Shown here: positions 1 through 64,000 of the stretch, in pieces
How the letters are laid out: each line of letters opens with the position of its first letter
Numbering within the stretch: the stretch's first letter is position 1
Source: Oehlia diaphana
Taxonomy: Eukaryota > Glomeromycota > Glomeromycetes > Glomerales > Glomeraceae
NCBI GenBank assembly: GCA_003833135.1
Contig: QZLH01000274.1
Coordinates: forward strand, 24,893 to 88,892
Length of the DNA: 64,000 bases
Direction: 5' to 3'
Made by a program: the position numbers and the translations under genes
Notes under the pieces: generated by a model
What the model was told of the DNA's origin: nothing
The model's input: the letters and a program-made list of their open reading frames with translations, nothing else
Database searches by the model: none

Positions 1-50
1 TTCGTGTTACACTAGAATAAGTTGTGTTTACGTGATTTATTTTATATAAA
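1..50 (+). promoter_or_regulatory. Conserved type I Asn/Gln-gene promoter with TATA box
   Basis: A TATA-like box (TTTATATAAACC, from 41) lies about 95 bp before the ATG at 140. The bases before it match, with few changes, the sequence before the paralogue at 60376: TTCGTG-TAC, then AGAATA, then TGTGTTTAC in the same order. The leader after the box (TTGAAAT, TTCTCTC, poly-A, CATCAAT) is shared too. The promoter probably continues left of the window. Conservation of non-coding sequence beside decayed coding sequence suggests recent duplication or selection on expression. Confidence 0.6.
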
Positions 51-139
51 CCTTTGAAATGTTCTTCTCTCAAAAAATATTCTTCATTTCCATCAATTCA
101 ATAATCTATCAAAAAAAAAAAAAAAAAAAATTAATAATT

Positions 140-666
140 ATGAATATTAATAATTCTCTACCAAGTAGTTTTAGTAATAATGATTACGAATCCAATTCTC
201 AAACAGCAGTTACCCAGCCTTACGATACATATACGCCTGTCACGTATAACAATAACGTTAACGTAATTTCTGATCAGAACAATGACGCCACTATTCTTCC
301 CGATCATAATCACTATCAACACAATGTTCAACTTCTGCTGACCATAGCCACCATCACAATTATCTACAACATATGTCCAATGTCGATACAAACAATAACG
401 TTACCTTTTCTTCTAATAATAATAGTAATAATCATCACGCTTTCACTCATCATAACAATCAACAATCCAATAACGTTTTTTCGCCGCCGCAATCTTACAA
501 TAATCAAAATCAACCTAGTAATCCATCACAATCTAACATTCTTCCTCTGCTTAATTCGTTTGGTATTAATATTAATTCTCCTCAGGCAACTATTATTATT
601 ATGCCTACAGCTAATTCGGATATTCAAAATCAGCTTCAACGGGTTTTTGCTCGGTTTCAACAATAA
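140..666 (+). pseudogene. Asn/Gln-rich low-complexity protein, type I copy 1 (frameshifted)
   Basis: The ATG at 140 opens a frame beginning MNINNSLPSSFSNNDYESNS, matching the paralogue at 60376 (both have YESNSQT, PYDTY/TYDTY and VISDQ). The homologous frame is left around 320-345. It continues in another frame from about 340 through TNNNVTFSSNNNSNN to a C-terminal module ININSPQATIIIMP followed by NSDIQ, with stop TAA at 664-666. The paralogue has this module in one frame, so a one-base indel is the simplest explanation. A short intron is possible but no good GT-AG pair is obvious. No catalytic domain, signal peptide or membrane segment is visible. The composition is prion-like (Asn, Gln, Ser, His, Tyr). 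Function unknown. Confidence 0.6.
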
Positions 667-2469
667 ATTCTTAACGTTCAATGAATAAGATTTTTCCCGT
701 TTTACAAAATTTATTTATTTATTTATTTATTATTTATTTCTTTATTCCTTTATATTTTAACATAATGGTCGCCATAGTTACTACTAAGTAACTCTATCGC
801 TTAACATCTATTAATATTATTTAAGAATTATATTTTTTTTTTTGTTTTAGAATTTACGCCATTACACGTGGTTTTGAAATTGTTACTGATTAAAGACTTC
901 GACTGAACAAAAAATTCTTGCTTCTTTGCTCATTCGGTTGATGATTTAGAAATGTGAGTCTCTCTGAGGCGACCATTTAAAGATAAGCTTCGTTATTCGA
1001 AATTCTTTTTCTCCACAAAATAATGAAACTGTTCATTTTTCGTGGAACTTTACAAATTTAAGAGAATTTTTCGATTTTTAAATTTGAACGTAGGTTTAAT
1101 AAAATTTATTATAATAAACTTTTTAATTTTGACTAAAGTTAATTTCAATGAAAAAGAATTCAATTTTTTTATAATAAGTAAATAAGTAAGTAAATACGCT
1201 TAATTATATTCTTATCTGAATCAAGTCTTGAAGATATCCATTTAAGAATTTAATTTTTAATTACGAAATTTAAATCTTCCCATCATCCTTTTAAATACAA
1301 AAGTACCATTAATATTTGGGTTTAACATATATAATAAGCATAGTCTGTGGTCATCAACAAAGATTTTTCCTTTTTAGAAATTGTCTCAGAAATTTTGTTT
1401 ACATTGGCCGTATTTTTTTTTTTTATAATTAGTTTAGTGCGTTATATAAGTAATTATTACAAACGCCAATGTACGTAAAATAAAAGATTTCATATTTTTT
1501 CTTAACCCCTGATAATTAATCCATTTTATCCTATTTTGGCTTCCCATAATTTAGTATTTGTACGTACAGTATATATAAATATTATTTGTCATAAATTAGC
1601 GTTTTAATGAGGTATTACATTATTAAATTAGAAATAAGGAATTTGGAAATAACATTTACTGATGTTTACTTACAAAATAAATCATTTGTATCTATTTTAT
1701 CAAGCAAATTAAGTAAAACCCTTACCACTAGGAGTGAAGATGCTTTATTATGTATAAAAAAGTACCTAGTACTAATCGGAAATAACTGTTCTAAATGGAG
1801 TAATCTTTAAGGTGGCTTAAATTTTGTAACGTCGGCTGGTGTATTTTCCAGATAATAGGAATTATAATGATTATATGTATAAATAAAATAGAAATAATTA
1901 AGTTCCTTTAGATGAGAGGATTTGATTACTGCACGGTGATTGTACGTCTAAATGCTAAGATCTTGTTTTGTTCATTTTTAACATTTCTGATCATGCACGA
2001 AAAAATTACAACCAATTACATCAATTATTTCATGAGGAAAAAAGATTCTTTTTTAATTTCCTTTGTTTTAATAATGACATAATTCGTTATCTTTATGACA
2101 GGTGAAATACTAAATGATATTTTATCATGTGTTGAAAGTAACGATTTATTTTAAAACGCAATAAAGAAAAAAAAAATCAATTCAAAATTATTCAAAGATT
2201 AAAAGTGAATTAAAAGTAAATTGAATAAAAAATTAAAAGTTGATTGAATTGAATTAAAAGTTAATTGAATAGTTAATTTACTGAATTCAAAGTAAAATTA
2301 AAGACATTATTTTTTTTTTATTACAATTAATCCAATATTACAATTATTTAAACCGCTTGTTTTTTTTAAGCGGATTTTTAAAGAAATTATTGCTAATTAA
2401 ATACACCTAATCAGAGCCAAAAATTAAATTAAATTTTATTATATGCCTATTTAAAGTATTCTATAAAAT
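667..2469. other. AT-rich intergenic region
   Basis: No supported gene. Poly-T and poly-A runs and TTTA repeats (about 710-740) follow the Asn/Gln gene. A 67-codon frame at 1607-1810 has a TATATATAAATA box only about 37 bp upstream, but it has no recognisable homology and is not called. Confidence 0.5.
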
Positions 2470-3750
2470 TTATGCGCTTGGAGTGCGTAAAAAGCTATCT
2501 GGAGAACCACTCTTAAGACCTTTAACGACTCCCTTTGTTGATAAAGTTTTAAGTGCGGTTGCCATTTCAGCTGGTGATTTGTTACCATCCTTGGCAATTA
2601 TAAGAGCTATAGTACCAGCAACATGTGGGGTAGCTTGAGAGGTGCCGGAAAATATTACAGTACCATTATTGCCTTCAAAATTAGCACCTTTAATGTCTCG
2701 ACCTGGAGCGAAAATGTCGATACATTTACCAAAGTTTGAGAAATCTGTGACTACGTCACTATTTTTTTCGGTAGCACCGACCGTGATAGCGCTAGGTTCA
2801 GATGCAGGTGATACATTACAAGCATCCTGACTTTCGTTACCTGCGGCAACAACTACGTGAACACCAGCATTGGTAAGTTGCTTGACAGCATCGTTTACAA
2901 CTTTTGATATAGGACCTCCAAGAGACATGTTGACAACTGATTTCTTACTCTCACTCTTACTGTGTGTTTCTCCTATAAAGTTCAATCCAGCAACAATTCC
3001 ACTATTATTTCCAAAGCCATTAGCGTCCAAAACTCTAACAGCAATTGGTGTGGCTTTTCTTGCTACTCCTAAAGTTGCTCCACATGCAATGCTAGCAACA
3101 TGAGTACCATGACCAAATTCATCTTTATTGTTGCATCCATCACAGAAAGATCCTCCGAATTTGGCACGACCACCGAATTCTTTATGTGTAATTCGAATAC
3201 CTGTATCGACAATAAAAACGTTTACACCTTCTCCAGCAGAATCGGGGTAAGTATATTTTCCATTTAAAGGTCGTTTAGCTTGATCAATACGATCAATATT
3301 GAAAGTTGGTTTATTGTCTACTGCACGTCTAGTAAGTTGAGATGGTACTACATATTGAGTCCTAACTTCACCATCTTCTTCAATATAATCAACATCATCC
3401 ATTTTTTCAAGTTCCTTTGCAAATTGTGGTGTCATTTCTCCAATAAGACCAAAGAGATTAACAATTCCGAAACTAACGAAAGTGGGATTGTCCTTATTGC
3501 TAAGAGAATTAATTTTATCGAAACTATCAATTTCTGTTTGAAAGCAATTTTTAAACAACTCGTGTTGCCTTTGCGCAGCTTGCTTGTCTTTAAAGACAAC
3601 GATAAATTTTTTCCCTTTACCATCAGACTTGGCATTGATTGATAATGTTTTAGGGCAATCAGTTTCATTTTTTGCTGATTCAGCCGAGGAGAACAAGAAA
3701 GTAACTATTACAGCGATAGAGAAGATTTTAGCGAAGCGTGGAGCAACCAT
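2470..3750 (-). CDS. Secreted proteinase K-like subtilisin (peptidase S8) with I9 propeptide
   Basis: A single-exon secreted serine endopeptidase of 426 residues. I start at the ATG at 3750; the frame extends six codons upstream only through a TTG. Residues 1-26 form a signal peptide (hydrophobic SIAVIVTFLFSS, then AESA). An inhibitor I9 propeptide spans about 49-130 (FIVVFKDK to YIEEDGEV). A TRR site near 140-142 precedes the mature enzyme. The catalytic triad is intact: Asp182 in FIVDTG, His214 in GHGTHVA and Ser371 in SGTSQATPHVAG, with oxyanion Asn305 in AAGNES. The Ser motif has Gln where Met is usual (GTSMA). Length fits fungal proteinase K-like enzymes. It probably acts in the apoplast or wall; the substrate cannot be read from sequence. 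No neighbour is functionally linked. Confidence 0.95.
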   Translation of the reverse strand: MVAPRFAKIFSIAVIVTFLFSSAESAKNETDCPKTLSINAKSDGKGKKFIVVFKDKQAAQRQHELFKNCFQTEIDSFDKINSLSNKDNPTFVSFGIVNLFGLIGEMTPQFAKELEKMDDVDYIEEDGEVRTQYVVPSQLTRRAVDNKPTFNIDRIDQAKRPLNGKYTYPDSAGEGVNVFIVDTGIRITHKEFGGRAKFGGSFCDGCNNKDEFGHGTHVASIACGATLGVARKATPIAVRVLDANGFGNNSGIVAGLNFIGETHSKSESKKSVVNMSLGGPISKVVNDAVKQLTNAGVHVVVAAGNESQDACNVSPASEPSAITVGATEKNSDVVTDFSNFGKCIDIFAPGRDIKGANFEGNNGTVIFSGTSQATPHVAGTIALIIAKDGNKSPAEMATALKTLSTKGVVKGLKSGSPDSFLRTPSA

Positions 3751-3980
3751 TTTTTTATTTTTTGGCAATTAGTGGTTTATTTAGGTAAGAATTTTAAATT
3801 AAGGAGATAAATATAATAAAAGAGGAAGGTGATGATTTAATAATTTATTCTATCCACGTAGTGGATAAAGAATGTTTATAGTATTATAAAATGAGGGAGG
3901 AGGAGAATTAGACTCTGGTTAGGATTTTTTTATTATTTTTTGATTTTCGGATGAAGAAAAATTAAAAGCAAAACTGGTTG

Positions 3981-3990
3981 TATTTATATA
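3981..3990 (-). promoter_or_regulatory. Candidate TATA box for the subtilase
   Basis: On the minus strand TATATAAATA lies about 230 bp before the ATG at 3750. The distance implies a long leader or a 5' UTR intron. Other AT-rich candidates lie closer, so the assignment is tentative. Confidence 0.3.
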
Positions 3991-4678
3991 CAAAAATTTC
4001 TCAAATTTTACGTACGCTAGTAAAGATTTTCAAGTAATATTAAACCCGGTTTTAATGTAAGTTTCCATTTCATTTTAAAAAAAACTTCTTCATTACGAAT
4101 ACGAAAGAGAAAGATTTCCATTTCCTAATAAAAAAAAAAAAATAAAAAAAGTTAGCTTCATATATAAATTACCTGCGGGGTTTTTTCTTATTTATGAAAA
4201 TTGATATCATCCATCTTTTTGTTTATTTTTACATTTTTACATTTTTATTTTTCAAAATAACTATTAAAAAAGGAAAAAAATTTTCTATGCCGATCATTTA
4301 ATGATTAAATGGCGGATTGTAATCACATAAACATATGTCGGCAGAACATTGCTGTTTTCAAGTTAGTCTTGTACGTCATCCCCTAAAGAATCGGTTTTCG
4401 TGAGATTATAAGCAATTACCAGAGGAAATCTTGGGAAGTTTCAGTTATTTGAGTAGTTTCTCAGTTTCTCTTGAAATACAATAATGTTAGTTTAAAATTT
4501 TATTTATAATGAAACTACCTAGAAGCCAGAATGTCTTTCAGAAATCGCTGATAATCGGCCATTTTCTATATAATGGTATAATAAAATTGCCGGTATTAAA
4601 TCGCAAATTTTTGGAAATCGATTATTTTTAGGGGTGCTATGAAAAAGGCGATATCTCACAAATTTATTATAGATCTTC

Positions 4679-4870
4679 CCCAGCGTCGCCCCAAGATTTT
4701 TCACCTCACGTGACCTGCACAAAATGTCACTCCGCGTCACACCCCGCCGTTTTCATTTTTTTATAAGTATTCTGGGGACTTAATGGTGAAAAAAATATTT
4801 TTCACGCCCCATTAAACATCACTGGTCACGTGGGGTGAAATTTTACTTATAAATCTTGGGGGTAAATTTT
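4679..4870. repeat. Degenerate inverted-repeat element (MITE-like)
   Basis: The left part has CCCCAAGATTTTTCACCTCACGTG. The right part has the reverse order: CACGTGGGGTGAAATTTT, a short insertion, then AAATCTTGGGG. The inner part carries a second inverted pair (TCTGGGGACTTAATG against CCCCATTAA). It is non-coding, with no target duplication identified. Confidence 0.5.
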
Positions 4871-5079
4871 ATTATAGTCAAATGACATGTGATTATGCAA
4901 ATCCGAATTATATTTTTAGTATGGGTATTTTTAACTTTTTTTTATTAGAAATGGAAATCTTTCCATTTTTGAACTAAATATTTTTTCAAAAAATGAAAAA
5001 CATTTCGCCGAAAGGACGTTTCGCCGAAAAATAGGGCCAACATTATGCAGAATTATAAAAATAATCCATTGTACCGACG

Positions 5080-5640
5080 TCAAATAACTGAAAATTTTTT
5101 TTTTTCCTTTTCTTTTGAACCAATCTAAATTTTTTCTGTTCCCCTTTTTTTACTTTCGGTTCTTTCTTTTTTTTCATATTTCCTCTTTTCTCTTTCGAAA
5201 CATCTTTTTCTTTTCTTTTTTCTCATTTTTTTTTCTTTTTCAGTTTTTTTTTTCCCAAACCGAAAAACTATTATTTTTCTTTATTAAATAATCTTATTAT
5301 TTCGGTCTTTTAAGACCAATTTTTTTTTATATTATTATTAATTTTTTTTTGATTTTTTTTTGGTCTTTTTGGACTAAATTATTATCCTTTTTTTGGTACT
5401 TATTTTTTTTCGGATTCCTTTTTTTTGAAAATTTCTCTTTTTTAAAACCAATTTCTTTCTTTATCCTTTTTCTTTTCCCCAATTTTCTTTTTCATTTTTA
5501 TTTTTCGAATTTTTTTTTATTATTTTTTTTTTTTTTGTTTTTTTTCCGCGGTTGGCTTTTTCTCCAATCTGAAATTTTTTCCCCTTTTCCTTTTTCGGTT
5601 TGGCTTTTCAAACCGAATTTTTTTTTCCTGAATACATTCT
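5080..5640. repeat. Polypyrimidine tract of about 560 bp
   Basis: The plus strand is overwhelmingly T and C, with runs of 8-14 T broken by short words such as CGGTTC, GGTCTTTTAAGACC and AAACCGAA. A Phe-rich open frame at 5349-5732 comes from this composition and is not a gene. Homopurine-homopyrimidine DNA of this length can form triplex structures. A purine-rich transcript could also be read from the other strand, but no promoter was seen. Confidence 0.8.
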
Positions 5641-6448
5641 TTCATCATTTAGGATTGGATCAATGTTGCGGCGTCACGGTTATTACCTTTTTTATAATTA
5701 AGTTTTTAATAATTTTAGTATCAGAAGAGTAATGATTTACGACAAAAACTTATTTACAATTCCCGGATTCTTATTATTAATATTTTTTAAGCTCAATAAT
5801 AGATTAACATAATTACTTATTTGTTTTTTTGTAACAATCGATCATTATAATTAAATATTTCTGAGGAATTTTTTATTTTCATGATAATACAGAATTTTTT
5901 TTTTTTCATATTAATTAGTGAGATAATTTTTTTTTCTATAACAATAGATTGCTATAATGAATTTCTTTGAGATATAAAAAATAACAATATGTATTTTTTT
6001 CAGCAGAGGATGTAATTTTTTTTTAATGCTACAATGAAATTTTTTAAAATAAATTTTTGTAATAATGTAACAATAAACTACTTTATACAAAATTATCTTT
6101 GGTAAATGTATAAATTAATCATAAATTTCATAGTACTGCAACATTTGTTTCATGTTAAATAAAGTTTACATTTAATAATAATATTTCATATACAGTGTAA
6201 CACTTGCACACAATTCATCGTTATTTATATAATCATATTAATTGTGTAATTTATTATATTTATTCCCTACTAATACCATCATAATAATAGTGACCTATTC
6301 ACACTGCATGGGCAAATAAAATATAAGTGTGTTCTTATCCCTGACGCAACGCGACAGGTTACGGCTAGTTATTACTAAAACAAAAAATATTTTTGAAAGA
6401 AATAAAAACATTTAAAAAATAATTTTTATAAACTCTATGCAAACCTAT

Positions 6449-6480
<32 letters not shown>

Positions 6481-6931
6481 AATTTTGTATTTTATATAAT
6501 AATTTTGTATTAAAAAAGTCTAAATAAGCCAATTTATCAAAGGTCGAATAAAAAAAAATCGAAATTTTCGCCTATTTTAATACAGAATTGCCAATTTTTG
6601 GCTTTAATATGGAATTTATTTTATAGGTAGGTACATTTGTGAGTACAATGAATTTTTACAAAAAAGACACCTACGCTATTGATCTATACTAAATATATAA
6701 AATCCAACCCCTTCGTTAGAATGAACTGACTAATGGAAAACTAGTCGCCATAGCAGTGAACGAAAAAGGGAATTAAAAACTAAAGTAAATATAGGGGAAA
6801 GAGCCAGAAGTAGAAAAAGACAAAGCATTCGTAACCCAATCTAAAAATTAGAAAATTTTTTTTTTTCATGAATATTATCACTTCAACATTTATAGTAACT
6901 GATATTAATTGTTAAGCAATAAATAAGTAAT
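5641..6931. other. AT-rich intergenic region with (TA)n
   Basis: No gene seen. A (TA)n microsatellite lies at about 6456-6481. TATA-like words and poly-T runs abound without associated reading frames. Confidence 0.5.
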
Positions 6932-7019
6932 AGTTATTTCACGGGGAACTGTGGATATCAATGATTTTCGCGGCGCAGCCGTGAAAATCATGATATTCCA
7001 GTGACTCCGTGAAATAACT
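6932..7019. repeat. 88-bp near-perfect palindrome
   Basis: The left arm AGTTATTTCACGGGGA..., then GTGGATATCA-TGATTTTCGCGG, is mirrored by CCGTGAAAATCATGATATTCCA, then TCCGTGAAATAACT, around a small CGCAGC loop. It would form a hairpin with arms of about 40 bp. It abuts the inverted-repeat element starting at 7022. Confidence 0.85.
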
Positions 7020-7021
7020 GA

Positions 7022-7505
7022 TTTATCCCACGGTTCCGTCCTGTACTCCCATGAGTTTATTGATAGTTTATTTTAACTACTAATTTTATAGTTTATTTTT
7101 GACTATTATAAATAGTATTTTATTTACTATTATTACTTTTTTCTTTATTCTACTTATTTAAACCATAATGGTTAATAAAAATAAAAAAGCTTTACACAAA
7201 TTCCCAAGTTTTCAATAGATTTAGACAGAGATGATGCACAAGCTAAGCTTCCTTAGAAAATGAAATGCCTTTATTTCAAAATTGTATCTTTCAAATGTTT
7301 CTTTTTACATAAAAAATAGTTTCGAATTTAAAATTCTTTAAGTACAAATGCAAATAATATAATATCATTTTTATTTCAATAGTATAATAATAATAAGTTT
7401 AACAATAAAAGTATAATTTATTATGTAATATAAACATATTGATCAGTTACCGTGAAAATATCAATAAAAAAATTCACAGAAATTGATTAGGAACCGTGGG
7501 ATAAA
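7022..7505. repeat. MITE with 16-bp terminal inverted repeats
   Basis: It starts TTTATCCCACGGTTCC (7022-7037) and ends with the exact reverse complement GGAACCGTGGGATAAA (7490-7505). The interior is AT-rich and non-coding. The right 161 bp (7337-7497) recur almost exactly at 9715-9875. The direct junction with the palindrome at 6932-7019 suggests nested or composite insertion. Confidence 0.75.
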
Positions 7506-9395
7506 ATAAATTTTATTTAACAAAGTATAAAATGTGTATTTTAATCTTTACTAGAAAAAATAAATAAATTTATTTGTCATACTCCCATAGACCGAACATG
7601 GCTTTTAGCCTACCCCAAATTAAGACAACTTCAAAATTCATATAATAAAGGCTTTTAGCTATAATAAAAAAGCTTATACATTTAAATTCCATAGAGTGCT
7701 TCAATTTTCAATAATATTAATAATTTCATTAATAGGCGAATTGCCCCAATAATATCGAAAAATTCATTACGTAATAATAATATATCATATTTTGGTATAG
7801 CACTATAATTTGAATCTTTCAAAAAGATTCTGAAAAATTCTTATAAAACGTTTCCCACTATGAAAATCGCGATGTACAGTATATATCCATGATCATGTTT
7901 AACTGCTACTTCTAATAATAATTCTAGTCAAGCTGAAAATATTAGAAGGGGAGAAGATGAGAGGGAGAAAGAAAAATGAAAGAAAAACACCATTAATATA
8001 AGATTTGTTTGTTTTTTACGATAAAAAAGTTATGTCATTTTTTTTCACATCCAACGTACAAAATTAGTTTCATTAATTCTTTGAATTTCTTAATTCTTTA
8101 AAAACTAAACATTGAGATTCTCTTATGCTTTTATAATTAAATGAAAATAAATTAATACATTACAATTTAAATGTTTTAAATATAAAAGAAACAAAATAAA
8201 ATAAAAATAAATAAATCGCCTTGGTGACAAAGAATCTCTCTATAGTTTAATTTCTTCATTTAGAAGAAAGAGATCCTCTTATTTTTATATTATTAAACTT
8301 TTATGTAAACCTTCAATTTTTATAATACTGTATATACCAAATCTCTAAATTTATTACTATATATGAGCTTCTTATAAATTAAAATCATCATGTTTTTCTA
8401 CTTTACTTATCTTGAAATTATGGCTTAAAAGAAATTATTAATCAGCGTCATAATTTTTTTATTCAATATGTATAAATATAATAAAGAAAAAATTTTTGTT
8501 TATGGCATTACAAAGATATACATATACAGATTTTAAAATTACGATAACATATGTTATCTACATAGGCTTAAAAAAAAAAATAATAACTAAAAATGTACTT
8601 TATTTATTTAAATTTTCAACATTGTGTTTTATATGTTTAAACTATTTTGTTTAATTCATTTTTTATTGTTTAGCTAAGTGATATCATAGCAGATCTTTTT
8701 CAAATTACATATATTTTAACTTTTAATGATATTGCAAATTTGATAATTAATGGCAAAAAATAAAAAGATTTATTTATAAAATGTTTACTACTCTAGCCTT
8801 AGTGTTTAAATAATTCTAATAAAATAAGAAAAGATTAGCTATAAAAAAAGAGGAATTATTTAAATTACAAACTAAGAAACTTGCAAAATATTTTACTACT
8901 CTAACCTTAGTATTCAAAATAAATCTAAAAGAATAAAATAAAAAACATATTCTGTTTTGGTGCATAATTAATTTTCATTTGTTTTACAGAATTACTTTTT
9001 TGTTTATATTACATACCCAATGATTTATATTATTAATCATGCAATCCAGACATTCATCACTTTCTAGAATTTCATTCGACTTTTCAATAGTAAAATGAAT
9101 AATTTGCACGATTAAGGTTTAGAAAATAAATATAACACACCAATTACTTTTTAACTCAGAATCAATGAAATGACCAGAATTTTTTTTAAAAGGAAAAAAA
9201 AAAAAATAAAAAATACCTTTTACCAGCTCTGAGTCCTGACCTGGAAACAAAATTAAAAAAAAGAAATTTGTCATTCCCGCATATTAAATTCTAGTTCATT
9301 CTCTTCATATCAGATTAAATTATATAAAAACATCAGTTTTAGCATCAATTTTTGTGTTAGTACTCATTGTGTGAATATAATTTATAAAGTACATA
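7506..9395. other. AT-rich intergenic region
   Basis: No gene supported. There is a CT/GA-poor, homopolymer-rich landscape. A direct repeat of TACTCTA-CCTTAGT-TT-AAATAA near 8790 and 8895 shows a local duplication of about 100 bp. Confidence 0.45.
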
Positions 9396-9713
9396 CACTA
9401 CCCTCCCAAAAGTATCCGGTCAAATAATAAAGATTATATTTTTATTAATAATAATTAGTATTTAGTTGGCCATCCATTGTTTTTAATGCATGCTTCAATT
9501 CGACGTGGCATGCTCTCAATTAAATTAATGTAAGTTTCGGGTGGGATTCTTTCCCACTCATTTTGCAATGCTTCTTCAAGTTCACGAAAATTCTTTGGAT
9601 GTGCAGATCATTTTCGAAGTCTTCGTTCAAGTTCATGCCACAAATGTTCAATAGGATTAAGATCCGGGAATTGGGAAGGCCAATCTGGAAGAATCTTAAT
9701 CTTTTTCTGTACA
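9396..9713 (-). mobile_element. Tc1/mariner transposase relic (C-terminal end)
   Basis: On the minus strand the frame reads [20 protein letters not shown], the hallmark C-terminal DDE-region block of Tc1/mariner transposases. It then continues through a stop (TGA near 9606) to RIPPETYINLIESMPRRIEA and CIKNNGWPTKY, with a stop at 9455-9457. Downstream, CACTACCCTCCCAAAAGT next to TA (9394-9395) looks like a Tc1 terminal repeat. The catalytic core and other end are missing because the sequence breaks at the N at 9714. Inactive. Confidence 0.85.
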
Positions 9714-9714
9714 N
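9714..9714. other. Single ambiguous base at a sequence join
   Basis: The N marks an abrupt switch from the Tc1 transposase relic to a near copy of 7337-7497, which suggests an assembly join rather than a natural junction. Confidence 0.6.
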
Positions 9715-9875
9715 TTTAAGTACAAATGCAAATAATATAATATCATTTTTATTTCAATAGTATAATAATAATAAGTTTAACAATAAAAGTATAATTTATT
9801 ATGTGATATAAACATGTTGATCAGTTACCGTGAAAATATCAATAAAAAAATTCACAGAAATTGATTAGGAACCGT
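9715..9875. repeat. Second copy of the right part of the 7022-7505 element
   Basis: This stretch matches 7337-7497 with only about three differences. It starts right after the N at 9714 and ends at GGAACCGT. It is either a dispersed MITE fragment or an assembly duplication. Confidence 0.75.
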
Positions 9876-9904
9876 ATTTTATTTTCCTGAAAATAACCCA
9901 AATG

Positions 9905-10030
9905 AAATAATTAATTTTTCGGTGAAATGTGAGATATCTATTCGATAAAATGGCTTCGGAATGGGTTTCGGTAGAATGGTATATCCTTTTAGCAAAATGA
10001 CCCTTCGGTGAAACATCCCTTCGATGAAAT
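9905..10030. repeat. Degenerate CGCCGAA-type repeat array
   Basis: Repeated TTCGGTGAAATG / TTCGATGAAATG / TTCGGAATGGG words are eroded versions of the TTCGGCGAAATG units at 44073-44232, in the same orientation. Non-coding. Confidence 0.55.
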
Positions 10031-10457
10031 GGACTTCAGTGAAAAGTTCGGATACTTTATTATTTATTTCATCTTTGGAGTTTCGAGAAATGGCCAATCG
10101 GGAAATTAACTTCAGGAAAATGGAAATGATGATCGGGCAAATCTCCCTTTTTCCGATTTTTTTAATAATTTGGATCGGCAATATAATTCAAAATCAATAT
10201 ATATATATATATATATTATATTTTTGTTTATTTGAAACAAATATGGTTAGTATGATCTTTTTGGTCGTCGGATTGACCTCCGTATTAATCCTTTATTATA
10301 ACGAAACTTGGATTAATAGATAATTAAAATGGGTAATGTTGTACAACCGATAACGCTACATTGCAATGAATCGTTTATCATTTCTTCGCATGGCCGGTCC
10401 TCACATGACCACCGGCTAATTAAATTGTTGTGTTTGCCAATCAAGCTTAATCATATT

Positions 10458-10488
10458 GTGACACGTTATGCTGTTATGCTTATAAAAG
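10458..10488 (+). promoter_or_regulatory. Type II Asn/Gln-gene promoter (GTGACAC element plus TATAAAAG)
   Basis: GTGACACGTTATG (10458-10470) is followed 23 bp later by TATAAAAG (10481-10488), about 120 bp before the ATG at 10606. The same element-TATA order occurs before the paralogues at 25631 and 34386. Confidence 0.55.
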
Positions 10489-10605
10489 CACAAAAAAATA
10501 TTCATGCCGTTTATTAATTAATTACTAACTTGTAATCTCCAGGACGGAAGAAAAAATTATTAATCCATTTCAATAATTTATCACAAACAGATTACCCAAG
10601 CGATA

Positions 10606-10949
10606 ATGAACGACGAAACTCGTACTCAGATCACATATACGACTTCTGAAATTTCCACTGATCAATATGAAATATTCCGCGTCATGAAGCAACCTACTAT
10701 GCCTAATGCAGCTTCAAGCAACGACGTTACTGACCATAATCATCAACAATCTACATCCAACAACGTTTTACCTCCGCAATTTCACCCACAACATATTAAT
10801 CAAAATACACCTCGATCGTGTCTTATTTTTACAATAATTTACAACAGACAGTTATTTTCAACAATTCAACAAATAATTCAGTACTTATGCAGCCTAATAC
10901 TTGTTTGAATTGTTCCTCAATAAATAACTCACAAACTCGATCTCAATAA
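10606..10949 (+). pseudogene. Asn/Gln-rich protein, type II copy 1 (frameshifted)
   Basis: It starts MNDETRTQITYTTSEISTDQ, comparable to the MNDTNTPVTYNVTTSDIPSD start of the 25631 copy. It continues through STSNNVLPPQF. After about 10815 the family C terminus lies in another frame: NNSTNNSVLMQ, then NNSQTRSQ and TAA at 10947-10949. This parallels KNNSVLMQFC and NNSQARSQQ of the intact copy. The initiating frame instead runs to a stop near 10908 through a hydrophobic tail. One indel explains this. GTGTC...ACAG at the break resembles a roughly 30-bp intron, which is shorter than the introns in the kinase here. Function unknown. Confidence 0.6.
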
Positions 10950-11295
10950 TTCTTGAATGATTTAGCGATAACTTTCAGGTGCAAATTATTTCTATACGTA
11001 ATTTTATTTCTTTCATTTTATTTTTTTTTTTCTTTATTTTTTTCGTACTCCCTCATTAGAATCATTGTATATTTATTTCTAACATATATTATGTTATAAT
11101 ATAATTATTGCATTTATACTATGTTTAAGGAGATCTGTCAATTCAATATTATAAAAAAAGAATTTATTCATTCATCACCGAAATTTAGTTTACCTGTTAA
11201 CGTTACATTTATGTATATCGCAGTTATCACACGCAAATTAAAACATTTGTGAAACATAAAATATGCGTGAACTATACGATACATTAAATGCTGTA

Positions 11296-11706
11296 CAGTC
11301 GGCTCCTTTTATAGCGGATTTTGATATAACGAATTTCACAATACATCGAATCTTTAATGTGGTACCGATTTTAAACATATGAAAAAACTCTCGTTATACC
11401 GAATATCACTAATTAAGTGCAGCATACCATTTAACAAAGTAATTTTATAACCCGCATGTACAAATTAACTCTTTTATAATGAATTTTTTAAAAACGAATT
11501 TTTTTTTTTTTTAGCATAACGAAGATTTTTGCAATATAAATTTAACATAAACTGAAGAGCAATTTGATGTTGATTTCATGAAACTTCTCCTCAAATAAGC
11601 AAATTTACTATCATGATCTATTTTATCAAAAGATGGATGATTTATGATACCAAATTTTCTCATAACGAAGGCTGGACGCCTACTTCGTTAATTTGTGGGC
11701 CGACTA
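11296..11706. mobile_element. Tigger/pogo-like non-autonomous DNA element
   Basis: CAGTCGGCTCC next to TA at the left end is matched by GGGCCGACTA next to TA at the right. Subterminal ATAGCGGATTTTGATATAACG and CATAACGAAG words resemble Tigger-type ends. About 410 bp, no coding capacity, diverged. Confidence 0.5.
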
Positions 11707-11771
11707 TAATGTGAATTATGATTAAAATAAATGACGTAACTAACATATAAAATGTATATATATATATATAT

Positions 11772-11864
11772 ATAATTTTTCAGAAAAACGATCACATGCC
11801 TGAGTTTCTTCGGAATAAAAACTAGAAAAATGATCATTTTAATATCGGAGAATTTTTTATAGGG
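11772..11864. repeat. Short MITE, copy of the 38723-38832 element
   Basis: It shares AATTTTTCAGAAAA-CGATCACATG, GAGTTTCTTCGGAATAAAAA and ATGATCATTTT with 38723-38832, and ends TTTTTTATAGGG. The left terminal repeat is replaced by (TA)n. Confidence 0.65.
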
Positions 11865-12184
11865 ATATATTTATAACTATGGTATTGAGTGATCTAGCAT
11901 AATTGATGATTATTATAGAAAATCTTTTTTAAAAACAGCACATGAAAAACTTTAGTACCATTCTTTATTGTACAGAACATATAAATCGGGGTATAAATTT
12001 TCTTTGTATAATTCGTTTGTATTGACGGAGTTAATTATAGTAGTTATAAGAAATGTAAGAAATGATCATATATGGTTTGTGACATACATAAGAAATTGCC
12101 AAATTGTTCTTAATTATTATAATTTCTTTAACAATGTCTTAGTTTTTTCATAAACTTTTCTTAACGTTAATAAGAAAAAGTAAA

Positions 12185-12310
12185 TAGAATAGCCCGACCC
12201 AGAAATATATATATAGGGGTCAGGTGATGAAAAAATTTTTTACTATGAGCTGTACGCATTTTTTTCAGGGCCGGAATTATGATAATGTCAGTCGGTTACT
12301 ATAATAGGGA
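12185..12310. repeat. Dispersed repeat sharing sequence with 59600-59700
   Basis: GAGCTGTACG, a T run, CAGGGCCGGAATTATG and GGTCAG recur in inverted orientation at about 59600-59700. The ends are ill-defined and there is no coding potential. Confidence 0.5.
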
Positions 12311-12989
12311 ATAAGATTCTGACCGGCATTATCAAAATTGTCTAAAAAAGGAAAGATTTTCATTTTTTTTTTTTAGTTCAAAATACGCAAATTCTGGGCC
12401 TCATTTCTACTATAGATCGATTTTAGAAAGAAAAAGCAATTAAATTACAAATAAAAACTTTTCAACCAACTTTAAAGTTTTGTAAATTTTTTTTAATTGA
12501 TAAACCACGTAATTTTGAATTCTGGCGCTTTGCTGTACGTTAAAACCTATCATCCCAAATTTTAATTGTTATCAAAACTGGCCAAATAAAACTGGTAATC
12601 ACCATTATTTTTATATTAGTGATTTTTATTAATTAAATAATAATTATCAACTTTAAATACTAGCATGTTATTGTGCTTTTTTACACTATATGTATGATCA
12701 TTCAGATTATACAGTAACAAATAAAGAACATGACATCATAAATTGACCATTTAATTGATTCAGCCAGTGGAAAAAATTTATCGACATAATTAATTTTAGT
12801 ATTTAGTAACATCAAATAGAACAGCATTGATTATTAACTTATGTTGGCTCTACCTTGTGTTACTGGGTATGAATATTGTATAAATGATTATTTGAAGCTA
12901 TCTCGTTGGTTAAGTATTTTTATTTAGACAGCATCTCTCTTGTGTCAGCAGGCATTCAATCCTGCATAGGGGCCTGTGAGATTTGTATT

Positions 12990-13074
12990 ATTTATTTCAT
13001 GGGGAGTTGGGAATAATAGGGTTTTTTTCCCGAAGGGAAAAAACCCCTAATGTTCCCCTTCCCATGAAATAAAT
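12990..13074. repeat. 85-bp palindrome
   Basis: ATTTATTTCATGGGGAG-TGGGAATAATAGGG followed by TTTTTTTCCC is mirrored around GAAG by GGGAAAAAAC, then CCCCTAATGTTCCCCTTCCCATGAAATAAAT. Arms are about 40 bp. The outer TTATTTCA-GGGGA word resembles the palindrome at 6932-7019. Confidence 0.85.
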
Positions 13075-13077
13075 GGG

Positions 13078-13957
13078 TAATCCCCTGGAGCGTGTCACTC
13101 ATTAAATATTAACTATTTTAACTATTTTAANNNNNNNNNNNNNNNNNNNNNNNNNNNNNNNNNNNNNNNNNNNNNNNNNNNNNNNNNNNNNNNNNNNNNN
13201 NNNNNNNNNNNNNNNNNNNNNNNNNNNNNNNNNNNNNNNNNNNNNNNNNNNNNNNNNNNNNNNNNNNNNNNNNNNNNNNNNNNNNNNNNNNNNNNNNNNN
13301 NNNNNNNNNNNNNNNNNNNNNNNNNNNNNNNNNNNNNNNNNNNNNNNNNNNNNNNNNNNNNNNNNNNNNNNNNNNNNNNNNNNNNNNNNNNNNNNNNNNN
13401 NNNNNNNNNNNNNNNNNNNNNNNNNNNNNNNNNNNNNNNNNNNNNNNNNNNNNNNNNNNNNNNNNNNNNNNNNNNNNNNNNNNNNNNNNNNNNNNNNNNN
13501 NNNNNNNNNNNNNNNNNNNNNNNNNNNNNNNNNNNNNNNNNNNNNNNNNNNNNNNNNNNNNNNNNNNNNNNNNNNNNNNNNNNNNNNNNNNNNNNNNNNN
13601 NNNNNNNNNNNNNNNNNNNNNNNNNNNNNNNNNNNNNNNNNNNNNNNNNNNNNNNNNNNNNNNNNNNNNNNNNNNNNNNNNNNNNNNNNNNNNNNNNNNN
13701 NNNNNNNNNNNNNNNNNNNNNNNNNNNNNNNNNNNNNNNNNNNNNNNNNNNNNNNNNNNNNNNNNNNNNNNNNNNNNNNNNNNNNNNNNNNNNNNNNNNN
13801 NNNNNNNNNNNNNNNNNNNNNNNNNNNNNNNNNNNNTGAGACCGGGAAATAACTAAACGAAGATTCCCGGTCATTTATAAACTCAGCTAATCACTCGCAA
13901 TTTTTAAAAATTAGTATGAAGGTGATCATGAGTGACACTTAGTGCGACGGGGGATTA
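13078..13957. repeat. Inverted-repeat element interrupted by an assembly gap
   Basis: TAATCCCC, then GTGTCACTCAT near 13078-13110, is mirrored by ATGAGTGACAC, then GGGGGATTA near 13927-13957. The pair frames the N run. It is probably a MITE whose interior was not assembled. Confidence 0.5.
13131..13836. other. Assembly gap (706 N)
   Basis: A run of N. The open frame reported across it is an artefact. Confidence 0.99.
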
Positions 13958-16294
13958 GAAACATATATTATCAAATCTAATTTCTAATGTATTCATAGAA
14001 TTTTTTAACCCGGAAGTTGAATATACATTCTTCGGCTACATTATTATCATTCTTGACAACTTTGGTATAATATTCTTTGATACAATTATACAACATCTGA
14101 TACTTTAAAAGGAAATGGTTTATAACCTTGTACAATGAAGTAAAAGTGAACACCAGTCCTGAAAGGCCAGTCCTACACCTCAAAAAGAGACCGGCATAGA
14201 ACCGGTCTTTTTTCGGTCTTAGGTAATTTTGGCCAATTTTGTAATTCCGACCAGAATTATAAATGAGGACATGAACTTGAGAAAATATAAACGCAAAATT
14301 TACTTACTTACACAAACTTGTAATTCTGACCGGCACTATAAACCTGGCCGAATCACACAAAAGGCATAAGTCCCGGTCTAAGACCAAGACGGACCGGACG
14401 GCCAATGAGGTAATTGTCTGATTATCGGTTGGAAATTAAATTTTATTTTACATCCTTATTAATAATATTAAGGAAAAAGAATTAATGTATATCAAAGTAA
14501 ATACCTGTTATATTATGAGATTTATTCATCGATTTAATATATATACAGTAAATGATATCAGGCAAATTTTTCTTTCATAAAATACTTTGGTCATTCATTA
14601 TTTGAACAATAACTTTAAATTCGTATGATAGATAAAAGTTGTGCAGGGAATTGAGCTAGGATTTGGTTTTTATCATTTTATTTTGTTTTCTTATTTGTTT
14701 CTATTATTGTTTCCTTTTTCTTTTAGATTAGACAAATTTTTATGAGACGCAAGATTTATAGCACCAGTATCGTTAGAAAATTTAAAAAATCATGAAAACA
14801 TAAAAAAATTTATAAAATTTTTTAGATTAGTAGCGTCTTTATACAATAGATAGATTTTTTTAACCAACAATTTGAGGTTATTTCTTAGATCTGTCTTAGT
14901 AATTTTTTTAGAATAGATCGGTTAGTTATAGAGGATAATATAATTTATTTATATTTTCTTCTAGGTGTTTATTTCGATTATGTATTTTTTACGAGTTACT
15001 AATTATAAAAAAAAAAAAAAAAAAATGTGCAACCTACATGATGATCATTGTCATTGTCTTGTTCTTATTATTGATTAACCAAAAATTCGAGTTTAAACCC
15101 GGGTTATACGGGTTAAACTATACTCGGGTCAAGTCGATTTCGGGTTATAAAATTGTGTGACCTGAACATATACGAGTCCCTCCTTTTTCATTCCAGATCG
15201 GGTCGAATATATTCTCAAAACCCGACCCGACTTGACCCGGTAGGAGCACTATAAATACCACACATCATACATATGTCAGTATTTAAGTATTTAAGTCCCG
15301 AGCGATAAACATATGCATTTTCCATTTTTGAGCAAGTCTTTGCTTATACTGTATATGATAATCATTAATATAAGTAATAATTATTTAAGCAAATAAAAAA
15401 AATATATATTAAATATATATGGTACAAAGTTAATTCATTTTATGCTATGATATACATATTGGTATAGTACTGTACTGTACATGTTGGAATACTGTTGGAA
15501 TCTTTAAATTTATTCCAATATTTGTAGTTAGTCGGGATTAATTCTGAAGGCTTCCTTTATGTTTCAAATTTGTTTACCTATTTATGTGTAATGCCATTTA
15601 AAGCATTTAATTTTTTGATCAAAGAAATCTTTCATTGAAAATCATATCAAAATATAAATATGAGTACAAGTGAGATTAAAAGTTCAAAAAATCATTTTTT
15701 TTTTTTTCATTAAAAAGAACTTACTTTGATCTCTTCGATAATGACAAAGATACAAAGGACGCAATCACATAGTATTTATGCTTGTAATTAGCAAATATTA
15801 ATGAAGACTTCGCAAAACGTCTGCTGTCTGCACGTGACTTAGTTAAATAAATCTAGATTAAGACGTGATTTGCCAAAAACTTAATATACTCCTGTATTAC
15901 AAAATCCAGTACAAAATGTAAAAATAATTTTTTTTTCGAAAAAAAATCTACTTTGTTACACGATTTTCAAATTAACAGCACATTTTCAAACAGTGTTATA
16001 GATAATAGAACTATGGAAACTTAGCTTTGACATCTCAAATTACAAGAAATAAGTACACCATCGATTAATTATTTCTTGCATTGTAATGCCACTTTAGAAA
16101 ACACATTTTTAATTAATTACAAAACGACATTTTGTTTTACATTTTTTATAAAATATTAAATAAAGTATTTTTTTTGGAGATATATAATTGGCAATCAATG
16201 TGTATAATAAAAAAAGTAACAAATTTTGTGTCTAATATTTTATTTAAAGAAATATAAAATTACAAAAAAAAAATAAAAGAAAAAAAAATATGAT
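13958..16294. other. Intergenic region with degenerate palindromic repeats
   Basis: No gene seen. Around 14150-14400 lie GGTCCGGT/ACCGGTC words related to the ends of the hAT-like element at 34754-35676. Around 15070-15245 repeated ACCCGGGT, CGGGTCAAGTCG and CGACTTGACCCGG words form a degenerate inverted repeat. Poly-A occurs at 15009-15025. Confidence 0.5.
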
Positions 16295-17524
16295 TTAATC
16301 ATAATTTGACAAGTGACAATCCGAAAAGTCATCTTTAATCTCCTCGCTTTTTAATTCTTCCGTTATTTTAATTTCTTCGTTTTCATTTTTTTTAGAATTA
16401 ATATTGTTTTCAGAATCAATTTCATTAAGCTTTGAAATTACTTGATTAACATCTGGTCTTTCGTCCGATTCATATCGCCAACATTCTATTTAAATAAATA
16501 AATTAAATTTGGATTGCTAATTTTGTTATAAAATAAAAAAAATTTAATAATAATTTTATACTTACGTTGATAAAGTTCAATAAACTTAACATTTATGTTT
16601 GGAATAGGTTCTTCTCTTACGCCATTAAGAATCTTTAACGAAATAGAAGCATGATCTCTTTTTTCAAAATTGAAAGGTGACGAACAACTTGTTAATTGCC
16701 AGAATGTTACTCCTATACTATATATGTCGGATTTTTTTGTTAAATATGGAATTTTTTTTTCAAGCATTTTAGGATCCACATATGGTAATACACCAAACAC
16801 TCCGGTATCAACATCCGATCCTTGTAGACATGAACGCCCAAAATCTGCTAATTTTATTACATTCCCGTGTACCAGGATATTATTTGGATGCTAAATATAA
16901 AGATTGTTTCAATAAATAATTAGTCACAAAGGTAAATTATAAAATAATATAATAATTCAAACTTACAATATCTCGATGAATGATATCATAATTATGTAAA
17001 CAGTAGATTGCACTTGCAATTTCTTTGGCAAATTTCAATTGAATTTCCGGCTTAAGTGTTTCAACATTTTCTAAATATTTTCCTAATGTTCCGCCATCTG
17101 CATACTCAAGTACAAGCGAATAATTTATTTCATCTAAAAAGAATATAAAAGTATATAAACAAATACTTGAATAAATTATTATACAAATATTTATTATCAA
17201 CAAGTATTTATTACTTACCATTTATGACTCCAACAAATTTAATTATGTTTGGATGAAAGTCAACTCTTTTCATTATATTAATCTATTAAAAAATAATAAA
17301 AAAATTAGAAATGTATAATCTTTTAAATGATTAAAGTTTATGAAATAAACCTCATTAATAATAATTTTTTCTTCCATAGCAGATTTGGTAATTTTCTTAA
17401 TTGCAAATTTTGTTGCATCATCTTTCCAGTACGCAGCATGAACCGAGGCGGTTCCTCCAGAACCAATCACAGCAAGAATCTTAAAATCCTGGTTGTTATA
17501 ATGATGACAATCCTTGAGTAACAA
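16295..17524 (-). CDS. Protein kinase, five visible exons, 5' end unresolved
   Basis: A Ser/Thr or TKL-type kinase catalytic domain, 306 residues from 17524. Exons: 17524-17351, 17282-17219, 17133-16967, 16890-16566 and 16485-16295. All four introns are GT-AG (68, 85, 76, 80 bp) and the joins keep frame. Motifs: glycine loop IGSGGTASV (20-28), Lys43 in FAIKK, catalytic loop HRDIHPNN (132-139, spanning an exon join), DFG at 151-153 and PYVDPKM in the activation segment. These are followed by SDIYSIGVTFWQLTS and CWRYESDERPDV. The acidic tail rich in Glu, Lys and Asn is cut by the stop at 16295-16297. All key residues are intact. The first codon here is TTG, preceded by TAG, and AATAG fits a splice acceptor. 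An upstream exon with the true start is therefore likely but not identified. Substrate unknown. Confidence 0.9.
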
Positions 17525-19172
17525 CTATTATAATGAGATTGAAATATCAATCGAATTGCACAATAGTAAATTCCCATAGAATCCTTAATCGGGAATGTAC
17601 TATGCGAAAAAAAAACCATTGCAGCTCCTTTTCCTTTTTGAATTATATGGCTGAATTCGATTACTCTTCTTTTGGTGTAGCTGATTTTCCTTAAGCGGAG
17701 AATTATCGTTATCGGAATTCCGATTCTTCCTTGAAATTTTGACTTTTCAACTGAAAACTTAAGCTTTTGTCGTTGTCTTTAAATTTCTATTGTACTCTTA
17801 AAGCTTCTGACAGAATTTATTTAAAAATTCTAAAGATTCTAAACTTTCTATTGAAAAGTTTCTTTAAGCCTTTTTTCGGCAGGTGGTATCTATTAGAGTT
17901 TTTTTTATTTCCGGGGAATTACAACTACTCTTTTATTATTTGAGGAATTTTTAATACTGTAGTTTAAAATGAAAGTAAAAGAACCAAAATAAAAAGTCAG
18001 CGTCATTATATATATATAGCGGAGTCCGAAGTTTAAAATATGCAACTCTTCGCATTATGCATAAAATATAAATACGCCCTTTCATTTGATTTTATAAAGC
18101 AATTTCATATTATCATATGAAATTGAACTCGATTTTATTATGATCGTCACAGTACTTTGTATCTAATACATCTGCATTTTTGTTGTACGATATGTATGGT
18201 ATAAACATGTATGGTTAAATTTTTTTGTCGAAAGCCAAAAATTATAGTAATTAACCATATCTGCAAATTTCATGAACTTAACGTCAATCAAAATACTTCA
18301 AAGATGCATTAATCAAATAAAAAGAAAAAATTTGATCGATTAATGCTTAAACTTTTAAGCTTTCTTAAATTTAATTGGTGTTCAATAACTTTATAATTTA
18401 ATAGTTTGTAGCATAAGATTATTTATATTCAAAGTATATATATAATCCTGTGCAATCAATCCTTTTGTTATCATATAATCAGTATCAGAGATTTTATACT
18501 AACTAAATAATATTAACAACTTTATTAATCTTTATTTTTACCTATTTTACGGTAGATAATGACAAAATTGAAGTATTTAGAATATGATATAAAATTTTAA
18601 CATTATACATAAAAAGCGTTCTGACGTGAAATAATAGCGAGTATATTTTTTTGTGGATACTCCAAATGTTTTTATGTTTATCATATTTGATGGCATTAGA
18701 ATTCACTAGTACTAGCTTTATTATTAAATTTCTGACATTTTAACGATTTATATTTAGGTACCTATTAAATGTAAACTAAATTCAAGACTTTCAAATTCCT
18801 TCACGATTTTTTTTTAAATCATGTGATTTATCGATGAAATATTGGAAGATGGCGATAACCAACGAATCACAAGTACAAGTAATAAATGCGGTCGCAACGA
18901 AAAGGAACTGTCACTTCACGTAAGAAAGGTTGCTTCGTCATTTCTCTATTCAAGTATTACCGATCAGTTTAAACATGTATTTGACAGTTCCACGATTTTT
19001 ACAATCGTAACTTAAAGAAAAAATGATAAAGCTATTGAATACGGTTAGATGCAAATTTGAAATTTGGTTTTAAAAAAAAAAAAATTATAAATTATAAAAT
19101 TGAGAAAACATATTTTTTATTTCTGTATTTAATTAAGAGGAAAAAATAATAACTTTCATCCAAGACACCGTA
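17525..19172. other. Intergenic region upstream of the kinase
   Basis: On the minus strand a stretch near 17540-17720 is open and reads IIQKGKGAAMVFFSH in one frame. It could hold a missing kinase exon, but no firm model was built. The rest is AT-rich without supported genes. Confidence 0.35.
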
Positions 19173-19438
19173 ATGAACGGTACAACGTACTATTGACTTT
19201 CAGCCGTTCATGTATTCAAACAATAACGTTACTATTTCTCATAACCATATTAAACACCAACTGCGATTTTTACTCACAACATGTTAACCAAAATCCACCT
19301 CAGTGTCTGAGTCTAATACCAATTGCTCAACTGTTCATTAGCTTATTTCCTCATATGCCAGTAACTAATGCAGATATTCAAATTCAACAGCTTCAACAGA
19401 TTCAAACTCGCAAATTCGGCTTCAATGATAGATTCTAA
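19173..19438 (+). pseudogene. Asn/Gln-rich protein, type I relic
   Basis: ATGAACGGTACAACG resembles the start of the family but reaches a TGA after seven codons. A second frame then reads MYSNNNVTISHNHIKH, like the NNNVT block of the copy at 140. A third ends PVTNADIQIQQLQQI, matching the family C-terminal NSDIQ block, with a stop at 19436-19438. At least two frameshifts make it a pseudogene, shortened relative to the 60376 copy. Confidence 0.55.
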
Positions 19439-20304
19439 CTTCGTATAATAGCATTATCCATATTTCATAATATTACTAGGAAACGGGAACCGTTGTATGG
19501 TTGTATGCGTAGACATATATTATCCTTCGCTTCGCTCTGGATAATTATTTTTTACGTACATATACAATATATCATTTATTTCTTTATACTCTAGCAGTTA
19601 CCAATACAATAATAAAAATTGAGTTTTATCGCAGAAAATTTGTCAGCCAACATGTTTACTTTGTAAGGTAAATCCCGTGATGATAATTTGGGCTCGATTG
19701 TGATTCTCATGGTTAACTGATGCATTGTAATAACAAAAATACAAATAAGTACGCCACATTACATAAATGCCTAGACACGTTTTTAATAATCTTTTTGTAA
19801 TTATGAACTTAGCTGTAAATGGAAAAATATCATAGTTAATTTGATCATGCAAGTAAGTCTAAATCCGATTGTTTACAAAAACATTATAGTCCCTTTTTAG
19901 TAATACAATTGTTTTTATTTATTTCTCAATCACGTGTGTGATAATTGTGTGATAGTCCAAAAATTTCCCACCCCTAATGACTAATCAAATGAAATTACTC
20001 ACAAAATATTAAGCCTTACAAACCCTACTCATTTCAATTTTGTTTTAAAATGTTTCGCTCGATCAAAAAAATTGAACTCTGACCCGAAACTAATTTACTG
20101 TATTCGGAAATAACAAATTTAATTTTCTCATAGCAGTCATGGACAGAAAATTTTTTATGTAATTCCACTCGTGCACAAATAAATTCGTTTAATTTTTTTT
20201 TCTTTATATACATAGATTCTAACTATTATATCACATTACTAGTTATTAAAATAAAACGTTTCTTAACAACAATCTAAATTGTCCTCCTAATGGTGAATTT
20301 GACG

Positions 20305-20345
20305 ATCATTTCAGCCGGCATTATAATAATTTTGGCTGAAATGAT
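20305..20345. repeat. Small hairpin
   Basis: ATCATTTCAGCC is mirrored by TGGCTGAAATGAT across a 16-base loop containing GGCATTATAATAATTT. It belongs to the GGCCAGAATTAT-type repeats scattered through the window. Confidence 0.6.
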
Positions 20346-20843
20346 TTGAAATTTACGAGAAGGGCGAAAAATGTCCCAAACGTACGAAACATAAAATGTC
20401 TAAATTAACTGTTCTTTATTATGCTGGCGCGTTTTTATCATGATTCTTAACTAGTTTGAGCAATATATTTATTCATATATATTTAATTTATTTATTTAAA
20501 GAAACAAAGAATGAAAGAAATATTACTAAACTTTTTTATCCGCCTCATGCAAGTAAAATAAAAACCGAATGAAACCAATCAAACCAATACTATAAATTAC
20601 CATTATTTTCAACATCGATATTTACAATCAAATAAACTCGTATATTCCTCAAGTGATAATAAGATAAGTTGGTTTATTGTTCGGCGCGCCTCTTGAAACA
20701 TGTCATAAATTAATAATAAATTATTTATGTAATATATATCACATATATTATTCCTTAAAATACAGTACATTAAATTTATTTTTACAGTAAAATAAAAGTA
20801 AGTAGGATAATACATTATTACAATATACTGTAATTATTAATTA

Positions 20844-21111
20844 GGCCGTTCCAATTTAATCTTTAGTTTAACGTCCTCCCCCCCTCTATTTTCGAAAAAT
20901 TCAAGGGTGATTTAAACATAACGTTTGATATGTTTAAATATGCTTAAAACACCCCTCCTTTTACTAAAATTTAATAGTACCGAGAATTTCCGATTTTACC
21001 GAAAATTTCCGAAATTTTTAATATGTTTAATTTTCATGTTTGTTTAAATTATCCCCCCCTCAAAATTTTTGGCCGAAAAAACGTTAAACTAATTATTAAT
21101 TTGGAACGGCC
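20844..21111. mobile_element. Harbinger/Tourist-like MITE flanked by TTA
   Basis: It starts GGCCGTTCCAATTTAAT and then TAGTTTAACGT. It ends ACGTTAAACTA, then ATTAATTTGGAACGGCC. The terminal repeats are about 30 bp with few mismatches. TTA is present on both sides (20841-20843 and 21112-21114), the 3-bp target expected for PIF/Harbinger. The interior (C-rich and G-rich tracts) is non-coding, about 268 bp. Confidence 0.8.
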
Positions 21112-21239
21112 TTACATGGAAAAGCATACATATTTGTAACATTATATTAAGGTAACTCTTTTAAGTAGCTTAGATAAATAATTTTTTAAAACATATAAAA
21201 CTTATTATTATTTAACAAATTTCGCATAATTATTAATGG

Positions 21240-21440
21240 TTAAAAGGAAGATCCATTGAAGAATTGATCAGCAAATGGATTATTTTCAATTTGTTGTGGA
21301 GGAAGGTTTGAAATTAATTTTAACGTTTCTTCATTGTTGATTTGTTGGCGACTTTGACGTATTCGATTTGTATATCTTCTTTGCCTTTCGAATTGATTAT
21401 GTCTCATTCTTTGATTATTATTTCGTCGTACTCTAATCAT
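21240..21440 (-). CDS. Small Arg/Asn/Gln-rich protein, copy A
   Basis: A 66-residue frame starting MIRVRRNNNQRMRHNQ. It is strongly basic in the first half, with a conserved tail TLKLISNLPPQQIENN and QFFNGSSF. The paralogue at 44955-45143 shares R-RR-x-NRI-R, TL--I-NLP-QQI and QFFNG-SF, so selection or recent duplication is evident. The 120-150 bases upstream separate it from 21582-22043. A GT donor just before that stop and an AG just inside this frame would splice the two in phase, so it may be the last exon of the family X gene. The stand-alone paralogue with its own TATA box argues for a separate gene. No known domain recognised. Confidence 0.5.
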   Translation of the reverse strand: MIRVRRNNNQRMRHNQFERQRRYTNRIRQSRQQINNEETLKLISNLPPQQIENNPFADQFFNGSSF

Positions 21441-21581
21441 GAAAACAACGATAGTGCTTGTTTGGAGACATTGACTATGTTATTTTCATTTATTTCAAGG
21501 GTGAGATAAAATATTTAAGAGAAAAATTTAATAATTAAATATTTACTATACAATAAAGATCAATAATATACTTTTTATTAT

Positions 21582-22043
21582 TTACCTCGAATATTTTTGT
21601 CCCAAATAATCGCCGACAAGTTTATCGTTTTCATGTGGATTAGTTTTTAAATTTAATCGTACCTTTTGTTCAAGAAGAAATTGTTCGGGTCGTTCATTTG
21701 AAATCAGACCTTCAATAAATTTTGAATTCTTCTTGGCGTAGTTTTTCATAAAGAATAAGTGAAACAACTTCATATAATTTCCTTTTGAAAAAAGTTCTTC
21801 AATAGTGTATCTATATCTATCATTTAATAAATAAGCTAATATAGATATAGGAAGAATGATTTTTCGGATTGATTTGATTTTCTGTTGGAGAGAACGAATC
21901 CTAACAACATCAAGTTGATGCTTTTGTACTAACAACATTTCGATTTTAGCATATGGATTTTTTGACCATGTTAACGCCAAATCAAGAAGAAAATTGACAT
22001 ATTTTGAAATAATTTCGCAGAGATTCTGAAAATAATGTTTCAT
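21582..22043 (-). CDS. Family X protein, copy A (unknown function)
   Basis: A 153-residue frame from ATG 22043. It aligns with the decayed gene at 57752: LDVVRIRSLQQKIKS against LDADRIHAFQQKIKS, then AYLLNDRYR against TYLLDEGYK, then FSKGNYMKLFHLF against PSKGNDMELFHFL, then an IEGLIS block and QKVRLNLKTNPH. The copy at 57752 continues for several hundred more codons, so this one is truncated or spliced onward. GAG-GTAAAT at the end resembles a donor and joins in phase to 21240-21440. Predicted soluble, helical and Lys/Leu-rich, with no known domain or signal peptide. Expressed from a TATATAAA box about 71 bp upstream. Confidence 0.5.
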   Translation of the reverse strand: MKHYFQNLCEIISKYVNFLLDLALTWSKNPYAKIEMLLVQKHQLDVVRIRSLQQKIKSIRKIILPISILAYLLNDRYRYTIEELFSKGNYMKLFHLFFMKNYAKKNSKFIEGLISNERPEQFLLEQKVRLNLKTNPHENDKLVGDYLGQKYSR

Positions 22044-22113
22044 CTTAAAAATTTCTTAAATTTCTTTTAAAAAAATGTATAAATTTTATCAAAACGATCT
22101 ATAAAATTCACTG

Positions 22114-22121
22114 TTTATATA
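22114..22121 (-). promoter_or_regulatory. TATA box of family X copy A
   Basis: TATATAAA on the minus strand, about 71 bp before the ATG at 22043, comparable to TATA-ATG spacing of the Asn/Gln genes (70-130 bp). Confidence 0.5.
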
Positions 22122-25100
22122 CAAAAAAAAAGGTTCTTTCTTTTTCAATTTAACCATAAAAAAAATAATAATGAGAGATGCCAAGATTATACTATATTAC
22201 TAATCTAAAAATGTGATACGAATGGGTGAATCGGAGTTCAGAATTTTTAAAATTTTTGCGAAACATAAATAAAGTAAATAAATATTCGCAATTTAAAGTC
22301 AGATATACATTATTATTTTATTTAGGATTTTAAATTTAACACATACAGTATATCTCGACGCCCTTTATTTATATTCAGTAGGAATTTTATATTATACATT
22401 CGGAAATCGGAATGCTCTGAATTTTTTATAAAAAAAAAAAAAAAATTTTTAGTTTAATTGATGCAAATTACCATAAATCTTTTTACCATAATATCGTTAC
22501 TATAAATGAAAAGAAAAAAATGAAAAGCTTTAAAGTTATTTAGCCCATCCATTTTATAGATTGTTAAGAATAGGTTTATTCTAAAAGCATTGTCAACATA
22601 ATGAACCTTAAAAACTTTTTCCCACTTGATTGCGATTTTGTGATAGTGTACGAGACACAAGTTTGTTGAACGATGGTATTTACAATCATTATTATTTTTG
22701 GACAACAAATTATTACATATATTGTTTTTACTGACATGGAGCGTCACTGCATTAATCATCATGTTGTTTAATAGTTGTATTTATTTATTTATTATGCAGA
22801 ATTGTGACGGTTAATTCACAAATTGTATTTATGTGTGTGAATTTTTATTATAAATACTAGATCGCTTTTTGATTCTAGCCATCACAAGTCATCAAATAAG
22901 GTTGATCACACAATATAAATTGTAAAGTAAAAAAAAATTCACCTTTTTCAAATGGAAAAAAATAATATAAAATATCAACCATACCGTATATTCGAATTTG
23001 GGTAAGAGGCGTCATCGTATGATTTACGTAATTCCGATTTCAGCCAAAAAAGATTATCTTAAGATTTGATAAAATCATATGACCACGTTAAAAGACCTAT
23101 CTAGACTAAGTTGGAATATTTACGACCTTCGGTTGAAAGAAAATATCGTTTTGCGATTCGTAATTTCGTTCAACATCGGGATTTATCGCATGCAGATCAC
23201 GTGAATAAAGACAGAGAAAATATTTTGCTTACTGTATTTGTTTATTTCTTTCACTCGTTCGATGGAATAATTACAAAAATAAGATAACAACATTCAAGGT
23301 TTTGTCAATGAAGAACGTTTACTAACCAAATATGAGCTTACGCCTCTCAGAAGATAAAAGTTAACTGTTACGGTAAATCACGATAATTTATTTACAATTG
23401 TATTTGATATACTGTATAATAATCTTCCATGTTTTTTTTTTATTTCATGTTATTTCCGTAAATTTAGCATATTCACGGAATTTATAGCCTCAAAACATGA
23501 AACTTTCCGTAAATATATCATTTTTACGAAGTTATTACAGAAACTACAGATAAAATTTTTTTACAGGGAATGTCCGTTTGTAGCAGGTTGGACCAATATT
23601 CTTTAATAATTTTAAACTTTTAAACAAAGAAATTTATAACATTTACTGTATTTAAAATAACTAGAGGATTCGGGAAGATTCGGCAAAGATTTGCAAAATG
23701 AAATATTTACATCATAAGTAACACAATAAACAAGCGTTTGCTTTAATAATATAAATACAATATTAAAATAATAATAATTGTTTAAATTGTTTATATTTTA
23801 TTAATATTTTTATTTCGATTTTTTTTTCCATTGTCATTTATATGAAATTTTATGTCAGTATTTAATCAATAAAATGGTTTCTTTAATTGTATCGAAATTA
23901 TTTGTTATTTAAATTAATTATCCATTATCATTATTGTAGCCTATACGAACACAAATAAATCGATATTACTCCACAATAATGCTTGGTCACATTTTGATTA
24001 TTACAAGATCTTCGGATTAATTGTACAACATTTTTTTCCCACGGTCTGAAAATTTAAAAATTATAAAAAACTTTATTACTCTTTGGAAGAAAGAACATAA
24101 TGTGCGAAATATTGTAAAAATTTTGAATATTCTAAAATAATTATTTATGATACGATAGAGAATTATCCCTGTAAAAAATCTAATCCGTGTTTTATCTTTC
24201 CATGTTTTTTCCGTGAATGTATCATTTTCACAAATATTCAGATAAAAATTTTTCATAGAGTATATGAATATTTCGAAGGTCAGTAATTTACCAAAGTTAA
24301 CAGAAAGAACGTTAGAAAAATTATTAATGGCCGTCAATAGTCTTTTAATGAAATTACGTCAAAGTTAACCATGCTCCAGATCTAATTTGAGATATCGTAC
24401 TACAGCTTCCTGCAAGTTTCGGGTCATGTATCCAAAGTATTAAATTTCATTACTGCGGTACGTGTAATATTTTATTTGTGTTAATAAAATTACGTCACAA
24501 TAACCTTAATTCATGATAAGTCACTTAGGTAATATCAACGATTAATGCTAGAAAGTATTAATTATAATTTTATTTAATAAATTTACGCAATTTTTTACAA
24601 TAATAACTCCGATGTTGTAAAAACGAAAATCACGTGATCAACGCGTAAAATTAAGTTTTGCCGATTTGAGAATACTTAAACTTATACATAGGACGTGCCA
24701 TCCGCTTGCACCAATTTTTTTGTATTTCTTTCCACTTTGTTCTGTTGTCTACTTGGCAGCGATTGTTTAAGTTTTTTTCGATGAATTCTAATAAATTAGC
24801 TTCCTCATTTCATGAGTTCCTGCTCGACGCCGCGACAGTTTCTCATTGATTCATAAAATAAAAATGTAATTATAATTTTAATTTTTAATGGTATTCTCAA
24901 TAAACAAAAGCATTTTTTTTTTTTTTTTTTTATGGAAACACGTGATAACCGATCTAAATAATAATTCTACGCAGAGGCGTTGCAACGCACCCCCTTTTTT
25001 GGAAATTATTATATGTAAATTTGTCTGATCACGTTATATCATAAATTTCGCTTTTTTGAATAAAACGCAGTGAAACCTTATGTGCTTATTATAGAACTTT

Positions 25101-25537
25101 TAAAGTACACGCGCTATGCATATTTTTGCCTGTTCCACAACTTTTCTTATAAGACTAAAAAGGGTTTAAATACTAATTTTAACCTTTTAATACATATAAC
25201 ATAATATAAATAATATGTACCTGCGTATAAATTTAAAGCCAACGGGTTAATAGGACACGGTAAAGCCCGATTTTTGACATCCCTATTGACCAAATCGGTT
25301 CGGTCGCAACTAAATAAAATCCGAATTTTTATGAATTTTGATTAAAATTCATACAATTGTCAAATTTAATCATTATAAGCCTTTTGTTTCTCTTTGTTCG
25401 ATTCATAAATGGTGAAACAAAGTAAAATTTCAACTGCACGTGGAATTTTCATGACTAATAATAATAGTAATTTGTTGAATTGTATGATTTGTACAATAGC
25501 CAAAATTCATAATGACCTCTAACTTCAATTTCTACAC
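22122..25537. other. Intergenic part of duplicated segment
   Basis: No supported gene. Two related MITE remnants are visible. One ends ACAGATAAAATTTTTTTACAGGG at about 23537-23570. The other starts CCCTGTAAAAAATCTAATCCG at about 24165. A fuller relative is at 33518-33701. The frame at 22454-22762 is unsupported, since its counterpart in the second copy is not kept open. Confidence 0.45.
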
Positions 25538-25568
25538 GTGACATTATTATATATTTATATTATATAAA
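25538..25568 (+). promoter_or_regulatory. Type II promoter (GTGACATTATT plus TATATAAAG)
   Basis: GTGACATTATT at 25538-25548 and TATATAAAG from 25561 have the same 23-bp offset as at 10458/10481. The ATG follows at 25631. The region upstream also aligns with that before 34386. Confidence 0.6.
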
Positions 25569-25630
25569 GTGCGATGGAAATTTTTAAAAAATAATTTACA
25601 CATCTCTTTGGGATTACTTAAGAGACCACA

Positions 25631-25972
25631 ATGAACGATACGAATACTCCAGTCACATATAACGTTACAACTTCCGATATTCCTTCTGATCAGTATTATC
25701 AGCAACCTATACACAATATCTCTCCTGATCAGAATCATCATAGCCACCAGCAATATAATAATAATCAAGAATCCACTTCCAATAATTATCAGCAATCCAC
25801 ATCCGATAACGTTTCTTCTCCAAAATTTCAACCGAATACTATCTTTCAAAGCAATGCTATATGTTATCAGAACATTGTTTTTTCCAATGATGCAAAAAAT
25901 AATTCTGTACTTATGCAATTTTGTTCTTGTTCCCCTTTGACAAATAACTCACAAGCTCGATCTCAACAATAA
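25631..25972 (+). CDS. Asn/Gln/Ser-rich low-complexity protein, type II (intact copy)
   Basis: 113 codons from ATG 25631, the only type II member open to the family stop. Beginning MNDTNTPVTYNVTTSDIPSD, it has a middle of HQQYNNNQ, SNNYQQSTS and DNVSSPKF. It ends KNNSVLMQFCSC and NNSQARSQQ. No signal peptide or membrane helix. The Asn/Gln/Ser/Tyr richness is prion-like or disordered. Paralogues at 10606 (frameshift) and 34386 (stops and a transposon) preserve the same blocks, including the Cys-containing tail. The 3' flank (TTCTTGAATTAAATCATAA) is also shared with the 34386 copy. Its promoter is conserved among type II copies. Function unknown. It may simply be the youngest survivor rather than a selected gene. 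Confidence 0.6.
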   Translation: MNDTNTPVTYNVTTSDIPSDQYYQQPIHNISPDQNHHSHQQYNNNQESTSNNYQQSTSDNVSSPKFQPNTIFQSNAICYQNIVFSNDAKNNSVLMQFCSCSPLTNNSQARSQQ

Positions 25973-27060
25973 ATTCTTGAATTAAATCATAATAACTTTC
26001 GTGTTTAACATGTATCTACATGCAATCTACTTCTAGTATTATATTTTTTATATTTTTTATATTTATCTCGTATGTTTATTTACTTTCATCATATTTTCGT
26101 AATAATGATAATATACTTCTAAAGTTGCGGTTGTATTTATTTTTGAAACCTGCGCAATGTCATAACACGTTACAGCATTGTATAATGCTGCAGTAGTAGA
26201 ACCAATGTATCTTATTTTGACTTATTATATGAATTATAAAGTGAATAAAATTTAAACCATATGGTTACTTTGCGTTAAATGCTAAATCTGAAAGGTTTCA
26301 TAAGTTCAATTGCCCAAAATTATGTTTATAATACCAAAAATCACCTGATAAGTTGAATAAACATCTACATTCACGAAACTTAAATTATTCAACAAAAAAG
26401 TAGAAGCAAAAAAACCCATTCCACTAATAAAAGACCCATTTTTCACCTGCATAGTAATTTTATACAGTCACGATAGCTATGAAGAAGTATTTTAGAACTT
26501 AATGAATATTGTTTGAAATTTTTTTTTTTTTTTTTATAATAATTTTATAAATTTATCTATTTTTTATATTTTTCAAGTCATATAAACTAATTCACATTTA
26601 TTTTATTGTACACATTATAGGAATACTTTTAATTACTTAAAGAAGTATTTATTAGCAAAACCAAATAAAGATTTTTTTAATGTTCGTCCCCAATCTTACT
26701 ACGCCTTATGTAATAATGCTTTGTGCATACACGTTGATTATAGGGTAATTAAATCCGCCGATATGTCTTTTTTCGATATTATAATATGAATATGGAATTT
26801 TGTTCAATATGTTTTTGGTTTCTAAATAGAAAGTTTTGTTATTTACCGCAGAAATCATTTATACGGAGCGCACGGAGTGCATAAATGTTGATCTCATTTA
26901 TAGTATTTATTGATCACAAATATTTACGGCGATTAAAATATTAGCTAATAATATATGTCACTACCCTTATTTTTTTATTATAAAAATTACTAAATTAAGT
27001 AAAACCTGTGTTAGTCCTTGTATCTGTCACATCTACTTTATTTTTATTGTAATACCTTAA
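25973..27060. other. AT-rich intergenic region
   Basis: No gene seen. It has poly-T at about 26520 and TATACT-type words. Confidence 0.4.
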
Positions 27061-27610
27061 CTTTTGATTATAGATGAGACTAAAAAAGGTTAATAATAAT
27101 TCCTTTGATTCAATTTGTAAAATTTATTTTGATTATTTTTCAAGAAACGCTATTGATGGAATAGAAGACAATTTAGGGAAATTGAAAAAAGTGAATTAGA
27201 GGATAGTGGAAGTGGTAGCTATAATGGTTAGAACTTAGAATTCTCACATTCAAACCGTACTATTCTGGGAATTTATTTTAAATGTGAGTTATCAAAATGA
27301 AATTAATAACTACTAATTATTTTTATATTATTGAAACTAACCCTACTAATTAATATTTCTTTTTGTTGATTTTCCAACGTTAAATTTTATAGAAGTTATT
27401 TTTTTTATAGGCAAATGATGAAGGAATTAATGCAAATCTTTGGTGACAGTGTACCTAAAATCGAACTCATCCACAACCAGCTCTAACATTTTACCAGCTT
27501 CATTGCATATTGGAATGTTGCACGATCTTTATATTCAATATTATTAAGCATTAAATCTTGTTTGACAAAGTGTAAGTATCGCCGATACATATATTTCAAT
27601 ATTTTATTAC
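27061..27610 (+). pseudogene. Relic of an unrecognised gene family (relative of 48998-49760)
   Basis: Broken frames read ELEDSGSGSYNG, then NLEFSHSNRTILGIYF. After an intron-like AT stretch ending TATAG comes TSFIAYWNVARSLYS, which parallels TADWNNTRSLYSIAG near 49600. The second segmental copy (36750-37185) carries the same blocks more decayed. No conserved domain recognised. Confidence 0.45.
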
Positions 27611-28105
27611 ATCGTTAAATCAAAATATAAAAAAGTGAATTTACCGAATGTAATAAAAGAAGGAAACCTTTAGATGAAAGTCATCAGATTTGTCACGTTT
27701 GTTACAAAGAAAAGATGACATATAAGTACTCAAGTGGAGACGATTTTAACAAGCTAATCTTGTAAATCGTAATGGAAAAATGGAATATGTCCTTTTTGAA
27801 CAATTCATAGAAATAGAATTTATTGCTAAAGGAGGTTTTAGTAAAATTTATAAAGGTACTTGGACTGATAGCCCGGTTGATAATTATAGCAGAAAATATT
27901 CTCGCGTCCAAAAGTTCTAAAAACATTACATTTAAGGAGCTGAGCGAGGTACATCATAGTATATTAATTTAATTATCATAAACGGGATAAATGAATTAGT
28001 AAGCTCTATTCATTTTAGCTCAAGGTATTTTATGGCTTTTCTTCAGAATCTTTTAAAAAAAATGATATCTAATATTTTGGAATTGATATGATTATCATGC
28101 CATAT

Positions 28106-28243
28106 TACCGTACCATTCCGAAATTAAACAACCATTTCTTGAACTTAAGTCCGGCCAAAGTAGTCATAATTCTGGTCAAAATCGCCATAATGCAGGCCAG
28201 GGTTGCTTATTCCGGGGTTGTTTAATTTCGGAATGGTACGGTA
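28106..28243. mobile_element. 138-bp MITE with 26-bp perfect TIRs and TA flanks
   Basis: TA then CCGTACCATTCCGAAATTAA and ACAACC at the left is the exact complement of the right end, which also abuts TA. The inner GGCCAAAGTAGTCATAATTCTGG words link it to the GGCCAGAATTAT repeats elsewhere. The perfect ends imply a fairly recent insertion into the dead kinase gene. A Tc1/mariner-type TA target is inferred. Confidence 0.85.
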
Positions 28244-28672
28244 TGATTCAGGTGATTTGATACATTGATACATTACATCAACTATAAAATTAACTGGGGG
28301 TACATAGCACGATTAGCACGTGGACTTGAACAAATGCATATTATTCACAGGTACACTAAAATTTAAAAAAGTTTCTTTTCATTATTGCGATACAATACAA
28401 TATTTCAATGTTAAAAGAGCTTGTAAAAAATTCACATCGTTTTGTCACTTTTATTATGATTCCGATTTTAAAAATAATTAAAATAATCAAGTCTTTTTAA
28501 AATAAAGGCAAACCATTCATGCATTTATATTAAGTTCATTTAAAGTGATATTTAGTTTGCAAAATTTTATATCACATCTTTTGTTATGCAAGTCACATAT
28601 ACTGTATATACAGTATAATATATTTTCACTAAATTCACCATTGTTTCTACGATTCCTTAGTCCTTAGAAATA

Positions 28673-29069
28673 ATGCCAAAGATTGTATCAAGTTCGACAG
28701 TCTCTTCTCCAGAACAACTTGTTGCAAATCCCAAACATCATCTTCACGTTTATTATTGCTTGTATAGTGAATTTATATTATAGTGGTTATAGAAGCACGT
28801 TTAGAAAGATTGCCGTGATGACAGGGCTTATATTATTTCTAGTGGAAAGAGGGTTTATAAGTTAAATGCGATTGAAGCGCCAAATCCAATTATTCTAAAA
28901 ATCTGATGGATATGAAAAGCAATATAGATTACATTGTCCAAGATGTAATTTATTTTTGGTATATGAAGTAACAGAGAAGCGCAAGTCAGGACCTTATACC
29001 TATATTGTCAAAGGTAGTTTAACGGAAATCAGAGGCGTTGTTCCACATGATGCTATTTCCGAAGAATAG
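28673..29069 (+). pseudogene. STEEP1-like (CXorf56/UPF0428) pseudocopy
   Basis: The start MPKIVSSSTVSSPEQ, then HHLHVYYCLYSEFIL, matches the N terminus typical of STEEP1/UPF0428 proteins (MPK-VS-S, LHVYYCL). A stop and frameshift follow. A second frame reads AYIISSGKRVYKLNAIEAPN, and a third DGYEKQYRLHCPRCNLFLVY then GPYTYIVKGSL and the stop TAG at 29067-29069. CPRC is the zinc-ribbon Cys pair; the partner CG after YYCL is lost. No intron interrupts the copy, which suggests retroposition, though no poly-A tail is obvious. In animals the family is linked to STING trafficking; its fungal role is unclear. Dead copy. Confidence 0.75.
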
Positions 29070-29189
29070 ATTAATTAATAATAAAAACAATAAATTATAA
29101 TAAATTCGGTTTTTTGCAAAAACTGACAAAAAAAACCCCCTTAATCTCTCTTATTATAGCATTAAAAATCAAACAATTATACCTTTTTC

Positions 29190-30262
29190 ATAATAATCAG
29201 TACTTGTTCCAAGCGACCAAAGTAATAATACACTTTCATCAGATCATACCACTATTTCTCCTTTAACAAATATTAATTTAAATTACTCATCACCTTATTA
29301 TATTAACAATTTACTTATAGGATGTAACGATACAGTACATCGTTTAACTAATTTAGCACAAATTTTTATTTCTCAAAATTCTTTTGATTGTTTTACGGCT
29401 CACTTGTTAAAAAACAAACTACGAACGATAATACTTAAATAGTTAAATGGGTTTTGCTTGGATCAAAGTTTCATCTATTACTTTTCAAGGATCGACTACA
29501 TTCAACCCTTCCTCCACGAAAGTTGAAATTTATTCTATACTTACAGCAATCTTAGTTTGCCTGTTACATTTGACTATCACATTCAACACAGGCTCTCAGA
29601 ACGTTATCGACACTTACCACAAAATTACCAACAAATTATTATCGACCAAACATTTATTCAAAATTAATAATCACAACGCCTAAAGGTTCACTAGATGATA
29701 TTTGCAATGACAAAAAGAGGAGAATATCTTACTCAAACACTACCCACTGTTGTATCCCCACAGTGGCATTCCGGGCACATAATATTACTAAACGCCATAT
29801 ACGTCATTACAAACACAAGCACCGCTCATCAAAAAATGAAAGGAATGTCTCTAATAATAACAATCATACAAAAACACCTGACACTGCAACAACTAATGTC
29901 CAATGCGCCTATATCCCATGTTACCTCTGACATGTACGCAGCAAGACGTGGCGATACCGTTGTGGATGGTTTTAATTACCTCAAACTACCTCCACTCGGG
30001 CGGGTAGTGGTCATCTTGTTTACATTATAATACTCATATAGATTTTATAATTATAATAGATTTTTTTTATTTAGTGTAATTTTCTTATACTTTGTATCAT
30101 AACGCTGGTCATGCCATTAGGCAGGACGACTCTCGCAAGGGTTGGGTTTATACTGTAGTATCGGGGTAGTGTAATTAGTAGCTTCTTTTGTAAGGGCTTG
30201 CTCCCAGATTCGTATGGTTCCCGTCGTTGTCTCTATTTTAAAAATAAAAATAAAAATAAATT
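29190..30262 (+). mobile_element. LINE-like retroelement fragment with RNase H
   Basis: The broken frame from about 29195 includes GCNDTVHRLTNLAQIFIS. Another frame from 29447 has the RNase H hallmark MGFAWIKVSS, then PSSTKVEIYSILTAILVC (the catalytic Glu region) and TGSQNVIDTYHKITNK, where family members normally have an Asp (TDSQN). A further frame (29700-30030) continues with Cys/His- and basic-rich sequence. The 3' end is a (AAAAAT)n tail at about 30238-30262, typical of non-LTR elements. Reverse transcriptase is missing (5' truncated). Inactive, lying inside the kinase pseudogene. Confidence 0.7.
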
Positions 30263-31151
30263 TTCACAGTATAGTGGAAAAATAGCAAACACAATAAATT
30301 TTTTAGTCAAGAAATACTAATAAGTGATCTTGATATAAATAAATCTGCAACTGAATCTGGAGATGATAATGAGAATCATGGTATTATTCCTTATATGGCT
30401 CCAGAGATTTTTCAAAGACAAAAATATAATAAAGCTTCAAATATATATAGTTTTGGAATGATTATGTGGGAGTTAATGACAGGTAGAAGTCCTTTTTGGG
30501 ATTGAAATCATGATACAGAACTTATTATTAATATTCGTGATGGAATGCACCTAAAGGTTATATTGAATTAATGAGAAAATGCTGTCATATATGTCCCACC
30601 ATTTTGTACGACCTATGGATGCCCAAGTAAAAGACCGCAGGCCAATATATATGATAGAATTGATAACAATATATTGGGAGGAAAGGCGTAATAGAATTAA
30701 CAATCCAAATTAAATTATAAAATCATCGAATATTGAAACTGCAAATAATCCAGGTATAAGAGTAGAACTTTAAGCACCATATTAATTCTGTAATTTAGAA
30801 AATTAAAAAGAAGGTTTGAGGATGATTTGATTGAAGGTAATAATGATTATGGTATGATATTTGTTTACTAATTAGAAAAATATATTTAGGTCCAAGTATT
30901 AAGGGAGAAAATTTGTGTGGATTAACTTTAAATTTCATTTGAAATCAAACCTTCAATAAATTTTGAATTCTTGTCGTAATTTTTCACGAAGAAAAAGTGA
31001 AATAACTTCTTTCAAAAAAAGTTCTTCGTTAGTGTTAGGGGACTGCCTAAGGGGTTAAGACCATGATGATGTTACACATCTTCCATTTTTAGACACTTGT
31101 AGTTAATATAATTCTAGCCAGAATTATGTTTTAATTTTACATTTCCTAAAA

Positions 31152-31917
31152 NNNNNNNNNNNNNNNNNNNNNNNNNNNNNNNNNNNNNNNNNNNNNNNNN
31201 NNNNNNNNNNNNNNNNNNNNNNNNNNNNNNNNNNNNNNNNNNNNNNNNNNNNNNNNNNNNNNNNNNNNNNNNNNNNNNNNNNNNNNNNNNNNNNNNNNNN
31301 NNNNNNNNNNNNNNNNNNNNNNNNNNNNNNNNNNNNNNNNNNNNNNNNNNNNNNNNNNNNNNNNNNNNNNNNNNNNNNNNNNNNNNNNNNNNNNNNNNNN
31401 NNNNNNNNNNNNNNNNNNNNNNNNNNNNNNNNNNNNNNNNNNNNNNNNNNNNNNNNNNNNNNNNNNNNNNNNNNNNNNNNNNNNNNNNNNNNNNNNNNNN
31501 NNNNNNNNNNNNNNNNNNNNNNNNNNNNNNNNNNNNNNNNNNNNNNNNNNNNNNNNNNNNNNNNNNNNNNNNNNNNNNNNNNNNNNNNNNNNNNNNNNNN
31601 NNNNNNNNNNNNNNNNNNNNNNNNNNNNNNNNNNNNNNNNNNNNNNNNNNNNNNNNNNNNNNNNNNNNNNNNNNNNNNNNNNNNNNNNNNNNNNNNNNNN
31701 NNNNNNNNNNNNNNNNNNNNNNNNNNNNNNNNNNNNNNNNNNNNNNNNNNNNNNNNNNNNNNNNNNNNNNNNNNNNNNNNNNNNNNNNNNNNNNNNNNNN
31801 NNNNNNNNNNNNNNNNNNNNNNNNNNNNNNNNNNNNNNNNNNNNNNNNNNNNNNNNNNNNNNNNNNNNNNNNNNNNNNNNNNNNNNNNNNNNNNNNNNNN
31901 NNNNNNNNNNNNNNNNN
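31152..31917. other. Assembly gap (766 N)
   Basis: A run of N. The proline-rich frame across it is an artefact of the adjoining G run. Confidence 0.99.

Positions 31918-31950
<33 letters not shown>
31918..31950. repeat. G homopolymer (33 G) at gap edge
   Basis: 33 consecutive G directly follow the N run in otherwise AT-rich DNA. It is either a real G tract that stopped sequencing or a basecalling artefact. Confidence 0.8.
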
Positions 31951-31951
<1 letters not shown>

Positions 31952-33517
31952 CAAAATCCTAAAATTTAAATTACGTCATTTCTGGCCATCCCCTTAGTTA
32001 TGTGTTTGTATCTTTCATCAGCTAATATAAATATAGGAAAACCGATTTCCCAGATTGATTTGTTGGATCAAATTGACAGAGTTCAGAATGTTTGTAAAAT
32101 TCGGAATTTTAAAAAATAAAGTCATGATTATTTTACCTAATATTTCAAATTTTTACTAATTTTTAATTCTTAAAAAAATTACTATATTTGAATTATCGCT
32201 CTGATTTAATAAATATTTTATTTAGTTTTTTACTTCAAGTGATCATCACCGTTGGCCAGAATTATCAATTTATTACCGGCACTATATTTTTAATGCTGGT
32301 CGATCGTCATAATTTCAGTCACCGGTGATCATCACCCCGGATGATACTGTATTCATATATTTATACAAAAGATGTTTACCAACAAACAAATTCTACCTAA
32401 CAATTAAGAATGCTTTCATTCTTTTAAAAAATATTTGTATAAGGCATAAGTTATTGTTAGCATTGATATGGACTATTTTATTTTTGGTAGACAAATTATT
32501 TACATGTGATATTGTTTTACTAATCAATGCAAAAATTTCACTGCGCTAATCATATTTAATAATTTTATTTATTATTAGACAATTAATTCTCAATCTGCAT
32601 TGTTTTACGTGAATTTCATTAGATCGCTTTTGAACATATAATCTTATCACATATAAATGATCACTGAATTAATTGATGGACACAATATACATTTTGTTTT
32701 GTGTTTATTTCATTCATAATGAAAAAAAAATCTTCAAATGGAAAAAAAAATGACCACATCAACCCCATACCGCATATTCGCATTTCGCCGAATATCTGCC
32801 AAAAACCGACTTTCAAGTTAGCCAAAAAAGAATTTTAATAGAGGGTAAAAATTATATATGGCTATGTTGAATGAAGAACCCTATTTGAATATTTGCAGAG
32901 GGACTGCATATCACGTGATTTGACAAAAATAATTGGAGAAAATATAAGTACTAATTGATTGCTTATTTGTTTATTTTTTCACTTATTCGATAAAATAATC
33001 AACAAAGAATAATAGTTAGTACATTTAAAGTTTTGTCAATAAGAATGTTTTAATATCAACAAAAGAAGAATTTACACCTTTCAGATAATTATAATAATTA
33101 TTTGCAGTCGCATTGATATATAATAATATCCCTTTGTAAAATATTTTTTACTTTAATTAATTAGCAGATTGTGACATTGATAATTTAAACTTTTAAACTG
33201 TGCAACAAAGGAAATGTATGAAGTACATTAGTTACACAAAATGTTACATAAGTACATAAGTATATTACATAAGTGAAGTTATAAAAAAATGTGTTTATTA
33301 CGTCTTACAAATCTACTTTGATACTTTTTTATTAGGAATGTTCTTTTTAAAAAAATGAATTTTTCTAAATTAAAAAGATGATTTTATCAAACTATCCTGC
33401 CATCCAGTGATGAACATATTGGCTATACTAATTTTCGTCCCTAGTTCCATTGGTTTGGCTGGTGAACCGGGTCCGATTGATCAACATCTGGAATTTTTGA
33501 TTTGTAATCATTTGTAA

Positions 33518-33701
33518 CCTTGTAAAAAAAGCTAATCCGTTTTTTATATTCCATTTTTTTTCCGTAATAGGTCCATATTTCCGGAATTAATAACCTTATA
33601 TCACGGAATTTTTTCGAATTATTACATTTTCCGTGAATGGATCTGTGAAAGGTCCATTTTTACAGAGTTTATGGAAATAACGGATAAAATTTTATAGGAT
33701 A
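33518..33701. repeat. CCTTGTAAAAAAA-type MITE
   Basis: The left end CTTGTAAAAAAAGCTAATCC is mirrored by GGATAAAATTTTATAGG. Internal TTTTTTCCGTAA, CACGGAA and TTCCGTGAATGG words form inverted pairs. Relatives occur at about 23537-23570 and 24165-24260. Confidence 0.6.
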
Positions 33702-34237
33702 CCCATATCTTCTGCCATCATTACCTGGGCGAAAATTAGTATAGCCGAAAGTATTTCATTAGAATCGTTTTAACAAAGACAAGCCGAATGACGGTTGTCC
33801 CACATCTCTAGTTTCGGCACAGTGACATGAAATGTAAATGCTAAATGGCTAAATAACTCGCACCTATTTTTTTTAATGATTGTGTTATTTTATCATTACG
33901 ATTATGAGCCCAAATTTTATCCCAAATTTTATCCCAAATCGGAATTTTCAATAGAATGCCACAAATTCCAAATTTGTCATTGCAGATATTGCAGATTACA
34001 CCAAACCCCTACGGTCATTCAACTCGAATATACATATATATACATATTAAAAAAAAATGCCAAATTGGTCGGCTACAGCCAAATGACATAGTTTGATGAC
34101 ACAGAAACCAGCCAGTTATAAATATTGTTGAATTGTGTGATTATACAATTAGCTATGACTTTATGATTATGTGGAACGACTGGAACGTGCGAATTTGATT
34201 CAAAATGGAAATTCAAAAATGACTTCCGATTTTGCAT

Positions 34238-34262
34238 GTGACACTTTATTATATTTATATAA
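34238..34262 (+). promoter_or_regulatory. Type II promoter of the interrupted copy
   Basis: GTGACACTTTATT (34238-34250) and TTTATATAAG (about 34255-34262) precede the ATG by about 125 bp, repeating the arrangement at 10458 and 25538. Confidence 0.55.
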
Positions 34263-34753
34263 GTGCAATTGTAATTTGGTATCGTCAATTTGACAAAGCC
34301 TACCCTTCTAAAATAAAAATAAAAAAATAAAAAAATAAAAAAATAAGTTATCATTACTAATTTGTACATCTCTTTGAAAACGACCATGATGAACGATTCT
34401 TCTAACAGTAATATTAATAACAGTTTTACAATTTCCCATATTTCCGATGATCTTAATCTTCAGCAGCAGCAGCAATATTATCAGCAATATACATCCAATA
34501 TCTCAAACACTATTCCTCCTAATTATACTAGTCATCCTCAACATTATCAGCAAACCTCATCTAACATTTCTTCAAGCACTATTCATCCTAATCATAATGA
34601 TCAGAATCATCGGATTCATCTGTAATATGAAGCTTTAAATAATAATCAACAATCCACACCCAACAATAATAATACTATTCCTCCTGATAATAGTCGAGAG
34701 CAATATGATGCGAATGATATTCCTCATCATAGTTATCAACAATCATCCACGTT

Positions 34754-35676
34754 TAAGGATGGTCATCGGTCCTACCGGTCCTACTCGGTCCTGGACTGGT
34801 CAGTCCCGGGACTTGTAGGACCGGACCGCGGTCTTGCATTTTTTTGTGGCGCAGTAAGACCGGTCCCGAGGACTGACCAGTCCTCATACCGGTCTTCATA
34901 TAATAAATGATTTTTATATTAAATAAATCTATTAATCTGGTTTATAAAATAATATAAAGACTGACCAATTCCAAACCAGTTATTAATGACAATCACTTCT
35001 TCCTACTTGTAGAGTTGCCTTGTCAAAACGCAAACTCTAAAAAAGCGTTTAAGCGAAATATCTCGTCATCCAGTGATCATAAAAAGATGAAACTACCACC
35101 ATTCGAATCGTCTCAATGAGACGCGTCGAATGGTGGCTAAATCATATTTCCAAGATTGATAGATAGCCGGTAATTATTGAATTTGTTACCAAATAGTTTT
35201 GCTGACGTATAATTTTTTCTATCAATTCTAAAATCATGATTTTAATATCATTCAACGCATCTCGTTGAGACGATTCGAATGGTGGTAGTTACATCCTTTT
35301 ATAATCACTGGGTGACGAGATATTGCGTTTTAAATCTTTTTGTCTCAAAACTTTAAATTTTTGAAACTATAGTTTTGAAGGACTTCGGAAAAAAACTAAA
35401 ACGCAATATGAAAAAATATTTTTGCATAAATATAACTAGAATTAAACCAAAAATGATTTTCTAATAGAGTTCAGGGAAAAAAATTTTTTTATTTGCAAAA
35501 AAAAGAAAAAAGACCGATCAGTCTTAAAAAGACTGCGGTCCTTAAAAAGACCGACGGTCTTATTACATGTGATACAGGACCGAAAGACCGCAGTCCTACA
35601 CTAAGATGGACCAGTCCGTCTTTTTATGGTGTAGGACCGTAGGACCGTGGTCTTTTAGGACCGATGACCATCTTTA
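34754..35676. mobile_element. 923-bp hAT-like non-autonomous element with 8-bp TSD
   Basis: It starts TAAGGATGGTCATCGGTCCT and ends with its reverse complement bar one mismatch. The first bases fit the hAT consensus YARNG. TCCACGTT flanks both sides (34746-34753 and 35677-35684), a perfect 8-bp target duplication. The two ends are rich in GGTCCTAC/GGACCG words. The 288-bp core is itself an inverted repeat. No transposase frame. Confidence 0.9.
35049..35334. repeat. Inverted repeat nested in the hAT-like element
   Basis: The left arm AATATCTCGTCATCCAGTGAT, then ACTACCACCATTCGAATCGT and CTCAATGAGACGCGT, is mirrored at 35255-35334 with few mismatches. The left arm also contains its own hairpin (CCACCATTCGA against TCGAATGGTGG). 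It probably represents a second MITE inserted into the first. Confidence 0.85.
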
Positions 35677-36749
35677 TCCACGTTCGAAAACGTATCTTCT
35701 CCAAGATGTTACTCAAAAACTATTAATCAAAATAATCCTTGACAATGTATTATCTTTCAAAATGATACAATACATCACCAGACAAATGCTTTTTATGATA
35801 ATGCAACAAATAATTCAGTATTTATGCAATTTTGTTTTGATTCTTCTTTAACAAGTAACCCACAACCCTGATCTCAACAATAAATTTCTTGAATTAAATC
35901 ATAACTTTCGTGCTTGACATGTATATATATCCCAATCAGGATTTATCTACTTTTACTATTATATTCTTTATTTATTTCATATTTTTGTTTATCTTCGTCG
36001 TATTTTCGTATTTAAATGCTGCAGCGATAAAACCAATGTATTCTATTTCTAACATTTTTTAAATAAAATGTAATATTGTTCTTAATATTTATTTGTATTA
36101 TTATAATGGATAAAACAACTTTTTAATATTATGAAATTTTATTTGTCTTCAAAAAACTTTACATCTGGAATTAATAACCAAAATTTCTACCACTGACAAT
36201 GGTTACGTACTATGATGTAATACTGTAACCGTATTTGTAAACACCATTGGGTATACGTAATAACTATAAATGTAGATCACTTTCTGCACGTCGGTATACT
36301 CCGTGATTGCATTGATTAGGTAATTTCTATTAAACCAAAAACATATGGAATGAAAGTTAATTGATTTTATTGATCGTAAGAAAAGAATAGCACAACCATT
36401 GTTATACGCGTAGCCTATCAGATAATAGGACTGACATAATAATTTACTAACGTAGTTTTATAATTTTATTTTATGATAAACACGTGTAACTAATCAATTT
36501 TCTTTAAAATGTGCAACCTTAAGTTTTTTGTATACTCACCCCCTAAAATATTATCCTACTGAGACTTAATTGTGCAATTACGGAATTATACGCAGCTGAC
36601 GTACGATTTTGATAAAACTTTATCGCAAAATTTCGTTCCTGCTTACAGCTTAATAAAATCGGATAAATTAGCATGGGATAGAAGATAACAAGATTGTTTA
36701 CGGTTTTATCTGTTATCGTATAATATTATAAAAATTTGCTTAAAAAATG

Positions 36750-37185
36750 GAGAATTATGGTTAAAACTTAGCCACATCCAATCGTACTAATCTGGGAACT
36801 TAAAAAATCTCGATTTTAAATGTGAATCCTTTTTTTTTTTATTGATTTATCAGTCTATGATTAAATAAAATTGATAACTACTCTATTATTATTTTATTAA
36901 TTAAATTGACTATTATTTTTTTTTTCGTTGACTAGATTATATAGAAGCTGTTTTATTATTTTTTTATAAACGAACGATGAAAGAATTTATGGTAATATTA
37001 TACTTCAAAATCGCACTCATTCACAACCTGATTGAATATTTTACCAGCTTCGGCTTCATTGCATATTGTAATGATTGCGTGATCTTTATATTCAATAATA
37101 TTAAACATTAAATCTTGATACTGATAAAATGAGATCTTAGAGATTTGAGAACATTTGGTTAAGCATCGCTGATACAGTATATATT
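36750..37185 (+). pseudogene. Relic of unrecognised gene family, copy B
   Basis: It aligns with 27180-27610: ATGGTTAAAACTTAG, CGTACTAATCTGGGAA, ATATAGAAGCTGTTTT, TTTTACCAGCTTCGG and GATCTTTATATTCAATA blocks in the same order. Frames are lost. The last block also matches 49600-49680. Confidence 0.5.
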
Positions 37186-37894
37186 TGTGTTGTAAATGAA
37201 TGAAATTATTTTGTTACAATTTCTAGGGTTATGGAATATATAATAGTGGTAACAAAATAGGTCATGATACAATTTTTTTTTGTTAAATAACTATCTTTAC
37301 ACCATATACAATATAATAATTGTACATAATATTATAATATAGATTTTTTTTTTTTTTTTTTTTTTGCATAGCTAATTTATGAGAAATCTAAAAGAATCCG
37401 AGCGATAGTGCTGATTTTTTGAAGATCAAGTAAACTTACATATCAAATATTGGTTAAATTCATTGCCGATCCTTGTAATATTTCTGTTTGTTATGAGTTA
37501 TGACTGTAAATGTAACTTATCATAGCACTAAAATTAATAATATAAAAGTAATTATTATAATTGTTGTTTATTGTTGATCTGCAAAATGAACGAAGTTGAT
37601 AATTGACGTTTATTGTTGATCTCTTAGTACGAAATCCCGTATTGCCATAATCCCGACATTTCATAAGAGCTCGAAATTCAAAATACCGAAATGAAAATCT
37701 TGAAATTTATTAAGAAAAGTTATGACAATTCGGGATTTTGAATTTCAGGATTTAGAGTGTCGGGATAATGTACTTTCGAGATTTGGAGTTTGGACGGATC
37801 CTGCAAAATAATATTTAGTCCAACTTTACAGATTGAAGTTGAAAATATAAGATGATTTGAGATTTATTATAATATAAATAATTTGTTGAATCAA
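37186..37894. other. Intergenic region
   Basis: No gene. Poly-T lies at about 37345-37365. At 37640-37790, inverted words such as CCCGACAT, CAAAATACCG and GTGTCGGGAT suggest a degenerate MITE. Confidence 0.4.
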
Positions 37895-38044
37895 CTTTAC
37901 AGTAACTTCAAGATCGTAGCGATGGCTTAATGCGCAGTAACTGCATATATGTAATTTCTTTACGATTACATAATGGTCACTATGTATTTATAACGCAGTT
38001 ACTGCGTATTAAGCCATCGCTACGATCTTGAAGTTTCTGTAAAG
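37895..38044. repeat. 150-bp MITE with about 50-bp TIRs
   Basis: CTTTACAGTAACTTCAAGAT, CGTAGCGATGGCTTAATGCG and CAGTAACTGC at the left is mirrored almost exactly by the right 50 bp. Only about 50 bp separate the arms, so the transcript would fold into a long hairpin. Confidence 0.9.
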
Positions 38045-38722
38045 AAGTTTTATATCTAACAAAAAAATTTGCAAATTAACTTCAATTTTTTTGTTAAGAA
38101 TTAAATAAAATTTGTGTAATTTCTGAGAAATGAACAATCTCCGTCATTATTTTTACGGTGAAAGTGAGCATTCTCGTAATACAACTTATAGTATATTATA
38201 AATGGACCTTTTTGATGTCATAATTGATGAAATTTGATGTTCACTAACGTGAAATAATAACTCCTTGTTTTTTTATATACTGTGTTTTCTCGATTCATTC
38301 AAGATTACAAAATGTTTCATGATTTAAACGTTAAGTTGACGTTAAAGTTGTTGATATATTTGTCATAATCACATGACAATATAATCATGAGTCATCTTAT
38401 AAATATTGTATAAAATTTTATTTTATAGATCTTTTCTCTTATTTACGTTTATCACCGTCTCTCACTCATCTCTTTCTTCCTGTCATCTCTCCCACCTTTA
38501 TTCTTCTTCCCTTTCCAGCCTTTACTGCAGTCTCATAGTAGAGCTGGTTGTAAATTTTTTGGTGCGGTATAGTACTATACAATTGGAGCATAGACACTTG
38601 CTTTAAATAAGCTCGTGGATATCAGCTTATTCATTGCTGCAGTCCTGGGATAGGATTGGATTGATGTGGAACTGCATAGTGTTGTGCGATAGTTTTACAG
38701 GGTGGAGCATAGTGCACTTCTT

Positions 38723-38832
38723 CCCTATAAAAAATTTTTCAGAAAATGATCACATGTCCGAGTTTCTTCGGAATAAAAACTACTAGAAAATGATCATTTG
38801 TCGGAGTTTTTCCCAGAATTTTTTTTATAGGG
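38723..38832. repeat. 110-bp MITE (CCCTATAAAAAA ends)
   Basis: It starts CCCTATAAAAAATTTTTC and ends AATTTTTTTTATAGGG. The interior repeats AAAATGATCA-ATGTCCGAGTTT and AAAATGATCATTTGTCGGAG. A second copy lies at 11772-11864. Confidence 0.75.
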
Positions 38833-38934
38833 CTTAGGAAGTCTCTTTGTGGTAGGGCTGGAGTACGTTGTCATTAATATGATAATTAAAAGTAGCAAGC
38901 TTTCGCTCAATGCAAATTTTCCACTTTATAATTC

Positions 38935-39190
38935 GGTGATGGCAAATGACCAGGTCATTTGGCCATTTTGAATTACCCCGAATGACCTTCGAATAACCTA
39001 TCGTAGTCATTTGTCATTTGCATTTAGAATTAATTCAGGCCAAATTTATGATGCCGGCCAGAATTACAAATTATATTATCACGTGATATGTCTCATATCG
39101 AAACAATGAAATTACAGATAATTTTGGCCGGAATTATGTAAAGACAGGTAATCGACCAAATGACACGTGACCAGTCACTGGGTCAATGAA
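38935..39190. repeat. Degenerate inverted-repeat element
   Basis: GCAAATGACCAGGTCATTTGG near the left and TCGACCAAATGACACGTGACC near the right are related in inverted orientation. The interior has GGCCGGAATTAT/GGCCAGAATTA words typical of the dispersed MITEs here. Confidence 0.45.
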
Positions 39191-39677
39191 TATGATAAAC
39201 TTTATTCTGAGAGAGTGAGAGTGAATATTAACTGTTTGACATGATTTTAAAATGAAGTGTTCTTAATCTAGTATATTAATAGCTAATAATAATTATTATA
39301 CAGGGTTCTAGACATATACGTTTTCCATCATAATTAATTCTTCAAATTCTTTTTATTTTTTTTTTTAATTACTGATAGTTTATTTGTTAATAATAAAAAT
39401 CTTGCTCCCTCACGAATCCCAACAAAATATTTTTAATTCATTTTGGCAATTACGATTTAATATTTAACTTGCAATGGGCAGAATACAAGACATTATTGGT
39501 CGTCATCGTAATACAGTATATTATCATTGAACCGTAGTAGAGTTTGGATTTATTTTTTGAATTCGGATTGGTATAAAGTTTTTATCGTACGTATACATTA
39601 CCGAAAAAATAAGTTCAGCTCTTGAGTGTACTAATGCACTTGAAGCTTAAATAAATTAAACACGCCTGATAATAAAT

Positions 39678-39974
39678 CTGCTATTTGCAAAAATAACGGA
39701 TCACCCAATTCATTTTTGCTCCGAAGTTTCATACGCAGTCATACGCTAATTGATCGGCATAATTCTGGCCAAATTATAAATTTGACCAGAATTATAATTT
39801 CCATTTTAGTAATTGGTTGTTACACAAATTCAAAAAGGAAATTTTCAGAAAAAGCAAAACTTGTGTTACGGCTATCTCCAAAAAAGGATTTGATCGGCAT
39901 AGCGTTGTTACAATTCTGGCCAAAATTATGATTTGGCTAGAATTACTGCCGATCAATAATTTTGCAAATAGCAG
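39678..39974. repeat. MITE with CTGCTATTTGCAAAA ends
   Basis: The left CTGCTATTTGCAAAAAT and right ATTTTGCAAATAGCAG are complementary. The interior carries GATCGGCATAATTCTGGCC and its partners in inverted copies. Related to the element at 40240-40487. Confidence 0.75.
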
Positions 39975-39976
39975 CA

Positions 39977-40219
39977 CCGGATAAAGCCGGATATTATAAA
40001 TCCAGATGAAATGAATAAAACCGAATATAATAAAATCCGGATGAAACGAATAAAACCGAATATAATAAATCCGGATGAAACGGATAAAACCGGATATAAT
40101 AAATCCGGATGAAACGAATAAAATCGGATATAATAAATCCGGATGAAACGAATAAAACCGGATATAATAAATCCGGATGAAACGAATAAAACCGGATATA
40201 ATTAATCCGGATGAAACCG
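39977..40219. repeat. 34-bp minisatellite, about seven units
   Basis: Units start at about 39981, 40015, 40050, 40084, 40118, 40152 and 40186, so the period is 34 (once 35). Each has ATAAAACCGGATATAATAA, then ATCCGGATGAAACGA. CCGGAT and ATCCGG within each unit form a small hairpin. Units are adjacent without spacers, so this is not a CRISPR array. The later units are the most uniform. Confidence 0.9.
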
Positions 40220-40239
40220 AAGCAACTAAATCTCCCGGT

Positions 40240-40487
40240 TTTACAGCTATTTGCGAAAATAACGGACCACCTAATTCATTTTTCGACTGCGTATGAAATT
40301 TTCATACGCATGGTAATATCTGCCCGGGCCGCCAAACTCATTTTTTGAATTTTTCATATGCAGTCATCCGCAGTTATATCACATAATTCTACTATGCGTA
40401 TATGACTGCGTATGGCTGCGTATGAAAATTTCATACGCAGCCGAAAATCGAATTAGATGGTCCGTTATTTTTGCAAATAGCTGTAAA
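40240..40487. repeat. MITE with TTTACAGCTATTTGC ends
   Basis: TTTACAGCTATTTGCGAAAAT, then AACGGACCACCTAATTC, is mirrored by GAATTAGATGGTCCGTTATT, then TTTGCAAATAGCTGTAAA. Inner CGTATGAAATTTTCATACG is also palindromic. It flanks the minisatellite on the right, as 39678-39974 does on the left. Confidence 0.8.
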
Positions 40488-41071
40488 TCCGAAGGTAATT
40501 CGGTATTATTCTAATTATTCATTAGCTTTTTATAACATGATAGATTTGATAAATTTATGGAACTTACGTTTATTGATTATTTTGCAATGGAAATTTGTAT
40601 TTTGTAATTAAATGCTTTTTTTAACCTATTGTTTCACTGTTTAGTAATAGCAATTCATCAGTTATTTGTTTCTTAGCTTGATGAAAAGTAATGTCTTTTC
40701 ATACGCTAAACTATCAATTTTCAAAAGCAATGTCTTTGAAAAAATTTTTTAAACGCAATTATTTTAAAGCCATGAAAATTTATGTGTTTTAAAAATATTT
40801 TCAAAGCTTCTTTACACGCTCCTGTAATCATAACAACCATTTTCATTCGCTTCAATGAAACCAATCTTATTTCTTTATGTTTGATATTGACCATGACAAT
40901 ATTATGTTTAGGCTTAGACCGTTCTTTGATTCATGTACTGTTATATCTATTCAATACTGTACATATTCTAATATTTTATTGAATAATATAGTAGCGTTTT
41001 GCGTTTTACGTTACTCAACAGTTAACAGTCAATACTAATCAAATAATTCAAATTATATATTAATTATATAA

Positions 41072-41330
41072 TTAAGACCCGTTACTGCGCCACATCATTT
41101 TTAAAATTATACACTTAATGCTTAATTGGAAATTTTTTCTGGATTTTGATTCAGGATTTACGACCAATCGTCGGGTGTCGATTTTTGATATTCCCAAAAT
41201 CCTGACAATCATATATCGACAGTCTATAATCCCGACACCAAAATTCCGATAAATGCAAATCCATAGTCACAGAATCCTGATGATCTAAATTCTTTAAAGC
41301 CAAAATCCTGACTGAGATTCAACCGGATAA
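41072..41330. repeat. Dispersed element, direct copy 1
   Basis: It starts TAAGACCCGTTACTGCGCCAC, followed by ATACACTTAATGCTTAATTGG and AATCCTGAC/CCCGACA words. The same beginning recurs at 41774. Confidence 0.6.
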
Positions 41331-41773
41331 ATTTGAGATTGGTTAATTTTCAATGCAATTATTTCTGATTTAGAAGAAATTTCAATCTCATGCTATGAGC
41401 ATTTATCTCCGGAACTGTGTTTAATTTGCTTAAATAATATCCTAAAATCAAAAATACCTTGGTATATGTAGTTCATGGTTTGAAGAAATTATATTTATGA
41501 AAAAATAAGACGACAAATGCGAAGTGGCAATATAGTTATGGTCAGTTTATGATTCAGTTCATTTAAAAAAATTTCGTTAATATTAATAAAATTTACAAAT
41601 AATTTACATTAATTCTAATCAAATTATGCATATTTTATTACAAATATTTTAAATATTTTGATATATTGTACAGTTCCCAACATTGGCCCGCATTATGGCT
41701 ATTTTGGCCAGAATTATGAGGACTTTTGCCGGAATTAAGTTCAAAAATGGTTACTTAATATCGGAATGGATAA

Positions 41774-42000
41774 ATTAAGACCCGTTACTGCGCCACAGTT
41801 TTTTTAAAAATTTATACGCTTAATTGGGAAAATTTTTATATAATTATTTATTTTTTAAAAAAAATTGCGGGAATTTGGAATTTTACTGTCAAGTTGTTAT
41901 TATATCAGGATTTTGATTCAATCGGAATTTGAGTTAGTCGGAATTTTTGTGTCAAGATTATAAGCTTTCGATATTATAGTTGTCAGGAATTTGTGATAAA
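41774..42000. repeat. Dispersed element, direct copy 2
   Basis: It repeats TAAGACCCGTTACTGCGCCAC, then TATACGCTTAATTGGGAAAA and GGATTTTGATTCAATCGG in the same orientation as 41072-41330, with an internal divergence. Confidence 0.6.
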
Positions 42001-42639
42001 CCCTCCAAACATAATTATTGTGCTAAAGTCATTTGAAATATCTTTAATGACTTCTTGAACACGTAGAAATTGCTTAACTCTTGTATTATAAACGGACAAT
42101 AAAATTATTTGTAAACTTCACTCTAAGAAACATGAATAGTTAGCCCTAGTTTATTTTTTTTTCAAAAAAAAAATAACCCACTTTTTTCTCTTTTTCTTCT
42201 TTATTTTAAAAAATAAGAGTAAAAAGAAGAGTTAGGATTCAAATATATTATAATAAAAAACTTTCGGTATAGTTTTTATTAATTAGAAAAAATTTCTTTT
42301 AAGAATCATAACTCGGTTAATAGATATAAAGTAAATTATATTAAGATAAATTAATTAATTTTTTAATTTCTGAAATACTAATTTAATAATAGTCTTATCT
42401 GTGGAAAAATATTACGTCAATTAGCGCATTGCTTATTAAGAAGAATACTGAGTGCTACAGTAAATAAATTTATAATGTATGGATGTAACCCATTTTTCGC
42501 ATTAATTATCATTTTATAACATAACAATAACTTATTTGATTATGAAACAAATTATTTTATTAATAATGAAGGTTTAAACTGAGATCTCTTTTCGACTTGA
42601 GTAAACTGATTAAAAGTGGTCAAGAAAAATAGGTTACGG

Positions 42640-42842
42640 TACGTTTTGCCGAAACCCATTTCGCCGAAGCCATTTCGCCGAAGGGATGTTTCGCCGAAGG
42701 GATGTTTCGCCAAAGAGACGTTTCACCGAAGAGACGTTTCACCGAAGCAATTTCACCGAATCGTCCATTTCGCCGAAAGTACATTTTGCCGAAACCCATT
42801 TCGCCGAAGCCATTTCGCCGAAGGGCCATTTCGCCGAAAATG
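42640..42842. repeat. TTTCGCCGAA repeat array, left arm
   Basis: About a dozen TTTCGCCGAA words (some CACCGAA or TGCCGAA) at 14-17 bp spacing, separated by ACCCA, GGGATG, GAGACG or GGCCA. All three frames stay open by composition; none is a gene. Inverted partner at 44073-44232. Confidence 0.85.
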
Positions 42843-43084
42843 ATAGAAATATCACTTTTATAAATTTATTAATCGTGTAATCATGATAATAAAATTTTTT
42901 TTATTTATTTATTAATCTCATCATGAACCTTAATTCGTAATTCATGTAACAATCGGAGTACACTCGAAAATTTGCATTTCATTATTAATTCGTATATCAT
43001 TGTTAATTCGTATATAGATAAATCGGTCAATTCTATATTATCCAAGCATTAATTATGGCAGTTATGAAGTTTAAAATTTCACAA

Positions 43085-44003
43085 NNNNNNNNNNNNNNNN
43101 NNNNNNNNNNNNNNNNNNNNNNNNNNNNNNNNNNNNNNNNNNNNNNNNNNNNNNNNNNNNNNNNNNNNNNNNNNNNNNNNNNNNNNNNNNNNNNNNNNNN
43201 NNNNNNNNNNNNNNNNNNNNNNNNNNNNNNNNNNNNNNNNNNNNNNNNNNNNNNNNNNNNNNNNNNNNNNNNNNNNNNNNNNNNNNNNNNNNNNNNNNNN
43301 NNNNNNNNNNNNNNNNNNNNNNNNNNNNNNNNNNNNNNNNNNNNNNNNNNNNNNNNNNNNNNNNNNNNNNNNNNNNNNNNNNNNNNNNNNNNNNNNNNNN
43401 NNNNNNNNNNNNNNNNNNNNNNNNNNNNNNNNNNNNNNNNNNNNNNNNNNNNNNNNNNNNNNNNNNNNNNNNNNNNNNNNNNNNNNNNNNNNNNNNNNNN
43501 NNNNNNNNNNNNNNNNNNNNNNNNNNNNNNNNNNNNNNNNNNNNNNNNNNNNNNNNNNNNNNNNNNNNNNNNNNNNNNNNNNNNNNNNNNNNNNNNNNNN
43601 NNNNNNNNNNNNNNNNNNNNNNNNNNNNNNNNNNNNNNNNNNNNNNNNNNNNNNNNNNNNNNNNNNNNNNNNNNNNNNNNNNNNNNNNNNNNNNNNNNNN
43701 NNNNNNNNNNNNNNNNNNNNNNNNNNNNNNNNNNNNNNNNNNNNNNNNNNNNNNNNNNNNNNNNNNNNNNNNNNNNNNNNNNNNNNNNNNNNNNNNNNNN
43801 NNNNNNNNNNNNNNNNNNNNNNNNNNNNNNNNNNNNNNNNNNNNNNNNNNNNNNNNNNNNNNNNNNNNNNNNNNNNNNNNNNNNNNNNNNNNNNNNNNNN
43901 NNNNNNNNNNNNNNNNNNNNNNNNNNNNNNNNNNNNNNNNNNNNNNNNNNNNNNNNNNNNNNNNNNNNNNNNNNNNNNNNNNNNNNNNNNNNNNNNNNNN
44001 NNN
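43085..44003. other. Assembly gap (919 N)
   Basis: A run of N lying between inverted CGCCGAA arrays, consistent with a repeat that defeated assembly. Confidence 0.99.
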
Positions 44004-44072
44004 TCATGTATAACGAATGGAATAATCTGTCGATTTTATAAAACAAACAAAAAATAAACAAATGTAATAAAT

Positions 44073-44232
44073 AATGTTTCGGCAAATAGTCATTCGGCGA
44101 AATGGCTTCGGCGAAATGGGTTTCGGCGAAATGGTCCTTTCGGCAAAACGTCTCTTCGGCGAAATGTCTCTTCGGCGAAACATCCCTTCGGCGAAATGGC
44201 TTCGGCAAAATGGCTTTCGGCAAAACGTCCTG
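44073..44232. repeat. TTCGGCGAAA repeat array, right arm (inverted)
   Basis: TTCGGCGAAATGG, TTCGGCGAAACATCCC and TTCGGCAAAACGTC units are the reverse complement of the 42640-42842 array, in mirrored order of spacer words. Together with the gap this defines an inverted-repeat structure of about 1.6 kb. Confidence 0.85.
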
Positions 44233-44384
44233 ATACCAGAAAAATAAATACGGTATAAAAACATGACGGATGATGAAGGTAAACTATATGCAATTGTGGA
44301 TTTTAGATTTTAATATTATATTAATTTGCAAACTGATTATTATTGTATAATCTTTTACAAAATATTTCAATATTCATAATAGCA

Positions 44385-44850
44385 TGGTATACATATTCTT
44401 ATTACAGGAAACTAATCATATTAATGAAAATTAAAATGAAATTATTAATTGAGAAGATTACATTATATATATAAGTCAGGGGTATTATGGTATCATAGCG
44501 GGTTCGTATTATTATATAATGGATGAAATAAAAAAAAAATCGAGGGTAAGATATATATAGTGCATAATACAGGAATTTTTCGTGAAAAGGGAACGATTTA
44601 TAAAGATGAAAGGACGTACTATGCATATATTATTTCAGGAAACTAATCATCTTAATGGAAATTAAATTGAAATTTTTAAATAAATTGAGATTACATCATA
44701 AATATAAAAAGGATTGGCATTATCGTATTAGGAATCATATTACTACATATGGATGGTTGGATGAAATAAAAAAAAACCCAAGGGTAAGATATATAAAACA
44801 GGAATTTTTTCGTTAAAAAAATTAAAAGTGAAGAGAACGGTTTATAAAAG
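44385..44850. repeat. Tandem duplication, about 232-bp period
   Basis: AGGAAACTAATCAT occurs at 44406 and 44638. GGATGAAATAAAAAAAAA, GGGTAAGATATATA and CAGGAATTTTT follow each at similar spacing. Copies differ at many sites. It lies 3' of the Arg-rich gene at 44955. Confidence 0.75.
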
Positions 44851-44954
44851 TGAAAAGTGGCACGTTTTCTCCAATGATTTAGGTAGTACGTGCAGTATTG
44901 TATATAATAAAAAATATTCCGATTAATTATTCTAAATTTATTTTTCGGTTAAAG

Positions 44955-45143
44955 TCAGTGAAAAGATAATCCGTTGAAAAATTGAGCAATTGATAAATCA
45001 TTTGTAATTTGTTGAGGAAGGTTCGCGATGCGCCTTAACGTGTCTCTATTATTAATGGGTACGTTAAGTTGAATATGTCTTCTATATATCCTATTTATAA
45101 TTCTTTGTCTTCTTATTTGTTTCTGTCTATTTTGAAAAGGCAT
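44955..45143 (-). CDS. Small Arg-rich protein, copy B
   Basis: 62 codons from ATG 45143: MPFQNRQKQIRRQRIINRIY, then RRHIQLNVPINNRD, TLRRIANLPQQITND and AQFFNGLSFH. It is homologous to 21240-21440 across its whole length, though the first residues differ. A TATATATAAATA box sits about 80-90 bp upstream and no family X exon precedes it, so here it looks like an independent gene. Basic N-terminal half, no known domain. A nucleic-acid-binding role would be a guess from charge alone. Confidence 0.5.
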   Translation of the reverse strand: MPFQNRQKQIRRQRIINRIYRRHIQLNVPINNRDTLRRIANLPQQITNDLSIAQFFNGLSFH

Positions 45144-47095
45144 TTTCGTTCGTATAATGTATGTACTAATATTTTTAAAGAGGAAGTAAAAAACTAAAAT
45201 AATAGATACGAAAAAACGACATATTTATATATAAAGTTAGCAAGCTAAGACATTGTAATAAATTTTTAAAAGTGAATCATGTTCCACCACTTCTTTATCT
45301 GCAGATCAGGTGGAAGTAGATGACCAAAGTGAAAAATTTCGATATACCATTTATTATCTTGATCAACTTATCGGAATATGGTTGTTTGGATGCTTCGGAT
45401 TGCAAACTTTATTTCGGCTGATGAAAAAAAATTTAAGCGGGAAACTAACTGAAATGGTATGATATAAAATTAATTTTCTTTATTCTACTAGTATTTCGGA
45501 AACAAATTCCGCAGATTTGCACTTGCATGACATAAAACTACGGAAATGGAAGCTGAAACAACGTAAAAGAATTTAAACAATGGTTTGTGCCTAAAAATGG
45601 AAATTCAATATAATGTATAATCCTTTTCATACGGAACAAATAAACGGTAATATTATAAATGTGTTAAATAAAGAACATTGATAACAAGATAATAACGAAT
45701 GATTTCGGATATCCAGTTAAAAGATTTTCAGAAATGGATTAAGTAAGCAATAAATAAACCATCTTATGTAAATATTAATTATTTTTTTATGTAATAAAAT
45801 GATCCATCTGCATTTCATAAAAATAGTTCGGATATTCTTGGACAATTTTTGCAGATCGGTTTTGCCTCGTTGTGAATGTTCATTGTTGAAAGAAATAATT
45901 ACAATTTAAGTAATTTTAACTGAAAAGCATTATACAACAATAAAAGGCGATATAATTTAATTCTTAACATCATACAAACGAAAAATTTCGTTATTTATAA
46001 AATATGTTAAAAATTTTGTTCATATAATCTATTATTTTTTTCTTTAAATTACAGTTATTTTCAGAATTTAAATTCTGCTATATAATATCAATTTATCTGG
46101 TAATTGTCTTGTAATTGTGCTGTAATCGTCAATTTTTGTCCGATAATTTACGTAATCCTGTGAATTTTTTTTTATCAAGTAATGATTTGCATGGAGCATC
46201 TTGAGCGATACTGAAAACAGACATTGTCATTACCATTTCAAAACGGTGAACCGATTTTTTTTTCTTACACTCCCCAGTAAAAATATTGATCTTGATAGAA
46301 TAGGGGTATACATCTTGTTATCTTGATATGTATATTAGAATAATTTTTATCTGAGAAAACCTGTTATAATGCATATATCTTCAAATCAGTGATAAAATTC
46401 CACATATTTTACATATTTTATATTTTAAAGGGTGCTGTACTCAAGAATGTTCTTTATTTTACTTAATATGCAGTAACCGCATATTTATCATATTTTCACT
46501 ATGCAGCTACTACTATACTATACAGTTATTATATAATTACAATACAATTAACACAATAACAATGCAGTTAATACTTAATACATGTTTAGGAAACAGGTTT
46601 GTAATGTCAAAAATAAGAATGTACGTAACACATTGTTTCGTATTTGATCATTTTAACAAAGAAAAATACGGTAACATTTTTTGGTCATGAAACAGATTGG
46701 TTTTCAATTAGGAGATATGGGAGATATGAGGAGACCGAAATCTTGATTATCGTATAATCTATGATAATAATATGCTTTCGGTACATCAATATCAATACTA
46801 AAGAATTTGATATGAAAATTTTAATTTTATACCAAACTACGTGACTGATCAAGACGATATTAAAATTGTTATATTTTGATAGTTATTATAAAGAAGTATA
46901 TTGAGACGGTTTTTTTACGCGAGGGGCATTCATGGGATACTATAGGCTACATACCTGCGCATGACTCATTCTATCTAACTAACTAAATATAGTATTCCCA
47001 AATTAATAGTGGTTGCCAAATTAATCTCATTTATTGTTAAAATTAAAAATCGATCAAAAATTCAATTGTAGTTTATTGAAATTTATTGATAATTA
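45144..47095. other. Intergenic region 5' of the Arg-rich gene
   Basis: No supported gene. A small hairpin CCACTTC-TTTATCTGCAGATC-GGTGGAAG lies near 45281-45315. Confidence 0.4.
45222..45233 (-). promoter_or_regulatory. TATA box of Arg-rich copy B
   Basis: TATATATAAATA on the minus strand, about 80-90 bp before the ATG at 45143, similar to other TATA-ATG spacings in the window. Confidence 0.5.
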
Positions 47096-47160
47096 ATTGG
47101 TACGTTAAATCGAATATATCTTCTGTATATTCTATGTCTTGGCGTTTTTGTTTGTATATG
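47096..47160 (-). pseudogene. Relic of the Arg-rich family
   Basis: Plus-strand ACGTTAAATCGAATATATCT, then TCTGTATATTCTAT and TTGTTTGTATATG, matches 45061-45125 (antisense coding part of copy B). Too short and shifted to code. Confidence 0.5.
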
Positions 47161-47864
47161 TATATTTAAAGTGAAAGAATAACGTATTTATTTTATTTAT
47201 TTGGAAATTCTACATTGTACAAAAATAATAAATATGAATATAGTATGTATTTAATAATAAAGCATATAGCCATGTAATACTTTAAAGTAAGCATTGTCAT
47301 ATGTTAATATCATTTTCATGCCTTTCGTTATGCATTTTATTTAATTGAAGGGCAACAAAATTATTTTAAGTTATATTACTCATATGTGTATCTGTCTATA
47401 TACCATATATACAGTTTTTTTTTTGAAAAAAAAAAAAAAATTTTGCGGGGTTGTTGAAATTATTGTTTTCTTTATCAACTGTATTATAATATGTACTTTT
47501 AAAGTGCGAATTTATTTCGTGTGGTCAATTTCAATGAAATTCCATAGAAATCATAGACGAGAAAAACCATGCACCATCAATAACAGTATCTTCATCTGCG
47601 TGCAAGATATAACGGATAATAGAAACCAATCCTGTATTGTTCACAAATTATTGATTTTCAAATGAAAATTAAATCCCGAAACCTTAATTTAAATTTTAAC
47701 CGGTTTAAATAGTATAAATAAAGTTATTGACAGATATTATTACGTAAACTATCACGTATTTTCTTTTTGAGCATAAAACAGAGTTTTTGATAATCTTCGG
47801 ATTTTTCCTAAATCTGTTGAAATTTACCGGATAATATACGGAGTCATCTTAAAAATATAGACAC

Positions 47865-48260
47865 TAGACCCAGGTTGGATTATACCCGGATTACCCGTGG
47901 TGGGCGGATGTTAACCATCAGGTCAACCTGGCAGATTACCCGTCAGGTCACTTATATAGTCCTTATTGTTAATTAAATTTTTTTATTGATCAATGTAAAT
48001 CATAAAAGTTTCCGTTTAGTATTAATTATTAATAAATTAGTAAATGATGAAATTATCTTCAAACATGGAATTGTAGAGTATCAATTAGAGAAATAGTTTA
48101 TATTATAAAGCTTGTAGTTAATAATAATTGAAATATAATAAATTTGCCTTTTTTGATCATAAAGTTATTATATAACAAAAGAAATTAATATATTTTTATA
48201 TGGATTACGAGTGGGTTGACACCCGGGTCCATCTGCCAGGTGACCCGGGTAGAGATTTTT
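47865..48260. repeat. ACCCGGGT-type inverted-repeat element
   Basis: Left ACCCAGGTTGGATTATACCC and right GGGTTGACACCCGGGTCC, then GGTGACCCGGGTAGA, are related in inverted orientation around an AT-rich interior. It resembles the degenerate element at about 15070-15245. Confidence 0.5.
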
Positions 48261-48997
48261 TTAGACGCTATAAATAAAATTTGCCGGTTAAAGATCCGGA
48301 ATATAAGAATTTACCGGTAAAATATTTTCTTTCCGGATTATTTGGCCAATGAAATTTTGATTTCTATTTTAAGCACAGTGTCAACGAGACCATACCTTTA
48401 TTTAGTTAATTACTCTATTCTTAGACAGTAATGTAGAGAACATGTGCCAACATCTATTTATATTAAACATGCAATTTGCATGTGTGATTTATCCAAACTT
48501 TGCAAATTAGCGATTAGTTTGAGAAACGAGAAAGGAGAAGGTAAACGAGGAGCAGGCTACGGTATATAAGAACCGCTATACAATATATAAGTATTTACTG
48601 TGGGAAATCTTTTTAACGTGAGAATAAAAAAAGAAAAATAAATAAACACAAGCATGCCATCTCGCATGATTCATAATTGGTTTTTTCTCGATATTATTGC
48701 AGTTAGTTTCTAATATTTATCTCATGATTAAAAGTTTCTACTTGCGAAGTCAAGCATAAAGGAAATCATTTTTTTCTTTGTATATTTTTTTGGTATATAG
48801 TTTAATGTGTTTTTTTTAAGGTTATGGTGCTACAAAAAGCTAGTTAAGACTTTAATTTATGGCTGCTAAATTGTAATAGGTTTCATTATAATAAATTTAT
48901 TTCAAAACGAAAAGACACTTGGATAATCCTCCGTGCAAATTCGTTCGAATAGTGAATCGCGTTAAAATCAGTATATATCTTTTTTTACAGGATAAAA

Positions 48998-49760
48998 ATG
49001 AAATTAGGTAACTACCATTTAATTTTTTTATTGTTAAATTAAATTACTATTGTACTAGTTTAATAAATAGTATTCATCGAATCATAACTAAGAAATTGAT
49101 TTTTTAATCAAATTAATTTCTTAATAGATTGTGGATTAGATACATCCTACTTCTACCATAACAACATACATTATTTTTCGTATGTCGGTCACTCGGATCA
49201 TACATCATCATCCGATGATGCTATATCAAAAAATAGTGAATATGTCAAGAAATGTCGTAAATTGGACTATTTAATTGATTTAGCTGATGATGGTAGTGGC
49301 GGTATAGTTGGTGAAGTCCGTCGAGCATGTCAAATTTCGGCGGAAACACCAGAATTTAGTAACATCGATCGAACTTCATATTATAATCATATGTTGGCTT
49401 TACTTTATGTTACCAACTATACTGATGTCAAAAGAAAGATTTACGCTACAGAACCTATAGTTTTATTTGGACGGTAAGATTTCTTCAAATGTTAAATAAT
49501 CATTTAAAAATATTTTTATTGATTGATTTTTTTTTTTTTATATACAGATGAAGATTATTCGGTGATGGTACTTCAAGGTAGAATCACTCACTGGCGTCAC
49601 TGCAGATTGGAATAATACGCGATCTTTATATTCAATAGCAGGCATTCAATCTTGTATTGATAAAGTGAGACTTGTAATATTTGGTGAACATCCGGTGGGT
49701 CCAGTAATTTTTCGCTATATTATACTGTATATTTCGGTTACTGTCCTGGTAGTACTAATC
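48998..49760 (+). CDS. Unrecognised spliced gene or recent pseudogene
   Basis: A ten-base ATG exon (48998-49007) can splice through a 120-bp GT-AG intron to 49128. The frame reads MKLDCGLDTSYFYHN, then SSSDDAISKNSEYVKK and LDYLIDLADDGSGGIV, ending TEPIVLFG at 49473, where GTAAGA looks like a donor. A T-rich ATACAG acceptor at 49547 follows, but the joined frame meets TGA at once. Downstream, VESLTGVTADWNN, then RSLYSIAGIQSCIDKV and LVIFGEHPVGP, is open in another frame and is conserved in the relics at 27500 and 37050. So the gene carries a frameshift or uses a splice site I cannot see. No known domain. AG just before the ATG (48990) may mean further 5' exons. Confidence 0.4.
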
Positions 49761-52700
49761 GGGTAATTAATTGTGGAAAAAAGGTAAGCTACTGTTTAAG
49801 GATATTTTATTTATTTATTTATTTATTTTTAAAAAAAAGATGAATACTTTTTTTTGGATTACTGTCGCGTCACCATCATCCTTTATCATTTGATTCGGTA
49901 TTCAATGATGTCAGTTGAAGTTGCTATTTGCGTGATGAAGAAGAGCTTGATTCGAATACCACCCATGGAATTTGAAATTGTGTTGGCAATTTGGTATAAA
50001 TAATTGAGTTTTAAGTTTAACGTGATTTTAATAGTATTCTTTAATACGTTAATTAATTGGTTAATTACATTTATCAGCCAATATTTAAGAAACATTTTAT
50101 TCCCTTATATGATGAATGGAATTACTTTTGATATAATGAGTTTTTTTTAGTCAACACCTAGGGTTATAGGATTACGTGATATACCCTTTTATGATGGAGT
50201 GTTCAAGACTCGTCTTGTGATGAATCTATTTCATTAACTTTAAGGAATTCCTCATTATATGAGGTCGGTACGTTAATTAATTATTGATAACAATAATATA
50301 AGAACCAGATAGATGTATGTTTTGCGCTAATATAATCTTCTATTTATTATCACCTATTATTATCGTGACTATGCAACCTAGGGCTGATAGATTATCACAA
50401 GAAAAATACAGAACGTACCTTATCTTGATCGGTCATGTAGCGCAGCAATCAACTTCGTAACTGGATGGCAAATATTGTTGTGAGGAGAAAATGTTGGCGT
50501 TTGAGGTTTACACGTTCGATAAACAGTCAATGATATCAAAATAAATCTCAACATATTGGAGAATCGGGTTAAGACTGTTTGACAGAAAATGTAAGTTAAT
50601 GTTTAATAATTATTTGTATTAATCAACGGAAATCCATTAAATCAACGTTTTAAAATTTTACATAAGAAAAAAATAAATAAATAAATCTTCTATTACGGTT
50701 TTACTAGAATTAGATCTGTGACCCATGCGATTTTCCACCTTCCATCCACTTACGTCATTTTGAATCTAACTACCCCTGCTTGTGATATTATTAATTTGTA
50801 ACACGTGATTTATAATTTCTTGTACATAAGACGCGACGACCTTCCGTTTAATCTAATATATATTAATACTTTTCTTCAATGATATAGAATAGATGAATTT
50901 GAAGAAGAGAAATTCAAGTTATAAAAGTACTTTTGCCTGCATCGCTTATCTCACCTCGCACATACTAGAATTGGGCATCACCGATATATATTTAAGTGTA
51001 GAATTGGAGATACTTACATGCTGGATTTCAATTCTTGAAGACTTGAATTAATAACTGAACTGAACATAAGGTTAGTTAGGTTGTTGAAGTGTAAGTATTT
51101 TTATTTAAGAAATGTCTAATGTTTCTTTCTTTTTTTTCAATTTGTAGGAATGCGGAGTGGGGCACCTTATTGGAGTCGAACCAATAACCAGCTTCTTAAA
51201 ATTTGATGAAACTGGAAATTACAGATGAACATGATAAGGTGTACTAAGTGAGAATCTTTTATTTAATTGTTTTAAGAGATGTTTCAAACCTTTCTTACAA
51301 TTGTAAAGAACTGAGCGTCAGAGCATGGTTTCAGGTAAATTTAGCCTTGGAATAACGGGTTTTTGTTTTATTAGTTAAAAGCATTAGATCACCAGGGCTG
51401 CTTGTGAAGCTAAATATTCCAAACTTTAACTGTAGGTATTAAATGGGTGTAATTAGTAGTAATATTTAATGATTATGAAAAAATGCGTTTGTGAGTATTT
51501 TAAGCTTTGCAAATAAATTTATATATTAAACAAGATAATATAAAGCAATTTTAGAACTTTCTTTTGCATGGAAAGTTCTCCAAATATATACAAGATTATA
51601 TCGTTTTCATTAAAACTATTAGTAAATCTAAACTTCTGCATGCATAGTATGTAGATAATCTTTTAATCTTTGGGACATTTACTTTAAAATCATTTTTATC
51701 TATATCATAGAAAGAGAGGTTAACTAAAACATCATCGAAAAATATCGGAATCAAAATTTAACTTGTATTGATTATTTCAATTAAAATATTTAGAACGTGG
51801 ATCGCTAAGATACTGTAATTAATACAAATTATTTTTATTGGGATATAAAATGGAGCATAGATCGCTTAGAATAGGAATTTTAAAATTACAGTATATCGGA
51901 AAATTACAATTAAAGATTGACTCTTTTTGCATTTCTAAATTGGAAGATTTCCTTTTGGTCAGCGGTAAAAAACTATAACGCATCCATCCATATGTAGTTG
52001 TGATAATGAGTTCATCGCGCGATTAGAGTGTACAATATCATTTAAAATTGTTACATTTGGGTTCGTTCAATAAATAACACGTAAAGTCACATGATTTACT
52101 GCGGTTGACATATCGAGGACATATTGAATCATATCAGGAACCTTTCTCGACAAAATACAATGAATGGCCTGATAAATCAATTTTTCAATGGGATTTCATT
52201 TTATTAAGGCAAACTATTAAATCAAAAAAATTGGCAAAAGATAGGAATTTTATAAATCAACTTTCTTTTTTTTTTAATTGTATATACTTTGTTATCGCAA
52301 AATCTTACATTCGCAGATCGATTTATATATACAGTATATCTTGTTTCACTTATCAAAGGAATCTTCTTTCGATATGGATTCATTGATAAGTGTATTTTCA
52401 ATTGTTTTCTTTGTATGATGGACAAAAAAAAAAACATTTGTGTTACACATCTATAGATAGAATTCAAAAATTTTTTCTTATTTAATTGCGCGTTCTGCGG
52501 TACGAAAATTTTTTTTCGGATCACATTTTATGAATAATATGATTATCTTTATTTTATCGTCACTTACAGTATATCAATATTGAAAACACGTTGAATCGAA
52601 TTGAAACTTTCAATTTTTAATAGGATATTTACTTTATATTGGGAAGAACCCTTTTTATTTCGCGTTATTTTATTATTATCTACGATTATTATATTTTCAT

Positions 52701-53935
52701 TATTTTCATTTAAATTGTATTTTCCGCTTATTCGACTACAAATATATATTTTGAATATAATCGTTTTTTTATTTTTCAATTTTTAGTAAAATACACGAAT
52801 TATAAAATACATTAAAAAAATCTAATAAATAAATAAAAGCAGATATATTTTTTATTATTACATTTGAATAATTTTTTTTTCAATCTTTAACAATTTTTCT
52901 ACTAATAGAGGTCGTATATCACTCATAAATGTACTACTGAACATATAATTAAAAATCATACTAATACTGTATTTCTCCAAAATTCGGTTATACCATTCTA
53001 CATAACTTGAAAAGGGAAAGTAAGAAAAAAAAGTTCCGTCAAAAGTTTGTCACTATTTACATAAATAACATCATTCATATGGCGTATTAACTCAAAACTT
53101 AATTTTAAATTTCATAAATGATTGTAAATAGCTAAATTGTTTAAATGTTTTTCTTAATAAGAAATTTTTTTTTCCGATTTAAAATTTTTTATTTTATATA
53201 CAATATATATAATATACAGTGAACATATTATCTAAGGAATGTGTATTCCGTCCATTGTTAACGCCAATAATACAATACATTGTTTTCATTTATTATTGAT
53301 CTGCATTACTTGATTTATGCAGGTTAATAAATGTAACTAAACGAACCAATCGCGCATCAACACAATTTTTGAGCGAGCGGTCAGTAAATTCATTTAAAAA
53401 TTCGAACTTCATGGCATCACTTTATAATTAGTGGTTAGTCTGGAAAGTCCTTTAAAACTTGGCATTGTCTGATTACTGTCCAAAAACATTATAACGTGAT
53501 GGCATATTACATTAATTTTACATAAAATAAACAATTCTGATCAGTGATAGCCATCCGATTGCTCGATAGTGATGCAATATAATAGTACATACTGTAATTA
53601 TTTTTTCATGAAGTTTTTTTTCAACTAATGTACTCGATGTTGTGAGTTACCAATAAGACTATTGAGAATACCAAAATCAAAAATTCCGCGTCTTAGATAA
53701 TTTTGGCCAAAATTTGTAATTCCGTCTAAAATTATGACCACGTGACATTAGGAAAAAGTTTGTAATTGGGTAAAAAATTTTTTTATTACATTACAAACCT
53801 GACCGGCACTATTAATTCTGGCCCGAATTATCGCCGATCAGTTGTAAATCCAAAATAATTTTTTATTTTTAGGATAAAAATTCGGATTTTTTTTGTGTGC
53901 GGAACGGTTTTCATCCAGATCGAAGCCCTATTATA
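49761..53935. other. Intergenic region with possible unassigned exon
   Basis: No firm gene. At 51148 a TTTGTAG acceptor precedes an open stretch ECGVGHLIGVEPITS, then KFDETGNYR and TGA, which may be an exon relic. 53690-53830 contains GGCCAAAATT and GGCCCGAATTAT words of the dispersed MITEs. Confidence 0.35.
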
Positions 53936-54295
53936 CATTGAAAGAAACTCGAAGTTATTATTTATTACTAATAATCAAATTTTATCATCTAAATCCTGAA
54001 GAAGGGTTATTAAACAAGCATGAACTTGCTGAATATCCGAATTTGAGGAGAAATTAATGGTAATGTTAAGCAATATAGGAAATGTATTAGATCGAGGTGA
54101 AAAGAATTGCGAAGATTATTATTATTATTGTGATTAGTATTGATGATTATTATTATCATTGGACTGTTGATAATTGTGATGGTGAATATGATATTGCTGA
54201 TATTGCTGATTATGATTAGCTAATCAGGAGAGTATCATTAGCTGGTAATTAGGAGGGACATTGTGTTGATTGTTGATATCGCTGAATATGACAAT
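53936..54295 (-). pseudogene. Asn/Gln-rich protein, type I relic, antisense and 5'-truncated
   Basis: The reverse complement matches the 3' half of 60376-61233: ATCATAATCAGCAATATCAG, CACCATCACAATTATCAACAG, then CGCAATTCTTTTCACCTCG, TTAACATTACCATTAATTTC and TCGGATATTCAGCAAGTTC. The downstream GATAAAATTTGATTATTAGT is also shared. Several stops and indels interrupt it and the N-terminal half is absent. Confidence 0.75.
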
Positions 54296-57200
54296 CTTGT
54301 AAATACATATTCTTGTATAGCACAAAAAGCTATTTTTTGTTATTGAGTTCTTTAAATACAATTATTTTCCTGCGTTTTAGCGCGTTCGTTCCTAAATTTC
54401 TAAAAATTTTTACCGACAAAACGAAGTAACGAGAACAAATTATCAATTTAAGGTAATTTTGTGATTTGTTGATAAAATTATATAACAATGATCAAAACAT
54501 TGAAAAAAATGCATGCAGGAGGTTTATAAAGTTATAGAATTACAATTAATTGTAAAATCTTTTTTTAAACAACAATCGCAATTGGTAAAGATCAGCTAAA
54601 ACACAAGTTTCGTGACAAAATGGATCATGAAAAAAACGAGGGTTCGGACGAGATGAACTGATGAATAAAAGGCATAAAAGAGAAGAGAGGAGCGACGTAG
54701 TACTAGTGGCACAGTTATTTTTATTCAAAAATTTTAATAATGAAACTTTGAATAAACCCTTTTCATATTATTTTCAAGATTAAACAGCTAATTTCGGCTA
54801 ATTACTACACAACAACAAATAAATATAAGATTATTGTAATTTTTTTTAAATGTATTATTTTAAAAGAAATATTTATTGATTTTTTTTTTAGTACAAGAAT
54901 TATTAAATTAAAAATGAATATTTATTTCATATAAAAAACTTTTTAATTATTTTTGTAGCAATGTTTTTAGAATTTTCTAATTTTTATATTTTTTTTTTTT
55001 TGCTTATTAAAATAATTCAATATTTTAACTTTAAATGGAAAATTCGTTATTTTCGAATATACAGCTGACCATACACTTACTGATCACTATATTATAGGAA
55101 ATCATTAGATTTTTCCCGATTTCCACTTTTTTTAATGTCTTCGCTTTAATTGAAATTTGTAATGATAAGTCAAATTATTATTCCTAAAATAATTATTTAG
55201 TCTATCCGTAATAAATTTGACGGAGACATGTTATTCAAATTAACTTATACAGGGAAATTGGTCTGAGATACAATTGATCGTATTATGCGATGTAAATTAG
55301 CTAAGTTATATTGTGATCTGTAAATAGACGAGCGTTAAGTCGTTAACACATAAAATCTTAAAAATAATACAGATCTAAGCGAAAGATATAAAGTAAATTT
55401 TTACAAGTAAATTAACTAATTCCTTTAAATTATCTTTGTTCATTAGGAATTAAAATTAGTATAGTTCTAAATGATAAGTTTCATTATTTTTACTGTGGGA
55501 AAGAATTTTCGCAACGCAAACTATATTTGAAAGATAATATAGTTATTGAGTATGATAAAAAATTATACTGCATTGATAAAAAATTATACTGTACAGATAA
55601 AAACTATACTGTATAGATTTTTGTCAACTATACTATACAACTTCGGAGGTATATATCATACTCAATATCATTTAACCGTATTTGAAATGGTCGTCCCCAA
55701 GGCGATCACATTTCTAAATTGTAAACCGAGCGGAGGTAATATCTTTTGTCCAGTCGAAATTATTAAGTTCTTATCTTCTTATGAGAATCTTTGTTACATT
55801 TAAATTCCCAAAATATTTATCAAAAATAATTTACCTACAGGACTAAGTATAAAAGAAGCCCAAATTGTCAATCGGCTTAAATTACCGGCCCATCTTTTAT
55901 AGACAGTAACAACGATACTTTCCTAATATAGTAATTATTTTGATATTGGCATATTACGATTGGGGCACAACATTTTACCTGTTAGATTTTTTTTAATTTT
56001 ATAAATCATCATAAGCCTTCTTTTTTTTATTTTAAGAATAATGGTGTTACTCCGTAACAGGGCTGAAGAAAATTATCGCGTACAAGAAAATTTCCAAAAT
56101 GCATATTTAGCCAATAGTCGTTACCGACATGGTATCACATTTAAACAAATGATAGACAAAAATTTTTAACAAAGTCGTAACAGGTAACGTTCGGCTGGTT
56201 AAAACAATGTAATACAAACGGTTAAAATATTTGATGCAGGAGTTTTTGAACACGCAATACGCAACGTCTTTTTTTTTTTTTTTTTATATATATTATTTAT
56301 AATCGATTTTGTGTTTTAAATAGGCTAATAAATAAGCCAATGATTACAACATGATTTGAAAATATCTTTAATGGTGAGATAAAAAAAAAGTTAAAAAAGT
56401 ATTGTTATTAAACCCCTTTATTGTCAGAAAAGATTTTAGGTAATTATTAACATAACGATCAAATGCTTAATTATTACAAATTTAGAATATGTCCATGTAA
56501 GTTAGTTAGAGCACATGATTTTTAAACTTTTATTTTAACACAAATAATATAAATAAAAAATCTTTCTTGGATTATTTGTCTTTATGTAATATATAATAAA
56601 TGTGTGCAGTGTTAACTAACTTAGTAATAAGATTGTTAAAGACAACTTGGAGCTATGAATTTTACTCAGATGGTTGTGTTATTCTCGTGTATTACTTCTT
56701 GCAGGTATATTTACTGCGGTTTTTTTATAAAAACTAAAAAATTGAAGTATGATAGAGAGTTTTATGGGATACTCGACACTTGACAGTCAGATCGACATTA
56801 AAAGCAGCTTTAATTTTGAAAATAGATTTATATAATTGACATTATATTTCACATACAGTATTTCTCCGTTCTATAAATTGATTTATTATATAATAAACTA
56901 ATGTTTTTAGTATTATTACTATTTTATACAATTCTATTCTCGCTCAGAAATTTTTTCATTCATGAGAGTCGAGATTTATTCCGAGAGTTTAAAAATTACC
57001 AGGGTGGTAAAATACTTAGACTCCATACATCGTTTTAGTTTGTTTTTATTACAAAGCACTACTATAAATAATTTCTTTCAAAAAGCGATTAAAACGTTTA
57101 TATCCCTCAACTAAGCAGTTTGTCAAAGAAAATTAGTTACTGTACATTTATTTTTTTTTAATATAAAAAATCTCTGCCAAATTTTTTTTTACCGCTTTTT

Positions 57201-57751
57201 TCAAAGTTTTCAAAGTTAGTACCCATGTTTCTAAAGGGAAATTCTAAATACTTTTTGATTACTTTGAATTTTTTCGAGCAACAAAGACACAATCATATTA
57301 TAAGTGTTACAATCCATTATTTACGTTCATTAAATTTCCAAAATTATTTGCGAGGATAATAGTGCTTATTATGTTTTTTTTTTATATATGCCACACTGAC
57401 TCTGAGAAATAATCATATTTCCTTTTTTATAGTGATAGTGCCTTTGATATTATTCCTAAAATAGGCTAGATAAAATTTTATCCCGCCATCATCACGTTAT
57501 CCCTGAGTCAGGACTGAGTACTCCGATTTTTGTATAAAGAGGGTAGTTCACGAACAAAAATTCTTTTTAAATTCTTTTTTTTAAAAAAAAAATATTTGCT
57601 TTCGCATTTATGTTCGGAAATTAAGATTCTCAATTTTGTGCTACAACCATTAATAATTACCTAATTTATTAAAATGCAACAATATTTTCAAAATTTTGAA
57701 TATGAAATTAAGATAAACACATACAAATATCCCACTTAATTTGGTATTGAC
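54296..57751. other. Intergenic region
   Basis: No firm gene. Short frames at about 55687-55803 (MVVPKAITFLNCKPSGG) and 56041-56169 (MVLLRNRAEENYRV), the latter after a TTTTAAG acceptor-like site, could be exons of an unknown gene but have no supporting homology here. Confidence 0.35.
55544..55666. repeat. Inverted repeat with internal TATACTG repeats
   Basis: ATTGAGTATGAT (55544) is mirrored by ATCATACTCAAT (ends 55666). Inside, GATAAAAAATTATACTGCATT repeats three times at about 20 bp with small changes, carrying the TATACTGTA word common in the window. Confidence 0.7.
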
Positions 57752-59387
57752 ATGTCGAAACTGGTATATTTTATTCAAAGGTTAGTTATGCATTTTGGAA
57801 AATATGATCAAAAGTTGATAGAGCTCAAAATAGAGCATAATGTCGGTCAACTTGATGCGGATAGAATTCACGCTTTCCAACAAAAAATCAAATCTCCATG
57901 GGCGAGCAATTTACCCATATTCGTGTTCACTTATCTATTAGATGAAGGGTACAAACAATTAGTTAATATGAATGAAACCTTGCCTTCAAAGGGTAATGAT
58001 ATGGAGCTATTTCACTTTCTCTCCGCAGGCCCTCACGTGATAAATTACGCTCCCGGCATGTTGAGAAAGATATAGAAGATTTGATTTTAAAATAAACGGT
58101 TCGTTCCATTTCCTCCTAGACAAAAAGCGTATCAATTAGATTTAAATAGCGATCCACATATTCATCAACAACCAATTCCTGAGGAGTATCCTTCCAAAGA
58201 TGGATTCGAAAATAATAGACAGCTTAACGTAATTGCGAGAGAAATTCTTATTCATCCGGACCTAGTGAACTTATGGAAACAAATTTTATATTTATTTTTA
58301 TGTTTCAGAACGTACGAAGCTGTAGTACAAATTAACTTATGGAAACAAATTGATTATTATGAGATTTGTAACGACGTTAATGACTTGATCATGCAAGGAG
58401 CATTTCTCATTCTATTCCCACCAACGACCGCATCCGATTGGTCTTGTCCATCCATTGAAATTGTAATTTCACGTCTTGCCGAACTTATATATCTAGGTTT
58501 CTCATTGAAGCCTATATGCTTTAATAAAGTACGGAAAAGTTGTATTCTTCACAAAAAACACAAAAAATCAAATTAAATTTTTTTTTTTTTTAAAAAAAAA
58601 AAAAAATTTATATCTTTTGTCGCACAAAATTATTTACACGGAAATTGAGCATCGATTAGAAGAAATAAGAGACATCTCGTGGGACGCTTTCTTTGCAATT
58701 CGATCAGCTGAAAATGTCTATTCACTCGCCCTTAAATTTTTCAGAGAAGCTTTAAACTCGAAAGAAACTTAAAGAAAGATGACTTACTAAATTTCCTTAA
58801 TCCAAATTTGATTATCATGTACAAGTTATAAAGCAAGTCATTAAACAATCTTTTATAGAAGAAAAAATGAGCGATATTACGATAAGAAGAAAATCTTTGA
58901 TACTGTCACCAAAGATTTATCAATATGTCCTTAAAACTTATAGTAAGGATTCCGAGCTCACAGTTATTTGTTTTGAGGACATCCTTACTTTAAGAATCTA
59001 TATTTACAACCCACGAAATTTGGAAGAAATATCGACTTGTACCAGAGATTCTATCAACTCGGTTTTCGACTCATATATTAAAGAAATAGTACTTTCCAAC
59101 CATCTTTGGAATGAAGACATTTAGCAAGAGAGGGAAATCTACTCCTAGGAAAGAAAGAAGTTAACAGATGAATTGGTCGTTCCATAAGCGAAAAAACTTG
59201 AACAGATCGACTCACTTGATCGAAGCAATCATGGAGAACTGTCAATTAATCTTTACCCTAATCCTTACCCTAATCCTTACCCTAATCCTTACCCTAAAGA
59301 CGAAATGATAATCAAACTGATCAAGATGTTAACATGAACATAAACTTTAATGATACTCCAGATTTTTTCAGAAATATATTTAATTAG
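57752..59387 (+). pseudogene. Family X gene, copy D (long, frameshifted)
   Basis: ATG 57752 begins MSKLVYFIQRLVMHFGK, then LDADRIHAFQQKIKS and LPSKGNDMELFHF, homologous to 21582-22043. A one-base shift near 58015 moves the homologous frame (VEKDIEDLILK). From about 58095 the first frame is used again: YQLDLNSDPHIHQQPIPEEY, then NVIAREILIHPDLVNLWKQ, DYYEICNDVNDLIMQGAFLI and SCPSIEIVISRLAELIYLGF, to a stop at 58576. After a T/A run, EIEHRLEEIRDISWD, MSDITIRRKSLILSPKIYQY (58867-59124) and a YPNP-repeat tail lie in other frames, with a final TAG at 59387. An 18-bp direct repeat (AACTTATGGAAACAAATT at 58267 and 58333) flanks a TTTCAG acceptor-like site. It shows that the complete family protein is several hundred residues. 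No known domain recognised. Confidence 0.7.
59252..59298. repeat. 12-bp tandem repeat TTACCCTAATCC (telomere-like, coding YPNP)
   Basis: Four tandem units of TACCCTAATCCT, the complement containing TTAGGG. In the family X frame it codes Tyr-Pro-Asn-Pro repeats after SINL and before KDE, so it is best read as a coding microsatellite in the C-terminal tail rather than an interstitial telomere. Confidence 0.75.
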
Positions 59388-60198
59388 TTTTTATGCAACT
59401 TTGAATAATTTATCTTGGTAAGTATTATTCCAATATAAAGTGAAACAAACTTTTATGACAGATATTTTATGATTTCTTTAGAACCCCGAAATATGACACA
59501 TACGTAAGGGATATGCATAAAAGTCGAGTTTGTGTACAACCAGCCAAAAAAAATTCATGGAATTTTTCCTTTTATAGATAATGCTTGGTGGAAAGTTATT
59601 GCCCTTTTGGATACTGACCATAATTCCGGCCCTGAAAAAATTCGTACAGCTAATTGTAAAATTTTTTTTGGCTGCATCTGACCTATTTCGGGTACTATTT
59701 CTTTTACGATTTTGTCACATCTAGAAATCTAGAAACGATAAAACTTAATATGAAATAAAAACTTACGACTAAAATTAAGGGTAATATTAAATTACTCAAT
59801 AGATTACATAGATTACTTAGAAAAAAAGAGGTTTTTTTTCGATCGTTGTTATGTATTTCAATATACTATAGTAAGTTAAATTCGAGGTATTAATAATGTA
59901 ATTTATATATTTTTTAAGTCAATGAACTATATACTGTATTTTGAAGTAAAATCCCTTATGTGGGTATTAATTAATCTAAACGAATTGAATTCTGAATCGT
60001 TCAAAAACACGACTTTTAAACTTGCACTTAAACATGTTCTCGTTATTATGTTACTGTTATTATTACTAACGAACCAATATTATCAATAGAAAATTTTTTA
60101 AGCTATTCTTTTAGACTCAAAAACAAACTGTCTAGATGTGTAAACATTATTGGTTCATTCTTTTAACCGTTTAAAGAATTTAGCAATAAAAATAGCTT

Positions 60199-60375
60199 TT
60201 CGTGCTACGCCAGAATAGATGTGTTTACAAGTTTTTTTCTTATAAAAACCTCTGAAATTTTCCTCCCTCGAAAAAAAAAAAAAATATATATATAAAAACC
60301 TCTGAAATTCTCCTCTCTCGAAAAAAAAATATTCATCATTTTCCATCAATCCAACCAATAATTTATAAAAAAACT
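60199..60375 (+). promoter_or_regulatory. Type I promoter and leader with duplicated TATA unit
   Basis: TTCGTG-TACGCCAGAATAG, then ATGTGTTTACAAG (60199-60231), matches the promoter at 1-35. A roughly 50-bp unit TATAAAAACCTCTGAAATT, then CTCC-CTCGAAAAAAA, occurs twice in tandem (60241 and 60291), so two TATA boxes stand 135 and 85 bp before the ATG. The leader CATCAATCCAACC corresponds to that of the copy at 140. Confidence 0.65.
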
Positions 60376-61233
60376 ATGGTCACTCATAATTCTTCAAATA
60401 ATTTTGGTGATAATATCTATGAATCAAATTCGCAAACAACTGTTGCTCCGACGTACGATACATATATGCCTGTCACGCCTTGCAATAACGTTAATAACGT
60501 AATCTCCGATCAGCAACTCATGATGTCAAACACAATCTCTCCCAATCAGCAAACCAATGTTTCTTCACCAAATCATAATCAGCGATATCAGCAACACAAT
60601 GTCGCTTCACTTAATCAGCAGCAATATGATGCTATTAATAACGTCACTATTTCTCCTGGTCGGCAACCCATCATGTTTAACAATGATGTCACTACCTCTT
60701 CTGATCAGCAAACCAATGTTTCTTCGCCTAATCATAATCAGCGATATCAGCAACACAATGTCGCTTCACTTACTAATCAGCAGCAATATGATGCTATTAA
60801 TAACGTCACTATTTCTCCCGGTCGGAAATCCACTATGTCAAATAATGATGTTACTACCTCTTCTGATCAGCAACCCATACCTAATCAGCAATATCAGCAA
60901 CACAATGTTGTTTCACCTAATCATCAGCAGCAATATGAAACCGCCATCTCTAACAACACTGATTCCTTTATTCCTGGCCTTAATCACCATCACAATTATC
61001 AACAGCCCAGTGATAATAATCATCACAATTCAAACAATACTAATCACAATAATAATCAGCAATCTTCGTCTAATAATGATTCACCCTCGCAATTCTTTTC
61101 ACCTCAATCTATTATGTTTCCACTTTCGCTTAACATTACCATTAATTCTCCTCAGACAAATTTTATCATTATACCTAATTCGGATATTCAGCAAGTTCTT
61201 TCTTTTTTGAATAATCCTTCTTCAAGATTTTAA
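60376..61233 (+). CDS. Asn/Gln-rich low-complexity protein with 53-residue repeats, type I (intact)
   Basis: 285 codons, the longest and only intact type I member. The N terminus MVTHNSSNNFGDNIYESNSQ, then TYDTYMPVT, is followed by two tandem repeats of 53 and 54 residues (about 58-164): QQTNVSSPNHNQRYQQHNVA, then QQQYDAINNVTISPGR and NNDVTTSSD. A partial third repeat follows. Next come a His/Asn tract (HHHNYQQ to NNNQQSSSNN) and the family C-terminal module FSPQSIMFPLSLNITINSPQ, then FIIIPNSDIQQVL. No signal peptide, membrane helix or enzyme motif. The sequence is disordered or prion-like with a short hydrophobic, conserved C terminus that may be the functional part. Promoter shared with the copy at 140. 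Function unknown. Confidence 0.75.
   Translation: MVTHNSSNNFGDNIYESNSQTTVAPTYDTYMPVTPCNNVNNVISDQQLMMSNTISPNQQTNVSSPNHNQRYQQHNVASLNQQQYDAINNVTISPGRQPIMFNNDVTTSSDQQTNVSSPNHNQRYQQHNVASLTNQQQYDAINNVTISPGRKSTMSNNDVTTSSDQQPIPNQQYQQHNVVSPNHQQQYETAISNNTDSFIPGLNHHHNYQQPSDNNHHNSNNTNHNNNQQSSSNNDSPSQFFSPQSIMFPLSLNITINSPQTNFIIIPNSDIQQVLSFLNNPSSRF
60547..60940 (+). repeat. Coding tandem repeat, 159-162 bp
   Basis: Unit 1 60547-60705 (159 bp), unit 2 60706-60867 (162 bp, one extra codon), partial unit 3 from 60868 to about 60940. Units 1 and 2 differ at few positions, so the expansion is recent relative to divergence between paralogues. Confidence 0.9.
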
Positions 61234-64000
61234 CGATAAAATTTTGATTTATTAGTGGTTAATAATAACTTTCGGATTTCATTCAATGTATTCAATATAT
61301 AACCACGTAGTATTCTATTTATTTATTATTCTCATTTATTTCTTTATATTCTAACATAATAAGTAGTTGCTACAGTAGAAATATTTAGTCCTATCACAGA
61401 AAATAAACTGTATTTTATCTTCTTTCTTACATTATTTAAATAAAATATTATTAATTTTTTTTTTAAACTGTAAACTAGATTCATAGCATTGGGGTCGGCT
61501 AGGCCGACTCTTTTCAGGAGCATTATACATATAAATTTTATCTTCTATATAAATTTGTATAATTTCATTCTATACCACCACACTAAGACTTAGTACCTAA
61601 TTTGTAACGACCAACCAAGCCTATTATTTTTATTTTATATTATTAAAATAATAATAGATTATAACTCAAATAAGAATATATTTTAATATTTGAATTTTAA
61701 GTCGGCTAAAAAAACATATTCTATCGATTAGACGCTAATTGAATGATAAAAAATTTTTTAAAGTAAACGAATCGATATAGAAATTTCAAAAAGAAAAGTA
61801 TTGTCAATTTTCTTATTTGCTTAATTAAGCAGATTCTTGAAAAAAGAAATAAATTTATGGTTATGCAAGAATAATTCATGTAATAGACGCACATAAACAT
61901 TAAATATAATACGAGATATTAAACAATAACATTGAATTTCCAAATTGTATAATTATAATTACGAAAAGTGAGTAAAAATTTATTTCATTTGGATATAAAA
62001 GAAACATATATATTTATTTTTTTTTAATTTTTTTACACTTGAAAAAATCACGAATGGGGATTTTGTCCGACATCGTTAATGATACTGTTAATCAATTTTA
62101 TCAATTTATAAAAATAAAATTCAAAGAGGGTGGTAAAATTCCATAACTATACAATATAATATTTCAAGAAAATGAATGCTAAATTAGTATAATTAAATAA
62201 ATTCGCGTATACAGTATAGTAAAAAAATTTTTTTTTATGAAAGGAAAAATACTTGTATATTATTCAATTGATTCATATATCATATAATGTGAATTTTGAA
62301 AAAAAAATTTTTTTTTTTCTATCAGCAAATTAAATTAGAATATATCAGATATAAAGACTTTGCAATAATAAAATAAGAATTTAAAAAGGATAAAATATTT
62401 AAATCCGGCTGAAATCAAAGAGTCATCATGACCGCTCTTAGTAAAATAAAATGTTTATAATGGCGCTCTTTGAATGATTTTTTTGATTAATTTATTGAAT
62501 GAAATTATATTTGTCATATGTTGAAACGTTTACCAAAATTTTATTTTCATTGTTGAAGTCATTTGTATTTATTTCGTACAACAGCATAAAAAGGAAATGA
62601 TTATCAATTATTCTTTGGAACTCTTCCATTTTTTCCTATCATTATTAAAAGGAAATTAACGTTTGGGGAATTATTACTAGTAACTCTGATTTCTATAATA
62701 TATTAATAAATTGTGAACATTTTACACTTTTTTTTTGAATCAAATAAAGAAAAATTCACAAGATACTAAGTAGTACATTTTTTTCTTGGCATTTCCCGTG
62801 ACAATCATATATAAATAATATAATAAGTAATTTTATCACCTATGCATTTTTGTTTGTTTTTATTTAATTTAATGATGCCAATAATGTAAGTGCGTACATA
62901 ATACCCCTTTTTTACTCATCACGTGATATGACATGCAAATAGTATCAAAACGTAAGATTTCGACCATAAATTTCCAGCTAATTCAAATTTTAAAATAATT
63001 TATTTTTGACCAACAATAAGTTGATTTTAGTTCTTATTTAGTTTTTAAACCTTTATTTAGTTTAAAACTGAGAATCAGAAAATTTGTCGTTTGGAACACA
63101 ATCCTAATACTTTTAAGAGATGTATCATTATTTAACGGGAGAAAATGATTGGTAAAAGTGGCAATCTTGCGTTCTTCCAAAGTAAAAAGTTCATGAATAA
63201 AAAACTAACACATAAGCTATTTTGAGAATATAAAAATGTAGATTTGACGTGTTATTGTTATTTTTATTTTTAAGATATAGACGATTTTGTGTTATAATTT
63301 TCTAAATATAAAATTGTGTATTACGTAAATCACGTGATTTTATATATGGTTGCGTAAAAAAAAATAGGGTCATTTTAAAAACTGTTTTGATAAAATAACT
63401 TTTATCCTTTACTAAATGTTATATAATGTAGATTTTTTTTGTAATTTTTCTTATTTCTAAATAAAGTAATATATTTAACTTCGTTAAAAAAAAAAACTTT
63501 TATTAAGTTAAAAAAGGATGAATATTCAACTACATTTCTTGTTATTTTCTATTTAATACAATCAACATATTTTTGGATTATTAAAAAATTAGCCATTGTT
63601 GTACAGTATTTTATAATTGTAAACATATTTTAATTTAAAAATATAGTTAAATATCTTTTAAATAAATGAACAAAACAATCTGCCACAGCAGAAAATTCAC
63701 AAATTTGCGCAGTTTGCATAATTATGAAACTTTGTGGCGCAGCAATTTTGACAATGGTTACGTAAAAAAAATAGGATAAATAACTAAGTGGCGGAACTTA
63801 CCGTATAGCGCTGCATATAGTACCCGGGGGTACTATTCAAAAACGCCAGCCTAGATTAAATAGTACCCGGGGGGGTATTATGTGAGGAGGAGGGTACTAT
63901 AAAAAGGGAGTACATTGTAAAGGGGGTACTAATCATGTGATAATATTATTAACAGTTAAGTAATCAAAAGAACTCTAACAATTTTCAACCGCAAAATTTA
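61234..64000. other. AT-rich intergenic region
   Basis: No supported gene. A hairpin GTCGGCTAGGCCGAC lies near 61491-61507. The remainder is homopolymer-rich and includes several TACAGTAT words. Confidence 0.45.
63815..63930. repeat. AGTACCCGGGGG repeat cluster
   Basis: AGTACCCGGGGGTACT is itself palindromic and recurs as AGTACCCGGGGGGGTATT, then GGGTACTAT and GGGGGTACT, within about 115 bp. GC-rich against its surroundings; MITE-like end or array, non-coding. Confidence 0.6.

What the first reader, a model, noticed from the sequence alone, without database searches (positions are those of the whole stretch)
140..61233. Seven-member birth-and-death family of Asn/Gln-rich low-complexity genes in 61 kb
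Copies at 140, 10606, 19173, 25631, 34386, 54295 (minus) and 60376 fall into two types. Type I shares a C terminus with INSPQ...NSDIQ; type II shares NNSVLMQ...NNSQARSQ. Two copies are intact, four carry frameshifts or stops and one is split by a transposon. No known domain explains them. The conserved C termini and promoters suggest past or present function, perhaps as disordered or aggregation-prone proteins.
Basis: partly seen in the sequence, partly recalled or inferred. Interest (0 to 1): 0.85.

Follow-up and report, generated by a model that had tools for sequence, protein, structure and literature searches.

The report
Mycorrhizal-fungus family of disordered asparagine-rich proteins
Seven related gene copies, two open and five broken, belong to a larger family of floppy asparagine- and glutamine-rich proteins seen so far only in a group of root-symbiotic fungi; they look like real genes rather than random repeats, but what they do is unknown.

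Summary
In detail: all seven copies are there; two are open (25631, 60376), four frame-broken, one split by a ~922-bp transposon-like insertion. A profile without the window's two open members finds these seven places and no other at E < 0.01. The genome is most likely Rhizophagus diaphanus. The family is larger than reported: 22 loci on 8 contigs (my count) and 92 further public proteins; all 65 with a species name are Rhizophagus except one Glomus. Anatomy: conserved N terminus; disordered Asn/Gln/Ser-rich spacer; in type I a ~40-residue tail with a strand-strand-helix pattern, predicted at modest confidence. No convincing Pfam or PDB match. For real genes: near full-length R. irregularis relatives of five copies at 84-93% identity; 24 of 27 coding indels in frame against 11 of 32 in flanks; tail core omega 0.05-0.13. 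Against: whole-protein selection is weak and alignment-dependent; third codon positions are the most variable in only 6 of 15 pairs. Best guess (inferred): intracellular scaffold or condensate proteins associating through the tail. Expression and function untested.

The parts
140..663 (+). Type I copy, frame-broken: N-terminal half and C-terminal half lie in different frames; full-length relatives (P0058, P0056) read straight through
   Evidence: public model P0074 (R. diaphanus) covers its two ends
10606..10946 (+). Type II copy, frame-broken
   Evidence: profile and tblastn hits in two frames
19173..19435 (+). Decayed relic, split between frames; weakest member
   Evidence: profile hits 19210-19414, E about 0.0007-0.002; none by tblastn at E 0.05
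25631..25972 (+). Open type II gene, 113 aa
   Evidence: R. irregularis P0023 92.9% identical over 113 residues
34386..34753 (+). Type II copy, N-terminal half, one stop inside
34754..35675 (.). Transposon-like insertion of about 922 bp, ~20-bp terminal inverted repeats with one mismatch, 9-bp target duplication (34745-34753 and 35676-35684); Mutator-like by that length (recalled rule)
35676..35877 (+). Type II copy, C-terminal half, one stop inside
   Evidence: tblastn with P0023; weak in the profile, E 0.22-0.77
54011..54295 (-). Type I copy with several stops
60376..61233 (+). Open type I gene, 285 aa, with internal duplications of 159-162 bp
   Evidence: R. irregularis P0002 93.2% identical over 280 residues
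61120..61230 (+). Conserved tail of the 60376 gene (strand-strand-helix pattern in the family)

Best explanation
The copies belong to a real protein-coding family, found so far only in Rhizophagus and one Glomus, that evolves by local duplication and loss (about 0.95). It encodes short proteins with a conserved N-terminal stretch, a disordered Asn/Gln/Ser-rich spacer whose frame and composition matter more than its exact letters, and in type I a conserved tail with the pattern of two short strands and an amphipathic helix. Most likely the tail self-associates or docks and the spacer gives many weak contacts, so that the proteins act as scaffold or condensate formers inside the hypha (inferred, about 0.4). 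Type II is a shorter branch without the recognisable tail pattern.
For: Relatives in other species at near full length; subfamilies holding both species in the tree; 24 of 27 coding indels in frame against 11 of 32 in flanks for three disjoint pairs, 116 of 149 against 53 of 192 over all 15 overlapping pairs; omega lower in the real frame than in shifted frames in 6 of 6 alignments; tail core omega 0.047, or 0.126 without anchor columns; hydrophobic pattern of the tail kept over 67 proteins; AlphaFold: two strands and a helix in the tail, the rest low confidence; Lys, Arg and Glu together 3.0% and no strongly hydrophobic N terminus in 12 of 16 frames.
Against: Open frames were chosen for the indel test, which biases it.
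Confidence: 0.45

Rival explanations
1. Regulatory co-factor: an Asn/Gln-rich activator- or adaptor-type protein whose tail docks on one partner, without self-assembly.
For: Disordered spacer plus a short conserved tail with an amphipathic helix fits a docking peptide.
Against: No DNA- or RNA-binding domain; very few basic residues; no partner known.
Confidence: 0.2
2. Prion-like or amyloid-signalling proteins: the tail nucleates a self-propagating form.
Against: No background set was scored; the tail is predicted to contain a helix; no receptor-linked tail was seen in two own-genome searches.
Confidence: 0.12
3. Secreted symbiosis effectors leaving the cell without a classical signal.
For: Clade restriction and fast turnover are common in effector families (general knowledge).
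Against: No strongly hydrophobic N terminus in 12 of 16 frames (no signal-peptide program was available); no expression data.
Confidence: 0.08
4. Mostly neutral repeats: old duplicated DNA whose Asn/Gln-rich frame stays open by composition, with little or no function.
For: Five of seven window copies are broken; a second frame is open over 60524-61210; codon-position bias is weak.
Against: Near full-length relatives in other species, in-frame indels, tail constraint.
Confidence: 0.08
5. A frame carried by a mobile element, spread by transposition.
For: Multicopy; some similarity reaches about 230 bp upstream and 240 bp downstream of the 60376 frame.
Against: No transposase-like domain in the proteins; copies cluster on contigs and C76 shows segmental duplication; orthologue-like pairs across species. 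Ends of the repeated unit were not checked for target duplications.
Confidence: 0.05

Closest known systems
AGL/IDP cell-surface protein families of Glomeromycotina (PMC8786786; passages read)
   Same: Small clade-restricted families of disordered, repeat-bearing proteins in the same fungi; the paper includes asparagine-rich ones.
   Different: [quoted passage not shown] here glycine is 1.5% and no ER-signal-like N terminus is apparent in 12 of 16 frames.
Q/N-rich prion-like proteins of yeast type (recalled)
   Same: High Asn and Gln, few charged residues.
   Different: No folded partner domain, and a conserved tail; propagation untested.
Fungal amyloid signalling motifs of NLR systems (PMC9815663; passages read)
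   Same: Short conserved motif at one end of a protein.
   Different: No receptor-linked copy seen; predicted helix in the tail.
SP7-like effectors (PMC11333574; search listing and start of abstract only)
   Same: Glomeromycotina-specific family; the abstract mentions condensates.
   Different: Secreted effectors; no sequence comparison was made here.

Membership tests
[quoted passage not shown]
   Gly 1.5%, Pro 7.4%, Asn 19.7% over 16 frames
AGL/IDP cell-surface proteins | ER signal peptide | tested here: inconclusive
   Hydropathy only: 12 of 16 N termini reach at most 0.45; no signal-peptide program available
Q/N-rich prion-like proteins | Asn/Gln-rich, charge-poor stretch | tested here: met
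   Asn 19.7%, Gln 11.7%, Lys+Arg+Glu 3.0%, Asp 4.7%
Q/N-rich prion-like proteins | Self-propagating aggregates | not testable with these tools
   Only a recalled propensity scale without background set
NLR amyloid signalling motifs | Same motif on a receptor | tested here: inconclusive
   Two tail searches of the own genome gave 10 and 11 matches, in family loci except one unexamined match at E 1.2 on C1085; divergent motifs could be missed
Known protein domain families | Significant Pfam or PDB sequence match | tested here: not met
   67 proteins: one weak Pfam hit in 1 member, E 0.0035; PDB profile search none at E 1
Transposon-encoded frame | Terminal repeats and target duplications around each copy | not tested
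   Only the extent of DNA similarity was seen

The most novel reading that the evidence does not exclude
A Glomeraceae-specific self-assembly system: tail-driven assemblies of variable Asn/Gln-rich proteins, with variants that may be older than the species, serving as identity or compatibility markers in these multinucleate fungi. In the C36 group R. irregularis rows do not form one clade apart from R. diaphanus and mostly differ from each other about as much as from it; whether they are alleles or paralogues is unknown.
Probability: 0.05. Interest if true: 0.85.

Novelty: new variant of a known kind. Interest (0 to 1): 0.42.

Why it matters
A survey reports more low-complexity regions in domain-less proteins of Glomeromycota than expected (PMC11878562, passages), and such proteins are easily dismissed. 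Here is one family with evidence of coding, conservation across species and one constrained tail, which makes the role of disordered proteins in obligate root symbionts testable.

Tried and rejected
Types I and II as unrelated families: rejected (profile of 65 type I rows scores the three type II proteins 34.5, 15.0 and 13.5 bits; best of 600 shuffles 7.8; the alignment had been made with type II present). A linked partner gene at 57740-58573: its family gives 45 matches over the genome, so proximity is not specific. Tail shared with receptors or other domains: none seen (the C1085 match was not examined). Fold search: not run, both models being of low confidence. Cross-species dN/dS: no R. 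irregularis DNA was reached. Nine answered paper searches (open-licence library only) showed no description of this family in their listings; four papers were seen in passages. Not counted as members: DNA matches of about 45 bp on C344 and C850, C1085, C1446.

Rows dropped: 24 of 93 proteins (fragments, broken models, near-duplicates, the window's own) before the tree of 69 proteins plus 16 own-genome frames; 26 of 93 left out of the 67-row alignment. Whole-protein selection tests used 4 to 6 of the 16 collected frames; the tail-core test used 9 of the 12 frames that hold the block. The three disjoint pairs for the indel count were chosen after the pairwise table was seen.

Full report
Where it is. 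The window is G000:C274:24893-88892 of a 108.8-Mb assembly. Protein P0027, named C1646_819599 of Rhizophagus diaphanus, is 100% identical to the copy on contig C36, and P0074 (C1646_757355, R. diaphanus) matches both ends of the 140 copy. I take the organism to be R. diaphanus; this is inferred from proteins. One R. diaphanus member, P0010, has no close match in this assembly (best 69-85% pieces), so the assembly may be incomplete.

Observation. All seven copies exist where stated. A profile of 18 relatives without the two open window members hits 140, 10606, 19173, 25631, 34386, 54295 (minus) and 60376 at domain E below 0.01 and no other place; the reversed window gives nothing below 0.16. 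The 19173 copy is the weakest. Two are open (25631, 60376), four are frame-broken or carry stops, and one is split by an insertion of about 922 bp with a 9-bp target duplication and roughly 20-bp terminal inverted repeats.

Extent. By my count the same genome has 22 loci on 8 contigs: 7 here; 5 on C76 (one only a 5' DNA match); 3 on C70; 3 on C352; one each on C36, C302, C780 and C972. C302 lacks its 5' part, C76 at 176 kb has stops, and three others show one stop. Two C352 loci scored only E 0.04 and 0.06 but have close relatives among the proteins (P0059, P0091). The searches score only best candidates, so the number may be low. Three protein searches gave 93 proteins: 41 named R. irregularis, 16 R. 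clarus, 7 R. diaphanus, 1 Glomus cerebriforme (P0088, E 3.4e-5), 27 without a species name, and the window's own.

One family, not two. A profile of 65 type I rows scores the type II proteins 34.5, 15.0 and 13.5 bits; the best of 600 composition-keeping shuffles scores 7.8. Type II shares the stretch before the tail and the very end, and lacks the hydrophobic tail pattern.

Anatomy. Over 16 collected frames Asn is 19.7%, Ser 12.6%, Gln 11.7%, Ile 7.6%, Pro 7.4%, Lys, Arg and Glu together 3.0%, Trp absent. The spacer of the 60376 gene holds duplications of 159-162 bp. The last 40 or so residues keep a pattern over 67 proteins: alternating hydrophobics, an NSPQ-like turn, four hydrophobics in a row, an NSD-like cap and hydrophobics spaced as on one face of a helix. 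AlphaFold on 67 rows gives strands 163-166 and 169-172 and helix 179-194; ten-residue block means are 52-69 there and 37-46 elsewhere. The first run, on 15 rows, gave only a short helix. Pfam gives one weak hit in 1 of 67 proteins, PDB sequences none at E 1.

Is it coding? Orthologue-like pairs with named R. irregularis proteins: 60376-P0002 93.2% over 280 residues, 25631-P0023 92.9% over 113, C36-P0025 92.9% over 196, C352b-P0059 87.2% over 148, C352c-P0091 83.6% over 183. With proteins of unnamed source: C70a-P0040 96.2% over 157, C70b-P0046 98.0% over 151, C972-P0068 68.2% over 176. Coding indels are multiples of three in 24 of 27 for three disjoint pairs against 11 of 32 in flanks, and in 116 of 149 against 53 of 192 over all 15 overlapping pairs. 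Choosing open frames biases this, yet a neutral frame would hardly survive so many indels.

Selection on residues is less clear. Whole-frame omega is 0.465, 0.335 and 0.322 in protein-guided alignments (shifted frames 1.5-3.5) but 0.906, 0.491 and 0.773 in DNA-guided ones (shifted frames 1.0-3.1); the real frame is the lowest in 6 of 6. Third codon positions are the most variable in 6 of 15 pairs only, and pairwise tail dN/dS runs from 0.30 to 1.24. The 15-codon tail core of nine divergent paralogues gives omega 0.047, or 0.126 without the four columns used to find it, with a third-position excess at p 0.037; so few codons make these rough. I read this as selection on the frame and the tail core, and weak selection on the spacer's exact letters.

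Evolution. In a quick tree of 85 rows the type II, C352b, C352c, C70a, 60376 and C36 branches each hold R. diaphanus with R. irregularis rows, and nine of 16 R. clarus rows fall in one clade of eleven. 41 of 82 inner branches are open, so deep order is unresolved. Segmental duplication on C76 is visible in DNA. Birth and death is supported.

Mechanism. Inferred, not shown: an intracellular disordered scaffold whose tail self-associates or docks. A recalled prion-propensity scale exceeds 0.05 in 14 of 16 frames and peaks in the last 60 residues in 14 of 16; no background set was scored. Hydropathy shows no strongly hydrophobic N terminus in 12 of 16 frames.

Known work. AGL/IDP proteins of the same fungi are the nearest described kind (PMC8786786, passages); their composition is not met here and their signal peptide could not be tested properly. 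Nine answered paper searches showed no description of this family in their listings.

Verdict. A real, apparently undescribed clade-restricted family; not far from known kinds, unknown in function.

Noticed in passing
2470-3768 (minus): Open subtilisin-like protease frame with an inhibitor I9 propeptide (Pfam PF00082 and PF05922).
   Followed up: partly
16489-16890 (minus): Piece of a protein kinase gene (Pfam PF00069).
   Followed up: no
57740-58573 and 21585-22055 (minus): Pieces of a gene family without Pfam match that also lies between family copies on C76; it gives 45 matches over the genome, some in frames of over 600 codons and one of 3170.
   Followed up: partly
39964-40251: Tandem array of a 34-bp unit.
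   Followed up: no
42632-44237: Inverted-repeat arms of GCCGAA-rich sequence on both sides of a run of N.
   Followed up: no
60524-61210: A second frame, Ile/Leu/Ser-rich, is open over most of the 60376 gene; R. irregularis P0004 continues into a matching frame at its end.
   Followed up: no
C36 copy (L034:5070-5660, minus) and its relatives: R. irregularis members of this group do not form one clade apart from R. diaphanus and differ mostly by 7-11% from each other, P0022 by more; alleles or paralogues unknown.
   Followed up: partly
contig C274 as a whole: Seven R. diaphanus-type proteins, P0001 included, are listed with a longest contig of 221,938 bases, while C274 is 89,877 long; not reconciled, but it suggests that the cluster goes on outside the window.
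   Followed up: no
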